A DNA stretch of 64,000 bases, from the NCBI RefSeq assembly GCF_032362555.1, contig NC_083532.1, positions 1,439,001-1,503,000 on the forward strand, given 5' to 3'. Made by a program: the position numbers and the translations under genes. A model generated the notes under the pieces. The model saw only the letters and a list, made by a program, of their open reading frames with translations, searched no databases and was not told where the DNA came from. This document shows positions 1-64,000 of this stretch, in pieces (position 1 is the stretch's first letter; each line of letters begins with the position of its first letter). The DNA comes from Amyelois transitella (lineage: Eukaryota; Arthropoda; Insecta; Lepidoptera; Pyralidae).

Positions 1-3000
1 TTTATATTTAAAAGAGGGTTAAAAGGTGCATTTAGTGTAGGAGGTATTTTCGGTAGATTATTTATTCTTGATAAGTATTCCGGAGAATTCTGTACTTCTA
101 ATGCTTGAGTGTTTCCCAAAATACTAGAATAATCATGATTTGGTTTTCGTTGCAACTTGTTTTGCAGGATATCGTTCGGATAGTTATTCAATGTATTTGC
201 ATTATTTGAAGATGCGACAGAATTTATAGGAACACTCGTTTGAATTGTGTCTAATGCTGCTTTAGATGAAAATGGATTTTGCATTGCTAAGTATTTTTCT
301 ATTTCATTAACTTCTTGGCGTCTTTTATCATTCTGCATTACAAAATTTGAAATGTCATTTTTGGCATACACGTTATTATTTAATACAGCGTTTTTATTCA
401 TGTTACTATTCAGTTGTTGTAACAAAATGTTTTTGTTTAGATTACTGACTAAATCATTATTTATTGTTTTAGGTATTTGATCAAGTTTATCAGCTTGAGT
501 AGTTGCCGCTTTGTGAAGATTTGTTAAGGATGGTAAATATTCAGATTTGGCATTAGATGGTATTTTGTTTGGTAAAATATTTGTTAATAATGAACCAATA
601 TTACTATTATTTGGATTGTTTGACCTAGTTGCTTGATTGTATTGTACAATCGGTGACATATTATTGATGCGTGAGTTCAGTGGTAGATTCAAAGATTGGT
701 TATTTAAAAATGCTTGTTTAGAAGTGCCTTGCAGTAAATTTTCCATATTTTGTGCATTTATTAGAGACTGTGTGACTCCAAAATTTTGTGGAAAGGCATT
801 CATGTCATTACTGGGTATATTGATTTGTTTCCCTTTGTTATATTTTAATAGATCATTAACATCATCTTTAGAAAGTTCTGCCGGATTTTGTATCGCACCT
901 TGTTTTTCTTGGGTAGCTGACGTTTTCATTATGTTATTATTTATTGTATTCATTAAGGAACCCACATTAAGAGAGTTTTGCAAATTATACTGTAATGAAT
1001 TTAACTGTGATGGTCTCGTCATTTGCTCAACTTGGGTATACGGAACGTTGGCTACATATGAACCTAAATTGGATTCTATCAATGCATTTTGTGTAGGAAC
1101 ATTATTTATTACATTTGATTGTAATGGTTTAACATTCGCTACAGTCGGACCTAAATGTGCCTCTAATAATGCGTTTTGAGCGGGAGAAAGAACATTATTA
1201 ATTGGATTTGATTGTATTGGACTCACATTTGGTACATTTGAAATTAAATTTGACTTTACTAATGAGTTTTGTACAGGAGAAATACCATTATTAATTATAT
1301 TTGGTTGCCTTACGTTTGCTAAATTAGGACCTGAATTTCCTTCTAATATAGCGCTTTGTGAAGGAAAAAGAACGCTTTTCATTGCATTGGACTGTGATAG
1401 TCTTGCGTTTGCTAGATTTTGACCTAAATTTGACTCCAATATCGTGTTTTCTGCAGGGGAAATGACATTGTTTATGTTAAACGATTGAACTGGTCTCACA
1501 TTTGAAGGTGTCATAAAATTCATATTTAAAGAATTCGTTTTAGATTCTTCGGTTTTTGATGATGCCAATTCATTTATAAGACTTGATTGAGCTACATTAG
1601 AAGTCTGGGGAGTCGCCAACTTGTCATTCTGCACATTCAATGAATGTTGCAATGCTGTTAACAAATTATTGTTTGTTCCTTTTGAATTGGCGATTGGATT
1701 AGATAATAGAGATTGAGAAGGTAAAGAATTGGCAACTGACAAACCTGACTGTGAAGCTGAAGTTTCTTTTACAGAATCGATATTCAATGAATTCTGTGTA
1801 AATTGAGATTTAGGTAATAATGATGATAATGACGGACTATTGACACCTGTAGGTATGTTAAATGTATTTCTAGAGTTCATTACCGAATCAGATTGACTTA
1901 AGATATCAGGAGTTCTAGATGCTAATTTAGATAATTGTGAAGTTGTATCGATGACTGAAGAAGTGATTGTATTCTTCGGTGATGTTGAAGCAGATGTTGG
2001 CTTGACTACAGCTGATTTACTCGAAATGTTTGACAAGGAACACTTCAGGCCAACTGCGGTCCAATATATCTGAAATTTAAGATTATTATTGATAACTATG
2101 TGAAAGAAGATGTAGTTACAGGAATAGAAAAGGGTATGTTAAGATGGTTTGGTCATGTGGAGAGGATGAATGAAAGCAGGTTGACTGAACAGATATACAA
2201 GGATAGTGTGGAGGGAAAGGTCAGAGTGGGAAGACCTGAACGAACGTATCTTGATCAAAATAAGGACGTCCTGGTATGGTGGCTTGCATGAAGAGAGTTA
2301 TGAATGTGGACCAAGCGAAGGAAGAATGCAGAGATCGTGGCAAGTGGAAAGAGGTAGTCTCTGCCTACCCCTCCGTGAAAAAGGCGCGATTTTACGTATA
2401 TATGTATGTATTATTGATAACAACTCTCATTTTAATGCCAATTGAAACCATTTCTTTCGAGACATTTCGAGACCAACGCCTTTGTCATACATACATACAA
2501 ATCACGTCCATATCCCTTGTTGGGTAGACAGCTCCAACACTCCTGAAAAGACTGATAGGCCATGTTCAAATGTGTGGTTTAATGATAGAATTGAGATTTG
2601 AATAGTGACAGGTTACTACCCCGTCGCCTAAGAGAAGAATCACAAGTTCCCAACGCCTCTGTCAACCTCACACAATCTCGGGTAGATTAAGAGACATAGA
2701 TAGACTGTTACCTGATATACAGTTTTAAAAAGGCTGGAAGGCTATTTTCAGCCGGATGGCTTAGATAATTGTGGTTCTGATAACCCCTGCAGTCCATAGT
2801 TTACATTTTACATCAGAGGCATACAATTAATAATAAAATTAACAAAGTAATGTTCGTATTAATGTATATTATTTAAAAGCGTGTTTTAGAAGAAATTTTA
2901 ATCCTTTTAGCCTTGTGGTTTTCGGTACTTTAGACACTCACTCTAAATCTTTGGATAACGTCAAAGGCGATTAAGGGACAGGCTTATGAACTTAGGATCC

Positions 3001-3274
3001 CTTATAGGCAATGGCTAGCAACCTGTCACTATTTGAATCTCAATTCCGTCATAAACATTGCTGAACGTGGCCTTTAAGTCCTTTCAAAACTGTTGACTCT
3101 GTCTACTCCGCAAGGAGTATAGACGTGACTATATGAATGTACATGCAAAGTAGTTTGAAAAGTTGATAATTATATAAAACGGGTGTTAGAAACACCCGTT
3201 ATGCTCATTGTTACAGAAAAATACAGTACCTGCGTCACACACAATGTCACACACAAAATATATTTGGCTTTCAT
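1..3274 (-). CDS. SSC1: long Asn/Ser/Leu-rich repetitive secreted protein (3' end outside window)
   Basis: Two exons. Exon 1 is 3274-3230 and encodes MKAKYILCVTLCVTQ, a signal-peptide core, followed by a GTACTG donor. Exon 2 starts at 2069 after a TTTCAG acceptor and stays open to base 3, where it leaves the window (689 codons seen, so at least 704 residues). No track start exists because the stop lies outside. The protein is rich in Asn, Ser, Leu, Thr and Gln. Its middle part (about 1080-1500) contains roughly 26-residue imperfect repeats of the type SPxQNALLExxLGPxxANVxxxQSNxINN, seen about five times. There are almost no Cys. The intron (about 1.16 kb) holds a LINE tail and two Rep-A copies. 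I do not recognise a named family. Asn/Leu richness resembles SSC14. The weak point is the exon-2 start, where the peptide IYWTAVGLKCS lacks the usual S-Q cleavage site; a LINE insertion ends only about 20-30 bases from the acceptor. Confidence 0.72.
2090..2420 (+). mobile_element. Rep-B: 3' end of a non-LTR retrotransposon (LINE), degenerate
   Basis: Codes for the C-terminal end of a LINE ORF2. One frame reads GMLRWFGHVERMNESRLTEQ with the typical GRP-x-RTY-x-DQ continuation; another frame supplies CMKRVMNVD and CRDRGKWKEVVSAYPS. The frame change shows an internal deletion or frameshift. The 3' end is TTTTACGTATATATGTATG, i.e. a microsatellite-like tail and no poly(A). It lies in the SSC1 intron, very close to the exon-2 acceptor. 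The tail style is RTE-like, but the clade is a guess. Other copies of the same end lie at 20293, 25505, 57433 and elsewhere. Confidence 0.75.
2485..2660 (-). repeat. Rep-A copy, 3' part
   Basis: In SSC1 intron, directly after the LINE tail. Confidence 0.55.
2955..3150 (+). repeat. Rep-A copy, lacks 5' hairpin
   Basis: In SSC1 intron, 80 bases from exon 1. Confidence 0.55.
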
Positions 3275-3664
3275 TCTAATAATTTATTTACTAAAAGAAA
3301 CCTCAACATAGGAATTATAAAATATTTCTTCGTCAATACAAAAAAAAAAAAAAAAAACTCCTGGACAAGTAGTAAAAAAGAAATAATGTCACTTCTTTGA
3401 AATTGGAACACAAATTGAACAAACCTATGCGATATTTTCGCGCGCTCTTTTATCGATTTTCGATTTGTAATAGAAATTTTTGTTGCAAAATTACATGATA
3501 CTCGTATCAATATTGAGTATCTTTTTAGTAATATACATAATCAGGTAAAAATTCACGAGGAATTATGTAAAATTATGCTAAGGTTGGTAAACATTAATTT
3601 TGACAGATAGCATTCTTTTTAAGGTAACAAATTTGACAAGAATTAAGTTAGAAAAGAAGATATT

Positions 3665-3850
3665 AATTATCTATACTAATATTATGAAGCTGAAGAGTTT
3701 CTTTGTTTGTTTGAACACGCTAATCTCAGGAACTACCTACTGGTTCGAATTGAAAAATTATTTTTGTGTTGAACAGACCATTTATCGAGGAAGGCTTTAG
3801 GCTATATAACATCACGCTGCAACTATTAGGAGCGAAGAAATAATGGAAAA
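3665..3850. repeat. Rep-E copy, partial, inverse orientation
   Basis: ATTATGAAGCTGAAGAGTTT to the AGGAGCGAAGAAATAATGG part. Confidence 0.5.
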
Positions 3851-3909
3851 TGTAAATAAAAAACAGAGCTAGTTTAAAGATAAAATTAATATACACATAA
3901 AGCTAAAAG

Positions 3910-4192
3910 AGCGTCGCTGGTCGAATCGGTAAAGTGCCCAGTTAGAATGCGTGATGCGCAGAAAGGCACAGGTTCAAATCCCACTTCGGCCATGTACCAA
4001 TGACTCTTTTCAAAGATATGTACATTAGTTAAAATAGAAAGCGGGAAAACATCGTGAGGAAACCTGCACATTCAGGCAAATGGATGTGTAACCATGGATC
4101 CAATACGGGTTAGGTTTACCAGCATAGGTGTCTCTTCTCCAGAATGGTGAGGATGCAACCGGGACTAAAGCCTAAAAGAGGAAGAAGATTAA
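3910..4192 (+). repeat. Rep-D: tRNA-headed SINE, reference copy
   Basis: Head contains pol III box-like parts (TCGAATCGGTAAAGTGCC and box B GGTTCAAATCC). The body has CGTGAGGAAACCTGCACATT and the 3' end GCAACCGGGACTAAAG followed by AGGAAGAAGA. About 280 bases. It is not a tRNA gene: no foldable anticodon arm and a long unrelated body. Confidence 0.7.
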
Positions 4193-4420
4193 TCTACTAC
4201 AAGAATTGAGCAAAATTTTCATAGTAATCACAGTTAATATTAAATTTCTCCTATAACTTACATTAGTTAAGCAAGCGATAATACTTCAAAACTGTTAGGT
4301 AAATGATAACAATTTTTTTTATCGGTAAAATTGCATTCGTCTAATTAAAAAGCAACATTTGTTTTTAGGAAATATTGTAAAATACTGATTTGTTAAAACA
4401 ATAATTGTGTTAGAATAACA

Positions 4421-4430
4421 TATATAATAG
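4421..4430 (+). promoter_or_regulatory. TATA box of SSC2
   Basis: TATATAATAG lies 73-82 bases before the SSC2 start codon. GATA-type motifs (GCGATAATAC, ATGATAAC, TTTATCGG) lie within the 170 bases upstream. Confidence 0.5.
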
Positions 4431-4502
4431 AACGATTAGCGAATTTTTTTATTAGTTATTTATTAGAATTAAAAAAAGAAAACATTAATTTGATTTAACA
4501 AC

Positions 4503-5238
4503 ATGTGTCATTCTTTGGTTTTCTTTGCTTTTTCCGCTGCTTTCATGCAGGTAAATTATTATTTATTGTGCGTAATTTTATAACAAGAGTTAGGTCTCAA
4601 ATTAAAGAACATACGTACATATAATCACGTCTATATCCCTTGCGGGGTAGACAGAGCCAACAGTCTCGAAAATACTGAAATGCCAGCTGTTTGGCTTTAT
4701 GATAGAATGTAAATAGTCACAGGTTGCTAGTCTGTCGCCTAAAAGAAGAATCCCAAGTTTACAAGCCTATCCCATAGTTTTGTAGTTGTTGTTATAACAT
4801 GTTTTAAAAATGTCAATTATTTTTTTTCAGGTCGCGTTTTCCCAAGCCATTGTGCCGATTAACAGTCTACTTCCGAATCAGTTAGTCATAAACTCGCTGC
4901 CGAATCTAGTGTCACTTTCGCCGAATTTAGTGAGCTATGAGACTATCGACACCGTTGTTAAAACACCGATCGTGCAAGCTCCTATCGTGCAACAACCGAT
5001 CGTGCAAACTCCTATCGTGCAACAACCGATCGTGCAAGCCCCTGTCGTGCCAACAACGACTATAATACAAGACAGTACGGTTGCAAACAATTTGGCCAAT
5101 GCACTTCAACTTCTGATTGTCAGCAATTTATTAAGCAATACATTACCTTATATGGGCGATGTTATTGTTCCAAATTACGCATCAACTCTGGAGTTGGTGG
5201 CGCCTGTGTCTCTGGGCGGGTTGAGCTATGTATTTTAA
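4503..5238 (+). CDS. SSC2: secreted protein with IVQ-x-P pentapeptide repeats and NLANALQLLIV core
   Basis: Exon 1 (4503-4550) encodes MCHSLVFFAFSAAFMQ; donor GTAAAT. Exon 2 (4831-5238) follows TTTTTTTCAG in phase 0. The full protein is 151 residues. Signal cleavage is likely at AFS-Q, leaving an N-terminal Gln. The mature chain begins with Leu/Asn/Pro stretches, then about six IVQ-(A/Q/T)-P units written with nearly identical codons. It continues with VPTTTIIQDSTVANNLANAL, the hydrophobic core QLLIVSNLLSNTLP, and ends GGLSYVF. There is no Cys in the mature part. AATAAA signals begin within 10 bases of the stop. The second half is nearly the same as SSC3, which faces it from 8700, so the two look like an inverted duplicate pair. 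Function unknown. Confidence 0.85.
4608..4775 (-). repeat. Rep-A copy, 3' part
   Basis: In SSC2 intron. Confidence 0.6.
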
Positions 5239-5242
5239 TTAT

Positions 5243-5258
5243 AAATAAATAAATAAAT
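5243..5258 (+). terminator. Poly(A) signals of SSC2
   Basis: Overlapping AATAAA motifs directly after the SSC2 stop codon. Confidence 0.6.
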
Positions 5259-5407
5259 GTTAATTATAGTCTATTTGATTGACTTTTTTTTTATTTTATT
5301 AACTTTTACCCGCGGCTTCGCCCGCGCGTATTGAGCACAGATGAGTTTTATTTACAAACGAATACGGGCTTTTCACAAATTGATTTTGATGAAATTGAGA
5401 GTAAATG

Positions 5408-5700
5408 TACCTACCAATGACTTTTATCAAAGTTATTTTTATTAGTTTGATAACTAACTGATAATCTTACGGTGAGGGAAAACATCGTGAGGAAACCTGC
5501 ACATTTAGGTACATGGATGCGTAACCATGATCGATCCAATACGGGTTAGGTTCCCCTGCAAAGGTTGCGGAGGTCAGATGGGAGTCTCTTCGTGTAAAAA
5601 CCTGACTCACCCAATCCAAGATCCATGGTCAAAGGTATATACCTCGGATTACTCTTCACAGTAGTGAAGATGAATCCGGGACTATGAGGAAGACAGTCTT
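5408..5700 (+). repeat. Rep-D SINE copy, head missing
   Basis: Body and 3' end (GTGAAGATGAATCCGGGACT) present. Confidence 0.6.
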
Positions 5701-5881
5701 TTTTTCATAAATCCCACGGGAACTATAGTCTTTACTTGGATGAAAAGTACCTTTTTCTGGACTCTTAATTATATATACGCAAAATTTCATGAAAATTGGT
5801 TAAGCATAAATAGATAAAATGTTTATTCGACAGTCCTTCAGTCACAAACAAATATTAATCATCTCATTCAATGCATAGTGA

Positions 5882-5948
5882 ATCATTCATTAATTCATTC
5901 ATTCATTCATTCATTCATCCATCCATCCATCCATTCATTCATTCATTC
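5882..5948. repeat. ATTC tetranucleotide microsatellite
   Basis: CATT units with a short ATCC interruption. Confidence 0.85.
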
Positions 5949-6102
5949 AACAATAACAAATCTTTAAAACTAACACAGGTGCTCTGTAGCAAGTCGAAAT
6001 GGTCATAGCTCAGCGATATTTTTGCACCGAAAGAGTACAAAAACGTTGATTTTCAGTTAGGTACCTAACACCATTTGATGTAGATGCAAACAAATTCACA
6101 TA

Positions 6103-6362
6103 CAGATACATACATATAATCACGTCTATATCCCTTGCGGGGTAGACAGAGCCAACAGTCTTAAACAGACTGATAGGCCACGTTCAGCTGTTTGGCTTAA
6201 TGATAGAATTGAGATTCAAATAGTGGCAGGTTGCTAGCCTGTCGCCTAAAAGAAGAATCCCAAGTTTATAAGCCTATCCCTTAGTCGCCTTTTACGACAT
6301 CCATGGGAAAGAGATGGAGCGGTCCTATTCTTTTTCTAATGGTGCCGGGAACCACACGGCAA
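6103..6362 (-). repeat. Rep-A copy, full
   Basis: Joined head to tail with the next, truncated copy. Confidence 0.7.
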
Positions 6363-6465
6363 TCACATACATATAGTCACGTCTATATCCCTTGCGGGGT
6401 AGACAGAGTCAATAGCCTTAAAAAGACTGATAGGCCACGTTCAGCTTTTTGACTTGATGCGGGTA
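6363..6465 (-). repeat. Rep-A copy, 3' part
   Basis: Second unit of a tandem pair. Confidence 0.55.
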
Positions 6466-6631
6466 AAAGGTACACACTCATAAATAAACCGACAAGGCGA
6501 GTGTACTTAAAAGAGGAATATTGGGAGCAGATGATGATGATGATGACTTGCTGGTAAAAATTCAGGTCAAGTGAACCCTTAGTTGACGAGTTTGCATGAA
6601 AAGATTGATATATAAGTAGATGAAGCCAAGT

Positions 6632-6893
6632 AGTGCCGTTTGGTTCCCGGCACCAATAAAAAAGGATAGTACCACTTCATCTCGTTCCCACGGATGTAGT
6701 AAAAGGTGACTAAGGGATAGGCTTATATACATACTTGGGATTCTAACTTTTAGGCGATAAGCTAGCAACCTGTCACTATTCGAATCTCAATTCTATCATT
6801 GAGCGAAACAGCTGAATGTGGCCTATCAGTTCTTTTAGACTGTTGTCTCTGCCTACCCCGCAAGGGATATAGACGTGATTATATGTATGTATG
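6632..6893 (+). repeat. Rep-A copy, full
   Basis: Inverted relative to the pair just upstream. Confidence 0.7.
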
Positions 6894-7055
6894 CAATAAA
6901 TTGAGGCAGCCAAACGAGTACTGCAGGATTTGTTGTATGTGGATTAGATTGTATATGTATTTATATGTATGTATATTCATAGATTTTATTATGTACATAT
7001 ATATTTATATGTATTTATGTTATGGACAGGTGATTAATGCGGACGTTATTAATAA

Positions 7056-7348
7056 TTTGCTTCTTCTCTTCTTCCACTTGCCTTTAGTCCCGGTCGCATC
7101 CTCACCACTCTGGAGAGGAGCCTGGGGTATACCTTCGACCATGGATCCTGGATTGGGTGAGTCAGGTTTTTACACACAGTGACTCCCATCTGACATCGGT
7201 AAGAGCATCGGTTAGTATTAAAACTAATATATACTATCGAATATAGTTATTGCTACATCATGGCCCAGGTGGGATCCGAACCTATGCCTTTTTGCGCACA
7301 CGCATTTTAACCAGGCACCTTACCAATTAGACCACCAACGCCTTAAAC
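7056..7348 (-). repeat. Rep-D SINE copy, near full
   Basis: Includes the tRNA-like head at 7262-7345. Confidence 0.65.
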
Positions 7349-7680
7349 GAAGTGGTGAAAATTACTATCACTACATTAACTGTCACACATTAAACACTCA
7401 TAGAAATCTGAAGATTCAATTTGACCAAATTCTCAAATTTTCCTACAATTTTTAAATAATACACAAATTAATACTTACATGTAATCACGGCTCTATCCCA
7501 TTCAACGGGGTAAATAGAGCCACACTCAGTAGGATGACTCAGATAGTGGCATGTTGCTAGCTCGTCGCCTCAAAGAAGATAATTTATAAGCCTTTACCTT
7601 GATTGACTTTAAATTAACAAAAAATAAAAAAAAATTATAGGGACATTTAAATATAATACAAAAATATTATTAAATAAATC

Positions 7681-7686
7681 TTTATT
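7681..7686 (-). terminator. Poly(A) signal of SSC3
   Basis: AATAAA on the minus strand, 38 bases after the SSC3 stop codon. Confidence 0.6.
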
Positions 7687-7723
7687 TAAATATCAATTAA
7701 TTCAAATAAAACATATTAAGTAA

Positions 7724-8700
7724 TTAATAGACGATATTATAACCGCCTAACCCGCCAAGTGAAAATGGCGATATAACTTCCACAGGAGCGGCCGCATAGC
7801 TTGGCACGACCACTTCTCCCATATTTGGCAGGGTATTACTCAAAAGGTTGCTCACGACTAACAATTGCAATGCATTAGCCAAATTATTTGCTACAGAACT
7901 ATCTTGAATTATAGTTGTAGTCGCAGGAACGGTGACTGGCGCGGACAAAACCGATTCCACGACGTTGGGGCCAACAGGCACGATGTTGGGTCCAAAAGGT
8001 ACAATGTTGGGTCCAATAGGCACGACATTGGGTCCGCACGAGCCGACTGGTACAATGTTGGGTCCAATCGGGATGATGTTGGGGGAAATAGGCACAACGT
8101 TGTTTGCGAGCCCCAGGGAGAGAATTTGATTTTGTAAATCGGCGAGTGGAATTCTGTTGATAACTTGAGAGTTGACAATCTGGAATGAAAGGTGTTTGTT
8201 CTGATTATTTAAAATAACTGAAGTATGTAAATTTTGATTACATTTTAGATAAATATATATAATCACGTCTTTATCCCTTACGGGGTAGAAAGAGCCAACG
8301 GTCTTTGAAAGACTAAGGCCACGTCAGCTGTAAGGCCTAATGATGTAATTTTGATTCAAGTGACTATTATTTTTAAAATCTTCTTGCTTCTTCAAATTGC
8401 CATGTGGTTCCCGGCACCAATGAAAAAAGGAATAGGACCACTCCATCTCTTTCCCGTGGATGTCGTAAAAAGCGACTAAGGGATAGGCTTACATACTTGG
8501 GATTCTTTTCTTAGGCGATGGGCTAACAACCTGTCACTATTTGAGCCAAATATCTGAGCGTGGCCTATCAGTCTTTTCAAGACTGTTTGGTCTGTCTACC
8601 CCACAAAGGATATAGACGTGACCATATGTATGTATGTATGTATGTACTTACACTGAACAAAGCCAAATGTAGGCAAATAGCAACGAAAGATTTGGCGAAC
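7724..8700 (-). CDS. SSC3: secreted protein with GPN-IVP repeats and NLANALQLLVV core
   Basis: Exon 1 (8700-8650) encodes MFAKSFVAICLHLALFS and ends at a consensus GTAAGT donor. Exon 2 (8179-7724) starts after ATTCCAG in phase 0 with IVNSQVINRIP. Total 168 residues; predicted cleavage VNS-Q. After a short Leu/Asn segment come about six GPN-(I/V)-VP-x units, one interrupted by SCG. Then comes VPATTTIIQDSSVANNLANA, LQLLVVSNLLSNTLPNMGE, and a Gly/Tyr-ended tail. The part from ATTTIIQD onward matches SSC2 almost residue for residue, while the repeat blocks differ completely, showing fast repeat replacement on a conserved core. The intron carries two Rep-A pieces. Antisense reading frames across the repeats are shadows. 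Confidence 0.87.
8254..8643. repeat. Rep-A inverted pair in SSC3 intron
   Basis: 8254-8365 is a minus 3' part; 8400-8643 is a near-full plus copy. The pair could fold as a hairpin in the pre-mRNA. Confidence 0.6.
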
Positions 8701-8780
8701 ATATTTATTTTTTCTTTTACACTTTCTTTTTTAACCAAACTGTTTAATAAAACTGAATGATTATTCTCAACTAATTCCTA

Positions 8781-8789
8781 GTTTATATA
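8781..8789 (-). promoter_or_regulatory. TATA box of SSC3
   Basis: TATATAAAC on the minus strand, 81-89 bases before the SSC3 start. GATA motifs lie further upstream (TTATCAG at 8830, TGATAAG at 8855, and AT-rich GATA sites near 8980-9010). Confidence 0.5.
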
Positions 8790-9111
8790 CGAAAACCCTA
8801 TCAAAAACTTTCCCAATAATACTTTTATTTATCAGATTATTTTCACGGAAAACATGATAAGCGCAAACTTAGCCAATTTCTCTATCGAAGTTATTTCTAA
8901 GACTTATGTAATTAAGTAAGTTGGTAGTGTAACTTATTTCCTGAGATAAAAATTACCGTTTTTATGCGTCTACATACCTTATCCGATATTTATTTTATCA
9001 TAATAAGATAACTAATATTTGTAACTGTTACTGTTTTGTAATTTGTTATGTTTTTTTTTTGTGCAATTAAGAGTTTACAAACAAACAAACAATATTATAA
9101 CTACATACTAT

Positions 9112-9365
9112 TGTGCCGTGTGGTTTCTGATGCCAATAGAGAAAAGAATAGGACTAGTCCCATTCTTTCCCATGGATGTCGTAAAAGACAATTAAAGGAT
9201 AGGCTTATAAACTTGGGATTCTTATTTTAGGCGATGGGCTAGCAACCTGTCACTATTTGAATCTCAATTCTATCATCGGGCCGGGTAGCTGAGCGTCGCC
9301 TTTCGGTCTTTTAATGATTGTTGGCTCTGTCTACCCCGCGGGGGATATAAACATGATTATATGTT
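9112..9365 (+). repeat. Rep-A copy, near full
   Basis: Preceded by a GTGCAATTAAGAGTTTACAA LINE-end-like fragment at 9060. Confidence 0.6.
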
Positions 9366-9609
9366 ATGTTATCCCTTGCAACCGCAAGAGAGGCGAAGAC
9401 CAAACCAGGACTAAAGCAAGATGATGATATAAGAAAGATAAGTCACGTCTTTATCCCTAAAGGGGTAGACAGGGTCAAGTCAACAAGACAGTCGAAAGCC
9501 ACATTTACCTGTGCGGCATAATACAGTGTGCAATAGTCGTGCTAGGCTTTTTAATCCAAAGAATGAAACTTAATTTTCATTTTTATAATTTATATTTATA
9601 TTTTATATA

Positions 9610-9838
9610 TATTATAAAGCTGAAGAGATTGTTTGTTTGAACGCGCTAATCTCAGTAACTACTGATTCAAATAGAAAAAATATTTTTATGTTGAATAGAC
9701 CATTTATCGAGGAAGGCTTTAGGCTATATAATATCACGCACGAAAAAAAAGGGGGAAATTATTCACCCTTGAGGGCTTCAATGATGCCCAAAATAACTAT
9801 TCCACGCGGACGGAGTCGCGGGCTCAGCTAGTTTCTTA
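9610..9838. repeat. Rep-E copy, inverse orientation
   Basis: Ends GGGCTCAGCTAG; includes TTCAATGATGCCCAAAATAA. Confidence 0.55.
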
Positions 9839-10002
9839 TATACCTTTACTAGTTTTTGCGCGAGCTTCGCTCCCGTGGGAAAATCCAGACAAAATAGTAG
9901 CCTATGTCGCTTCCGAAGGTCTATTGCCGTAGTTTTTGAGTTATTTCGTTTCAAACATGCAAAAAATACATTGTTTTTTACTTTATTGGTGTGGATGTGT
10001 AC

Positions 10003-10122
10003 CTGTCACTATTCGAATCTCAATATTATCGTCAAGCCAAATAGCTGAACGTGGCCTATCAGTCTTTTTAAGACTATTGTCTCTGTCTACCCCGCAAGGG
10101 ATATAGACGTGATTATATGTAT
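10003..10122 (+). repeat. Rep-A copy, 3' half
   Basis: Tail intact. Confidence 0.55.
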
Positions 10123-10285
10123 GTATATCTAGTTACTGGTAAATTTGTTTAGTATTAAAAATATTGTACTTTATTCGGGTGTTATTTGTAACCCGCTCGC
10201 TGAATCGAAATGTCACATACTGAAAATTTAACATTATAAGGAAATGTGGCTACTTTCACATTGGTCGATAAATAAAATAAATAAT

Positions 10286-10552
10286 GTGCCGTTTGGTTCC
10301 CGGCACCAAAACAAAAAAAGAATAGGACCACTCCATCTCTTTCCCATGGATGTCGTAAAAGGCGACTAAGGGATAGGCTCGCAAACTTGGGATTCTTTTT
10401 CAGGCGATGGGCTAGCAATCTGTCACTATTTGAATCTCAATTATATAATTAAGCCAAATAGCTGAACGTGGCCATTCAGTCTTTGTAAGACTGTTGGCTT
10501 TGTCTATCTCCGCAAGGGATATAGACGTGACCATATGTACATATGTATGTAT
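10286..10552 (+). repeat. Rep-A: dominant short retroposon, reference full copy
   Basis: About 260 bases. The 5' end is a small hairpin (GTGCCG...CGGCAC) followed by CCATGGATGTCGTAAAAGGC, then GGCGATGGGCTAGCAA, TTTGAATCTCAATT, GAACGTGGCC, GTCTTT..AAGACTG (another hairpin), and the 3' end CGCAAGGGATATAGACGTGA plus a (GTAT)n tail. No coding capacity and no clear tRNA head. Its last 45 bases have the same plan as the Rep-B LINE tail (CTxxCTACCCC...CGTGAT...TATGTATG), so it probably uses that LINE's machinery. Confidence 0.75.
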
Positions 10553-10561
10553 GTAAAATAA

Positions 10562-10800
10562 ATAATATATACAGGACAGATTACACAGATTGAGTTAGCC
10601 TCGAAGTAAGTTCGAGACTTGTGTTACGAGATACTAACTCAACGATACTATATTTTATAATAAATACTTATATAGACAACCATCCAAGACGCAGGCCAAT
10701 CAGAAAAAGTTCTTTTCTCGTCATGTCCTGGCCGGGATTCGAACCCGGGACCTCCGGTGTCACAGACAAGCGTACTACCGCTGCGCCACAGAGGCCGTGT
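10562..10800 (-). repeat. Rep-C SINE, full copy
   Basis: Box B and box A regions both readable on the minus strand. Confidence 0.75.
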
Positions 10801-10844
10801 CAGTCGATAGGATACATACATACATATGTAGAACGACAGCGATA

Positions 10845-11135
10845 GTTCAGGCTCGAACACTCACGAAGGGCCATAAAGGGAAGATCTTCCGCCAGGCGGG
10901 TGTGACGCCTGGGGAACCGCGCGACAGACGACGTTGTGTCGGAGGTTGTATATATGCTCGAATCCGTGAAATCTTTGCTTGTGCGATTTAGACTTTTCGC
11001 TGTTTTTGACTGATAGCGTCGTGTGATTTTGTTTTTGTGACTTGTGGCGTAAAGATCATGAAAATTGATGGTGTGACGTCAATAAGTGATACCTTGTAAC
11101 CAATTTTGAAAATAAATCTAGTCTATTCTATTCTC
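10845..11135 (+). repeat. Rep-I: unclassified repeat, reference copy
   Basis: Contains GGAAGATCTTCCGCCAGGCG, GTGACGCCTGGGGAACCGCG and ends TGACGTCAATAAGTGATACC plus AATAAATCTAGTCTATTCTA. Pieces recur at 15185-15250, 50495-50600 (inverse) and 58830-58960. Confidence 0.5.
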
Positions 11136-11239
11136 ATCTTTAATGTACTTTTTGAATTTTCTATCGTTAGTTAGTACTTTTCTTTTAATAGTCTATTTAC
11201 AAATTTCACTATCGTTTTGTACGCTCGACCAATCTGAAG

Positions 11240-11400
11240 CCTTGAGAACTCATACCCATTTGTGATTGGGTCCAATCGGGCGGATTCAGCCGATGCAATC
11301 GACATTGTATTCGGTCCAATTCACGTCTGTTTTGTCCGTTCAAAATGTGATTTCATTGGCACATTATTTTCGGGACCCAACGACGATTTTGACAAAAATT
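11240..11400 (-). pseudogene. Possible decayed SSC3-like GPN repeat remnant
   Basis: Minus strand shows short matches to the SSC3 repeat codons: LGPENNVPM, GPNTMS and LDPITNG spaced along 150 bases, with a stop between them. No signal exon, core or splice site was found. It may be a fossil of an SSC3-type paralog lying between SSC3 and SSC4, or chance similarity. Confidence 0.25.
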
Positions 11401-11417
11401 ACAAGAGTTTTATAAAT

Positions 11418-11669
11418 GTGTCGTGTGGTTCCCGGCACCAATACAAAAAAGAATAGAACCACTCCATTTCTTTCCCATGGATGTCGTAAAAGGCGACTAA
11501 GCGATAGGCTCACAAACTTGGGATTCTTTTTTAGGCGATAGGCTGGCACTATTCGAATCTCAATTCTATCATTCAGCCAAATAGCTGAACGTGGCCATTC
11601 AGTCTTTTCCAGACTATTGGCTCTGTCTACCCCGCAAGGGATATAGACGTGACCATATGTATGTATGTT
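11418..11669 (+). repeat. Rep-A copy, full
   Basis: Follows the possible SSC3-like remnant. Confidence 0.7.
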
Positions 11670-11957
11670 TTATAAATTGGGAACAAATTTGGATCAAGAT
11701 CGGTTAAAGACAAGACACGAGTAATATGCATGCGCCCATAGATGAAAATACATTATTACTTACATAATAATAGGTTCAATCATTAAAAAAATACACAAAA
11801 TTTATCATTAAACATATATTAACGCTTATAAAATACTTAATTTAAACATAGGCATTCAGATACATTAAAGCAACGAAATTATCAACATCAAACAAATTAG
11901 CAATTATTTACAAAGTTTTTGTCAACAAAAAAAACAACATCATCAAGATAAACATTT

Positions 11958-13272
11958 TTAAAACAAATCATTGAAAGAGCTCATTGAAAAATAGTCCTTG
12001 TCTGAACCCAAGATAGATGAATATGGTGATTGGAAATCTTTCTTTGAAGACATCACTGATCCGTAAGGAGATGATAATATTGGATCTAAGTACGGAGAAT
12101 TCGGCGATAAGGCTTCGTATGGAGACATCAAAGTTAGTCCCGACCGACTTGGCGAAGGCGGTGGCACGGTTCCCATAAACGGATTAGAATCCCCAAAGCC
12201 GGACGAACCAACAAAATTCGAATTGGGCATCTGATTATGCTGTTCGTAAAGGTTGGGTTGATAATTCTGATACTGATTAGCGAATTGTGGTAAATCGTTC
12301 TGTATTGGCGCAAATGATAAATTCTCAAGCGATTCAAATAATGGTGTAGTCGTTTTAGCTTCTGTATTTGTCGGCGTTGGAGCTGCAGCTGTTTCAGATG
12401 TGGGCGACGCTAAAATGTTGTTAACGATCATCAATTGTAACGCTATAGCCAGATTGTTCAGCAAATCCATATCTACACTATTAGTGGCAGGTTTTTCTGG
12501 TGTTGTGACTACTGTTGGTGCTACTTGTTTGGGGGGAGCTGTAGCTAGTAAATGTGGAAGATTGGATCCTCCCGAAGTTAGGAGACTGGCCAACGATGCT
12601 AATGTTGATAAGCTGGTGGATGGCTTTGTTGATGTTGGCATTACTGTTTGTACTGTCGACATCTGTGGCTGAGGTGTTGTTATTAAGTATTGTTTGAAGG
12701 TTGGCTGTACTTGGGATGAGAATGCCTGCAAAAGATAATTAAAAGTTAGTTGGTTCGGAAATAGTGCCGTGTGGTTCTCGGCATCAGTTGAAAAAAAATA
12801 GGACTACTCCATCTCTTTCCCATGGACGTCGTAAAAGGCGACTATCCTTTATAGGCTTATAAAACTTGAGATTCCTCTTTTAGGCGATGGGCTAGCAACC
12901 TGTCACTATTTAAATCTCAATTCTATCTTAAAGCCATATAGCTGAACGTGGCCTATCAGTCTTTACAAGACTGTTGACTCTGTCTACCCCGCAAGGGATA
13001 TAGACGTGATGATATTTATGTATGTATTCCGTCCATTGTACTTTACAACTGTACTTATTCAATAAAGTTTGACTAAATAAATGTAATTGACCTTCCGTAT
13101 TCCACACTATATGCAAGCAAAATTACATGTAGATCGGTTCATTGATTTTGACTTGAGAAACGGATAAACAAACACACGTTCAAATTTATATTATTAGAAT
13201 GTATGTAAAAGTAGAAGTTACCTGCATTATAAACACGTTTATGATGAAAAATAATAATAATATCGGAGCCAT
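11958..13272 (-). CDS. SSC4: Pro/Ser/Thr-rich secreted protein with NNLAIALQLMIV core
   Basis: Exon 1 (13272-13222) encodes MAPILLLFFIINVFIMQ; donor GTAACT. Exon 2 (12725-11958) follows TTTTGCAG in phase 0 and starts AFSSQVQPTF, so cleavage at FSS-Q is likely. Total 272 residues. The first 80 mature residues are Thr/Pro/Ser-rich. The family core appears as DMDLLNNLAIALQLMIVNNI. Then comes a Pro/Asn/Tyr/Ser-rich C-terminal half with repeated SPY and SSPYG motifs ending FNDLF. No Cys. Longer than SSC2 and SSC3, with the extra length on both sides of the core. A full Rep-A copy lies in the intron. Family membership rests on the core and the shared split-signal architecture; role unknown. Confidence 0.83.
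12764..13028 (+). repeat. Rep-A copy, full
   Basis: In SSC4 intron, 40 bases from the acceptor. Confidence 0.7.
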
Positions 13273-13409
13273 TTTGCCTCCCCCGAGTACTGTTCAAAAA
13301 TTAAAATGAATGTGTTAATGTACATAGTAATATACTTTTTATTATCAAGATGTTACATATAACAAAATTGCTATCAATTTGTTATGTAAAAAATTGGTGT
13401 AAAAATATT

Positions 13410-13480
13410 GTAATAATTGCAATTAGTCACTTATCTGTTTATCAGTAAGCTATCTTTTAATTACTTAGGACTCTTTTGAT
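13410..13480 (-). promoter_or_regulatory. GATA-rich upstream region of SSC4
   Basis: About 140-210 bases upstream of the SSC4 start the minus strand has three GATA motifs close together (GATAGC, TGATAAA, AGATAAG). A TATATT-type box sits near 13331-13338. No other structure seen. Confidence 0.35.
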
Positions 13481-13565
13481 ATCTGTTTTTCATGGTTATC
13501 CACCTAAAAGAAAACTAACGGATTGAAAGCGTTCTTCTGTTATTTTATTATATTATTTTATTATT

Positions 13566-13785
13566 CACTAGAGGCCGCCCGCTACTTCGACCACGTGGAA
13601 TCAATCCCGCGGGAACTCCGGGATAAAAAGTAGCCTATATGTTATTCTGAGTGTTCAGCTACCTACGAACCAAATTTCATCGTAATCGGTTCAGTAGTTT
13701 TTGCGTGAAAGAGTTACAAACATCCATACCGACATCCTGTAACCTGACATACTCACAAACTTTCGCATTTATAATATTAGTAGGA
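13566..13785. repeat. Rep-F: interspersed repeat, reference copy
   Basis: Contains AATTTCATCGTAATCGGTTC and ends TTCGCATTTATAATATTAGT. Other copies at 38925-39115, 57930-58145 and, diverged and inverted, 45155-45345. Confidence 0.6.
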
Positions 13786-13921
13786 TTCTTCTTACATTGC
13801 AAACTTCCGTGCTGGTAAATGTGTTAACAAAAAAATATACTAACTGCAAATTATTGTATTACTATAAATTTCATTTTAAATATCAGGTCCTGAAGCTGAA
13901 GAGCTTTCATGAATAGTTATG

Positions 13922-14190
13922 AACTAGCTGTGCCCGCGACTTCGTCCGCATGGAATAGTTATTTTGGGCATCATTGAAGCCCTCAAGGATGAATAATTTT
14001 CCCCGAATTTTTTCACATTCTCCATTATTTCTTCGCTCCTAATACTTGCAGTGTGATGATATATAGCCTAAAGCCCTCCTCGATAATTGGTCTATTCAAC
14101 GCAAAAAGAATTTTTCAATTCGAACCAGTAGTTGCTGAGATTAGCGCGTTCAAACAAACAAACTCTTCAGCTTTATAATATTAGTATAGG
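13922..14190. repeat. Rep-E: interspersed repeat, reference copy
   Basis: From CTAGCTGTGCCCGCGACTTC through TTGAAGCCCTCAAGGATGAA to CTTTATAATATTAGTATAGG. Other copies at 3665-3850, 9610-9838, 37805-37927 and 39560-39815. No coding capacity. Confidence 0.6.
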
Positions 14191-14214
14191 TGTGACGTCG
14201 CGCCGGCCCGGGAG

Positions 14215-14720
14215 CCCTATACAGGGTGACATTTAAAACAACTGCATCCTTTTAAACATAGACTATACCCATGCTTCTGAGCCGTTTGAGCCTATTTTTA
14301 TTTAAATTAAACGTCATCATTTTCACATTTAAAGACCCTTAAAAATTACGTCACACGCTTTATTGAAGATCAATACAAAAAGAAATTAAAACTAAACATG
14401 TAAATAAATGTCTGCTAAATAAATTATTTTTCTAGTTAAGATCAAGTAAAGTACAGAGTTGTCGAGATCGCTCAGCTGAATGAATTGTGTCGTTGACCTC
14501 TGAATCTTACGCGTCGCTTTTCCGCCGGCCGGGGTGATATGACGTATTTAGGATCGTGGATTTTGATACTTTTATTTTTTTCGTACTTTCTTAAATATGA
14601 ACCGATATTTTTCTTTAAACGTTTTTAGAATTAGAATACTACAGCGCTCACCAAGTAACTCGCTCTACTTGCTGGATCTCGTGTCTATAGCTAAAACCCA
14701 TGCCCTCTTAATCATTGTTA
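14215..14720. other. Gene-free stretch, possible old repeat
   Basis: Moderately GC-variable sequence (CTATACAGGGTGACATTT, CCGGCCGGGGTGATATGACG). No frame, signal exon or named repeat recognised. Confidence 0.3.
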
Positions 14721-14723
14721 AAC

Positions 14724-14862
14724 TACATACATACATATAATCACGTCTATATCCCTTGCGAGGTAGACAGAGGCAACAGTCTTGAAAAGACTGATAGGCC
14801 ACGTTCAGCTAAAAAAAGGCTTAAAGAAAGAATTGAGATTCAAATAGTGACAGGTTGCTAGC
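14724..14862 (-). repeat. Rep-A copy, 3' half
   Basis: Followed by a TATATA run. Confidence 0.55.
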
Positions 14863-15261
14863 ACATATACATATATATATATATATAGATAGATATACAA
14901 GGAGAGTGTGCTCATTAAAATTTCTACAACGTTACAATATTTAAATGTTTCAGGCCGGATTTTCCATTTTACATATTTAGTTTCTAAATAATCTTTATTT
15001 AGTTTCGCCCTGATAAAATGAGTTTACGTTGTATGACTGACCACGCCGACTCTGCCGGGTCTTGGAAGACAGGGGGTACTGAAAAAATCCTGGTTTATCG
15101 TCGCAAAAGATGTTATGCGTGCCAATGGTCTTAGAACTGAAGAATCGGTAGACCGGAAGAAGAGGAAAGAGAGAAGGAGAATACAAGAGAATAGATCTAT
15201 TTTCTAAATTGAATACAAGGTATCACTTATTGACGTCACATCACTTAAATCTAATTATATC

Positions 15262-15380
15262 TGTGGCGCAGCGGTAGTGGGCTTGTCTGTGACACCGGAG
15301 TATATATATATATATATATATACGGGACAAATACCTAATACAGATCGAGTAAGCCTCGAAGTAAGTTCGAGTAGCTAGTA
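15262..15380 (+). repeat. Rep-C SINE with internal deletion and TA expansion
   Basis: Head and tail pieces joined by a TATATA run at 15300-15322. Confidence 0.5.
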
Positions 15381-15471
15381 GATATATATATATATATATC
15401 TACTAGCGCTTCCAAAGCGCGTTTGTAAGTAGGAAAGCTAACCCCGGGCCCCGAAGCTTAATGGCAGAGGG

Positions 15472-15600
15472 TGCATACATACATACATAAAATCACGCCT
15501 CTTTCCCGGAGGGGTAGGCAGAGACTACCTCTTTTTACTTGCTACGATCTACATCCACGTTCATAACCTCTCAGAGAACGAGTCTACTTTGTAATTGCCA
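15472..15600 (-). mobile_element. Rep-B LINE tail
   Basis: Tail CATACATACATAAAATCACG then the GGAGGGGTAGGCAGAGACTA coding end. Confidence 0.6.
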
Positions 15601-15721
15601 CAGGATATATTTTTTTTTTGTGTTAACGATATGGGTCTAGAAACCTGGAATAATTTTTTTTATTATATTTTATTTATTTATTTTATATTTATTAACGTGA
15701 TTATATATTTCACTAATGTTT

Positions 15722-15800
15722 TAGTGTCGTGTGGTTCTCGGCATTTATGAATAGGACCACTCCATTTATTTTCAATTGATGTCGTAATGGCTACTAATAG
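15722..15800 (+). repeat. Rep-A copy, 5' part
   Basis: Diverged hairpin (TGTCGTGTGGTTCTCGGCA). Confidence 0.45.
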
Positions 15801-16257
15801 AAAAAGAGCATGTAAAGTGCACATGCACTTTATCGCACCACCAACTTAAAGTTTTTTCTGTTCGGTCAGCTGGTTGACTGGTAGAAAATGCTAAACGTTT
15901 TTATATAACGATTGATTATTTTAATTATATTTTTAATAAAAGATACTCTGTTTTAATACCATAAAATTGCGTTTCAATAATCATTCTTATTGGCAGGTGG
16001 AGTTAACTTGAGACCTAAGCGCCTTTGAATGTTACCTACTGTGCTCAGGTTTTAAGTTGCGGGTTATAGTAAAAGTTTCGTTGAGAATTCTCCGTTACTA
16101 TACATACATATACATTATATACATATATAGTTCACAATAATTAATTAAACTAATTTGAAGTTATAGTAGTTTTTAAATAGGTGAAAAAATGGGGGCGCTA
16201 AAAAATACTTATTCTCAAAGTGGGCAGTAGACAAAATAAGTTTGGGACTACATACAC

Positions 16258-16515
16258 ACATACATACATATGGTCACGTCTATATCCCTTGCGGGGTAGA
16301 CAGAGCCAACAGTCTTAAAAAGGCTGAATGGCCACGTTCAGCTATTTGGCTTAATGATAGAATTGAGATTCAAATAGTGACAGGTTGCTAACCCAACGCC
16401 TAAAAAAGAATCTCAAGTTTGTAAGCCTATCCCTTAGTCGCCTTTTACGACATCCATGGAAAAGAGCTGGAGTGGTCCTATTCTTTTTTGTGTTCGTGCC
16501 GGAACCAAACGGCAA
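16258..16515 (-). repeat. Rep-A copy, full
   Basis: Close to the LINE 3' end at 16565. Confidence 0.7.
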
Positions 16516-16564
16516 GTTTGGGACTCTCTGATCTAATGCCCGCTTGCATGCTGGTCACTCAGCG

Positions 16565-17750
16565 ATGATAAGATTCAGATTCAGATTTATTTATTGCAAG
16601 TCACAAGTTATAAGTTGTTAAATAAATAGTAGGTACAAGTGACGCCCTGCAAGGGCACTGCAAACATGAGGGCAACTAGTTGCCACATTACTTACAAATT
16701 AAATTTGATTTACAGATTTTCGCTTTATGTAATAAAGAAATCAAAGTGAATTGGTAGGGAATTTATCGTCGAAAAATTCAGAAATATCATAATAACATTT
16801 ACCTACGAGTAGATTTTTAAGATCTTTAGCAAATATAGGGATTTTTTTAATATTTTTTATATAATTCGGGATATGGTTATATATTTTTATAGCCATATGA
16901 TGAGGGCTGGAAGAAACAAGTTTCATTTTAGTGATTGGTCTTTCTAGTATGTTGAGGTCTCTATTATTTCTTTTGTTTCTATTTATCCTTCGTATATACA
17001 GAGCCTCATGCTTCCTCACAAATTTGCATGCTTCTAGAATATATATAGATGTTAAGGTAAGAATTTTATGTTTTATGAAATATGTTCTGCAGGATGTCAT
17101 CTGGTCAATATTTACGAGTATTCTAACGATTTTCTTTTGTAGCGTAAATATATCATTAATTGTACAAGAGTTTCCCCATATAACTATGCCATATGACAGT
17201 CTGGAGTGGGCATATGCATAATAAGCGGCAAGGCAGGTTTTTAGGTCAGTTACCCGTTTAAGTTGGTGTAATGCATAAGTAAAAGATGAAATCTTATTTT
17301 TTAGTTTCTGAATATGTGGTTTCCAAGTCATGTTGGTATCTAATTCGATCCCCAATAAGGTCGCCGTGTCGACTGTTTTTAAATTAGTATTCTTATAATT
17401 AAAATCCAACTGCAATGGTCTTTTTTGTGATGGTTTAAATTGTAGTAATTTAGTTTTATTTAAATTAAGTTCTAAGTTATGTGTATCCAACCAATTTATT
17501 ATACTATCCATAGTAATATTTAATTTATTTTCTAGTTCAACTTCATCAGAACAGGATAGTAAAACCGATACATCGTCCGCAAAGAGTATGCACTCTTCTT
17601 TGATTTCGTCTGGGAGGTCATTGATGTATATGAGAAACAGAATACACCCTAAGACACTACCCTGCGGAATAGAGCCGGTGGAAACTGCTCTATTTGACCT
17701 AAAATATAGTGTGTGCCGGCTGCTTCTCTTTCCGAGCAGCAACTTGCGGC
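16565..17750 (-). mobile_element. 5'-truncated non-LTR retrotransposon (reverse transcriptase C-terminal half)
   Basis: An open minus-strand frame (to 16741) carries the RT motifs SIPQGSVLGCILFLIYINDL and catalytic FADD (in LFADDVSVLL), then the usual 'thumb' and C-terminal region with WKPHIQKLKNKIS and YGIVIWGN. Everything upstream of the RT palm (ORF1, endonuclease, N-terminal RT) is missing, so this is a 5'-truncated copy. The remaining frame is uninterrupted for about 340 residues, so it is fairly young. The 3' UTR runs to about 16570, ending in an ATTCAGATTCAGATTTATTT type sequence. Jockey-like superfamily is my best guess. Confidence 0.85.
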
Positions 17751-17889
17751 AAAAATATTTTTTTGTATGTAGGTATGTATCTATGTATGTTGGTAACACG
17801 ATAACTTTTGAACCGTTTATCTGATTTTGGTGAAATTTAAAATTTACATATGTAGCAATGTAAGCAATTTAACAAAAAAATAAAGTACA

Positions 17890-17945
17890 TTCATACATAA
17901 AATCACGCCTCTTTCCCGGAGGGGTAGGTAGAGACTACATCTTTA
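17890..17945 (-). mobile_element. Rep-B LINE tail fragment
   Basis: CATACATAAAATCACGCCTC with the GGAGGGGTAGGTAGAGACTA end only. Confidence 0.45.
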
Positions 17946-18192
17946 AAATATAAAGTGTTATATGTTATACGTTCGCGATGAACAAAGTCGTTAAAGTCAA
18001 TCAAGGGATATAGTTATAAACTTGAGAATCCCCTCAAGGGATATTGACGTGACCATATGATTGTATGTATATTGTCAATAATCCACAATGACAAGGAATT
18101 TTTTTAAAGTCTTACAGTCTTCTAAACACTTTGTGTCTGTCTATAAGTTTTAAAACAATATATATAAAAAGGCAACAATAATTCTTCAATAA

Positions 18193-18198
18193 TTTATT
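18193..18198 (-). terminator. Poly(A) signal of SSC5
   Basis: AATAAA on the minus strand, about 45 bases after the SSC5 stop. Confidence 0.55.
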
Positions 18199-18241
18199 TC
18201 AATAAATAACTTAAATTAATATAAACAAATTTAAAATAACG

Positions 18242-19291
18242 TTAAACAACACCCTGTCCTCTACAGCTGCATTCGTTTAAACCTCTCAAAATACTCAACA
18301 AATCTGTTATTTGCACATTACTGACCGGTCTTACAACGTTATTCGGTAAAATAATGCTATTCGCGTTATTAACGGGTACGCTATTCATAACATTATTCGG
18401 TATAAAAACGCTATTAAACGGCACGTTATTAACGCAATTGTTCACCGCGTTATTAACGTAACCGTTCGCGTTATTTATAATATTAGAAACGGCTGCTGGA
18501 CTGATAAACGTTTTCGAGTAGCTGTTGGGCGTTATGTTAACAGCTGAACACGCTGGACATTTGCATAAATTAGTGGATACTTCGTTTATCAATGGACCAG
18601 CAATTTGGCCAAAAACAGGTCTCCGTAAGCAGTTCTGGGCGAATTTTTCTAATATGACGTTTTGAATGGATGACGCGAAGTTTTTGCATAATATGTCGCT
18701 TTCCGCCGGCGATAGTGATGGGATGGGTTGGTTGCATTTGTCGAGAAGTTCGTTTATAATTGGAGGATAGTTGATAGGCGTTATAAGATGTTGGGATTTT
18801 ACCACCTGTGAAAAGAGTAGGATTAAGTAGATTCTAAGTATAAGACGGGTCACATTTATACCATTCGGGTATAGGTTTGGTAACTCAAAAAATATGGACA
18901 CAACAGATATTGAATTATCTTCAAAGTAAGTTCTTCAGTTGACTAAATAAAAGTAACAAAATTAAAAGGCAATATAAATAAGCTTTGAAAACAAACACTG
19001 GGATTCCAGTAAGTATTAGTTAGTCTAACATTCACTCAATATAAACAGACATCACGTCTTCATCCCATACGGGGTAGACAGAACCATTCAACACTAAACA
19101 GCTGGTTAAGTTATAAGAACATTTTGTTGTGATGAAATATTTAAAAAAGTTTCGGTTTACAAAAATTTGTCTTTCAGTCTTTTTGAGGCTGTGGACTCTG
19201 TCTACCCTACAAGGGATAATAACGTTTTTAAATGTATGTAATTATTTACCTGAACGAGTACAGCTGCGAAAATAAAAATTGTCTTAGCCAT
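18242..19291 (-). CDS. SSC5: Asn-rich secreted protein with Cys and a diverged family core
   Basis: Exon 1 (19291-19250) encodes MAKTIFIFAAVLVQ; donor GTAAAT. Exon 2 (18805-18242) follows TTCACAG, phase 0, starting VVKSQHLITP (cleavage VKS-Q). Total 201 residues. N-terminal third is Pro/Ile/Asn. A Cys-containing middle has CKNFASSIQNVILEKFAQN, then AGPLINEVSTNLCKCPAC. This aligns with SSC7 (CKNLANTLQLMIVCNLLQN and AAPMINELFT...CGC), so SSC5 carries a diverged version of the family core. The C-terminal half is a run of NNV/NNA units (VNNA, VNNC, VPNN) ending LRGLNECSCRGQGVV. Minus-strand TATAAATA lies at 19383-19390. Confidence 0.85.
19170..19240 (+). repeat. Rep-A copy, 3' end
   Basis: In SSC5 intron, adjoining exon 1. 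Confidence 0.5.
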
Positions 19292-19382
19292 AATTTATTA
19301 TACGATTAGCAATCTTTAAAATAAATTTTAAAAAAAACCAAAGAAATATTTTATCTGTGGTTCAAATGACATTCAACGTGTG

Positions 19383-19390
19383 TATTTATA
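19383..19390 (-). promoter_or_regulatory. TATA box of SSC5
   Basis: TATAAATA on the minus strand, 92-99 bases before the start codon. GATA motifs follow upstream (19405, 19469). Confidence 0.45.
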
Positions 19391-19582
19391 CCTGTTTTAT
19401 AAATATTATCGTTGACATCAAAAGTTTATGTAATTTCAATAAGTACTATCATAATACTATCGTGTTTTATCTGATCGAGCGAAATTCATTGATCGTTGTG
19501 AAAATAATAGGAATGGCGTAATTTTTTCTTTTTTACTTATAAAAAAAAAATGGCAACGAAATTTGTCTTAAGAATTTATTCT

Positions 19583-19900
19583 CACCATCTTCTTTCTCCT
19601 GGCTTTAGTCCCGGTTGCATCCTCACCACTCTGGAGAGGAGCCCAGGGTATGCCTTTGACTACGGATCCTGGATTGGGCGAGTCAGATTTTTACACGAAG
19701 GGACTCCCGTCTGACCTCCGCAACCTTTGCAGGAGTTACCTAAAGTTGGATCATAGCTACACATCCAGATGCCTGAATGTGCGGGTTTTCTCATGATGTT
19801 TCCCCCTCATTATAAGAGCATCCAATCGAATGTGCTTAGAAAGGCCGCGGTAGGATTTGTATCCTCCCGTGCATGATGCCTTTTGTATGTCTATCACTAC
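19583..19900 (-). repeat. Rep-D SINE copy
   Basis: 3' end at 19585; body complete; head diverged. Lies between the divergent SSC5 and SSC6. Confidence 0.6.
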
Positions 19901-19961
19901 ATATTAACTTAACCTAACCTAACAAATTGATTATTAATACTTACAATAAATAAATACATAC

Positions 19962-20210
19962 ATACATATGGTCACGTCTATATCCCTTGCGGGGTAGACA
20001 GAGCCAACAGACTTGAAAAGACTGAATGGCCACGTTCAGCTATTTGGCTTAATGATATCTAGAATTGAGATTCAAATAGTGACAGGTTGCTAGCCCATCG
20101 CCTAAAAAAGAATCCCAAGTTAGTAAGCCTATCCCTTAGTCGCCTTTTACGACATCCATGGGAAAATAATGGAGTGATTCTATTCTTTTTTTGTATTGGT
20201 GCCGGGAACC
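19962..20210 (-). repeat. Rep-A copy, full
   Basis: Ends in a CA microsatellite (20210-20231). Confidence 0.7.
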
Positions 20211-20292
20211 ACACACACACACACACACACAATAAATAATGTATAAAATTAATATTAAGAAATAAAATAGAGAAGAATGAAGAATAATAATA

Positions 20293-20428
20293 ATATAAGC
20301 TTGCATGAAGAGAGTTATGAATGTGGATGAAGCGAAGGAAGTATGCACAGATCGTGGCAAGTGGAAAGAGGTAGTCTCTGCCTACCCCTCCGGGAAGGAG
20401 GCGTGATTTTATGTATGTATGTATGTAT
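20293..20428 (+). mobile_element. Rep-B LINE tail, well kept
   Basis: CATGAAGAGAGTTATGAATG to GATTTTATGTATGTATGTAT; encodes CMKRVMNVDEAKE in frame. Confidence 0.65.
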
Positions 20429-20439
20429 AAAATAGAGAT

Positions 20440-20700
20440 TCCAACGCCACGCCTTGAGGCAGGGTGCCCAGTAAACTGGCAGCATATGTAGCTTCTCTGC
20501 TCTGCGATAGAGATTCTTTGGGCGAAGTTACAATGTTTTTTTATTAAATTCTTTAATAATTTTTTTTTGACCGCACGCGGTATTAAAATAACCCGACATT
20601 AAAGATGAAAAATGAAACACGCGTGCTGTATGTCCGATGCTAATTTCCAACTATCATACATAGCTTTGCGAAAGTAAATTGTGTCACCATTACATATATA
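20440..20700. other. Upstream region of SSC6
   Basis: No repeat family seen after the Rep-B tail; AT-rich with one GATA-like site (CTATCATAC at 20651). Confidence 0.3.
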
Positions 20701-20713
20701 GGTCACGAAAGTG

Positions 20714-20721
20714 TATATAAA
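20714..20721 (+). promoter_or_regulatory. TATA box of SSC6
   Basis: TATATAAA, 41-48 bases before the SSC6 start codon, giving a very short 5' leader. Confidence 0.6.
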
Positions 20722-20761
20722 CTATGTCACGATGTTATTATAGTGTATGTAGTAGTTCAAA

Positions 20762-22828
20762 ATGGCGGCTTTTGTCGTTTTTTGTGTGGCGGCCCTGATT
20801 TTTCAGGTAGGTGGAAAATGCTGGAAAGAGATTTGTAGAACATTTTATAATTACTCTTGGACAATAGCTTTAAAGTTGTTTTTGCTTGTGTTAGACATCT
20901 AATTTCTTATCTGTTTGCTATTCATATGACATAGTATGTTTTAACATACATACATAGTTACGTCAATATCCCTTGCGGGGTAGACAGAGCCAAGAATCTT
21001 GAAAAGACTGATATGCCTCGTTCAGCTGTTTGGCTTTATGATAGAATTGAGATTCAAGCAGTGACAGGTTGCTAGCCTTTTGCCTAAAAAAAGAATCCCA
21101 AGTTTATAAGCCCATCCCTTTGTAGCCTTTTACGTCATCCACGAACAAGAGATGAAGTGGTCCTATTATTTTTTATTTTGGTGCCGGAAATCACACGGCA
21201 AATGTTTGTATGTTTTAAGCATTAAGCTAATTAATTGTATCCTCAAACCCTCAATGAAGTTTGGAAATAAATACTTGCAAACATTTTTGAATATTGAGAA
21301 GAGCATTATTGGTTGAATAGTTAAGTTGTTTGTAAAGGTGTGAGCACAAATTCGAATCCTACCACATCAGTGACTATTTTCGGAGATATGCACATTGATT
21401 GCCTACCGATGCTTTTACGGTGAGGGAAAACGGTAAGGCATCGCAATCAATAGGTACTTACCAGAATAATGAAGGCTTCAGAATCGAAGCTATGATCCTT
21501 CATGTGATGATCTACGCCACAATGGCGTACCTACTGCAGTGTCAGTCGAAAATACCAAATCACACTTCATTTTCAAGTAAAATTATTATATAGGATTATT
21601 AATTGGTAATATATTATTATACGGGATTTACCTTCAAACTCATAATTTTTCTAAGTACCTAGTATGCATTTTCAATTAAATTCTAATAAATGAGGCAAAT
21701 TAAAAAAAAAAATTGGTAATTTCAGATTAACAAACAAGTGTATATTCTCTTTTACAGGCATCCGCACAGCTAATTACTAGTCCTATGTTGGCTAAATCAT
21801 TCCTCCAACCCATACCGTCTCCAGTGCCACAAATTTGTCCAACAACATCCAATCTACCACTCCTTCCTATTAACAACTGCAAATTACCACAAACTCCATC
21901 GATTTTACCCGATTTACCTATTATACCTTTTACTTCATGCGTTTCTGTAACAAATCCTCCACCTGTTATTTCAACGACTGTAGTCGACAATTCTCTTGCT
22001 AACTCTTTAGCAAACACTCTGCAATTATTAATAGTAAGTGAATTATTAGAAGCTTCACTTACCCCTGCACCTGTTTCACCTTACATATCTAATCTTGTGC
22101 CTTTATACGAAGCTATAGGAACTATAGGAACTGTAGATATATTCACACCTATAGATGTAGCTACAGTTAATTATAATCCAGTTGTAGAAGTATCAACTGT
22201 AGTTACCGATGTGATTGCTCCAACTATTGCACCTGCTGTACCTCTCGTTGATATTAAAGAAGTACAGGCACCTATAGCATCATATGCTCCAGTGGTGACT
22301 GAAGTAGCACCATTGACAACGTACTCTCAAAATATATACGCCCCTGTTACTGAAATTATCGCTCCAGCACCTATAACTGAAGTTATTACACCTGTTACAT
22401 CAACAGTCACTAACATTTACGGTTCAATATATGAGGGTCAAGTGCCATTAGTGACAGAAGTAACTTCATCAATTCCTCCGATCCCAACGGTAGATGTTTT
22501 CACTTCAATCACTGATATCAATTCAATATCTGTTACTCCTACTCCGTTAATCAATCCATATTACGGTGTTACTGAATACTTCCAATCTCCATCTTGCGTG
22601 ACAGAAGTGTCTCAAATTTCAACGCCGATATCATACTTATCTGATTACTACTCAGGTTATGCTGATGTTATAACATCAGTGCCAACGACAGTGCCTTTTG
22701 CAGCTGAATTGATTCTTCCTCAGTCTATACCAGCTCAGATTGTTTGCAATTTTGGTTATTCTCCGCTAAATATTCCATTCGTCAGCATGAATGTGGAACC
22801 GGCGCCTATTGGTGGCTACGTCTTCTGA
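20762..22828 (+). CDS. SSC6: Thr/Val/Pro/Ile-rich secreted protein with NSLANTLQLLIV core
   Basis: Exon 1 (20762-20806) encodes MAAFVVFCVAALIFQ; donor GTAGGT. Exon 2 (21758-22828) follows TTTTACAG in phase 0 and starts ASAQLITSP (cleavage ASA-Q). Total 371 residues, the longest core-bearing member. The N-terminal 60 residues are Pro/Leu/Cys-containing. Then STTVVDNSLANSLANTLQ and LLIVSELLEASLTP (family core). The long C-terminal region is Val/Thr/Pro/Ile-rich with loose units such as VTEV, APVTEI and ITEVI, strongly beta-prone. It ends PIGGYVF, close to the GGLSYVF/GGYNIVY ends of SSC2/SSC3. A Rep-A copy lies in the intron. It faces SSC7 tail to tail. Confidence 0.88.
20945..21201 (-). repeat. 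Rep-A copy, full
   Basis: In SSC6 intron. Confidence 0.7.
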
Positions 22829-23500
22829 CTTTAAATTATTTGAAAAACAAAACATGGAATTTGAACATTCAATTTGTAAGTTGTAGAAGGTAATTACTCA
22901 TTATTTAGTTCTAATTTTTTTCAATTTTATTTTCCGCTATTGTCATTCTCTCATTTTTCTTTGCCAGTTCCTATTTCTATTGAATTCTTACTCTTTCAGA
23001 GTCTGGGCTTTATAAGAATCACTGATAGCCTCTATGAGCACTATGTCCTTAAATATTTTACCATTTATCATATGAGTACATCCAATTATTTTTATTTATC
23101 TCTCATCCTTACGTGTACCTATGATGACTAACTATGTCCACTTTTCAAAATTTCTCTCTCCATTCTCCCTGCATTAGCTTCCTCGGTTTTATGTCCAAAC
23201 TATTAATCTACAATTGCTAATTGTAATTCATTTTCAGAGTATTTACACTCTTTTCTTAAAACTTAAGTTACATGTCATTATCTTGAATTTCTTTTGAAAT
23301 TTTATTAATTCCTCAACAAACATCCACCGCTCTGACCTAATACTGTATGAAATCATCTTATCACACGTTAGTTAACTAAAGGCACGTATTGTAGTAGCTT
23401 TGATTTCACAATTGTCAAACACTTATTGCATTATTTGTATAATCGTTATTTTGTTTCTATAATGAATGTGTATAATAGTGTAAGTTAAATAAATGATATT
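22829..23500 (+). other. Probable 3' UTR of SSC6
   Basis: AT-rich, no repeat family recognised; the first good AATAAA-type signal on the plus strand is near 23488. If used, the 3' UTR is about 660 bases, unusually long for this cluster. Confidence 0.35.
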
Positions 23501-23881
23501 TTTCAATACTGTCTATCATTTTATACTTAATTTCTTTTGCCTTACATACTTAATACACCAAAAATATTTTTAGTAGGTATTTTTACCAAACATGTGGAGT
23601 GATTTCTAAGGAAATTTCAGTTTTATATTTTATACGCTTTTTTTTATCGCGCGAAAGCCTATCGCTGTTTTGCTATTCATTATGACGTGAAACGGGACAG
23701 TAATAGTTATTCGTTCGACAAAAACTGCGTCGCGCTCTCAATGCTAATAGCGTTGGAGTCATCACTGTCCATCAGAATCTATCAGTCAGATAGAAAAAAA
23801 AAACAAAAAAAAAGAATAATAACTTTAATGAACACACCAACACTGAATAAATAATAAATAAATTAACTTCTAAATTCAAAA

Positions 23882-24869
23882 TCAAAATCCAGAAAGCAAC
23901 CCACTAGTTGCATATGTCAAAAATGGTGCTGTACCGGAGACGGTGTTAGTCAAACCCGAAATAATATTAGGCGAAACGACATTAGGAGTAACGAAATTAG
24001 GTGAACCAGCCGCGAATGGGTTTGAACAGCCGCAACTTAAAGTCGGTGATGTGAACAATTCATTTATCATTGGCGCGGCCAATTGTAAGGCTAATTCCGA
24101 ACCGCCTTTAGAGTTTTGCAGCAAATTGCATACTATCATCAGTTGCAATGTGTTCGCTAGGTTCTTGCAAGCTGTTGGTGAACAATCTGTTATAATTGTC
24201 GTTGAAGAAGGCACGGTTGGATTCAAAGCGACTTGACAATTACATGGTGATTCCGCAATTAGTGTTGGTTGATGTTGTACAAAATTTCTTGGTGTTTCAA
24301 TGACATCTTGCTGTAGTTGCCTAACGAAATTTAGTTGTCTTGGGCATTGGGACATGGCCTGGAAGAAATAATGCGATTTAAAAATATGGTGATAGTGGCG
24401 TTCGTTCAATGATTCATTTTAATCTTGAAGAAAAGAAATGATACTATTTTGAACACATTATTTTCCACTCACACACACACATAACATAACATTATCTATC
24501 CCTCTCTCTGATAAACAGAGCAAATAGTCACGAGACGAAAATTATGCTCTTCCTACTTCTTTCCTATGGATGTCGTAAAAGGCGACTAAGGGAGTGACTA
24601 ACGAACATGGGATTCTACTTGTAGGTGGGCTAGCAACCTGTCACTATGAATGACAATATGAGATTCAATCTCAATTCCATCACTAAGCCAAACAGCTGAA
24701 CGTTGGTCTTTTCGAGACTGTTGGCTCTGTCCGCCCCGCAAGGGATATAGACGTGATTATATGTATGTATGTATGTATGTGACAATTAAGTGTCAAATTT
24801 TGAATATTTATTTCTCACCTGATAGTGTAAGGCCGACAAGCAGAATAGGAACAAGATATATTTATTCAT
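23882..24869 (-). CDS. SSC7: Cys-containing secreted protein with CKNLANTLQLMIV core
   Basis: Exon 1 (24869-24819) encodes MNKYILFLFCLSALHYQ; donor GTGAGA. Exon 2 (24358-23882) follows TTCTTCCAG, phase 0, starting AMSQCPRQLN (cleavage AMS-Q). Total 175 residues. Gln/Pro-rich start, then CNCQ, SSTTIITDCSPTACKNLANT with LQLMIVCNLLQN (core flanked by Cys), LAAPMINELFTSP, CGC, and a Pro/Asn/Val C-terminus with NFVTPNVVSPNIIS. It bridges the Cys-free members (SSC2/3/4/6) and SSC5, which it matches over Cys positions and the following PMINEL segment. A nearly full Rep-A copy lies in the intron. TATATAAATT lies at 24956-24947. Confidence 0.86.
24541..24780 (+). repeat. Rep-A copy, near full
   Basis: In SSC7 intron. 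Confidence 0.65.
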
Positions 24870-24946
24870 TGTGATTTTTTGTGATTTATATATAAATAAA
24901 TTAAATATATTCTAAAATTACTTAATAAGTAACCGCTCTTAGAGTA

Positions 24947-24956
24947 ATTTATATAT
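24947..24956 (-). promoter_or_regulatory. TATA box of SSC7
   Basis: TATATAAATT on the minus strand, 78-87 bases before the start codon. Between 25005 and 25080 there are GATA motifs and an ATTGCAAT C/EBP-like site. Confidence 0.45.
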
Positions 24957-25504
24957 TTTTGATTAGGACTACCAAATCACTGAATAATTTATTCGAAAAT
25001 TATCAATCTTTATCAAAATAAATGCAATTTACACAGATAACAATCGCTGTTACATCAATTGCAATAGATTATCTGTGCATTTTGCAATATTTACTTTGAC
25101 CGCAGATGTAGAAGCTATGTCAAAAAAACAAAATACACTTTTTGGCGGGAATCTAAACGTCATTGTGTTTGTACCTAACAATACATATACATAGCTACAT
25201 TACATAATCACGCCTCTATTTCGGAATCTTAGTAAGGACTAATTGCATAATAATTTCTCATGAAGAATGATAGCAGTGTTGCCATATTTAGTCAGCTTGT
25301 AAATGATTGCCACGGGAACAGTTTGGTACTTATACAAACTTAGCTCTATTTTGACATAGTTGTGGGTTGGTGGTTGTTTTTCAGGAACTACGTCCAATTC
25401 CACTTGCATATTTCTTTCTTCCCATTCATGACAATTCATTCAAGTGGGTTAAGATTTATTTAAAGGTACATTCTGGCAGATCAGGTCAAGAGTAAACGTA
25501 ACCG

Positions 25505-25637
25505 ACAAGCTTGTATGAAAAGAGAATTATTAATGTTGATGAAGCGAAAGATGCATGCAGGGATTGTGGCAATTAGAAGGCAAGTAGCCTCTGCCTGTTC
25601 CTTCCGGAAAGAGGTGAGATTTTATAAATGTATGAAT
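25505..25637 (+). mobile_element. Rep-B LINE tail, degenerate
   Basis: Starts GACAAGCTTGTATGAAAAGA; ends GATTTTATAAATGTATG. Confidence 0.5.
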
Positions 25638-25697
25638 AAGTTTAGGATTTCCTTGAACCCATGAATTTTAACCCATGCAGAGGAACATTATACAACT

Positions 25698-26108
25698 AAA
25701 ATAAATAAATATGTACGGGACAAATTACACAGGTTGAGTTAGCCTCGAAGTAAGTTCGAGACTTGTGTTACGAGATACTAACCTAACGATACTATATTTT
25801 ATAATAAACTAGCGACCCGCCCCGGCTTCGCACGGGTGCAAAATTATAAATGTTATTATACATAAAAACCTTCCTCTTGAATCACTCTACCTGTTACAAA
25901 AAACCGCATCAAAATCCGTTGCGTAATTTTAAATATTTAAGCATACAGACAAACAGACTAAAATAGCGACTTTGTTTTATACTATGTAGTGATACTTATA
26001 TAAATAAATATCCAAGACCCAGGCCAATCAGAAAAAGATCTTTTCTCATCATGCCCTGGCAGGGATTCGAACCCGGGACCTCGTACTACCGCTGCGCCAC
26101 AGAGGCCG
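25698..26108 (-). repeat. Rep-C SINE split by a Rep-H insertion
   Basis: 3' half 25698-25807 and 5' half 25990-26108 flank a different repeat; together they give one SINE. Confidence 0.7.
25808..25989. repeat. Rep-H: interspersed repeat nested in a SINE
   Basis: Starts CTAGCGACCCGCCCCGGCTT and ends GCGACTTTGTTTTATACTAT; a widespread lepidopteran-type repeat. A 35-base fragment of the same start lies at 61652-61685 in inverse orientation. Confidence 0.6.
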
Positions 26109-26137
26109 TCAAAACGTTACTACGTCACAACCATTAC

Positions 26138-26360
26138 CTGTAACTCGTTCATCAGACGACATCAAAGACGCGCTCCGCACTCCCCTGACTGGTGACGTCA
26201 CATGTGTCAAACTGGCCCGGCTCCTCTGCAGAGACGTGAAAAACTCCACGCCGTAGTTGATGTAGTCCGAGGGTTGGTCTTGAAGACATCGCATCGTGAA
26301 CTCTGCTAGGATCTCCTTGAAGTCTGGCTCCTTGAGCAGCCTGGTTCTTGATCTGGGCAT
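26138..26360 (-). CDS. Exon encoding an RIIa (PKA type II regulatory subunit-like) dimerisation/docking domain
   Basis: Minus-strand frame starting MPRSRTRLLKEPDFKEILAE, then FTMRCLQDQPSDYINYGVEF and FTSLQRSR. This is the RIIa four-helix-bundle domain pattern (DFKEIL-x-EFT...QP-x-D...Y-x-VEFFT-x-L) known from PKA RII subunits and RIIa-domain sperm/ciliary proteins, where it dimerises and docks to AKAP anchors. After it comes a Ser/Thr/Arg-rich linker and a donor CAG-GTAATGG at 26138, so this looks like a first coding exon. A tRNA-derived SINE abuts it at 26108. I could not find a convincing second exon in the window: either the intron is long and runs past SSC7, or this is an isolated duplicate exon. 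Full PKA-R identity is not shown. Confidence 0.6.
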
Positions 26361-26472
26361 GTCTTTTGTAGCGCGAGATATTTTCTGGACTAAAATTCTT
26401 TGCGTGTTTGTAAGTCTGCGATGAATCGGGTAGGGAAATTAGTTAACTTCTTTTTGCCGTATGGTTTCCGGT

Positions 26473-26702
26473 AGTGCCGTGTGGTTCCCGGCTCATCTCT
26501 TTCCAATGGATGTCGTAAAAGGCGTCTAAGCAATAGACTTACAAACTTGGGATTCTTTTTTTAGGCGATGGGCTAGCAACCTGTCACTATTTGAATCTCA
26601 ATTCTATCATTAAGCCAAATAGCTGAGCGTGGCCTATCAGTCTTTTCAAGACTGTTGGCTCTGTCTACCCCACAAGGGATATATAGACGAGTTTATATGT
26701 AT
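26473..26702 (+). repeat. Rep-A copy, 5' rearranged
   Basis: Upstream of the RIIa exon. Confidence 0.6.
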
Positions 26703-26918
26703 TCTTGCTTAGGTATGGTTAGCTAAGGTGCTTTGCTTACCTTAGTTAGGAAAAAGAGACAAAACGAGAACCCCTCCTTCAATGAAGTGGGTTTATTGAA
26801 AATCAGGAAACGTGTCAACAAGAGAATTTTCTTTTCATTTACGAAATAATAACTGACTGTTTCGAAATGTATTAATCTAATTTCGTCATACTAACATGTT
26901 CAGATAAATTTGGCCTAT

Positions 26919-26927
26919 TTATAAATA
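26919..26927 (+). promoter_or_regulatory. TATA box of SSC8
   Basis: TTATAAATA, 73-81 bases before the SSC8 start; CAGATAAAT (GATA) lies just upstream. Confidence 0.45.
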
Positions 26928-26999
26928 TGGGTCACTATAATTTACTCATTATTTTAAATAAAAAATCTGCTTTTAATCCATCATTTTGACGTTACCAAT

Positions 27000-27822
27000 A
27001 TGTTCAAATTTTTTCTAATTTTTGGGGCTTTGGGCGTAAGTTGCATTTTTTTTTAAATGAAGGTTACGATTACATACTTACAAAACCTGACTTGCAATAA
27101 TGAGTTTCATCATTTTTTAAGTATTTTAGTACGTTCGACATGGTGATAGGTGAATTATGTAAAAGAAAATTATGTAAACAGTGTTAGTGTCTGTAGTTCA
27201 GTGGTACGATTTGAAAGCTTACACAAAAATATCCGGGTTCAAACACCAATACTTCTATGTACTAACTCTGTTGACTCTGAAGTTATGTACATTAGTTTGA
27301 ATACTAACCGATGCTCTTACGGCGAGGGATAACATCGTGAGGAACATGCACATTCGGCCAACTGGATGTGTAATCATGACCCAATATGGGTGGTAGGCAG
27401 AAGATTAGGTCGAATGCTGATGTGAGGAAAAACTTCATGAGGAAATCTGCACATTCATTCCCATCGTCTTAATTCCAAAGCCACTCATAATAAATCTTGG
27501 TATATTGGTCGATAAAAAGATAAAAATATTTTTTCAGCTATCGTCAGCCGCCATTCTTCCTATAGCGCGACCAGAACTAATCATATCCACGCTAGAAATT
27601 CCAGTTCTACCAAGTACATACGAACTGATCTTACCACCAGTTTCAGTTGAGCTCCCGTGCGGTTTAGGTTACTCAGTAGCCGGAGCTCCACTTGTGCCGG
27701 GCGCTTTTTCTACCAGCGGATATGGCTCGCTCGTGCCGCTGACGTCGCCGTGTTCTTGCACAAAACTGGCAACACCGTTGTGTGCTGAACTGAGGCGGTT
27801 TGCTAAGCCTATATTTTTGTAG
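27000..27822 (+). CDS. SSC8: short secreted protein, diverged PIPPP-tail member
   Basis: Exon 1 (27000-27035) encodes MFKFFLIFGALG; consensus donor GTAAGT. Exon 2 (27538-27822) follows TTTTTTCAG in phase 0 with LSSAAILPIARPE. Total 106 residues. Likely cleavage after SSA. Mature chain is Pro/Leu/Val with alternating charged residues, then Gly/Ser/Pro, a CSC motif, and the end LRRFAKPIFL. That end recalls the YLKKIPIPPPCI tail of SSC11. No NLANALQ core. The intron carries a SINE of the Rep-D type (27187-27470). I assign it to the cluster from architecture and tail only. Confidence 0.75.
27187..27470 (+). repeat. Rep-D SINE copy in SSC8 intron
   Basis: Diverged head (GTCTGTAGTTCAGTGGTACG) and a partly duplicated body. 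Confidence 0.55.
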
Positions 27823-28237
27823 ATATTAATTAAATTGGTGATTTGAATTTGCCGATGTTTTATTGTTCCAAATTCCTAAAATGAGATGTTACTTACGATA
27901 GTAATTCATGGTTGTGGTAGCGGTTTAGTTATCACGTCTATTTTCAAAATTGCATAGGCATAGAACTTATGTACTGTAATCATGTAAATTATATCTAGGT
28001 ACCTAGTTTAGATACTTTTGCCAGTAATTACAATTAAAAACTTTTTTTTTTTGGGCGGTAGCTGTCAAAAAGTTAACACACATTTAAAATTTGCTCCAGT
28101 AATTTAATTCATAAATAATATATTTTTAATAATTAATACAATTTCTCAACTTTATGATATAATTTATTTACAAAGTTAACTTGCCAGGCTATTTTCAAAA
28201 GCACTTTTCACCTTGGACACTAATTTTCTACACCACC

Positions 28238-29008
28238 ATGGACACTCTTTCTATTCTGTGCAAGGACATGAGCGAGCTGAAGAATATGTTTGCATCTAAG
28301 ATGTCTTCATTTGAGGAGGCTCTCGGTAGTCAGAGCTCCCAGGATCACAATGCAGTCCTAGCTAGTGAGTACCACTCATTTAAAAGTCTCATATGGAAAG
28401 CCGTTTCTAAACTTAGCCAGCAGTTAGAATTGGTACTTTCGGTGCTTGATGGCTTTGAAATGCGATCACGTTCAAATATTTTGTTATTGCATGGTCTTGG
28501 AGAAGGCAAGGATGAAGATGTTGGTGCGGACCTCCAGAGGATTTGTCGTGAAAAGTTAAAAGTTGATGTAAATCCAAATTCCTTTGATGCTTGTTGGCGT
28601 ATGGGCAAAATCCCCAAGACTGGTAAGCCGCGACCAGTTCTGATCCGCTGTGCGAATTCTTCTACTCGGCTGGCAATCTGGACTGCGAAGAAACTATTGA
28701 AGGGAAGTGGCTTGACAGTTTCTGAATTTCTCACGGCAACCCGACATGCAGTATTCGTGGAGGCGCGTAAGGCTTTGGGCGTGCATGGCTGTTGGACGAG
28801 TGACGGGAAGATTGTTGTAGTGACCGCCAAGAATACAAGAAAGAAAATTACTACAATGGCGGAGCTACATGCTATCACTGATGAGCTTGCTGCGGCTAAC
28901 AGTAATGAGCCAGTGCGAGGCACACAACCCTCTTCCAGTGCCGTACCGCCAAATAATAAGTCTCGTCCTATTAGTGCTCGTTTACAAGCGAAATCAACGA
29001 AAAAATAA
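28238..29008 (+). CDS. LINE ORF1 (outer element)
   Basis: Starts at an ATG with a good context (CCACCATGG). 256 residues. An N-terminal helical segment (SELKNMFASKMSSFEEAL) precedes an RRM-like ORF1 core around RSRSNILLLHGLGE and CWRMGKIPKTGKPRPVLIRC. The C-terminal part is basic. ORF1 proteins bind element RNA and act as chaperones in the retrotransposition particle. It is followed about 390 bases later by ORF2 of the same element. The frame is intact. Confidence 0.8.
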   Translation: MDTLSILCKDMSELKNMFASKMSSFEEALGSQSSQDHNAVLASEYHSFKSLIWKAVSKLSQQLELVLSVLDGFEMRSRSNILLLHGLGEGKDEDVGADLQRICREKLKVDVNPNSFDACWRMGKIPKTGKPRPVLIRCANSSTRLAIWTAKKLLKGSGLTVSEFLTATRHAVFVEARKALGVHGCWTSDGKIVVVTAKNTRKKITTMAELHAITDELAAANSNEPVRGTQPSSSAVPPNNKSRPISARLQAKSTKK

Positions 29009-29397
29009 CGATGTTTTCGTGCACTTCCATTTTTCCTTTTATTTCAAATAATATATATCTACCTTGTTTTTGTTTTAATAGTTTTTGTTTATTTTTAGGG
29101 TAGATAATTTGTAGCTTTATTTAGTTCAATCAGTTTATGACATGATCCTTCAATGACAATTAATGTCATTGACATCTGTTATTCTTTTTTTTTTTTTTTT
29201 AAGTTCGTGTGTCTTTTTAATTGTTAAATAGCATATAGAGCCCACATATATGGTAGGCTTACTCTTATTGTTTAAATTTAATGTCTGGCAAGAAAATTGT
29301 ACCACTATTGTTATATTTTAGGAATTTTAATTAGTTTTATATACCTTAAATTTATTTTTATTATTTAGGATATTTTATTTATTTATTGTTACACTCT

Positions 29398-31293
29398 ATG
29401 GCTGATGTATTCGGTAACAGTTCTGGAGATGATTATTTTTCTCTTTCCTCTTCCTCGGACAGCCTCCTCAGTGCTGACGATTTTGAGCGATCTTTAGGCG
29501 ATAATTTGAACGCTACTTTTTCTTCTTTCTCCAAGAACTTTAATGTTGTACACATAAATGCACAAAGCATACCTGAACATTACTCCGACTTATTGTCGTT
29601 ATTTTCTAATTCTTCCGTTCACGCAATTCTCATTTCGGAAAGCTTTCTGAAACCTTCTCTTCCTTCAACTATGTATCCCCTTCCGGGATTTAAACTATTT
29701 AGAAATGATCGAATTTACGAAACCGTCACTAATGGTGTCACTAAAATGGTAAGATGTGGTGGAGTCGCTATTTATTTACGAGGTGATATACCATGCCAAA
29801 TTTTATCTCAATCTCCTTCTGCATATGAAAACCCTGAACACCTTTTTCTAGAAATTTCCCTTTCTCATACTAAAATTCTTCTTGGTGTATATTATTGCCC
29901 TTCTCTTCATATAAATTACTTTTCCTCTTTTGAGCTTCTTTTGTCGGATTATCGTAGTCGTTTCGAACACATTATTATAATGGGGGATTTTAATACTTGT
30001 CTTATTAAAAATGATTCAAGATCAAGATCTCTTCTTTCTCTTCTTCATTCTTTAAATTTACACTGCCTTCCTCTTAGCGCTACACATTTTCCACATAATG
30101 GTCCGCCTTCTTTTCTTGATCTTATTATCACTTCTGCCCCGGATCTTGTGTCAGTTCATGGCCAATTTAATGCAGTGTGTTTTTCTGCTCATGACCTTCT
30201 TTATGCGTCTTTTAAGTTGCGTTCTCCTAAGCGTAGACACAAAGTTATTTTCCGTCGTGATTTCACGGCAATTAATGAACAGTTATTTTTAACTGATTTT
30301 AATAATGCGGACTGGAGCACTGTTTTAATGGCTCCAGACGTAGATTCAAAGGTCTCTAAATTCAACGAAATCTTATTATCACTTTTCGATAAACATGCTC
30401 CTCTTCATCCTGTTCGCATTAAACATAACCCTGCTCCTTGGCTCACACCCGAGATCAGGAAGTGCATGGCCAGAAGAGATAAAGCTAAACTAAAATTACG
30501 TCAGTGCCCATCTGCTGAGAACCATTCTGCTTATGTTTTTCTTCGTAATTTTTGCAATAAAAAATGTAGGGATGCTAAGCGCAAATATATTCATTCTAAT
30601 GTGGAAAACTGTCCCCCTGGTAAATTGTGGAAGTTTTTGAAGGGTTTGGGTTTTGGAAAGCAAGGGCCTGAGGAGAGTTTTGATATGGACGTAAATGAAT
30701 TAAATAGGCACTTTTGTTCTTCTTCTAAGAATTGTTCGTCATTTACGAAACAGGCAACGCTTGCTAGTCTGGCTGTTCAACCTTCTTGTGATTTCCCCTC
30801 TTTCTGTATAAATGAGATTACCATTGACGATGCAATAAAATTAATTAAGTCCATTAATTCAAGGGCAGTAGGTGATGACGCTATATCCCTTGATATGATT
30901 AAACCGATAGCGGAATTGATTGCCCCTTATATTGTAAACATCTTAAACTGTTCCATATCGTCGGGCATCTTTCCCACTAATTGGAAACTCGCTCACATAA
31001 TTCCTCTTCCTAAAAGAAATTCGCCTTCAAGTCCTTCTCATTTGCGTCCTATTTCAATTCTGTCGGTGCTGTCAAAAATCTTGGAATATCATGTCCATCA
31101 ACAATTAAGTGCACACTTATCTCGCTATAATATTTTAAGTTCTTTTCAATCAGGTTTTAAATGTGGCCATAGTACTACGACAGCTCTTGTAAAAATTACG
31201 GATGACATCCTACGAATCTACGAAAGTTTATAAATTTCCCAGGAAGTTAATAAACTTGTGGTTCTTGTTATTTTCCGTTGATGTATATATGTT

Positions 31294-31364
<71 letters not shown>

Positions 31365-32334
31365 TTTGTCCTGCAAAACTGCTTACGCGGTTTGACTGCA
31401 GTATTAATATTCCGTTTCAATATCCGTTTTAATATTGATAATAAAAAGCTTACCGTACTTGTTCTTCTTGATTTCACAAGTGCTTTTAATACTGTCGATT
31501 TCGATATTTTGGTTGAAATTTTACGTACTTTAAATTTTTCCTCAAATGCCCTCTGTTGGTTTTCATCTTACCTTACTGGTCGTAAACAACGTATAAAATT
31601 GAATGATTGCTTCTCAGATTGGTGTGATCTAGTAGCTGGTGTTCCGCAGGGTGGCATTCTTTCTCCGGTTCTGTTCTCAATATTCGTTGATGGTATTACT
31701 GCATCTCTTTCCTCTAATTTTCATCTTTATGCCGATGACTTACAGATCTATGCGTCTGCTAGTTTGGATGATATTAATGATGCTTTTAGTACCATTAATT
31801 CGGATTTGGAGAGGATTGCAGATTGGTCAAGCCGTTTTGGTCTTTTAGTTAATGCTGCCAAGTCACAGGCCATTGTTATTGGTAGTCCGCATTATATTTC
31901 GAAATTGGAAAATGTGATGGTTCCTAGCCTAGTTCTGAATAACAATATTATTCCTTTATCTCCCAAAGTGACTAATCTGGGTATCATCATTGACCAGACT
32001 CTCTCGTGGATTCCCTATATTAATGAAATCAGCCGTAAGATGTATGTGTCGTTACACTCACTTCGCCGAATGCAAAAATTTTTACCCGTCGTCACTAAAG
32101 TTGTGCTTGTTCAGTCGCTTCTCTTTCCTCTTCTAGATTATTCCGATGTTGCTTGTTTGAACATTACTGAGGAATTGCTTGACAAGTTAGAGCGTTTACA
32201 AAACCAGGGCATTCGCTTTGTTTTCGGTCTTCGTAAGTTCGATCATGTTTCACAGTTTCGTCGCCAATTGAATTGGCTCCCAATTCGCCTTAGACGTAAT
32301 GTTCACACACTATCTCTCTTGTTTAATGTCCTTT
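29398..32334 (+). pseudogene. LINE ORF2: endonuclease and reverse transcriptase, interrupted
   Basis: Begins MADVFGNSSGDDYFSLSS. The apurinic-type endonuclease domain shows INAQSIPEH, SESFL, GGVAIYLRGD and MGDFNTCL. RT begins WKLAHIIPLPKRNSPSSPSH then LRPISILSVLSKILE and SFQSGFKCGHSTTTALVKI. After an approximately 200-base insertion it resumes with LVLLDFTSAFNTVDFDILVE, GVPQGGILSPVLFSIFVDGI and the catalytic YADD (in HLYADDLQIY). Translation stops shortly after ITDDILRIYESL at 31233 because of the inserted DNA, so this copy cannot make full ORF2. The last ORF2 segment lies beyond the inner LINE at 35780-35990 (LWNDLPQDTR motif). Confidence 0.85.
31230..31435 (-). repeat. Insertion with a 63-base T run inside LINE ORF2
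   Basis: T run from 31299 to 31361, flanked by unmatched AT-rich sequence, sits exactly where RT continuity is lost. On the minus strand it reads as a poly(A) tract, so a short reverse-orientation retrocopy is one reading. Phenylalanine- or lysine-only reading frames here are artefacts of the homopolymer. Confidence 0.55.
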
Positions 32335-32338
32335 TTAA

Positions 32339-35300
32339 TTTTTTTTTTATTTATTTATTTATTTATTTAAGGTACACCAACAGGATACATGTTTACATTT
32401 ATATGATACATTCAAAAGTACTTAATCTAGCATGCAACCCAATTAAAGGTGAACACAGCATTTACCAATAAAAGTAGTAGTAGAAATACAGTTCATACAT
32501 AATATACATAATATAATTATTTACATAGTTTCATTTACATTTTTTGTTTTTTTTTTTTTTTTTTTTTTAATTTAATATGAATTATTTACAGTTGATTAAA
32601 TAACTGATTTAATTTACTTTTGAGTTTCGAAAGGGAATCATGGTGAATATCTAAGTCACACTTTTCGTTTAACTTATTATAGGCAGTAAGCATTCGCGGT
32701 AAGGGCGCACTTCTTCCGAGGTTAGTACGCGATATAGGTACAACGAAGGTCTTAAATAGTTTTCTCCGACAGTTTGGCCTAGGAACCGTGTACTTAAGCC
32801 TAACCGTGCCATTTTGACAGTCGACTATGCCATTAGTTAACTTAAATAAATATATTAAATCCAAAATCTGGCGTCGCTTATCAAGAGACAACAACTCAAA
32901 TTTAGATAGTCGCTGGCTATAATCGTTTCTGTAACTAAAGTTAGGGGTTCTAAATGCTAGCTGACGGGTAAATGCCCTTTGAATACGCTCAATGCTGTCG
33001 CTATGTTTTTTATAAAATGGATTCCAAACTACACTCGCAAATTCCAGGTGGCTGCGAACTAGTGCATTAAAAAGAACAATTAGAGTATTTACGTTTTTAA
33101 AATCTTTAGTGTTGCGTTTAATGAACCCGAGCATCTGGAAGGACTTTGTGACAATGGCATCATAATGAGGTATGAAACTCAGCTTACTATCCAGAGTCAC
33201 ACCCAAGTCGCGGATTTGCTTCACCTCCCCCAACATAACATTGTTGACTGCATACGAGGAACTTAGCTTATTTTTATTTCTGGTAAACTTAATGTGAAAA
33301 CATTTACTGGGATTTATAGTCATACTATTTTTTAAACACCAGTCACTAACACGATCCAAGTCATACTGAAGCTCCTGCACATCTTGCATAGTAGATATAG
33401 TTTTATATATTTTCATATCGTCGGCAAATAGTGAGTATTCACTATGTTTTATACAATCAACAATGTCGTTTATGAATACTAGAAACAAGACCGGACCGAG
33501 ATGCGAACCCTGGGGCACGCCTGATGTTGCGACATATGGCTTTGAGGAGTAACCGTTTGTTGCCACTGTCGACTTCCTAGCCTGCAGATATGAAGCCAAC
33601 CACTCATGAAACGAGCCACATACGCCATATGCTAATAGTTTATCAAGCAGAAGAGAGTGACTAACTTTATCAAAGGCGCTACTAAAGTCAGTGTATACAG
33701 CATCTACCTGCGTCCCCCTATCCACCTTGTCGGTCAAATATGATACATATTCCACCAAATTTGTGGAAACCGATTTTCCACGACGGAAGCCATGTTGCAT
33801 TGGATTTAGAAAAGGTGACACGTGACGAGTCAAGACATCACAAACCAGGGATTCAAAAAGCTTGGAAAATGTGCTTAGTATAGATATAGGCCTGTAATTT
33901 TTAACATTTGCCTTATCTCCCTTTTTATACACCGGTACAATCCTAGCCTCCTTCCATTTCGACGGAAAAACGCCAGTTGCAAGAGAATTATTAAATATAA
34001 TATACAGAGGATAGGAAAGTTCAGTTGCACACAGCTTTGCGAACGCTGGTGGCAATCCATCGGGGCCGGATCCTTTGGTAGAATCGAGATTTTTTAAGGC
34101 CTTAAGTATAGATTTCTCTGTAAGACTAATTTTATTCAAGAGTGAGTCAGATTTAGCACTATCGTTATTATTGTTTTGGCCGTGTTGGCCAGATTCCTTG
34201 ACTCCGCAACCTAGGTGATGAGATGCCAATTTCTCCTTAGGGTTAGCCTTGTTATATTTAATCACTGCGGCAAGTAGACCATCTCTGATCGTGCGGCTTG
34301 AAAACTTTGCAACTACAGCGCGAGGGCGAGGATTTTCCCTGTGTATTTTGGCGATGCGGGTGGCCAGAATAACATCGTTATCATTCATTTTGTAGTCCAC
34401 AGTCTTCGCTAATTGTGTTATAGTAATCTTCAAATTTTCATTATGGTGCTCCGGAATACCGTTAATTTCGATGTTATTTACACGCATCTGTTGTTCAACA
34501 TCACCGAGCCTATGTGTAAGATTTTTCACTGTTTGTTGGAGAGTCTCATTTGTTTGCTGGAGCTGATTGATGGTATCTATTTTCTCGTCGAGGCTCGATT
34601 TCAGCAGTTCGTATTGCGAATTGAAGAATGTCAACGAACTTTCTATAGAGGAAACTTTCTCATTCAGGCTTTTGAATTCACTGGACACAATCTCTTTCAT
34701 AGAATCTTTGAGTGTTGATATAAGTGCTTTGCGTAACTCCTCTTGGATTATCTCACGTATATCATTTTTAGAAATGCACTCTAATCCTGGCAGGTCGTCA
34801 GAAGACTTACGACGTAGAACCTTGTCAGATCTGCGCATTGTGATATTATCCAATTCTTGAGTCACTTGTACGGTGGCACGAACCGGGGTATTGGTATTGT
34901 CTTTTTTAGGCTCTGCGCTTCGGCATTCAAGACATTTCCAACTCTGCTTATGTTCAGATGTCATAAGATTAAATCTTTTGGAGGATACATTAGCGCACTC
35001 AAAATCGAATTTCGAACCACAGGAACAACATTTCATATATTGTTTGGTCGCAATAGCACTCCGACAACCTGCACAAGTATTAGTAGGTGGAGCCATTTTT
35101 AACTTTCGTAAAATTATTAAAAGCACAGCAATAAAGAGCGCTCGCAGAACCGCCTTTAGGTGGTCAGCGGCACAATACGCTTGCTGGCCCAACGAACTGT
35201 CAATGTCTAATCACTAAACACTGTCAATGTCACTGTCACTGCCAGTTAAATTAACAGTGACAACGTCAACTGTCAAAACGATGAAAGTCACTTTGACACC

Positions 35301-35765
35301 TGCCAACTGTCACTCGAAGATAAGATGCCACATACACTACGCTAAGATCTACCCCACAAATTCTTATATTCTACCCTAATACTTATAAAAATACAAAATT
35401 AAACCCAAAACTATTTTAAACACGCCTATTTTAAGTTCAAAATCAACACTTTTGTTAATATCCAAGTCTATTCACCGAAACACCAACCACTTACGCAGCT
35501 TGGGTATTTCGGGGAGGGCAAACACCGCGCGTCCAAGTCACTATACACTAGCACCAAATTGTAGGTCTATTGTCCTTATTACATCCAAGAGGATATTAGG
35601 GACGAAAGTTTTACAATATCACAATCCATATAATATCCACCAGCGAAAATTATCCCGCAGAAGGCCGAAATACGGACGTTTTCACGTATTTAAAAATTAA
35701 GTACGCGGAGCTACACGCAAACGAACTGATTTAACTGACATTTTAATCCTTCTTTCCCCCACTAT
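32339..35765 (-). mobile_element. Inner LINE with in-frame ORF1-reverse transcriptase fusion
   Basis: Complete-looking opposite-strand insertion. The 3' end (32339-32366) is AAATA-type repeats. The 5' UTR runs from about 35765 to 35097. One uninterrupted frame covers most of it (see next entry). The endonuclease region normally found between ORF1 and RT is absent, so the copy is internally deleted. Confidence 0.8.
32586..35096 (-). CDS. ORF1 (PHD-like zinc finger, coiled coil) fused to reverse transcriptase
   Basis: 836 residues from the ATG at 35096. Residues about 5-55: a C-x2-C zinc-binding PHD-like finger (CAGC, CCSC, CLEC). Residues about 110-230: coiled coil with heptad Leu/Ile (SLNEKVSSIESSL, TLQQTVKNL). 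Then an ORF1 RNA-binding-like part (MRVNNIEINGIPEHHNENLK). At about residue 310-330 the frame passes directly into RT: KAL-x-NLDSTKGSGPDGLP, NYRPISILSTFSKLFE, YTDFSSAFDKVSHSLL, GVPQGSHLGPVLFLVFINDI and catalytic FADD (YSLFADDMKIY). The C-terminal end is typical (RHSDSIERIQ-like). No endonuclease domain is present. Because the join is in frame over a long span, it is either a recent deletion or a lineage that lives on with this form. Confidence 0.85.
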   Translation of the reverse strand: MAPPTNTCAGCRSAIATKQYMKCCSCGSKFDFECANVSSKRFNLMTSEHKQSWKCLECRSAEPKKDNTNTPVRATVQVTQELDNITMRRSDKVLRRKSSDDLPGLECISKNDIREIIQEELRKALISTLKDSMKEIVSSEFKSLNEKVSSIESSLTFFNSQYELLKSSLDEKIDTINQLQQTNETLQQTVKNLTHRLGDVEQQMRVNNIEINGIPEHHNENLKITITQLAKTVDYKMNDNDVILATRIAKIHRENPRPRAVVAKFSSRTIRDGLLAAVIKYNKANPKEKLASHHLGCGVKESGQHGQNNNNDSAKSDSLLNKISLTEKSILKALKNLDSTKGSGPDGLPPAFAKLCATELSYPLYIIFNNSLATGVFPSKWKEARIVPVYKKGDKANVKNYRPISILSTFSKLFESLVCDVLTRHVSPFLNPMQHGFRRGKSVSTNLVEYVSYLTDKVDRGTQVDAVYTDFSSAFDKVSHSLLLDKLLAYGVCGSFHEWLASYLQARKSTVATNGYSSKPYVATSGVPQGSHLGPVLFLVFINDIVDCIKHSEYSLFADDMKIYKTISTMQDVQELQYDLDRVSDWCLKNSMTINPSKCFHIKFTRNKNKLSSSYAVNNVMLGEVKQIRDLGVTLDSKLSFIPHYDAIVTKSFQMLGFIKRNTKDFKNVNTLIVLFNALVRSHLEFASVVWNPFYKKHSDSIERIQRAFTRQLAFRTPNFSYRNDYSQRLSKFELLSLDKRRQILDLIYLFKLTNGIVDCQNGTVRLKYTVPRPNCRRKLFKTFVVPISRTNLGRSAPLPRMLTAYNKLNEKCDLDIHHDSLSKLKSKLNQLFNQL

Positions 35766-36416
35766 CTTCATGATAATTTCTCATTCCGTGAGACGGATAG
35801 TCGTTTGCGGTCTCATAACGATCCCAAATTACTTATTCCTCCTTATTCCTCTCGAACTTATGGTTTATCTTTTAGTGTACGTTCTGCTCAGCTTTGGAAT
35901 GATCTTCCCCAAGATACGAGATCTGCCCCTAACCTAAGTTCTTTTAAAACACTAATCAAAAGACTGTATTCTGATGCATCTAACATTTGAGTGTACTTAT
36001 ATTTATGTATGTTTATATATATTTTATTTATGTATGTTTATCATTAATTAGTTTGTAATTTATTGATTATTGTAACGCATCCTCAATGCTTTTAACTGCG
36101 CTGCCTCTTTGACTTTGATTTTCCTTTTTATTTTGGTTGACTGGAAGAAATCCCGATTGGGATAAGTCCGCCATTGTACATATTCTTTTATATTCAATGA
36201 CTGTTCTGATTTTGTTAATTTTTATTTTTATGTGCAATAAAGAGTTTACAAACAATACAAACAAACAAAAAATGACGCTTAGATTTAGTCACTGTCAGGC
36301 CGACACTTACTGTCAGCAAAGTGTAAATAGTAAAACTTTTTCAATCGCTGAATCGCTATTGAGCGCACTGCGAATTTTAAATTTATTGTATAAATTTCTG
36401 TTTTGAAACCGTTAAA

Positions 36417-38275
36417 ATGGTTGAAGCGCAAAAATATAGGATAGAACAAGAAATGACTAATCTGGTCAATGAACTGGATAAGAGTTATTTGAGAAAAATG
36501 CAAGTAAGTTTATAATCAACAAGTCTTACGCAATAATTGGACTATTTCACTGTACATACTATCTTAAATCTCCTGAAAATTATAGGAATAAACTTCCAAT
36601 TTATTAGCCTTTAATTCCGTTATTATGACAATTTAATCGTACATGCTTATTTTTGTTGATAAAGATAACACCTCAACCTAACCTATTTACTTTTATAACC
36701 TAAATGCAATCGCCTTATACCTAAGAGTATCGATTTAAATATAAATATCTTAAATCGTTAATTAAATATATTAAGCTCTGAAACATTTACTTTAAAAAAC
36801 CCTTGAAGGAAAAAATAAATCGCGAAAATCATTGATGGAAAAACTAAATGATTAATAATTCTCATAATTTTTTCAGGGTGATATGCATCGTTGTGCAGCA
36901 AGGTGCTGTGATGATCAGCAGTCATCTTTAGAGAGAGTTCACGGATGTATTGAGAACTGTACGGCTCCGCTAAATCAGGCTAACAATTACGTACAGGTAA
37001 ATAATTGTATTTGATATCTGAAAAAGCAAATTAGAATAAGCGAAAGGTCAGGTCAAAAGAAACATAAACTATGGATGCAACCGGGACTAAAGCCAGGAGG
37101 AAGAAGAGAGTTATACATTCTTTCAATCAAAGAATTCACATATTTGGGAAGTCCCTTTTTTGCTGCCTCAATTTCATGCATTCTTCTTTCGTTTCATCCA
37201 CATTCATAACTCTTTTTTTTGGTTCCCAGTATCAAAAAAAGGATAGAATCACTCCGACATCTTTCCCACAGATGTCGTAAAGGCAACTAAGAGATAGGCT
37301 TATAAACTTGGGATATTTCTTTTAGGCAATTGGCAAGCAACCTGTCACTAGTATTGTATGTTTTATTCGTCGTTCAGCATCCTGGTACCAATAGAAAAAT
37401 AATAGGATCCCATGGATGTCGTCAAAAGCGACTAAGGGATAGGCTTATAAATTATTCTTCTTTTAGGCAATTGACTAGCAACCTGTCACAATTTGAATCC
37501 CAATTCTATCATTAAGCCTATCAGCATGAACGTGGCCTATCAGTTTTTCAAGACTGACTCTGTCTACCCCCCTAAGTATATAGACATGATCATATGATAC
37601 TACATACATACTTTTTAATTCCAGGGAGAAATAAACCACCTCCAAAATAGATTGCAGCGTTGCGTGATGGATTGCAACGACTCGGCCCGGGACCGACTCG
37701 GAGCGGACCCGAGTCAAGACACTGTGAGTACTTTAGCTGTGTTTACTCTAATTACTTCAATTAAGAGCAAACTTGGACTCACTACTCCAAGGTCCTCAAA
37801 TCTATACTATTAATATTATAAAGCTGAAGAGTTTGTTTGTTTGAACGCGTTAATCTCAGGAACTACTGGTTCATATTAAAAAATTCTTTTTGTGTTGAGT
37901 AGACCATTTATCGAGAAAGGCTTTAGGCTTTTACGACATCCATTGGTAGGATATGGAGTGTTCCTATTCTCTCAAAGTGCCCGGTAGCCACACGGCAATT
38001 GTAGTGTAGCAACTGCAGTGTAGTTTGTTCCGCCACTTTCTTTTTTATTCTAATTGATATACCTATACGGAATTTAAATAAACACGTATTCGTACGTGTA
38101 AATAAATAAAAATTTAACACGTATTCTCAATTTCCAGATCGACAAATGCACGATAGAGTTTGAAAAGTGCGCCGTGAAGTGCGTTGATAAACACATGACA
38201 TTAATACCTTCAATGATGAAGACCATGAAGAAGGTACTGGCCAGCGGCAAGCCGCCGCCAGCTAAAGACGAATAA
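36417..38275 (+). CDS. FAM136A: FAM136A homolog (mitochondrial intermembrane-space CX3C protein)
   Basis: Four exons, all phase 0: 36417-36503 (donor GTAAGT), 36877-36996 (GTAAAT), 37625-37723 (GTGAGT), 38138-38275. 147 residues; human FAM136A is 138. Begins MVEAQKYRIEQEMTNLVNEL. Four CX3C motifs are in the family positions: MHRCAARCC, VHGCIENC, LQRCVMDC and FEKCAVKC. These are followed by the diagnostic DKHMTLIPSMMKTMKKVL near the C-terminus. The family is a conserved animal protein found in the mitochondrial intermembrane space. All key Cys are present and the frame is intact, so the gene should be functional. It is unrelated to the surrounding secreted-protein cluster. The outer LINE ends about 150 bases upstream; the third intron contains a Rep-E fragment and the second a pair of Rep-A copies. 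Confidence 0.93.
37208..37610 (+). repeat. Rep-A tandem pair in FAM136A intron
   Basis: 37208-37352 truncated, 37370-37610 near full; the second tail is 12 bases from the exon-3 acceptor region. Confidence 0.6.
37805..37927. repeat. Rep-E fragment in FAM136A third intron
   Basis: Joined directly to a Rep-A fragment at 37928. Confidence 0.5.
37928..37998 (-). repeat. Rep-A copy, 5' end only
   Basis: Joined to Rep-E. Confidence 0.45.
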
Positions 38276-38276
38276 T

Positions 38277-38522
38277 ACATACATTTATATGTAATCACAT
38301 CTATATCCCTCAGCGGGGTAGACAGAGCGAACAGTCTTGAAGAGATTGATAGGCCACGTTCAGCTGTTTGGCTTAAATGATAGAATTGAGATTCAAATAG
38401 TGACGGGTTGCTAACCCATCGCCTAAAAGAAGAATAATTAATAAGACTATCCCTTAGTCGCTTTTTACGACATCCATGGGATCCTATTATTTTTCTATTG
38501 GTGCCGGGAACCACACGGCACT
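38277..38522 (-). repeat. Rep-A copy in FAM136A 3' region
   Basis: Begins two bases after the stop codon, so it likely forms part of the 3' UTR. Confidence 0.65.
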
Positions 38523-38924
38523 CAACGACGAATAAAATATACAATGTATTGTTTAACAGATTATATTTAAGTTCGTAGTTTGATACGAACTTACATATAA
38601 TCTGTTAAATAGGGTGCCATTTTGAAATGCGGTAGAAAGATTTGTAGTAAAAGTCTATTATAATGATTTACAGATTCAAATTTAAAATTTGTAGGTATTC
38701 ATTATTGTGGTACGTTTTGTACATAACGTATAATTGTCATATCTTTTGGTTTCACAACATTGGTTGACGTAGAACTTACTATTTGAAGTAACATTATAAG
38801 CGAGTTTTCTATGATATATTTGTAACGTTTTCACGCAAAAATAATGTGCCTCTTTTTTCGGTTGCTAGTAGTACAAAAAAAAGAGTTAATTAGACAAGGT
38901 TAAAAGGAATTATAAGATTACTAG

Positions 38925-39115
38925 AGGCCGCCCGCGACTTTGTCCCCGCGAACTCTGGGATAAAAAGGAAGCCTATATGTTATTCTGGGTCTTCAGCTAC
39001 CTACATAAGTACATATAAATTTCATCGTAATCGGTTTTGTAGTTTTTGCGTGGAAGAGTAACAAACATCTTGACATACTCACAAACTTTCGCATTTATAA
39101 TATTATAGTAGGATA
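38925..39115. repeat. Rep-F copy
   Basis: Starts CTAGAGGCCGCCCGCGACTT. Confidence 0.55.
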
Positions 39116-39226
39116 AATGATTTTCTATACATTTTGAGCAACATCATGCTCAATTTATAAGAATACTTGGTCATAATTTTAGTTTGTCAAGGTGCGTGCA
39201 GATTATTATATTGTATAACTTTTGAC

Positions 39227-39470
39227 GGCCTCTGTGGCGCAGCGGTAGTGCGCTTGTCTGTGACACCGGAGGTCCCGGGTTCGAATCCCGGCCAGGGCAT
39301 GATGAGAAAAGAACTTTTTCTGATTGGCCTGGGTCTTGGATGTTTATCTATATAAATAGGTATTTATTATAAAAATATAGTATCGTTGAGTTGGTATCTC
39401 GTAACACAAGTCTCGAACTTACTTCGAGGTTAACTCAATCTGTTTAATTTGTCCCGGATATTTATTTATT
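39227..39470 (+). repeat. Rep-C: tRNA-derived SINE, reference copy
   Basis: Head GGCCTCTGTGGCGCAGCGGT with box B GGTTCGAATCC is clearly tRNA-derived. Body continues through GATTGGCCTGGGTCTTGGAT and ends near AATTTGTCCCGGATATTTA. About 240 bases. Confidence 0.75.
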
Positions 39471-39559
39471 TAATATATGTATAGTATAACTCGTCCAAGT
39501 TATCATTGTTTCACAACTTTACAACATCTAACAATGCCGTACACATGAGAATAACAATC

Positions 39560-39815
39560 TATATTAATATTATAAAGCAGAAGAGTTTGTTAGTTTGTTT
39601 GTTTGAATTCCTCATTATTACTGACTAGCTGTGCCCGCGACTTCGTCCGTTGTTAGTTGCAGCGTGATGTTATAAAGCCTTGAGCGTCCCTCGATAAATG
39701 CTCTATTCAACGCAAAAATAATTTTTTAATTTGAATCAGTAGTTCCTGAGATTAGCGCGTTCAAACAAACAAACAAACTATTCAACTTTATAATATTAGT
39801 ATAGATATATAATCT
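39560..39815. repeat. Rep-E pair, short inverted arrangement
   Basis: A fragment in one orientation (39563-39625) next to a longer one in the other. Confidence 0.5.
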
Positions 39816-40076
39816 GTATGCAATATATATGTTATGTCATATAAACTGTACGCACTCCATGAAAAATGCTTTTTTTTGTGTAAATTAATATACATAAGTA
39901 CTTTTACTGTTACTTTGTTGACTGAAATAAAGGCATTTACAATTGTTGAATCAAAGATAATGTTTTAGTTTTATTACCTACCTTACTAGCTTTAACCCGC
40001 GGCTTCGTCCGCGTGAATTAAGCACAACGTACAAAAACAGAAAAACAGACGAATTTAACAACATCTACAATAAAAA

Positions 40077-40340
40077 TGTGCCGTGTGGTTCCCGGCACCA
40101 ATACAATAAAGAATAGGACCACTCCATCTCTTTCCCATGGATGTCGTAAAAGGCGACTAAGAGATAGGCTTATAAACTTGGGATTCTTCTTTAAGGCAAT
40201 GGGCTAGCAACCTGTCACTATTTGAATCTCAATTCTATCATTAAGCCAAATAGCTGAACGTGGCCATTTTGTCTTCAAGACTGTTGGCTCTGTTTACTCC
40301 GCATGGGATATAGACGTGACCATATGTACATATGTATGTC
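40077..40340 (+). repeat. Rep-A copy, full
   Basis: Tail TATGTACATATGTATG. Confidence 0.7.
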
Positions 40341-40574
40341 TACAATAAAAATTACGTAATTAGCAGCACCCACGGAATAAAACAGGTTTTTCGCAAATCT
40401 CAAGGGAACTAAAGGTTTTACCGGGATGAAGTGTGACCTATATTCGTCTCCAGACTCTTAATAATTAATATAAGTGATATTTCAAGAAGTTAATTCAGTA
40501 AATATCCTATAAAGACTTGGGATGACATTCCACGTCTTATAGGATAAATTGTGAAGTTAATTTCGTAGAGTGAT

Positions 40575-40702
40575 ATCTGCTTATATATAAAATTCTCGTG
40601 TCATAATGTTCGTTCCCGTACTCCTCTGAAACGGCTTTCATTTAACTAGAAATTACTTTAAAATTGTTTATATGGCAAAACAACGTTTGCCGGGACAGCT
40701 AG
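40575..40702. repeat. Rep-G copy, internally deleted
   Basis: Both ends present, middle missing. Followed by a TATA-rich microsatellite (40703-40745). Confidence 0.45.
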
Positions 40703-40862
40703 TATATGTATGTATATATATATATATACATATAGTATATATATAGTATTGATAACCCTTTTTATAAGAAACTGGAAAACGAATTGCGTATACAATTATA
40801 TCTATCAGTTATAATAATGAAATATGTATTTGTAACTGATGTATGTTAAAACTCAAGGTAGG

Positions 40863-40900
40863 TATATAAGAACCAACATTTTGAAAGTAGGTTAGTCAGT
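40863..40900 (+). promoter_or_regulatory. Core promoter of SSC9: TATA box plus initiator
   Basis: TATATAAG (40863-40870) and the arthropod initiator TCAGT (40896-40900) are spaced correctly for one core promoter. The leader would be under 10 bases. GATA motifs (TGATAAC, CTATCAG) lie 50-160 bases upstream. Confidence 0.65.
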
Positions 40901-40904
40901 CAAA

Positions 40905-42068
40905 ATGATTTCGTGGTATTTATTTTCGCTGCTGGGAATTTTGGTGGTAAGTTATTTTATTTAGAATTGAAAAAACATAATAATTATATATTTAAACTTC
41001 ATTGCATAAAATACAAATGTACCTATAGCACAATTGGCGGACTAAATGCTAGAAGCATTATCTACCAGCCAACCATTGGGTCTGACAGAGAACTTTATGT
41101 GGGGTCAAACTAAACTTTCTACCTTTTAATTCACATCTTCCTCCTGACCTTACCCCCGGTTCCAGCCTCACCTCTCTGGAGAGAAGCTCATGGTGCGGCG
41201 TTGACCAAAATCTTGGATTGGTTGAGTCAGGTTTTTACACAGTGCCGTGTGGTTTCTGGCACTTTAGAAATAGAAGCACTCCATACCTTTCCCATGGATG
41301 TAGTAAAAGGCGATTAAGGGATAGACTGGCTGATGGGCTAGCAACTGTCACTTCAGTCCTTTCAGTCTTCGAGACTTATGCCTCTGTCTACCCCGTAAGA
41401 GATATAGTATGTAAATGTTTCCTTTATAGTTCCAGACGAATGCTTCAATTCTGAAGAAAAGCGTCGTCGTGTCAAGTGGCCCCAACCTACCCCTTGCGAA
41501 CTTGCCCCTTGCAAATTTGCCCCTAGCCAATTATCCCCTAAACCTACCTCTACTCCCCGAATGTGGGTGCAAATTTCCCCTAATCCCTGAAATCATAACC
41601 CCTATAGAAGTCCCGCTTTGCAGTAATGTACCAACTTGTGCATGTCCAAATCCAATAATAGAAATACCCACTTACTACTCTCCACCCGTGTCAGTACCAT
41701 CGTGTGGGTCCTGCAACAGTTTTTCAACAGCCGTCGAGCTGGCCTTGTCAGGGTCAGGTATACCGTCTTGTAGCTGCTCAAATTCAGCCTGCGGGTGTAC
41801 CGGCTCCATATGTGGATGTTCGCCCCCCACTTGTGGAAGCCCCGTGCCTTGTGGGACTAAAGTGGATGTACCAGCGTATTATTACTCGCCGTCAGTCGAC
41901 GTGTGCGGGGGATGTGGGGGGTGCGGCGATCCCCTGTGCTCGTGCGGGGCATACGTATCCCCGCTGGTGACCCCTTGCGGGTGTGCCCCGACTTTACCCC
42001 CGTTTCCCCCCGCGCTGGGGTGCACGAAGTATTTGAGACAGGTCGTGATTCAACCCCCGTTTTTGTGA
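40905..42068 (+). CDS. SSC9: Cys/Gly/Pro-rich secreted protein
   Basis: Exon 1 (40905-40946) encodes MISWYLFSLLGILV; donor GTAAGT. Exon 2 starts at 41430 (TATAG acceptor, FQTNASILKK) or six bases later at 41436 (TNASILKK); both are in frame. It ends at 42068, total 226 or 224 residues. N-terminal part: NLPLANLPLANLPLAN-type repeats. Middle and C-terminal: many CGC, CSC, CGGCGGCG and CGSP motifs with YYSP units (AYYYSPSVDVCGGCG). The end is LRQVVIQPPFL, similar to the PIPPP-tail group. Cys density is far above the other members and exon 2 is unusually C-rich and GC-rich for this window. Dense Cys-Gly arms are known from high-cysteine lepidopteran chorion proteins, where they cross-link; the similarity here is of composition only. 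Confidence 0.82.
41125..41238 (-). repeat. Rep-D SINE 3' fragment in SSC9 intron
   Basis: Starts in the CTTCCTCCTGACCTTACC end and stops at GTGTAAAAACC. Confidence 0.5.
41243..41412 (+). repeat. Rep-A copy, internally deleted
   Basis: In SSC9 intron, about 15 bases from the acceptor. Confidence 0.55.
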
Positions 42069-42183
42069 TTTAATTATTATTTTTTTATGTATTGAAATAT
42101 ATTTACTTTGTTGAATTGTTTGGTTTTATTTGTACAATTTTTTGATTGGACGCGTAAATTATAAAATGTATGTACCTAAATAC

Positions 42184-42414
42184 ATATATATTCACGTTTT
42201 GCGGGCTAGACAGAGCCAACAGTCTTAAAGATCTGATCGTGCCCGAATTTCAGCTTGGTTTTACGGTAGAATTGAGATTCAAACAGTGACAGTGTCAGTC
42301 AAAAGAAAAATCCCACGTTTATAAGTCAATCCTTTAGTCACCTTTTTCGAAATACTTGGGAAAGAGACGGAGTAGTCCTATTCTTTTTTTTTTGGTGCCG
42401 GGAACCACACGGCG
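42184..42414 (-). repeat. Rep-A copy, diverged
   Basis: Downstream of SSC9. Confidence 0.55.
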
Positions 42415-42689
42415 CAAATGGCACGGCAACGCACATGAACGCATGTTTGTTAAATATGTAGAATGTAAATATGACTGTCGTATTCTTGTTACTTTTAGGG
42501 GTTTAGTTGACAGCTCGTCATTTTACGTATTTCGGCATTATCTTAATACGTCGCATTATTATCACGTCTCATGGCTTAACTAGACAACATCTCCTATTTG
42601 TCTCATGCTACAGCTAGCTTTTCTCACACATATTTTAAGAGTCCATCAATAGAAAGCCTTATATCTACTTAAGTGTAGATACCTGAGTT

Positions 42690-42790
42690 TCTTATCTTTT
42701 AAGCGATGGGCTTTAAATTTATCTGAATGTGGGTTTCCAGTATCGAGCCATGTATCTGTCTGCCCCGTAAGAGATAAAGACGTGATTAAC
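42690..42790 (+). repeat. Rep-A copy, old 3' half
   Basis: CCCCGTAAGAGATAAAGACG end. Confidence 0.4.
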
Positions 42791-43128
42791 AATCATCATC
42801 CTCCCGGCGTTTTCCTCGCCGCAAGAGCATTAATTAGCAATCAGATTAATGCATGTTACTCAGAAATTAATTGATACATCGCCATCATTTGAACACTGAA
42901 GTTCTTAACCGCCTTCAAAAAAAATTAATTGTCTCAGTTTGCTCCATTGTACAGCTTGGCAAATAAGAGTTTGTACCGGTGACAGGTGGTACTAAAGAGT
43001 GTGAATAATGGCAACACTATTTTGCTGTCATAAACTAGTACATACGAAGTCGAACATTCGTTTTGGTTTTTGTATTTTGGTGAAATTGAAACTTTTAAGT
43101 AAATAATTTGTAAAATATATGTAGAAAC

Positions 43129-45102
43129 ATGAATAAAACTATCCGGAGCAGTGGTAGAAAGGTTATTCATAGAGTGTTCTTGCATTGTTTGGCAGAACAA
43201 GAAGCTGGAGAAATTACTCATGCAATTGATGATGTTTATAGACGAACAGCCGAAATGACAGGTATTTATTTATATGTAATTATTATTTAGTCATAGAATA
43301 TAGTAATAAAACATTGTTTTAATGATTTTAAGTACTAAGATCATAAGATATTGTGAAAAATAGATTTTAACTTCAACGCTATTTGAAGGTTATGTTTTGC
43401 AAATTTGCAATGACATGTATACTAGGACAACGTAAGATTGATCATTAATTTTTTTTTCACACAATTATTTTTATTTTTAGGTGTTAGTATAAACACTGTC
43501 CGAAATATTGAAAAAGAAGGTGCTAGAAATAAGGGCGTGTTTTCTACACCAGGAAAACATAGAAAAGGTCGTCCAAAAAAGGTTTTGGACAATTTTGATT
43601 TGTCAGCCATAAGACAAAAGGTTCATTTTTTCTATGTGGTGAAAAAACAGGTAATTTTTTTTTATTTATTATATTATATAAACATTTTCATAAAATTATT
43701 GAAATTGGCCCCTTGGTACGGTGTGAGAGCATTACACATAGACCAAGTTATTTTCGAATGTAAATAATTAAGTTAAATAATTTTCACATATTGTTATGCC
43801 GGATGTCATCATTGATGACAGTGGTTAAGCCATGTCAGTCAGATTTCTATACGCAGCAGCTTAAAAAAACTGACACCAGTGTTGGCCACTTACATACCCA
43901 AGAAATAACATATTGTAACCAAATCTTAATAAGTATTTTTTATTTTAGGTGCCCACTCTTCGTAATCTGCTACCTGTTATTAAAGCAGATTTAAATTATG
44001 ATGGAAGTCGGGAACACCTGCGAAAAGTATTACTTTCACTGGGTTTTAAATATAAAAAATGCCAGTCTGATAGGTCAGCCCTGATAGAAAAAACTGACAT
44101 AGCTCTCAAGAGAGAAAAATATCTTAAAATCATTTTAGATAACAGAAATTTGCCAGAGGAACTGAGAAAAAATATTATATATTTAGATGAGAGCTATGTT
44201 CATGCCTCATATAAATTAAAAAAATGCTGGCAGTCAATGGATGTTAGTGGAATAAAAGAAAATGTGAGCAAAGGCAAGCGGTACATTATTGTACATGCTG
44301 GCAGTGAGAAGGGATTTGTTCCGAATGCCTTATTGATTTTCAGCGGAAATAATCAGAATGAGGACTATCACTCTGAAATGAACCATTACAATTTTACGAA
44401 ATGGGTTAAAGATAAATTAATCCCAAATCTCACTGAGGCTAGTATAATAGTCATGGACAATGCGCCCTACCACTCAGTAGTACTAAATAAGGCACCAACA
44501 AGCGCAACTAAAGTTGCCGAAATTAAAGTATGGCTTGAAGATAATGGCGTGCCGTTTGAGGACTCATTGCGCAAGCCGGAGCTTTTGACATTAGTAAAAC
44601 GCCATAAACCGGCCCCTCTTTATGAAATAGATGAGATTTTAGGAGAACATGGTCACACAGTGGTACGACTTCCACCTTACCATTGCGATTTAAACCCAAT
44701 TGAATTAATTTGGGGGATCGCTAAGCATAAAATTGCATCAAATAATGTGTGCTCAACTGATATAAAGGTAAAGGTTCTCTTATTAACTTTTATTCAGTAG
44801 ACTATGAGTTTGATTATTACTAGCTTTAATTTTCGTCTAAATGTTTTTTGTAGATGGCAGCTCAGCAAGCATTTGAAAGTATCTCTGTGGAAAATTGGGT
44901 AAATTCATGCAGACATGTTATGAAAATTGAAAAGGAGTATTTTGAGAGAGGCAGAACTTTATACACTGATATAGAGCAATTAGTCATTCCTGTAAATGAT
45001 GACAGCAGCAGTGAAGAGTCATCAGAATCCTGTTATTCTGACATAGCAGGAACGTCAACCCAAGATGCTGTCTTCTCAGGTGTAGAATACGTGGATGAAT
45101 AA
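43129..45102 (+). CDS. Intact four-exon DDE transposase, IS630/Tc1/mariner superfamily (DD82E-like)
   Basis: Exons 43129-43261, 43481-43650, 43949-44767, 44854-45102; 456 residues with no stop or frameshift. All introns have GT-AG ends and in-frame joins (first intron phase 1, the others phase 0). Helix-turn-helix region: GVSINTVRNIEKEGARNKG, then a basic GRPKK motif. Catalytic residues: D in IIYLDESYVH, D in IVMDNAPYHS, E in LNPIELIWG. Between the second D and the E there are 81 residues, against 34 in classical Tc1/mariner. The extra segment (VWLEDNGVPFEDSLRK...) is typical of the long-spacer group that I know as Sailor/DD82E. The acidic C-terminus (DDSSSEESSESCYSD) is unusual. No convincing terminal inverted repeats were seen. 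It is either a recently active transposon or a host-adopted gene. Confidence 0.85.
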
Positions 45103-45154
45103 TTTGATTCTGATTGAATAAAATCACTGATAATCAACTGAGATTTTTTAATCC

Positions 45155-45345
45155 TGCTTACATTATAAATGCGAAAGTTTGTAAGGAAGTTTGGACGTGT
45201 ATGTGTGTTTATTACTCTTTCACACAGAAACTACTGGATGGATTATTATGAATTTTGGTAAACGAGTAGAATATGACCTGGACTAACATATAGGGTACTT
45301 TGTATTGCAAAATGTTCACGGGAACGCAGCCCCGGGACGCAGCTA
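45155..45345. repeat. Rep-F related copy, diverged
   Basis: Directly after the transposase gene. Confidence 0.4.
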
Positions 45346-45409
45346 TCATATTAACATCTGTAACACAGGCGAGTGTTATCATCCCTGAAATCTTTTCACA
45401 CCCTTTTCA

Positions 45410-45800
45410 TGTTGTCGTCGACTCAGACCCTTCGCACACGAAGCTACTCAAAGGTTACGGGAACTAGTCAGTAATTACAATAACAAACCAATCAGAAACT
45501 GTACTTCGCATACGGCGCTACTCAAATTGTAAGGTTTCTGTAACATACATACATACATAAAATCACGCCTCTTTTCCGGAGGGGTAGGCAGGGACTACCT
45601 CTTTCCACTTGCCACGATCCCTGCATACTTCCTTTACTTTACTTTCGTTTTTCTAACTTCTGCTATTTTTGCTCGTTCATTTTCAAAACAAAACGTTGAA
45701 ACTCGAGTATCCAGTAGGACAGCGACTGGCTCGACGACGCATCACTCGGGATCAGTTACTAACCGGTTGGTGACTAGTTGCGTCGTGTGCGAACCCCAAT
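45410..45800. mobile_element. Candidate non-autonomous DNA transposon with inverted ends
   Basis: CTTCGCACACGAAGCTACTC (45430-45449) is matched in inverted form by the region near 45770-45790 (minus strand GTTCGCACACGACGCAACT). A third, direct copy of the motif is near 45504 (CTTCGCATACGGCGCTACTC). A Rep-B copy lies inside. No coding capacity. Family not recognised. Confidence 0.4.
45544..45650 (-). mobile_element. Rep-B LINE tail inside the candidate DNA transposon
   Basis: Tail first, then GGGGTAGGCAGGGACTACCT. Confidence 0.55.
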
Positions 45801-46061
45801 GAGAAAGTATGGGCGGTGACGCTCAAGGAAGTTTTTTTAAGTAGCGTCGTGGTCTTCCGCTGTTGACTTCTTTTTCTCTATATAAAATCAATTACTCAAG
45901 TATCAAAACGGTTTAGGTCAGGTTATATGGGGTGGCCATATAAAGACAGGCAGCGCCCTCATTTTTTCCATACTCTTTTTTGCCAAGCTATATGTATGTT
46001 TGTCCGCGATTATAGCTGGCGTTCCGCTGTACACAATTTGATGCGGTTTTCATGAAAGTGT

Positions 46062-46300
46062 TTCCCGGCACCATTACAAAAAAAGAATAGGACCACTCCA
46101 GCTCTTTCCCACGGATGTCGTAAAAGGTGACTAAGGGATAGGCTTATAAACTTGGGATTCCGCTTTTAGGCGATGGGCTAGCAACCTGTCACTGTTTGAA
46201 TCTCAATTCTATCACTAAGCTAAACAGCTGATCGTGGCCTTATCAGTCTTTTCAAGACTGGTGGCTCTGTCTGCCCCGCTATGGGATATAGACGTGATCG
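46062..46300 (+). repeat. Rep-A copy, near full
   Basis: Upstream of SSC10. Confidence 0.65.
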
Positions 46301-46719
46301 TGATGTTTATTACACTCACAAGAGTTTCTGGCTTCATGAAAGGAGAATATCGATTGAAGGAGGTTCTCATTAATAAAAGTTATTTAAGTATAATAGTTTT
46401 CAATACCTTTTGCTCTTACCAAAATTGAAAATACATCGCTTGCAGCAAAATTCTTAAAACCATTCAGCATTATGATAAATACGTGACCTGCATTAAAAAA
46501 TATGTACTAATATAGTAATCTATTACTAATAAGAGATAATATTTTGTAATAAACTTTGATTTAAGTAGGTACATGATTTAAAAATAAATTTTAGTTGGCA
46601 ATTTTAATATTGCATTAACTTTTAATCTAATCCGTTGAGTAAGTTCTTGATAAGGAATGAATAAAAGGAGATATTTTTATTATTTTGTTCTCACTGATAA
46701 AATAACGGTAAGTTGAAGT

Positions 46720-46813
46720 TCTATCATTAAGCCAAATAGCTGAATGTGGCCTATCAGTCTTTTCAAGGCTCTGTCTAGTCCGCAAGGGATATAGACGTGA
46801 CCATATGTATGTA
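46720..46813 (+). repeat. Rep-A copy, 3' end
   Basis: About 100 bases upstream of the SSC10 TATA box. Confidence 0.5.
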
Positions 46814-46911
46814 TTTATGAAGTGATTTATAAGAAAACTTTGTTAAGTTTACTTTTATTTTCCGATTCTTTATAGGTAATATTATTTTCGATTATTTAGA
46901 TTCTTTATAGG

Positions 46912-46919
46912 TATAAAAT
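46912..46919 (+). promoter_or_regulatory. TATA box of SSC10
   Basis: TATAAAAT, 62-69 bases before the SSC10 start. Its distance supports transcription without an upstream signal exon. Confidence 0.5.
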
Positions 46920-46980
46920 ATTGTATTAAGTTAATTAAATAATAATTTAAACAATTTTTAATCAATTACAGTACGTAAAA

Positions 46981-47508
46981 ATGGGGCATGTCATCATAAT
47001 CGCCATTTTGGCAATCGCAGCGGTCCCAGAGATCCTCCCTGCGGTGCTACCGAAAGCGAATCCTATGGGTGCTCTTCTCCAAAACATCTTAAACCCGGCC
47101 AACTCAGAAAGAGCTAAACAAATATTACAACTAACCGGTGCAGTCAATAAAGTACCCACAAACCCTGTGTTCAATTTACTGCAAGAAGTAGCTGTACCGA
47201 GAACAAGCCCAGTTATAGTACAAGACTTACCACGGCAAGTTCTACCGGTTCCGCAATTTCAAGAGGTGGCCCAATATCCGAGCAGACCAGTTATACAAGA
47301 GAGGGTGTACCCTTACGCGTCAAATGTGCCGTATGTCGGACAAATTCTGCCAAACTCCCCCGTGCCTTTGGTGAACCCATTTCTGCCTGCCGCGTCCCCT
47401 GTTTCTGCCATTGCGCCGCCGACTTCGAACCTGCTTCCGCCTGTAGATCCGACTCAAGTGAGGAGCCACTTTTTGAGGAAAATACCTATTCCACCGCCGT
47501 CGTTGTAG
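46981..47508 (+). CDS. SSC10: Pro/Val-rich secreted protein, intronless, PIPPP tail
   Basis: Single exon, 175 residues. The signal peptide is MGHVIIIAILAIAAVPEILP, all inside this exon; this is the one cluster member without the split signal. The mature chain has a helix-prone segment (GALLQNILNPANSERAKQIL), then Pro/Val/Gln/Tyr-rich sequence, VNPFLPAASPVSAIAPP, and ends FLRKIPIPPPSL. The last 50 residues match SSC11 (LNPFLPVASPVSALANPFLP and YLKKIPIPPPCI), which faces it tail to tail. An AG acceptor-like TTACAG lies ten bases before the ATG. An alternative first exon at 46652-46702 ending in GTAAGT can be drawn, but its peptide is not signal-like. Confidence 0.8.
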   Translation: MGHVIIIAILAIAAVPEILPAVLPKANPMGALLQNILNPANSERAKQILQLTGAVNKVPTNPVFNLLQEVAVPRTSPVIVQDLPRQVLPVPQFQEVAQYPSRPVIQERVYPYASNVPYVGQILPNSPVPLVNPFLPAASPVSAIAPPTSNLLPPVDPTQVRSHFLRKIPIPPPSL

Positions 47509-47539
47509 TTAGATAAATAATTTATGGTTTGATTATAAT

Positions 47540-48070
47540 TTATGTTTTTCTTTTTTAAGTTATTTGTGATGATTGATAGGAATTAAATGATTAAGTAAAT
47601 GTTAAACCTCATTTATTTTAAACCTCTTATTTCACCCTGATAGTTTGCCGCTAAAGATTTAGATAATATGTGTGGGCCTTTGCATGAAGAGAAAAGCTGA
47701 AAAACATTAGACTTTTTAATGAACTAAATACCAAACTTTGTAGCAAACTACTTAATTCTTTATTATTTTTGTGTATCATTGATTAAATTTTATTTAAATT
47801 GTCGATGGCTTAAGTTACATTGCAAGTAATTAATACTAATGTTACAGGAGGTTTTGGGAGTATGTACGTACATTGTACATTTCAATGCCCACAATTCATC
47901 AATATTAACAGAGATGATACTGTATATTCCCTTTTGTTATCTCATCGTTAATACATATGTGTCGTAAAAAACAATACCATATTTGCAATCTGTTATATAA
48001 GTTTAAACATTGTAGAATTCATATTATGCAAATAAAAATTTGTATTACCTACTTATTTAAAAAACGAATT
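47540..48070. other. Intergenic spacer between the SSC10 and SSC11 3' ends
   Basis: AT-rich, no repeat copies and no coding signal; one of the few SINE-free spacers. Confidence 0.4.
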
Positions 48071-48087
48071 TATTCACCTCATTTCAT

Positions 48088-48093
48088 TTATTC
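48088..48093 (-). terminator. Poly(A) signal of SSC11
   Basis: AATAAA on the minus strand about 60 bases after the stop; a second one lies near 48069. Confidence 0.5.
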
Positions 48094-48150
48094 ATACAAC
48101 AATTAATTAATAAGAACAACAACAGACTATAACAATAAATTTCTCAATAA

Positions 48151-48798
48151 TTAAATACAAGGCGGTGGTATAGGTATTTTCTTTAAATACTGGCACCCGC
48201 AGTTACAAGGGCACGCTGGTGGCAACGGCAAAAACGGGTTCGCTAGCGCAGAAACAGGGGACGCTACCGGCAGAAATGGGTTCAGAAGCGGCGCAGGCAG
48301 AAGTAACTCCGGCGCGGCAGAAGCGGGGATGTACGGTGTTGCTATTGGAGCCAACGGTATCGGTGGTATGACGAGTTGGTCTATTATCTGGCTGTTGACC
48401 TGTAATTCAGAGATCACTTTTTTACACTAAAAGAAAAATTACACTTTATTAAAATAAGTTTGTTTTTGTAAAAATATCTGTGAGAAAAATTTGGTTAAAA
48501 TTGCTATCTGCGAATTTAGTCTATATTTGTGCTAAATTTCATTACAGTCGGTCCAAAATTTTTCCAGTTTTTAAGGTACTTTCAAACAAATATACATATC
48601 TACTATTCTAAAATATATAAGTGTAGGTATAAACTGTGTCATTATTTGAATTAAAATTCTATCATTAAGCCAACAGCCGAATTCCTATCATTATTTCCAA
48701 GGGCCCTGTCTACTACTAGGGATAAAAGCGTGACTATAGGTATGTATGTATATATTTACCACAGACATCGCTGCCACAAATACGATAGTTTTGAACAT
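48151..48798 (-). CDS. SSC11: short Pro/Leu-rich secreted protein with PIPPP tail
   Basis: Exon 1 (48798-48760) encodes MFKTIVFVAAMSV; donor GTAAAT. Exon 2 (48399-48151) follows AATTACAG in phase 0, starting VNSQIIDQLVIPP (cleavage VNS-Q, as in SSC3 and SSC13). Total 95 residues. Pro/Leu/Ala-rich, then LLNPFLPVASPVSALANPFL, a Cys cluster CPCNCGC, and the end YLKKIPIPPPCI. The tail and the NPFLP-x-ASPVSA block are shared with SSC10. A partial Rep-A copy is in the intron. Confidence 0.85.
48635..48755 (+). repeat. Rep-A copy, 3' half
   Basis: In SSC11 intron. Confidence 0.5.
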
Positions 48799-49249
48799 TG
48801 TGCACGTCTTTTTCACAAGTAATGGTCCAAAATTGGAGGCGACATATAATATGTAGGCCGTTTTATCTGTGTTTGTACATATCGCCCTATATTTGCAATA
48901 ATTACGCATTTCCTATGTATTTTATGTAACTTACTGACATACTTTTGCAAGATACGTGAAATAGGTAGGTACATAGGTATTATTGAAATATTTTATTTCA
49001 TATGTGCTAGTAAATGTACGCTATTAATAGCACATTTTAGGCAAGAGGACGCCCGCGTATAACAAAAAATCTTTTATAATATATATTTTTAAGATTAATT
49101 CCCGTTCCCGCGAGAATCGATCCGTTAGACCACAGAAACCTACATGCCTAATTTCAAGTTTGTCAGTCAGTCAGTAATAGATGAGTTTTATATAAGACTC
49201 CGTTTTCAGATGCTCAAGGGTTTGCAAAAACACCAGCTGGTCAGTAAGT

Positions 49250-49475
49250 GGTGTCTGGTTTCCGACGCTTTATAATAGAATCACTCCATATCTTTCCCAT
49301 GGATGTCGAATAAGGCGACTAAAGGCTTATAAACTTGGGATTCTTCTTTGAGGCGATGGGCTAGTAACCCGTCACTATTTGAATCTCAATTGTATCGTTA
49401 AAGGCTTACCCCGGGCTCCTCTCCAGAGAGACGAGGTTGCAACCGGGACTTAAATAAGCCAGGAGGAAGAAGGTA
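49250..49475 (+). repeat. Rep-A 5' part joined to a Rep-D 3' end
   Basis: Junction near 49400; a chimera of two SINE families. Confidence 0.5.
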
Positions 49476-49645
49476 ATAGAAAATTTAAGAAATAATCTTT
49501 CTTCATTCATTGTATGTAAATACATACAGAAATCGATTGCCCTAATGACATAATTTCGAAAAATTGATAATGGTTTTAATAAATAGGCAGAAATTTAAGC
49601 CTCGCTTCGTACTTATCATCAAATAGGCAGTAATTATATTGAAAA

Positions 49646-50478
49646 ATGAAGGCATATTTGGTTGCTTTAATTAATGTTTTAATTATTCAGGTGAGTGCAA
49701 TTGTCTTGAAAAAAACAGGACTACAGCGAAAATTGCTAGGATGATAACATATAATCACGTCTATATCCCTCGCGGTGAAGACAGAACCAACAGTCTGAAA
49801 AGACTGAAAGGCCACGTTTAGCGGTATGGCTTTACGATGGAATTGAGATTCAAATATTGACAGGTTATAAGCCCATCGCCACCAGAAGAATCCCAAACTA
49901 ATTAGCCTTTCTCTTTGTCGCCTTTTACGACATCAATGGTAAAGATATGGAGTACGTAGCACACATCAGATTAGGTAGACTTAGAGACAAAATGTTTATT
50001 TGTCAGTGCTACAAGCATAAAACGTTGTTGATTATTTATTTATGATAACATATTTTTTTAAATACTTCTTTGTTTCCAGCATTCAATGGGCCAGTCACCA
50101 ATCTTGGAATACTACACGCAGAACATCAAATGCTACTTCGGATCCCCGTCTTCATTGCCATCTCTGCCAAGTTTATTACCACCTTTGCCAAAATTTACTA
50201 CACTATTGCCACCTCTGCCAAATTCAGCGCCGCTTCTGCCAAAACCAGCACCGCTTCTGCCAAATCCAGCGCCGCTTCTGCCAAATCCAGCGACGCTTCT
50301 GCCGAATCCATTACCGCCTTTTTTGTCATTTTCAAGTTCATTCTCCCCCTTGGCTAGTCCATTTTCTCCCCTACCTGGTCTTTTATCGCCATTTGTAAGT
50401 CCATATCCGTATTTAAGTCCATTTTTGGCTGGTAAAAGCGTATGTTTTAGTAAACCTATACCGCCACCTTTCATTTGA
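49646..50478 (+). CDS. SSC12: Leu/Pro repeat secreted protein with PIPPP tail
   Basis: Exon 1 (49646-49690) encodes MKAYLVALINVLIIQ; donor GTGAGT. Exon 2 (50080-50478) follows TTTCCAG in phase 0, starting HSMGQSPILEYYTQN. Total 147 residues. The middle is a Leu/Pro array of units such as LLPPLPKF, LLPNPAP and LLPNPAT whose codons are nearly identical. A Ser/Pro/Phe stretch follows (SPLASPFSPLPG), and the end is CFSKPIPPPFI. The tail places it with SSC10 and SSC11. Only two Cys. Other frames through the repeats are open because of the short repeat period but are shadows. Confidence 0.83.
49748..49950 (-). repeat. Rep-A copy
   Basis: In SSC12 intron. Confidence 0.6.
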
Positions 50479-50494
50479 TAGACTTGGAATAGAA

Positions 50495-50610
50495 TAGATT
50501 CAGAATAAAATAGATTTATTTTCAAAATTGGATACACGGTATCACTTATTGACGTCACATCACTTAAATCTAATTAAAACTACTACTGCTTCCAAAGCGC
50601 ATGTGTAGAA
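50495..50610 (-). repeat. Rep-I 3' fragment directly after SSC12
   Basis: GATTTATTTTCAAAATTGGA and CACTTATTGACGTCACATCA. Confidence 0.45.
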
Positions 50611-50784
50611 GAAGCGGTGGAACAAACTACACTGTAACATTTTCATCGGACGTCAATTTACATATATAGATCTCTTAAATCTAAATCATGGATGAATGCA
50701 GATTGTCTACATTAAAAACATGAATGAATGTAGAACTACTTATTTCAATACGAATATTTCGTTAATCGACTTGTTGTGTGATAT

Positions 50785-50880
50785 AAATAAATAAATATAA
50801 GTATATAAGGGGCAGATTACACAGATTGCAGTAAGTTCTAGACTTGTGTTACGAGATATTAACTCAAGGATAGTACATTT
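50785..50880 (-). repeat. Rep-C SINE 3' fragment
   Basis: GTTACGAGATATTAACTCAA segment and TTACACAGATTG end. Confidence 0.5.
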
Positions 50881-51164
50881 TACATTGAATTGTAGCCTTT
50901 TTTTATTCTCAAGAAGAGAGAGTAAAAAACATAGGCAGATAAGCTATATTTATCCAAAGTTTCAGCCTAATCTGTTCAGTAGATTTTGCGTGAAATATAA
51001 ACATACACTCAACTCCAATTCCTCCGCAAACTTTGCAGGGTTGTATCCCAAACAACCAAATTCAAATTCAAAATTAAAAATTTTTATTCATTATTATAGG
51101 ATACTTTATATCTCTTAATACTTAATTGTCAAAACGTTTGGTTTCACAACATTGGTTGGTCACA

Positions 51165-51300
51165 ACAGCCCTGCAAAGTTTGCGGAGGTCAGACGGGACT
51201 GTTCGTATTGAGACCCTGACCTACGATGTCAATGGCGTACTGTGCACTCCTCATTTGGGAGGTGAGGATGTTACCAGGACTAACGCAAGAAGGAAGAAAA
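51165..51300 (+). repeat. Rep-D SINE 3' fragment
   Basis: CTGCAAAGTTTGCGGAGGTC to the AAGAAGGAAGAAA end. Confidence 0.5.
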
Positions 51301-51657
51301 TTTACAAACACATTATTACAGCGTTACAAACAAACATACATACTATCAAGTTACTTATAGTATAGATACCTTAATTAAGATTTGTGTATGAAAAAAGTTA
51401 TATTAATAAATAGTTAATAAATAAATAATTTATAAATAAAAATGTTAACCTTTTGATTAAATTCCCTATAAGGCTTAAAATGCTTAAAATATAGAGAAAA
51501 ATAAGCATCCCATAGTGAAGAAAAAATGCGCGTGTCAGTTGCTTCTCTTACCACGCAGATTGTAAAGTCGATCAAGGGAAAGGCCATTAAATTTGGGATT
51601 CCTAAGGCAAAGGGCTAGCAACCTTTCACTAATACCCGAATCTCGAACTACCTAAGA

Positions 51658-51890
51658 GTAACTATATATAAAATTCTCGTGTCACAATGTTCGTACCCGT
51701 ACTCCTACGAAACGGCTGGACCGATTCTTATGAAATTTTGTGAGCATATTGAGTAGGTCTGAGAATCGGCCAACATCTATTTTTCATACCCCTTAGTGAT
51801 AAGGGTTGTCCACCCTAAACAATTTTTTTAACTAGAAATTACCTAAACATTATTCATATGGCAAAATAACGTTTACTGGGACAGCTAGTT
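51658..51890. repeat. Rep-G: interspersed repeat, reference copy
   Basis: TATATAAAATTCTCGTGTCA to GTTTACTGGGACAGCTAGT. The CTAGT end and lack of inverted ends recall Helitron-type elements, but that is a guess. Further copies: 40575-40702, 53938-54045, 54320-54545, 60600-60757. Confidence 0.5.
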
Positions 51891-51892
51891 AC

Positions 51893-52143
51893 ATACATAT
51901 AATCACATCTAAATCCCTTGCGGGGTAGACAGAGCCAACAGTCTTGAGCGGACTGATAGGCCACGATGAGCTATTTGGCTTTAAGATAGAATAGAGATTC
52001 GTATAGTGATAGGTAGTTAGCCCATCGCCTAAAAAAAATCTCAAGTTTGTAAGCCTATCCCTTAGTCGCCTTTTACGACATCCATGGGAAAGAGATGGAG
52101 TGGTCCTATTCTTTTTGTATTGGTGCTGGGAACCACACGGCAC
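51893..52143 (-). repeat. Rep-A copy, full
   Basis: Next to Rep-G, upstream of SSC13. Confidence 0.7.
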
Positions 52144-52495
52144 AGCACAGACGACGACAGCTAGTTAGTATATATAAAACTCTTTTTTGTCAAACGGGCG
52201 TCATATAGTTCTGTCATGAAGCTGTTCAGCTGAACGTGGTCTCCCAAAAAGTCTAAGTACCCCGTAAAAAAATAAGAACGTGATATTACCAACTGTACTT
52301 ATCTATTAGAACATTTTACTGTATTGTAAAATTCCAAGAAAAAGATAATTATTGTATCTAATTTAATCGATACATTAAGATTGCAAAATAAATTTCTCAA
52401 TAGTAGTATTACATAATTTACGATTTCAAATGATAAAAATCAGTATATAATTAGATGCCATCTTGTGTTTGTTATTGATATAGATTACTTTTACT

Positions 52496-52503
52496 AATAT
52501 AAG
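52496..52503 (+). promoter_or_regulatory. TATA-like box of SSC13
   Basis: AATATAAG, about 56-63 bases before the start. Upstream 52340-52460 has GATA motifs (AAGATAATT, ATGATAAAA) and ATTGCAAAAT, a C/EBP-like site. Confidence 0.35.
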
Positions 52504-52558
52504 TTACAATTGTGATTATTAAATAATAACATTGTTATTGTACAACAATAATAAGAAA

Positions 52559-53113
52559 ATGTTGAAAATATTCTGTTGTCTTGTTTTACAAATAATTTTC
52601 ATAACGGTAAGAATTTTTTTATAAATAACTAGGTACTTACGAGTTAAGAAATTATTTCTCCAAAAATTCAATTGAGTATATTTCTGTTACTATAGAATTT
52701 TAGGAAAAATAATAGATACTTTATAAAAAAAATCACTGTATGCATAATGACGTATCTTCTTTTTTTTTCAGACTGTCAATTCCCAAGTGATACAGCCAAA
52801 GGCAATTCAAATACATCAACATACTCAGCAGTCGTTCAAAACGGTACCACAATCGAACCAAATGAATATAAATTTATCACAATTCACACACACGCCGATT
52901 TCTTCCGAGAAAATTAATACTATCGTTTCAGCCTTGCAAAAACAGCGGGCGGAAACCAATATGGCCGCTAAACGTCACAAAAATCATTTCTTGGCGGACA
53001 TCTTGAAAGAATCCGCTATAAAAAGTCTAATGGCTGCAAGGGAGGCTAATAAAGATGATAAATTCAAAAATGGAATCACGATCTCGAAGACCACGACGCG
53101 TGTGATTGGCTGA
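52559..53113 (+). CDS. SSC13: small Gln/Lys-rich secreted protein
   Basis: Exon 1 (52559-52606) encodes MLKIFCCLVLQIIFIT; donor GTAAGA. Exon 2 (52772-53113) follows TTTTTTCAG in phase 0, starting TVNSQVIQPKAIQ (cleavage VNS-Q). Total 129 residues. First half Gln/Asn/Thr/His; second half basic and helical (NTIVSALQKQRAETNMAAKR, ESAIKSLMAAREANK). No Pro repeats, no NLANALQ core, no PIPPP tail. It belongs to the cluster by architecture and by the V-N-S-Q junction shared with SSC3 and SSC11. AATAAA lies about 60 bases after the stop. The intron is only 165 bases and free of repeats. Confidence 0.82.
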
Positions 53114-53244
53114 ATGGGAATTAAAAATTAAGAATATTTATTTAAATTATTTTAGAATTTAAGAATTATTGATTAATAAAATTGTGCGCAAATTAAAATA
53201 AATTTAATATATCATTTTATTTACTAATAAAATATACCTACATA

Positions 53245-53405
53245 CAGCAGTCTTAAAAAGACCAAAAGGCCATGTTAAGTACCTACTAAGTATGGCTATA
53301 TAATGAAATTGAGATTCAAGTAGAGACAGTTGCTAACCCATCACAAGAAGAATCTCAAGTTTATTTGCCTATTTCTTAGTCGTCTTTTACGACTTCCATG
53401 GAGAA
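53245..53405 (-). repeat. Rep-A copy, diverged
   Basis: Downstream of SSC13. Confidence 0.5.
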
Positions 53406-53789
53406 GAATTTTTACTTAAAAAGTAATTTATTTCCACTTTGGAACTCTTCTCTTCATCAGGAAATATAGACAAAAATGGCTTGTTTGTAAGAATCCCAAG
53501 TTGCCACGACCCATATAATCTTTTACAAGACCACTCCGGCTTTGGATAAAAATAAAAAATTAAATAATAAAAATAAAAATTCGTTTATTTCTTTTACAAC
53601 AAAGTGTACAAAGATACATTGATAGGACTCTCTAGTAAGCAAAAAATGCTTGTTTCAGATATGGATAGAATCCTTCAAAACAAGGACGCTTCAAACCTTG
53701 TCGGGTCGGGAAGGTCGGGTAATTGAAAACCTGCGTTGTCCATAACTATATGTGACACTCATTATATTTTCTTATAAAATGTTATCAAG

Positions 53790-53895
53790 TTACCTACTAG
53801 ACAGGATAGACAGAGCCTTGTTTTGAAGACTCGAAAGCCACGTTCAGCTGCATGGCTTAAAGATGGAATCGATATTCAAATAGTGATTGGTTGCC
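53790..53895 (-). repeat. Rep-A copy, old 3' half
   Basis: No (GTAT)n tail left. Confidence 0.4.
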
Positions 53896-53937
53896 TTATA
53901 AATATATAAATATATATATGTAATGTACATATATATA

Positions 53938-54545
53938 CAGCTGTCCCGACAGACGTTGTGCCATATAATTAATTTTTAAGATATTTCTAGTTAAAAAAGA
54001 ATGTTAGGGGGACAACCCTTATCACCAGAGATCGGAATAGGTAGATTGATTTTATGTACTTGCATCATGAATTACCATAGAAAGCATAACATGGATAAGC
54101 CTCTTTTCCGGGAATCCATTTCAGTACTTACACTTACAGTAAACTACATTGTCCGCGGGTAACATAGGACTACAATTTACGTGAACGAAGTCGGGGGAAA
54201 ACAGCTACCACTAATATATTCTTCATCCCACTTGTAAAAATTCCGGAAAGAATGTTAATAATTTACAAATCCGCAATACCGGACGGAGGCATGTCCATAT
54301 TAATATATACGTTTCAGTTCATTGACCCCAATTCAATCTATCTATTCCGATCTTTACTTATCACTGAGGGGTATGAAAAATAGATGTTGGCCGATTCTCA
54401 GACCTACACAATCTTCTTCTTCGTCGTTACCTTTTCCCACTTTCTACGTGGGGTCGGCACAGTATGTTAGTTTTTACTCAATATGCTCACAAAATTTCAT
54501 GAAAATCGGTCAAGCCGTTTCGGAGGAGTACATATATGTATACGA
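53938..54545. repeat. Rep-G copies, rearranged
   Basis: Two pieces (53938-54045 and 54320-54545) around unrelated AT-rich sequence. Confidence 0.4.
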
Positions 54546-54561
54546 TATTACCCGTACTAGA

Positions 54562-54745
54562 CAGATCATGGTTACACATACAGTTGCCTGAACGTGCAGG
54601 TTTGGGATTCGAACCGGTGCCTTTATGCGCAACACGCATTTTGACCAGGCACCTTACCAATTCGACCACCGACGACGCTCTGATTTTGTAAAAATTAGCT
54701 ATGTGTTTACCCGAAGTGACTCCCGCCCGTCTGACCTACGCAGTT
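54562..54745 (-). repeat. Rep-D SINE copy, head well kept
   Basis: tRNA-like head at 54600-54690 with box B GGTTCGAATCC-type sequence. Confidence 0.55.
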
Positions 54746-54834
54746 AGTTAGATTCCAACTCGATGACATACTCGTAATGGCGGCGTTAGTTGGATATCAA
54801 CCTAGTCTCCAGAATGCCAAATTTGCTTTGCAAA

Positions 54835-54961
54835 GCTCATCACCTAAAAGAAGAATCCCAAGATTATAAGCGTATCCCTTAGTCGCCTTTTACGACATCC
54901 ACGGGAATGATATGGAGTAGTCCTATTCTTTTTTCTATTGGTGCCGGGAAACACACGGCAT
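54835..54961 (-). repeat. Rep-A copy, 5' half
   Basis: Hairpin end GTGCCGGGAAACACACGGCA. Confidence 0.55.
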
Positions 54962-55079
54962 AAATTTTATTACGGGTAAATATCATTATTGCATAGTTAA
55001 TTGATGTAATTGAGATTCAAACAGTGACAGGTTGCTAGCCTAGAAGAGGAATCCCAAGTTAAACCATCAAAATCTTCGA

Positions 55080-55250
55080 CTTGATTAATTTTCTCTTACA
55101 TATAAAATTATTTTTTAAATTATCTTACTCTTTATCAATAAACTTTCGAAATATATAAAATCAGATGCGCGTTATGATTAAAATGATCTTGTTATCACAT
55201 TTTCTCATAGAATCGAGATAAGAGACGTTCTGTCAGATAAAAAAATGTAA
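55080..55250 (+). promoter_or_regulatory. GATA-motif cluster upstream of SSC14
   Basis: At least five GATA-type sites in about 120 bases: TTATCTT, TTATCAA, TTATCAC, GAGATAAGAG and CAGATAAA. This is the densest such group in the window, 130-250 bases upstream of the start. Confidence 0.45.
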
Positions 55251-55371
55251 TAAAAATATTTGTATCTCAATTTGTGTTTTATTATAATTACAGTTTTTCA
55301 AATGGTTACACTCGTGTTTATATATTTTACTCAGTTTTTTTGAAAATTACGTTTGTTATTTAAAATAAAAT

Positions 55372-57355
55372 ATGAAAGAATTATGGATTATAACTATAGC
55401 CTGTGTACAGGTAAGTTCATTTTCAACATCAAAACCCTAGGTTAGATAGTAAATTCCGGGTTTGAAACTCTGTGGCGCAGCGGTAGTACGCTTGTCTGTG
55501 ACACCGGAGGTCCCAGGTTCGAATCTCGGCCAGGGCACGATGAAAAAATAACTTTTACTGATTGGCCTTGGTCTTGGATGTTTATCTATATAAGTATTTG
55601 TTATAAAATATAGTATCGTTGAGTTAGTCTCTCGTAACACTAGTCTCGAACTTCCTTCGGGGCTAACTCAATCTGTGTAGTTGTTCTGTATATATTTATT
55701 TATTATTATTTATTATTTTAACTAGCTTTGCGTTCACCCGCGTTAATTTATCATACTTAAACATACATACTAACATATAATCACGTCTATATCCCTTGCG
55801 GGTTAGACAGAGCCAACAGTCTTGAAAAGACTGATTGGCCACGTTCACCTGTTTAAATTATGTTAAATTATCATTCCAATAACTTTCAGTTTTAATGGAA
55901 TTTTTAGAAACATGTAACTTAAGTCTCTACCAGATATTATGCCTGATTCATACGCTCTTAGCGCTCAATCAGTGTAATTTGTCCCGTATATACGAGTATT
56001 TATTTACGAGTACCTAAAGATGCAACCGTGGACCATATGATCATAGTGTTGTCAGACGACGGACAGATATGTGATTAATCTGATCATTTTCCTTTCAGGC
56101 ATTACTCGCCCAATTCAACCCAACTCTTCCAAATGGATATAGCTTCACACAAAACTCACCAGGAAACAATTTTCTTGCATCACAGCGAAACAATGGAGTT
56201 CAGATAAATAATGGAATGAATCGTTTACAAGTTGGTAATCTACCTATAAACCAATTGCCAAATGTTTCGCCAAATATGCCAGTGAATTTGGCAAATAATT
56301 TGCCAACGAATATACCAATCAATTTACCCAATGTATATTCAAACAATGTTCAAAATAATTTACAAATTGCAAATAGATTACCGAACTTGCCTGTACCGAA
56401 CAGACTGGCGAATTTTCAACAACAAAATTATCCGATAGCAAATTATGGAAATTTCGTACAAAACGTTCCTTTGCAAAATAATTATGCACTCAATAATTTA
56501 CCAAACAATATACAGCTGAGTAATTTACCCATCGGGAATTTTCCGATAGGCAATAATTATCAAATAAACAATTTACCTGTTCCTAATTTACCACTTAATA
56601 ATAATTTACCAAATAATCTTAATCTTTTACTAAACAATTACGCTTCAGCTAATATGCCACAGTCATACAATATAGGGTTTTCAAACATACCAGGATTAAA
56701 TAATTTAGTACTTAACAATTTGGCAAATACTAATGTACGAATTCCTAATAATAACCAAGTGTCATTGTTAAATAATGCTCAGTTATATAGTAATGCTCAA
56801 ACAAATAATTTACCATACGCCAATAATTTAATATCAGCGAATTATCTCCAAGCGAATCCTGCTAACAATTTACAAATTGGCAACGTGCCTGTAAATTTTA
56901 ACTTGCCTAACAATTATCCAATAAATTATAATTTAGCAAATACAAATCCCAATTCAGTAGCAAATGTAAATAATTTACAAACAAATAATTTACAGTTGGC
57001 CAATATGCCAATAACCAACAACGCTCAAATGAATGGCTTGCCAGTAAATAATTTATACAATTTCAATGCTCCAAACAATTTGATGACAAACATTGGCCAA
57101 ACATTACCAACATCTTTGATCCAACCAAATCAAAATCTGCTTCAAAATCCAAATAGTGTAAGTTTTGGTAATGACTGTGGATGCAAAGCGAACGCCATGT
57201 TTTTATTAGACGACAATGTTGCCAATTCTTTGCCAACTACGCCAGTCGTATCGTTGAGTGGCATGCAACTTAGCCAACTTGGGAAAACGCCATTGTTCAA
57301 CGGGTTGCCAGTGATTGGCTTGACAGAAAGTATTGTAAATTTGAAGCCACTTTAG
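55372..57355 (+). CDS. SSC14: Asn/Leu/Pro-rich repetitive secreted protein
   Basis: Exon 1 (55372-55410) encodes MKELWIITIACVQ; donor GTAAGT. Exon 2 (56099-57355) follows CCTTTCAG in phase 0, starting ALLAQFNPTLPNG (cleavage LLA-Q). Total 431 residues. Asn and Leu dominate, with short irregular units NLP-x-N, NNLPN, PIGN, INNLP and IANR covering almost the whole chain. The C-terminal 75 residues are less repetitive and hold the only Cys pair (NDCGCKANAMFLLDDN), then GLPVIGLTESIVNLKPL. Asn/Leu richness resembles SSC1. A GATA cluster lies upstream. The intron carries SINE Rep-C and a Rep-A piece. Confidence 0.87.
55467..55705 (+). repeat. Rep-C SINE, full copy in SSC14 intron
   Basis: Head TGTGGCGCAGCGGTAGTACG to tail TAACTCAATCTGTGTAG. 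Confidence 0.7.
55765..55855 (-). repeat. Rep-A copy, 3' end
   Basis: In SSC14 intron. Confidence 0.5.
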
Positions 57356-57431
57356 TAGCAGGTATTGTAAAATGCACTAAGAAAATACAATGAAAACAGT
57401 ATTTACAACAAATATGATTGCTTAGCAGCAG

Positions 57432-57437
57432 AATAAA
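57432..57437 (+). terminator. Poly(A) signal of SSC14
   Basis: AATAAA, about 77 bases after the stop codon. Confidence 0.5.
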
Positions 57438-57660
57438 CATACATACATAAAATCACGCCTCTTTCCCGGAGGGGTAGGCAGAGACTACATCTTTCCACTT
57501 GCCATGATCTCTGCATATTTCCTTGACTTCATTCACATTCAAAACTCTCTTCATGCAAGCTCCTCGGTTTCGGGTACTTTTGAGCAGACCCTTTGCCCGG
57601 ACGTCCTTAATTAATAAAGAATAAAGGTTCGAAAAATATGGACATTTTGGACATGACATT
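57433..57660 (-). mobile_element. Rep-B LINE tail, longest coding piece
   Basis: Minus frame reads LIKDVRAKGLLKSTRNRGAC, then CRDHGKWKDVVSAYPSGKEA and stop, then the ATAC tail. This shows the true ORF2 C-terminus of the family. Confidence 0.7.
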
Positions 57661-57929
57661 ACCTTTTTAAAATTATATTATAATATAAATATAATTTGTT
57701 ATTACGTTTGATACGTTGTTGGAAAGAATAAATGTTTTATATTTTTGTTTATTTGCAGTTTCATTTCTGTCTTCATGTCATTTATCCCTTGCTACTTTAA
57801 AATTCACTGATTATTATGACATGATGGCCAGCAAGAAAATTAAGTTAACTAATGTGTTTTATTTATTGAAACTGTGCGCATAACAAAGGTAGTAAGTAAT
57901 ATGAAAACAATATAATCCAAAAAAAATAT

Positions 57930-58145
57930 GCCCGTGACTTCGTCCGCATGGAAACCCTGTTTGGAATCAATCCCGCGGGAACTCTGGGATAAAAAGTAGC
58001 CTATGTGTTATTTTGGTTCTTCAGCTACTCACACACCAAATTTCATCGTAATCGGTTCAGTAGTTTTTTCGTGAAATAGTAACAAACATCCGTACTGAAA
58101 TCCTGACATACTCAAAAACTTTCGCATTTATAATATTAGTAGGAT
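57930..58145. repeat. Rep-F copy between SSC14 and SSC15
   Basis: Starts GCCCGTGACTTCGTCCGC; full 3' end. Confidence 0.55.
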
Positions 58146-58236
58146 ATCTTTTATTTTAATCTTAGCACTATAAACATTTCCCGATTTTTATATTTAGTAA
58201 TATCTATCCTCTATTATTTTATTTCTTTAACAACAA

Positions 58237-58446
58237 TCAAGAAATGAGTCCTCCCAGTGAAGAGAACCAGCCAAACAGCTCCAACAAGAGTCGTGGATCC
58301 ACTGGCACTGTTGGCAGCTGTTCTGTGCCTGGCACGCCAATCCGCTTGGCTATATCACCCAGATTGGTCTCTGGCAATGGCTGACAGGACGCCATCTGGG
58401 AAAAAATTTTTGGGGAGCTTTAGTGTGGGTGGTCGATTCGATAATG

Positions 58447-58477
<31 letters not shown>

Positions 58478-59296
58478 GGTCACGTCTATATCCTTTGCGG
58501 GATAGACAGAGCCAACAGTCTTGAAAAGATTTAATGGCCACGTTCAGCTATTTGGCTTAATGATAGAATTGAGATTCAAATAGTGACAGGTTGCTAGCCC
58601 ATCGCCTAAAAGAGGAATCCCAAGTTTATAAGCCTATCCCTTAGTTGCCTTGTACGACATACATGGGAAAGAGATGGAGTGGTCCTATTCTTTTTTGTAA
58701 TGGTGCCGGGAACCACACGGCACTATTACAAAAAAGATATATATTCAATAAAGTAGCCGAATAAATAGCGTGATGGGCTGGGAGGCACAGGTTCAATGAC
58801 TCAACAACAATGTACCAATGACTTGTAGCGGGAGCGATGATTCGGCTCGACCGCCACCAAAGGGAAGATCTTCCGCCAGGCTGGTGTGACGCCTGGGGAA
58901 CCGCGCGACAGACGAATCGGAGGTTGTATATATGCTCTTATTTGTGAAATCTGCTGTATTTTTACATACATACATACGTACAATATCCCTATATCCCTTG
59001 CAGAGTAGACAGAGCCAACAGCCATGTAAAGACTGACAGGCCACGTTCAGCTGTTTGGCTTAATGATAGAATTAAGATTCAAATAGTGACAGGTTGCTAG
59101 CGCATTGCAAGAAGTTTAATTACAAGAAGTATCCCAACTTTATTATTCTATCCCTTAGTCGCCTTTTACGATGTCCATGAGAAAGAGATAGATTGGTCCT
59201 ATTCTTTAGTATCGGCTTAAGAACTTTTAAATAAATACTTACAGTTATAGCCACGATGAAAATCAAAACGATTGGCTTCAAAATGTTGACTGACAT
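58237..59296 (-). CDS. SSC15: 70-residue secreted peptide, found from exon architecture
   Basis: Exon 1 (59296-59243) encodes MSVNILKPIVLIFIVAIT with consensus donor GTAAGT. Exon 2 (58395-58237) follows TTTTTCCCAG in phase 0: MASCQPLPETNLGDIAKRIG, then VPGTEQLPTVPVDPRLLLEL and a hydrophobic end FGWFSSLGGLIS. Total 70 residues, the smallest member. Both exons are too short to stand out alone; the match of signal exon, donor, acceptor and phase is what supports the gene. TATATATTG lies on the minus strand at 59355-59347. Two full Rep-A copies fill the intron. It faces SSC14 tail to tail. Confidence 0.7.
58443..58724 (-). repeat. Rep-A copy, full with long (ATAC)n tail
   Basis: In SSC15 intron, tail 50 bases from the acceptor. 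Confidence 0.7.
58830..58960 (+). repeat. Rep-I copy, 5' half, in SSC15 intron
   Basis: GGAAGATCTTCCGCCAGGCT through GAGGTTGTATATATGCTC. Confidence 0.5.
58972..59205 (-). repeat. Rep-A copy, near full
   Basis: In SSC15 intron, near exon 1. Confidence 0.6.
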
Positions 59297-59574
59297 ATTT
59301 CTTATTTTCAATGTATGTTTGTATGTTTATTGTGTATGTGTTTTACAATATATACTCGAGATTATCGCATGTGTTCGGAATATAGTTTTAAAGATACTAT
59401 TAAACGTGCTAACAGCCTTTCATAGTATGTGTAACATACATAAAGATGACAATGAAGACAGTTTGTAGAACGTTCTTTAGAAGTTAGCAGAACCTATGTA
59501 ATTTTGTTAGTTGTGTTTTCTGTGTATGTAAATTAGTAAATAAATAAAATAAATAAGTAAATAAAATCACTGTA

Positions 59575-59712
59575 TCTTTTCACTTGCAATGATCCCTGCA
59601 CACAGCTTTCGCTTCATCCACATTCAAAAGTCCCATTATTCATATTATAATGAAAGTTGTAGTCTCTGCTTACCCCTCTGGGAAACAGACGAGATTTTAT
59701 GTAAGTATGTAT
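59575..59712. mobile_element. Rep-B LINE tail fragments, two orientations
   Basis: A minus piece (59575-59640) followed by a plus piece ending GATTTTATGTAAGTATG. Confidence 0.45.
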
Positions 59713-59716
59713 ATTG

Positions 59717-60263
59717 GTGCCGTGTGGTTCCCGGCACCAATAGAAAAAAGAAATAGGGCCACTCCATCTCTTTCCCATGGATGTCGTAAAAGGCGACTAA
59801 GGGATCGGTTTAATAACTTGGAATTCTTCTTTAAGGCTATGGGCTAGAGACCTGTCACTTTTGGATCATTAAGCTAAACAGCTGAACGTGGCCTTTCAGT
59901 CTTTTCAAGACTGTTGGCTCTGTCTACCCCGCGAGGGATATAGACGTGATTATATGTGTGTACATATGTATGTTGGTATATTTTAACAATTTAACTAGGC
60001 AGATACTAGGCACTTATACAAAAAAGAATAGGACCACTCCATCTCTTTCCCATGGATGTCGTAAAAGGCGACTAAGGGATTGGCTTACAAACTTAGGATT
60101 CTTTTTAGGCGATGGGCTGGCAACCTGTCACTAGTTGAATCTCAATTCTATCGTTAAGCCAAATAGCTGAACGTGGCCATTCAGTCTTTTCAAGACTGCT
60201 ACCCCAACAGGCTCTATCTACCCCGCAAGGGATATAGACGTGACCATATGCATGTATGTATGT
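59717..60263 (+). repeat. Two Rep-A copies in direct orientation
   Basis: 59717-59972 and 60020-60263, both near full; between the divergent SSC15 and SSC16. Confidence 0.65.
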
Positions 60264-60357
60264 AACTAGGCAGTCAAGAACACGTGCATATTTACAATCA
60301 GCTAATGACGTGCATGGCACTAAATACTATGAACAAAAGGTTTTCGATAAAATGTGG

Positions 60358-60389
60358 TATAAAACAACATACAATGTTACTGTATCAGT
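60358..60389 (+). promoter_or_regulatory. Core promoter of SSC16: TATA box plus initiator
   Basis: TATAAAAC (60358-60365) and TCAGT (60385-60389) are 29 bases apart (first T to initiator A), a near-perfect arthropod core promoter, 18 bases before the start codon. Confidence 0.7.
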
Positions 60390-60406
60390 CAATTGTTAAT
60401 ACAATT

Positions 60407-61908
60407 ATGAATAGTATTTACGTTATCGTGGTTTTCTTGTGTTTGCAAGTAAGTAGTTTTTAACCCACAACCTGAAAGAGGGGTTTTATAGTTTGTACAT
60501 GTAGATAAATATGATTTTGGAAGTAAATTGATAGATATATACGGGACAAATTACACAGATAGATTTAGCCTCGAAGTAAGTTCGAAACTAATTTAACGAG
60601 GGTGGACAACCCTTATCACTAAGGGGTATGAAAAATTAATGTTGGCCGATTCTAAGATCTATTCAATATGCTCACAAAATTTCATGAGAATCGATCAAAC
60701 CGTTTCAGAGGAGTACGGGAACGAACATTGTGACACGAGAATTTTATATATAAGATACATTATGTATGTATATTCGAAATAGTTCATTTTTCATCATATT
60801 CTGTTTTAATTATTACTTCACAGGAATTAACAGGAGCGAGCTACTACAGAATTCCGAAGAGATACTTCAAATCACCACGACAAGAACGAAAACAAATCAA
60901 AAATATTCCTCAAAAAATACCAGCAAGAAACAAACCTATATTTGTAGCTTTACCAGAAAAAGCGCAGATTGTAGCTGAAGAAATAGCTGAACCTGATATA
61001 GCTTTATCATTATCCGAAAAAGCTATAATAGAACAGACTGTAACACAAAAAATTGAACTAGAAATTGATGGAATTATTTCAAAAGACGAAACCACTCCAG
61101 ATTTGAAAAATCACCAGCCAGTTACTAAATACAAATTGCCCGATGATATAGTAGTTCAAAATTTAAAAACTTACCAGCCAGTTTTGAAATACGAATTGCC
61201 TAAGATGACCGCTTTGCCAATTTTGACAATTCTGCCAATAGTGGCTGCGTTACCTGTGGTGAATGTCAAACCAAGGTCACTAGATGTGTTGCCAGATTCG
61301 GAAATTGTAGATGATGGTAATTTATCGGGTGTAGATAAGGTAACACCATCTGAAGAAGTTGGTGATGGTGGAATTTCTATAGATGCTTTTCAAGAGGTAA
61401 ATTAACAAAAAAGAATGCTTATAATCATACATTTTATCAGGTCTATATCCCTTGCGGGGTACACAGAGTCAAAAGTTTTTAAAAGACTGATAGGCCACGT
61501 TTAGCTGTGTGGCTTAATGATAGAGTTAAGAGCTTAAAAGTGACAGGTTGCTAGCCCATCGCCAAATCGAAGAATCTCAAGTTTATAAGCCTATTGTGGA
61601 TTGATTTTATAATTGTTTGAAAGAAGGTTTTCTGAGGAAGGTTTATTTAAATGCTACCCGTGCAAAGCCGGGGCGGGTCGCTAGTGTATGTACCTTTACC
61701 AGTAGGCACGCTAATGACATCATCACATAAGATTATGTCATCTGTAAAACAATTTTGTTTTAATTTTTTCATTATTTTGTTTCAGATTAAATACCAAATT
61801 GTCGAGAGGACACCAAAGAAGTCACAAATTTTGCACAAAATTCGTAGAATTGAAGAGTTTAAACGTAATATTTTTGTAGACCATAGACGGGAAGAATTAA
61901 AAAATTGA
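60407..61908 (+). CDS. SSC16: charged secreted protein, three exons
   Basis: Exon 1 (60407-60448) encodes MNSIYVIVVFLCLQ; donor GTAAGT. Exon 2 (60824-61396) follows TTCACAG, phase 0, starting ELTGASYYRIPKRYF. Exon 3 (61786-61908) follows TTGTTTCAG and codes IKYQIVERTPKKSQILHKIR to a stop. Total 245 residues. If the second intron is kept, translation ends after two extra residues (VN). N-terminal mature part is strongly basic, the middle acidic and helix-prone (EKAQIVAEEIAEPDIALSLS), with a twofold repeat HQPVTKYKLPDD / YQPVLKYELPKM. Then a hydrophobic LPILTILPIVAALPVV stretch. Unlike the rest it is highly charged; it may be a matrix protein or a processed precursor (KR, RR sites present). Confidence 0.75.
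60537..60600 (-). repeat. Rep-C SINE 3' fragment in SSC16 intron
   Basis: ACGGGACAAATTACACAGAT followed by the CGAAGTAAGTTCG part. Confidence 0.5.
60600..60757. repeat. Rep-G copy in SSC16 intron
   Basis: Inverse orientation; ends GTGACACGAGAATTTTATAT. Confidence 0.45.
61435..61595 (-). repeat. Rep-A copy, 3' part
   Basis: In SSC16 second intron. Confidence 0.5.
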
Positions 61909-62375
61909 GGACAATAATGTAAAGAATGACATATCATTTTATGTAAAGGGTAACATAATGTTGATAAAGAAATATGATGATATGTTATTCTAAGTCTTAC
62001 AGTGAATAATAAATATAATCAAAAGCAAAATTGTCTTATAGTTATTTCCGAGATTATAAGTAACATATATGTGTACATACATACATTTCAATGACGTCTT
62101 TATACCTTACGGGGTAGCTAACAGTCACGCAAAGATTAAGTCTTCATCAAACATCGCGAACACTTCAAATTTATACGAAATTAATACATACATACATAAA
62201 ATCACGCCCCTTATTACGAAAGTAATAATATCTCAAAATAATATAATACTTAACCGATTTTGGTGCTCTATGATGTTGAAATCTATTTACAGATCCTACA
62301 CATATTTAAAATTTCATGAAAATCAGACGAACAGTTAAAAATTTATCGCGTTACAAACGTACATACAAATAAATG

Positions 62376-62470
62376 AGCCAATTTAGGTTCCATGGTCAAA
62401 GGCGCGCCCCGGGCTCCTCTCTAGAGTGGTGAGGATGCAACCGGGACTAAAGCCAGGAGGAAGAAAAAGA
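62376..62470 (+). repeat. Rep-D SINE 3' fragment
   Basis: Ends in GATGCAACCGGGACTAAAGC and AAGAAAAAGAAA. Confidence 0.5.
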
Positions 62471-62547
62471 AACATGCATACAAAAGAATTATTTTCGCCC
62501 CAAGTTTTTTTTCAAATTCAAAATCTCTATTGCATATCTTAAAGTAT

Positions 62548-62710
62548 ATACATACATAAAATCACGTCTATATCCCTTGCGGGGTAGACAGAGCCAACAG
62601 TCTTGTAAAGACTGATAGGCCACGTTCAGCTATTTGGCTTTAAGATAGAATTGAGATTCAAATAGTGATAGGTCACTAGCCCATCGCCTAAAAGAAGAAT
62701 CTCAAGTATA
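62548..62710 (-). repeat. Rep-A copy, 3' part
   Basis: Tail ATACATACATAAAATCACG. Confidence 0.55.
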
Positions 62711-62789
62711 AAGTACATCAGTTGAATTACAGTTACTGCTTATAAATACTTACGTACAATTGTGACTTTATGCACACACAAAATGACTT

Positions 62790-63110
62790 TAAGCACACAC
62801 AAAATGTACAGCAGGTGGACTTAATGCCACAAGGCATTCTCTGCCAGTCGAACCTTTGGAGCCCGAATCAACGATCCCTCTACAAATCCATTTTGGATAG
62901 TGCGCAAGAGCACTCTTTGAACTAATAGAACCTGCAGCATTACCGTATCGGACTACGAGACGGAAATTTCAGTCCTTGAAATAACATATAGTTGAACTAA
63001 ACGCTTCGATAGTTCCTTTTTGATTCGAGTGGCTGAGGTGGGGAAGAACTACCTGCGTCTATATTCCCAGACAAGTACTGTCCGCGAACGTTAAAAAGTA
63101 AAATAAATGG
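62790..63110. repeat. Unclassified repeat, LINE-3'-end-like
   Basis: Contains GGACTTAATGCCACAAGGCA and TTCTCTGCCAGTCGAACC, of a type often seen at lepidopteran LINE ends. No frame of note. Confidence 0.35.
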
Positions 63111-63114
63111 GTAT

Positions 63115-63290
63115 CTCAGTTCAGCTATTTGGCTTTAAGATAGAATTGAGATTCAAATAGTGATAGGTTGCTAGCCCATCGCGTAAAAGAAGAATCCCAG
63201 GTTTATAAGCCTACCCCTTAGTCGCCTTTTACGACATCCATGGGAGAGTGATGGAGTGGTCCTATTCTTTTTTCTATTTGGTGCCGGCAC
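63115..63290 (-). repeat. Rep-A copy, 5' part
   Basis: Upstream of SSC17. Confidence 0.55.
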
Positions 63291-63562
63291 TATCCTTTAA
63301 TAATGAAAAGCAAAAAAAATTGAATTTGATAGTTAATGAGTTACAAGTTTATATGTAGGTACAGAACCATTGAATTGAAATCAAAATGTACAAACTACTT
63401 TACAAAACTGCAGTGACAATTAATACCTTAGACTTATAACTCTGCTATCGACACGGAATACTCGTCATTTAAGAAGTTCAAGCGATAAGCACGAACGGAC
63501 ACACACGTCAGTACATTTTGAGATAAAGAAGACACCTGCTTAACAATGTATGTATATATATA

Positions 63563-63570
63563 TATATAAG
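63563..63570 (+). promoter_or_regulatory. TATA box of SSC17
   Basis: TATATAAG at the end of a TA repeat, 50-57 bases before the start; same octamer as SSC9. GATA motifs lie near 63503 and 63521. Confidence 0.45.
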
Positions 63571-63619
63571 AAAACAATCCTTTGTTTTGCAAACCACTCG
63601 TTATTGCGACATAGTTATC

Positions 63620-64000
63620 ATGTCCACTAATAAAAAGATTTGCATGTTATTATTTGTGTTGTTCTGTGAAGCTATTGCGTTGGTACGTCATATTTTTATT
63701 TATTTAATCTTACATTATATCACGTCTATATCCCTTGCGGGATAGACAGAGCTGTGCCGTGTGGTTCCCGGCACCAATAGGAAAAAGAATAGGTCTACTC
63801 CATCACTCTCCCATGGATGTCGTAAAAAGCGACTAAGGGGTAGGCTTATAAACTTGGGATTCTTCTTTTAGGCGACGGGCTAGCAACCCGTCACTATTTG
63901 AACCTCAATTCCATCATAAAGCCAAACAGCTGAATGTGGCCTATCAGTCTTTACAAGACTGTTAGCTCTGTCCACCCCGCAAGGGATATAGACATAATTA
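63620..64000 (+). CDS. SSC17: first (signal-peptide) exon only, rest outside window
   Basis: Exon 1 is 63620-63682, 21 codons, beginning MSTNKKICMLLFVLFC and ending AIAL before a GTACGT donor, phase 0. It matches the first-exon pattern of the cluster. The second exon lies beyond base 64000; the intron contains Rep-A sequence. Nothing can be said about the mature protein. Confidence 0.6.
63752..64000 (+). repeat. Rep-A copy, full, at window end
   Basis: In SSC17 intron; inserted beside or into an older minus-strand Rep-A fragment (63719-63751). Confidence 0.7.

Follow-up and report, generated by a model that had tools for sequence, protein, structure and literature searches.

A gene cluster on the shoulder of the chorion locus of Amyelois transitella that probably encodes structural proteins of the eggshell

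Results

The window, by which we mean the whole stretch of DNA analysed here (64,000 nt of Amyelois transitella contig NC_083532.1, GCF_032362555.1, positions 1,439,001-1,503,000 of the forward strand), carries 15 recovered genes, of which 14 are two-exon models (exon 1 of G0 is weak) and one is intronless. In these 14, a hydrophobic exon 1 of 12-17 codons, comprising most of the signal peptide, ends at a GT donor and is followed by a main exon, which across the window usually starts with xx[SAG]Q, resembling a cleavage site, and then runs on as a low-complexity chain. A sequence-only reading of the same DNA had counted 17 genes, 16 of them with a signal peptide split over a first exon of 12-21 codons. 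Its description of genes on both strands throughout holds for the first 61.4 kb, whereas two of its 17 genes stayed unconfirmed and its upper limit for exon 1 was too high. The leftovers examined have no convincing second exon: the signal-like exon at 59296 (-) was rejected for want of one, and that at 63620 (+) was rejected as an exon 1 because the model R1 has a better one at 66066. The intron phase that it proposed is borne out by a scan in which phase was left free, since all nine genes appearing there (G2, G5, G6, G7, G8, G11, G12, G13 and G15) are in phase 0; later exon-pair scans demanded phase 0.

Five genes have in common a LAN-x-LQL helix motif: G1 (+ strand, exons 4503-4550 and 4831-5238; 151 aa), G2 (- strand, 8702-8652 and 8179-7724; 168 aa), G3 (- strand, 13272-13222 and 12725-11958; 272 aa), where the motif has diverged, G5 (+ strand, 20762-20806 and 21758-22828; 371 aa) and the cysteine-containing G6 (- strand, 24869-24819 and 24358-23882; 175 aa). 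A second subfamily is defined by a common C-terminus and consists of G7 (+ strand, 27000-27035 and 27538-27822), the Cys/Pro-rich G8 (+ strand, 40905-40946 and 41436-42068; 224 aa), G9 (+ strand), G10 (- strand, 48798-48760 and 48399-48151) and the Pro/Leu-rich G11 (+ strand, 49646-49690 and 50080-50478; 147 aa). G9 has a single coding exon, 46981-47508, and is evidently the gene SSC10 that had rightly been called intronless. The remaining genes are G0 (- strand, exon 1 3274-3230, 15 codons, with the weak donor GTACTG; exon 2 from 2069 to 1 and onward), G4 (- strand, 19291-19250 and 18805-18242; 201 aa, with cysteine, outside the helix family), G12 (+ strand, 52559-52606 and 52772-53113; 129 aa), the Asn/Leu/Pro-rich G13 (+ strand, 55372-55410 and 56099-57355; 431 aa) and the charged G15 (+ strand, 60407-60448 and 60824-61405; 207 aa), whose exon 2 starts without [SA]Q. 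Exon 2 of G0 continues for 1734 bases to the left of the window, exceeds 1,200 codons and is rich in N, S, P and L. Transposon frames occupy 16.7-17.9, 28-35.2 and 43.9-44.8 kb. No exon-2 sequence common to different subfamilies was found. The descent of all members from one ancestor, as proposed earlier, is upheld by sequence only inside each of the two subfamilies; for G0, G4, G12, G13 and G15 it is gene structure and place that point to it.

A fixed exon-pair rule, defined once the genes had been seen, returned 12 pairs in the window, 11 of them genes and one a wrong join (27000 + to 28421). The same rule found no pair in any of 40 dinucleotide shuffles and none in six 10-kb control pieces (60 kb) of the same genome; the adjoining 100 kb on the right, which is the chorion side, gave 13 pairs and the 40 kb on the left gave two. 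The splicing of G1 and G4 is further supported because homologues align over 100% of the spliced length, namely Plodia LOC128681487 with G1 and Galleria LOC116413770 (45% identity) with G4. The cluster is real, and it is the context that gives its identity.

That context is the chorion locus. Fourteen of the 16 Chorion_1 matches of the genome lie on the same contig, beyond the right edge of the window at distances of 10-74 kb, the nearest 9.8 kb away; R3 and R4, both outside the window, match Chorion_1. The contig also carries ODC antizyme and DHFR, which in the silkworm sit within the chorion locus (PMC4639761). Chorion genes consist of a minor exon 1 of about 50 nt and a major exon 2 (PMC4639761), and 14 of the 15 window genes follow this plan. 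Of the chorion-side models, 18 have both exons; in these, exon 1 usually ends in Q and is followed by a phase-0 intron and then by xx[SAG]Q. The window genes resemble lepidopteran chorion genes (PF01723) in the size of exon 1, in having a major exon 2 and in a phase-0 junction placed just before the cleavage site, as well as in their adjoining position and, for part of the G1 family, apparently in the signal-peptide pattern. They differ in having no chorion core, no Gly-rich repeats and no close divergent A/B pairs, and in possessing a helix motif or a Pro-rich C-terminus instead. Just outside the window, R2 has arms rich in N and L together with a chorion core whose identity is 59% across 44 residues. 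R1 was discarded as a chorion link, having no homologue at E 0.001, no Pfam match and no significant match to R2.

Profile searches gave no family name. None of the 15 genes reached the curated Pfam cut-off for any family (G0 being represented by its in-window part), and Chorion_1 (PF01723) was listed for none of them; seven proteins searched against NCBIfam gave nothing over cut-off, and PDB sequence searches gave no window-gene match over cut-off. The weak Pfam matches of G12 (PF10824, E 0.0018), G0 (PF20726, E 0.0086) and G2 (PF03940, E 0.093), all below the curated cut-offs, were taken as chance. The earlier statement that the genes match no named family is thus correct as far as sequence goes, but it missed that the cluster lies directly beside the chorion locus and has chorion gene anatomy. 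As none matches Pfam Chorion_1, the window proteins are not members of that family; their build is chorion-like, and so, probably, is their use.

Among the 13 of 23 G1-family signal peptides that have the gapless 22-residue form, comparison position by position with the chorion type (C10, Q12, Q/N17, Q22) gave permutation p values of 0.0026 for A-type and 0.047 for B-type chorion. Profile comparison of the G1 family with chorion gave E values of 6e-4 and 7e-4, each a single comparison, over the first 24-26 residues, with no alignment past the signal peptide; in one Tuta homologue, a match to the beginning of Chorion_1 (E 0.012) stays below the cut-off. A derivation of the LANALQLL motif from the B-type chorion core, tempting by eye, was set aside, as the profile comparison aligned signal peptides only.

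Homologues of G1 number 28, with uncharacterized proteins from 19 named lepidopteran species. Those of G1 and G2 that carry the motif TIIQDSTVANNLANALQLL include Plodia LOC128681487, Galleria LOC113520476, Manduca LOC115439807 and Bombyx mandarina LOC114251150, and six locus numbers of the G1 family yielded no paper in the literature searched; for G4 the one homologue found is the Galleria protein named above. Across Ditrysia the helix motif is 92% identical and the flanking arms 41%. AlphaFold2 predicts for G1 exon 2 one helix at residues 82-102 (block means of pLDDT 72 and 80) in an otherwise disordered chain, with a mean pLDDT of 51 and a pTM of 0.23 overall; the G4 model, built from two sequences, is meaningless at a mean pLDDT of 31.

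The chorion hexamer TCACGT lies within 400 bp upstream of 4 of 14 window genes and 5 of 15 chorion genes and so marks neither group here; it also occurs within a repeat present many times in this region. WGATAR in promoters gave p values of 0.021 (window) and 0.0045 (chorion), and C/EBP-like sites 0.095 and 0.48, respectively. The divergent window pairs G0/G1, G4/G5, G6/G7 and G10/G11 have start codons 0.85-2.1 kb apart, as against about 250 bp for the chorion pairs C8/C9, C11/C12 and C14/C15, and no pair at this close A/B-type spacing was found among the window genes.

Discussion

In Bombyx mori, according to one report (PMC3755909), 12 ovary-specific genes (Gene000814-821, 824, 825, 827 and 828) occupy about 100 kb immediately upstream of the chromosome 2 chorion cluster, and LC-MS of the Bombyx eggshell has identified ovary-specific non-chorion proteins encoded mostly on chromosomes 2 and 15 (PMC4639761). 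The window is likewise a series of functionally unassigned genes directly beside a chorion cluster and is probably the counterpart of the silkworm one. The likeness is one of place and description: ovary-specific expression is reported for Bombyx, and the Bombyx genes are described in PMC3755909 as being without database homologues. We consider it likely that this shoulder of the chorion locus is a cluster of structural-protein genes of the eggshell, expressed in the ovary, in follicle cells, and corresponding to the 12 Bombyx genes. The secretion and matrix role proposed from sequence is likewise favoured, in the form of an eggshell role, by location and the silkworm literature. Follicle cells would then secrete the window proteins during eggshell formation; the disordered arms may fill or space the eggshell framework, and the helix of the first family, the cysteines of G6 and G8 and the Pro-rich C-terminus of the second family may hold neighbours together. 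The 5' end at least would share descent with chorion genes, exon 2 having either diverged freely or been replaced.

How the genes arose is a separate matter. That they are true chorion paralogues, early-type chorion genes whose exon 1 was retained while exon 2 diverged so fast that the chorion core was lost, is a serious possibility, to which we give somewhat less than even probability. Their exon plan and place are those of chorion genes, the signal peptides are alike, and R2 and R1 resemble intermediates by place and composition. Against this, neither Pfam scans nor profile comparisons found the chorion core in exon 2, and the G1 motif is predicted to be a helix, in contrast to the beta-rich structure ascribed to chorion cores. 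Fast divergence itself has a precedent, the early chorion genes of Bombyx being the fastest evolving, with less than 50% identity and variable introns (PMC4639761).

Alternatively, chorion promoters and signal exons could have been joined several times to unrelated second exons. The similarity to chorion does end near the splice junction, around residue 26, the subfamilies have no detectable exon-2 sequence in common, and the position of the phase-0 intron, immediately ahead of the cleavage site, allows any open frame to be added. Nevertheless, no donor was found for any exon 2 and fast divergence would look identical; such capture seems rather unlikely. It is conceivable, with the same reserve, that the chorion locus has served as an expression and secretion cassette, whose promoter and signal exon were repeatedly coupled to unrelated low-complexity second exons to make new eggshell proteins, the LANALQLL helix family having then become almost invariant throughout Ditrysia as its arms went on diverging.

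We find it improbable that these are unrelated secreted genes (of cuticle, silk or accessory gland) lying next to the chorion locus by coincidence, with a split signal peptide that is convergent. Other insect secreted proteins also have short first exons with signal peptides, the window genes have no Pfam link, and the rule pairs in the 40 kb to the left are consistent with such a view; however, a splice junction that follows Q and precedes xx[SAG]Q, together with the positional match of the signal peptides, argues otherwise, as does the ovary-specificity of the Bombyx counterpart (PMC3755909). That some models are artefacts, i.e. pseudogenes or open frames arisen by chance where transposons abound, is more doubtful still: the weak G0 donor, the lack in G12 and G15 of a motif in common with other genes, the two claimed genes that were not found and the transposon frames speak for it, but the empty shuffles and 60-kb control and the full-length homologues of G1 and G4 speak against it.

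Three observations are new here: a chorion-type 5' end, a helix motif conserved across Ditrysia and a second subfamily with a common C-terminus. They provide a structural identity for a silkworm gene cluster previously noted merely as being of unknown function, and a family definition, in the form of a nearly invariant helix motif, for uncharacterized proteins of 19 named lepidopteran species. In a fast-evolving protein, probably of the eggshell, a short helix has stayed fixed amid change everywhere else, an observation relevant to how new extracellular matrix proteins originate in insects.

Gene models and their support

A two-strand scan for a short, hydrophobic first exon followed by a long second one, with doubtful models completed manually, yielded 15 genes in the window (G0-G13 and G15; the candidate G14 was dropped from the final set). 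An intron after codon 12-17 splits 14 of the 15, G9 being the lone single-coding-exon gene. The sequence-only reading had proposed 17 genes, 16 of them with a split signal peptide; the cluster was recovered, two of its claimed genes were not.

A fixed exon-pair rule, defined after the genes had been seen, asked for a hydrophobic exon 1 of ATG plus 11-21 codons with a decent donor, an intron of 60-1500 bp, a pyrimidine-rich acceptor and a second exon no shorter than 100 codons. Within the window it returned 12 pairs; the 100 kb rightward gave 13 and the 40 kb leftward 2, and none appeared in any of 40 shuffles or in six 10-kb control pieces. One of the 12 (27000, plus strand, to 28421) is a wrong join, through which alone exon 1 of G7 was caught; G0, G9 and G10 escape the rule. 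When [SAG]Q was additionally required early in exon 2, 8 pairs remained in the window and 11 in the 100 kb rightward, with none in the 40 kb leftward or in the controls. The splicing of G1 and G4 is supported because the whole spliced length of each aligns with proteins of other moths. Three unnamed predictions (P0002, P0014 and P0026) each pass, at an identical residue, from an apparent T-rich intron end, read by eye, into exon 2.

Other elements also lie in the window. Three non-LTR-type reverse-transcriptase frames (RVT_1) occupy 16741-17868 (minus), 29350-32471 (plus) and 32586-35210 (minus), one of them also carrying Exo_endo_phos_2; a mariner-like DDE_3 transposase frame lies at 43949-44800 (plus), and a tRNA-His gene called by ARAGORN (39228-39299, plus) sits amid cluster members.

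Position beside the chorion locus

The window corresponds to C28:1439001-1503000 (contig NC_083532.1) in a 327-Mb, 33-contig genome. A genome search with the chorion profile Chorion_1 gave at least 16 matches, none inside the window: 14 lie within C28:1512795-1577089, another is at C28:2010002, and an isolated one is on another contig (C8:9415743-9416114). Bombyx, too, is reported to have a chorion-like gene outside the locus, on chromosome 12 (PMC4639761). ODC antizyme and DHFR genes lie at C28:2.037-2.043 Mb; in the silkworm, the chorion locus encloses five non-chorion genes, and these two are among them (PMC4639761).

Four two-exon genes, R1-R4 (window coordinates 66066-77861, right flank), separate the cluster from the classical chorion genes; R3 and R4 match Chorion_1 above the cut-off. 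On the left, about 2.0-5.4 kb from the window, a plus-strand two-exon model (658 aa, charged, N/K/E-rich) has the exon 1 MINLLFFYLSASTL, so that the cluster may extend leftward beyond the window. Two Leu-rich, secreted-looking frames, alike by eye, at about 8.3-8.8 kb and 11.0-12.0 kb left are possibly another small family bordering it.

In the chorion genes to the right, at window coordinates 82-140 kb, a Q closes exon 1 and a phase-0 intron is followed by xx[SA]Q, in forms such as MSTFAFLLLCIQACLIQ|QAYSQ and MAVKVTLVLCGLVLTIQ|TAFAQ. Junctions of window genes include MCHSLVFFAFSAAFMQ|VAFSQ, MAAFVVFCVAALIFQ|ASAQ and MKELWIITIACVQ|ALLAQ, the exceptions being G7, G8 and G15, which lack that Q at the start of exon 2, and G2, G7, G8, G10 and G12, in which exon 1 does not close in Q.

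Sequence and promoter comparison with chorion

The N-terminus is the sole sequence link between the window genes and chorion. In profile alignments, the first 24-26 residues of the G1 family matched B- and A-type chorion (E 6e-4 and 7e-4, single-pair values), and a profile of the window paralogues gave 0.027 against chorion. A gapless 22-residue signal peptide is found in 13 of 23 sequences, these being the 22 aligned G1-family members and G2; among those 13, C10 occurs in 8, Q12 in 11 and N/Q17 in 12. Permuting chorion columns 5-17, against five A-type and five B-type models, gave p values of 0.0026 (A), 0.047 (B) and 0.002 (A+B), which are optimistic because the sequences are related. Two of the 22 members matched Chorion_1 at E <= 10. 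The stronger match, that of Tuta P0025, spans profile positions 1-27 at E 0.012 and falls short of the curated cut-off. R2, just outside the window, combines N/L-rich arms, G13-like by eye, with a chorion A-type core 59% identical over 44 residues; it scores only 7.9 bits against Chorion_1 and is a possible intermediate.

Promoters were compared over the stretch between 150 and 35 bp before the start codon in 15 window and 15 chorion genes, the latter non-independent. WGATAR was modestly enriched in both groups (window, 14 observed versus 7.3 expected, p 0.021; chorion, 17 versus 8.0, p 0.0045), as were TATA-like boxes (p 0.04 and 0.02), all p values being uncorrected and several patterns having been tried. 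In the same region a C/EBP-like pattern was not enriched (p 0.095 window, 0.48 chorion), and TCACGT was found in neither group. Taken together, the promoter patterns speak neither for nor against a common regulation of the two groups.

Subfamilies and homologues

The common descent suggested for all members holds at sequence level within two subfamilies; for G0, G12, G13 and G15 no sequence link to the remaining window genes could be demonstrated. The first subfamily (G1, G2, G3, G5 and G6) has in common a helix motif around LA-x-x-LQL. Of 70 candidate homologues of G1, 28 pass E <= 0.001, led in the protein collection by a Plodia protein (61%) with other Lepidoptera next. Among the 28, 22 are named; they represent 19 species, of which 18 are moths and one is the butterfly Danaus chrysippus, and the listed names call the proteins uncharacterized, hypothetical or unnamed. 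When G1 exon 2 was aligned with all 28, the 19 invariant columns all fell within one 29-residue stretch. In the motif region pairwise identity averages 92%, against 32% in the signal and 41% in each of the N and C arms, over 19 of 22 aligned rows (G1 plus 21 of the 28 homologues; P0011, P0022 and P0028, with odd starts, were excluded). AlphaFold2 predicts a single helix at the motif and disorder elsewhere.

The second subfamily (G7-G11) has its C-terminus in common, which in G9-G11 follows the pattern K-x(0-2)-P-I-P-P-P-x-[IL]. The gapless score is 160, and 10,000 composition-preserving shuffles reached at most 37, the 13-residue length having been picked after seeing it. The one homologue of G4, Galleria LOC116413770 (45% over the full length), is probably linked to the Galleria G1 homologue, as in the window, since both contigs measure 4,117,443 bases. 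Plodia, Achroia and Tuta each have two G1-family proteins with near-consecutive names or equal-sized contigs.

Discussion

LC-MS of the Bombyx eggshell is reported to have found 23 ovary-specific non-chorion proteins, with genes mostly clustered on chromosomes 2 and 15 (PMC4639761). Together with the published ovary-specific cluster upstream of the Bombyx chorion locus (PMC3755909), this makes the window very probably its counterpart. Within the literature searched, six Gene0008xx names from that cluster were mentioned in PMC3755909 only and no mention of six locus numbers of G1-family homologues was found; no further paper on such a cluster was seen among the matches listed, as titles and abstract openings. 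Apparently new are the shared 5' plan, a helix motif conserved across Ditrysia and the division into subfamilies.

By analogy with the Bombyx cluster, follicle cells would transcribe the window genes while the eggshell forms, and splicing would bring the hydrophobic exon 1 together with the cleavage site carried by exon 2. The signal would then be cut near xx[SAG]Q and the chain secreted. Its low-complexity arms would tolerate change, and contacts within the matrix may, to judge from conservation, come from the short helix, the cysteines or the Pro-rich tail.
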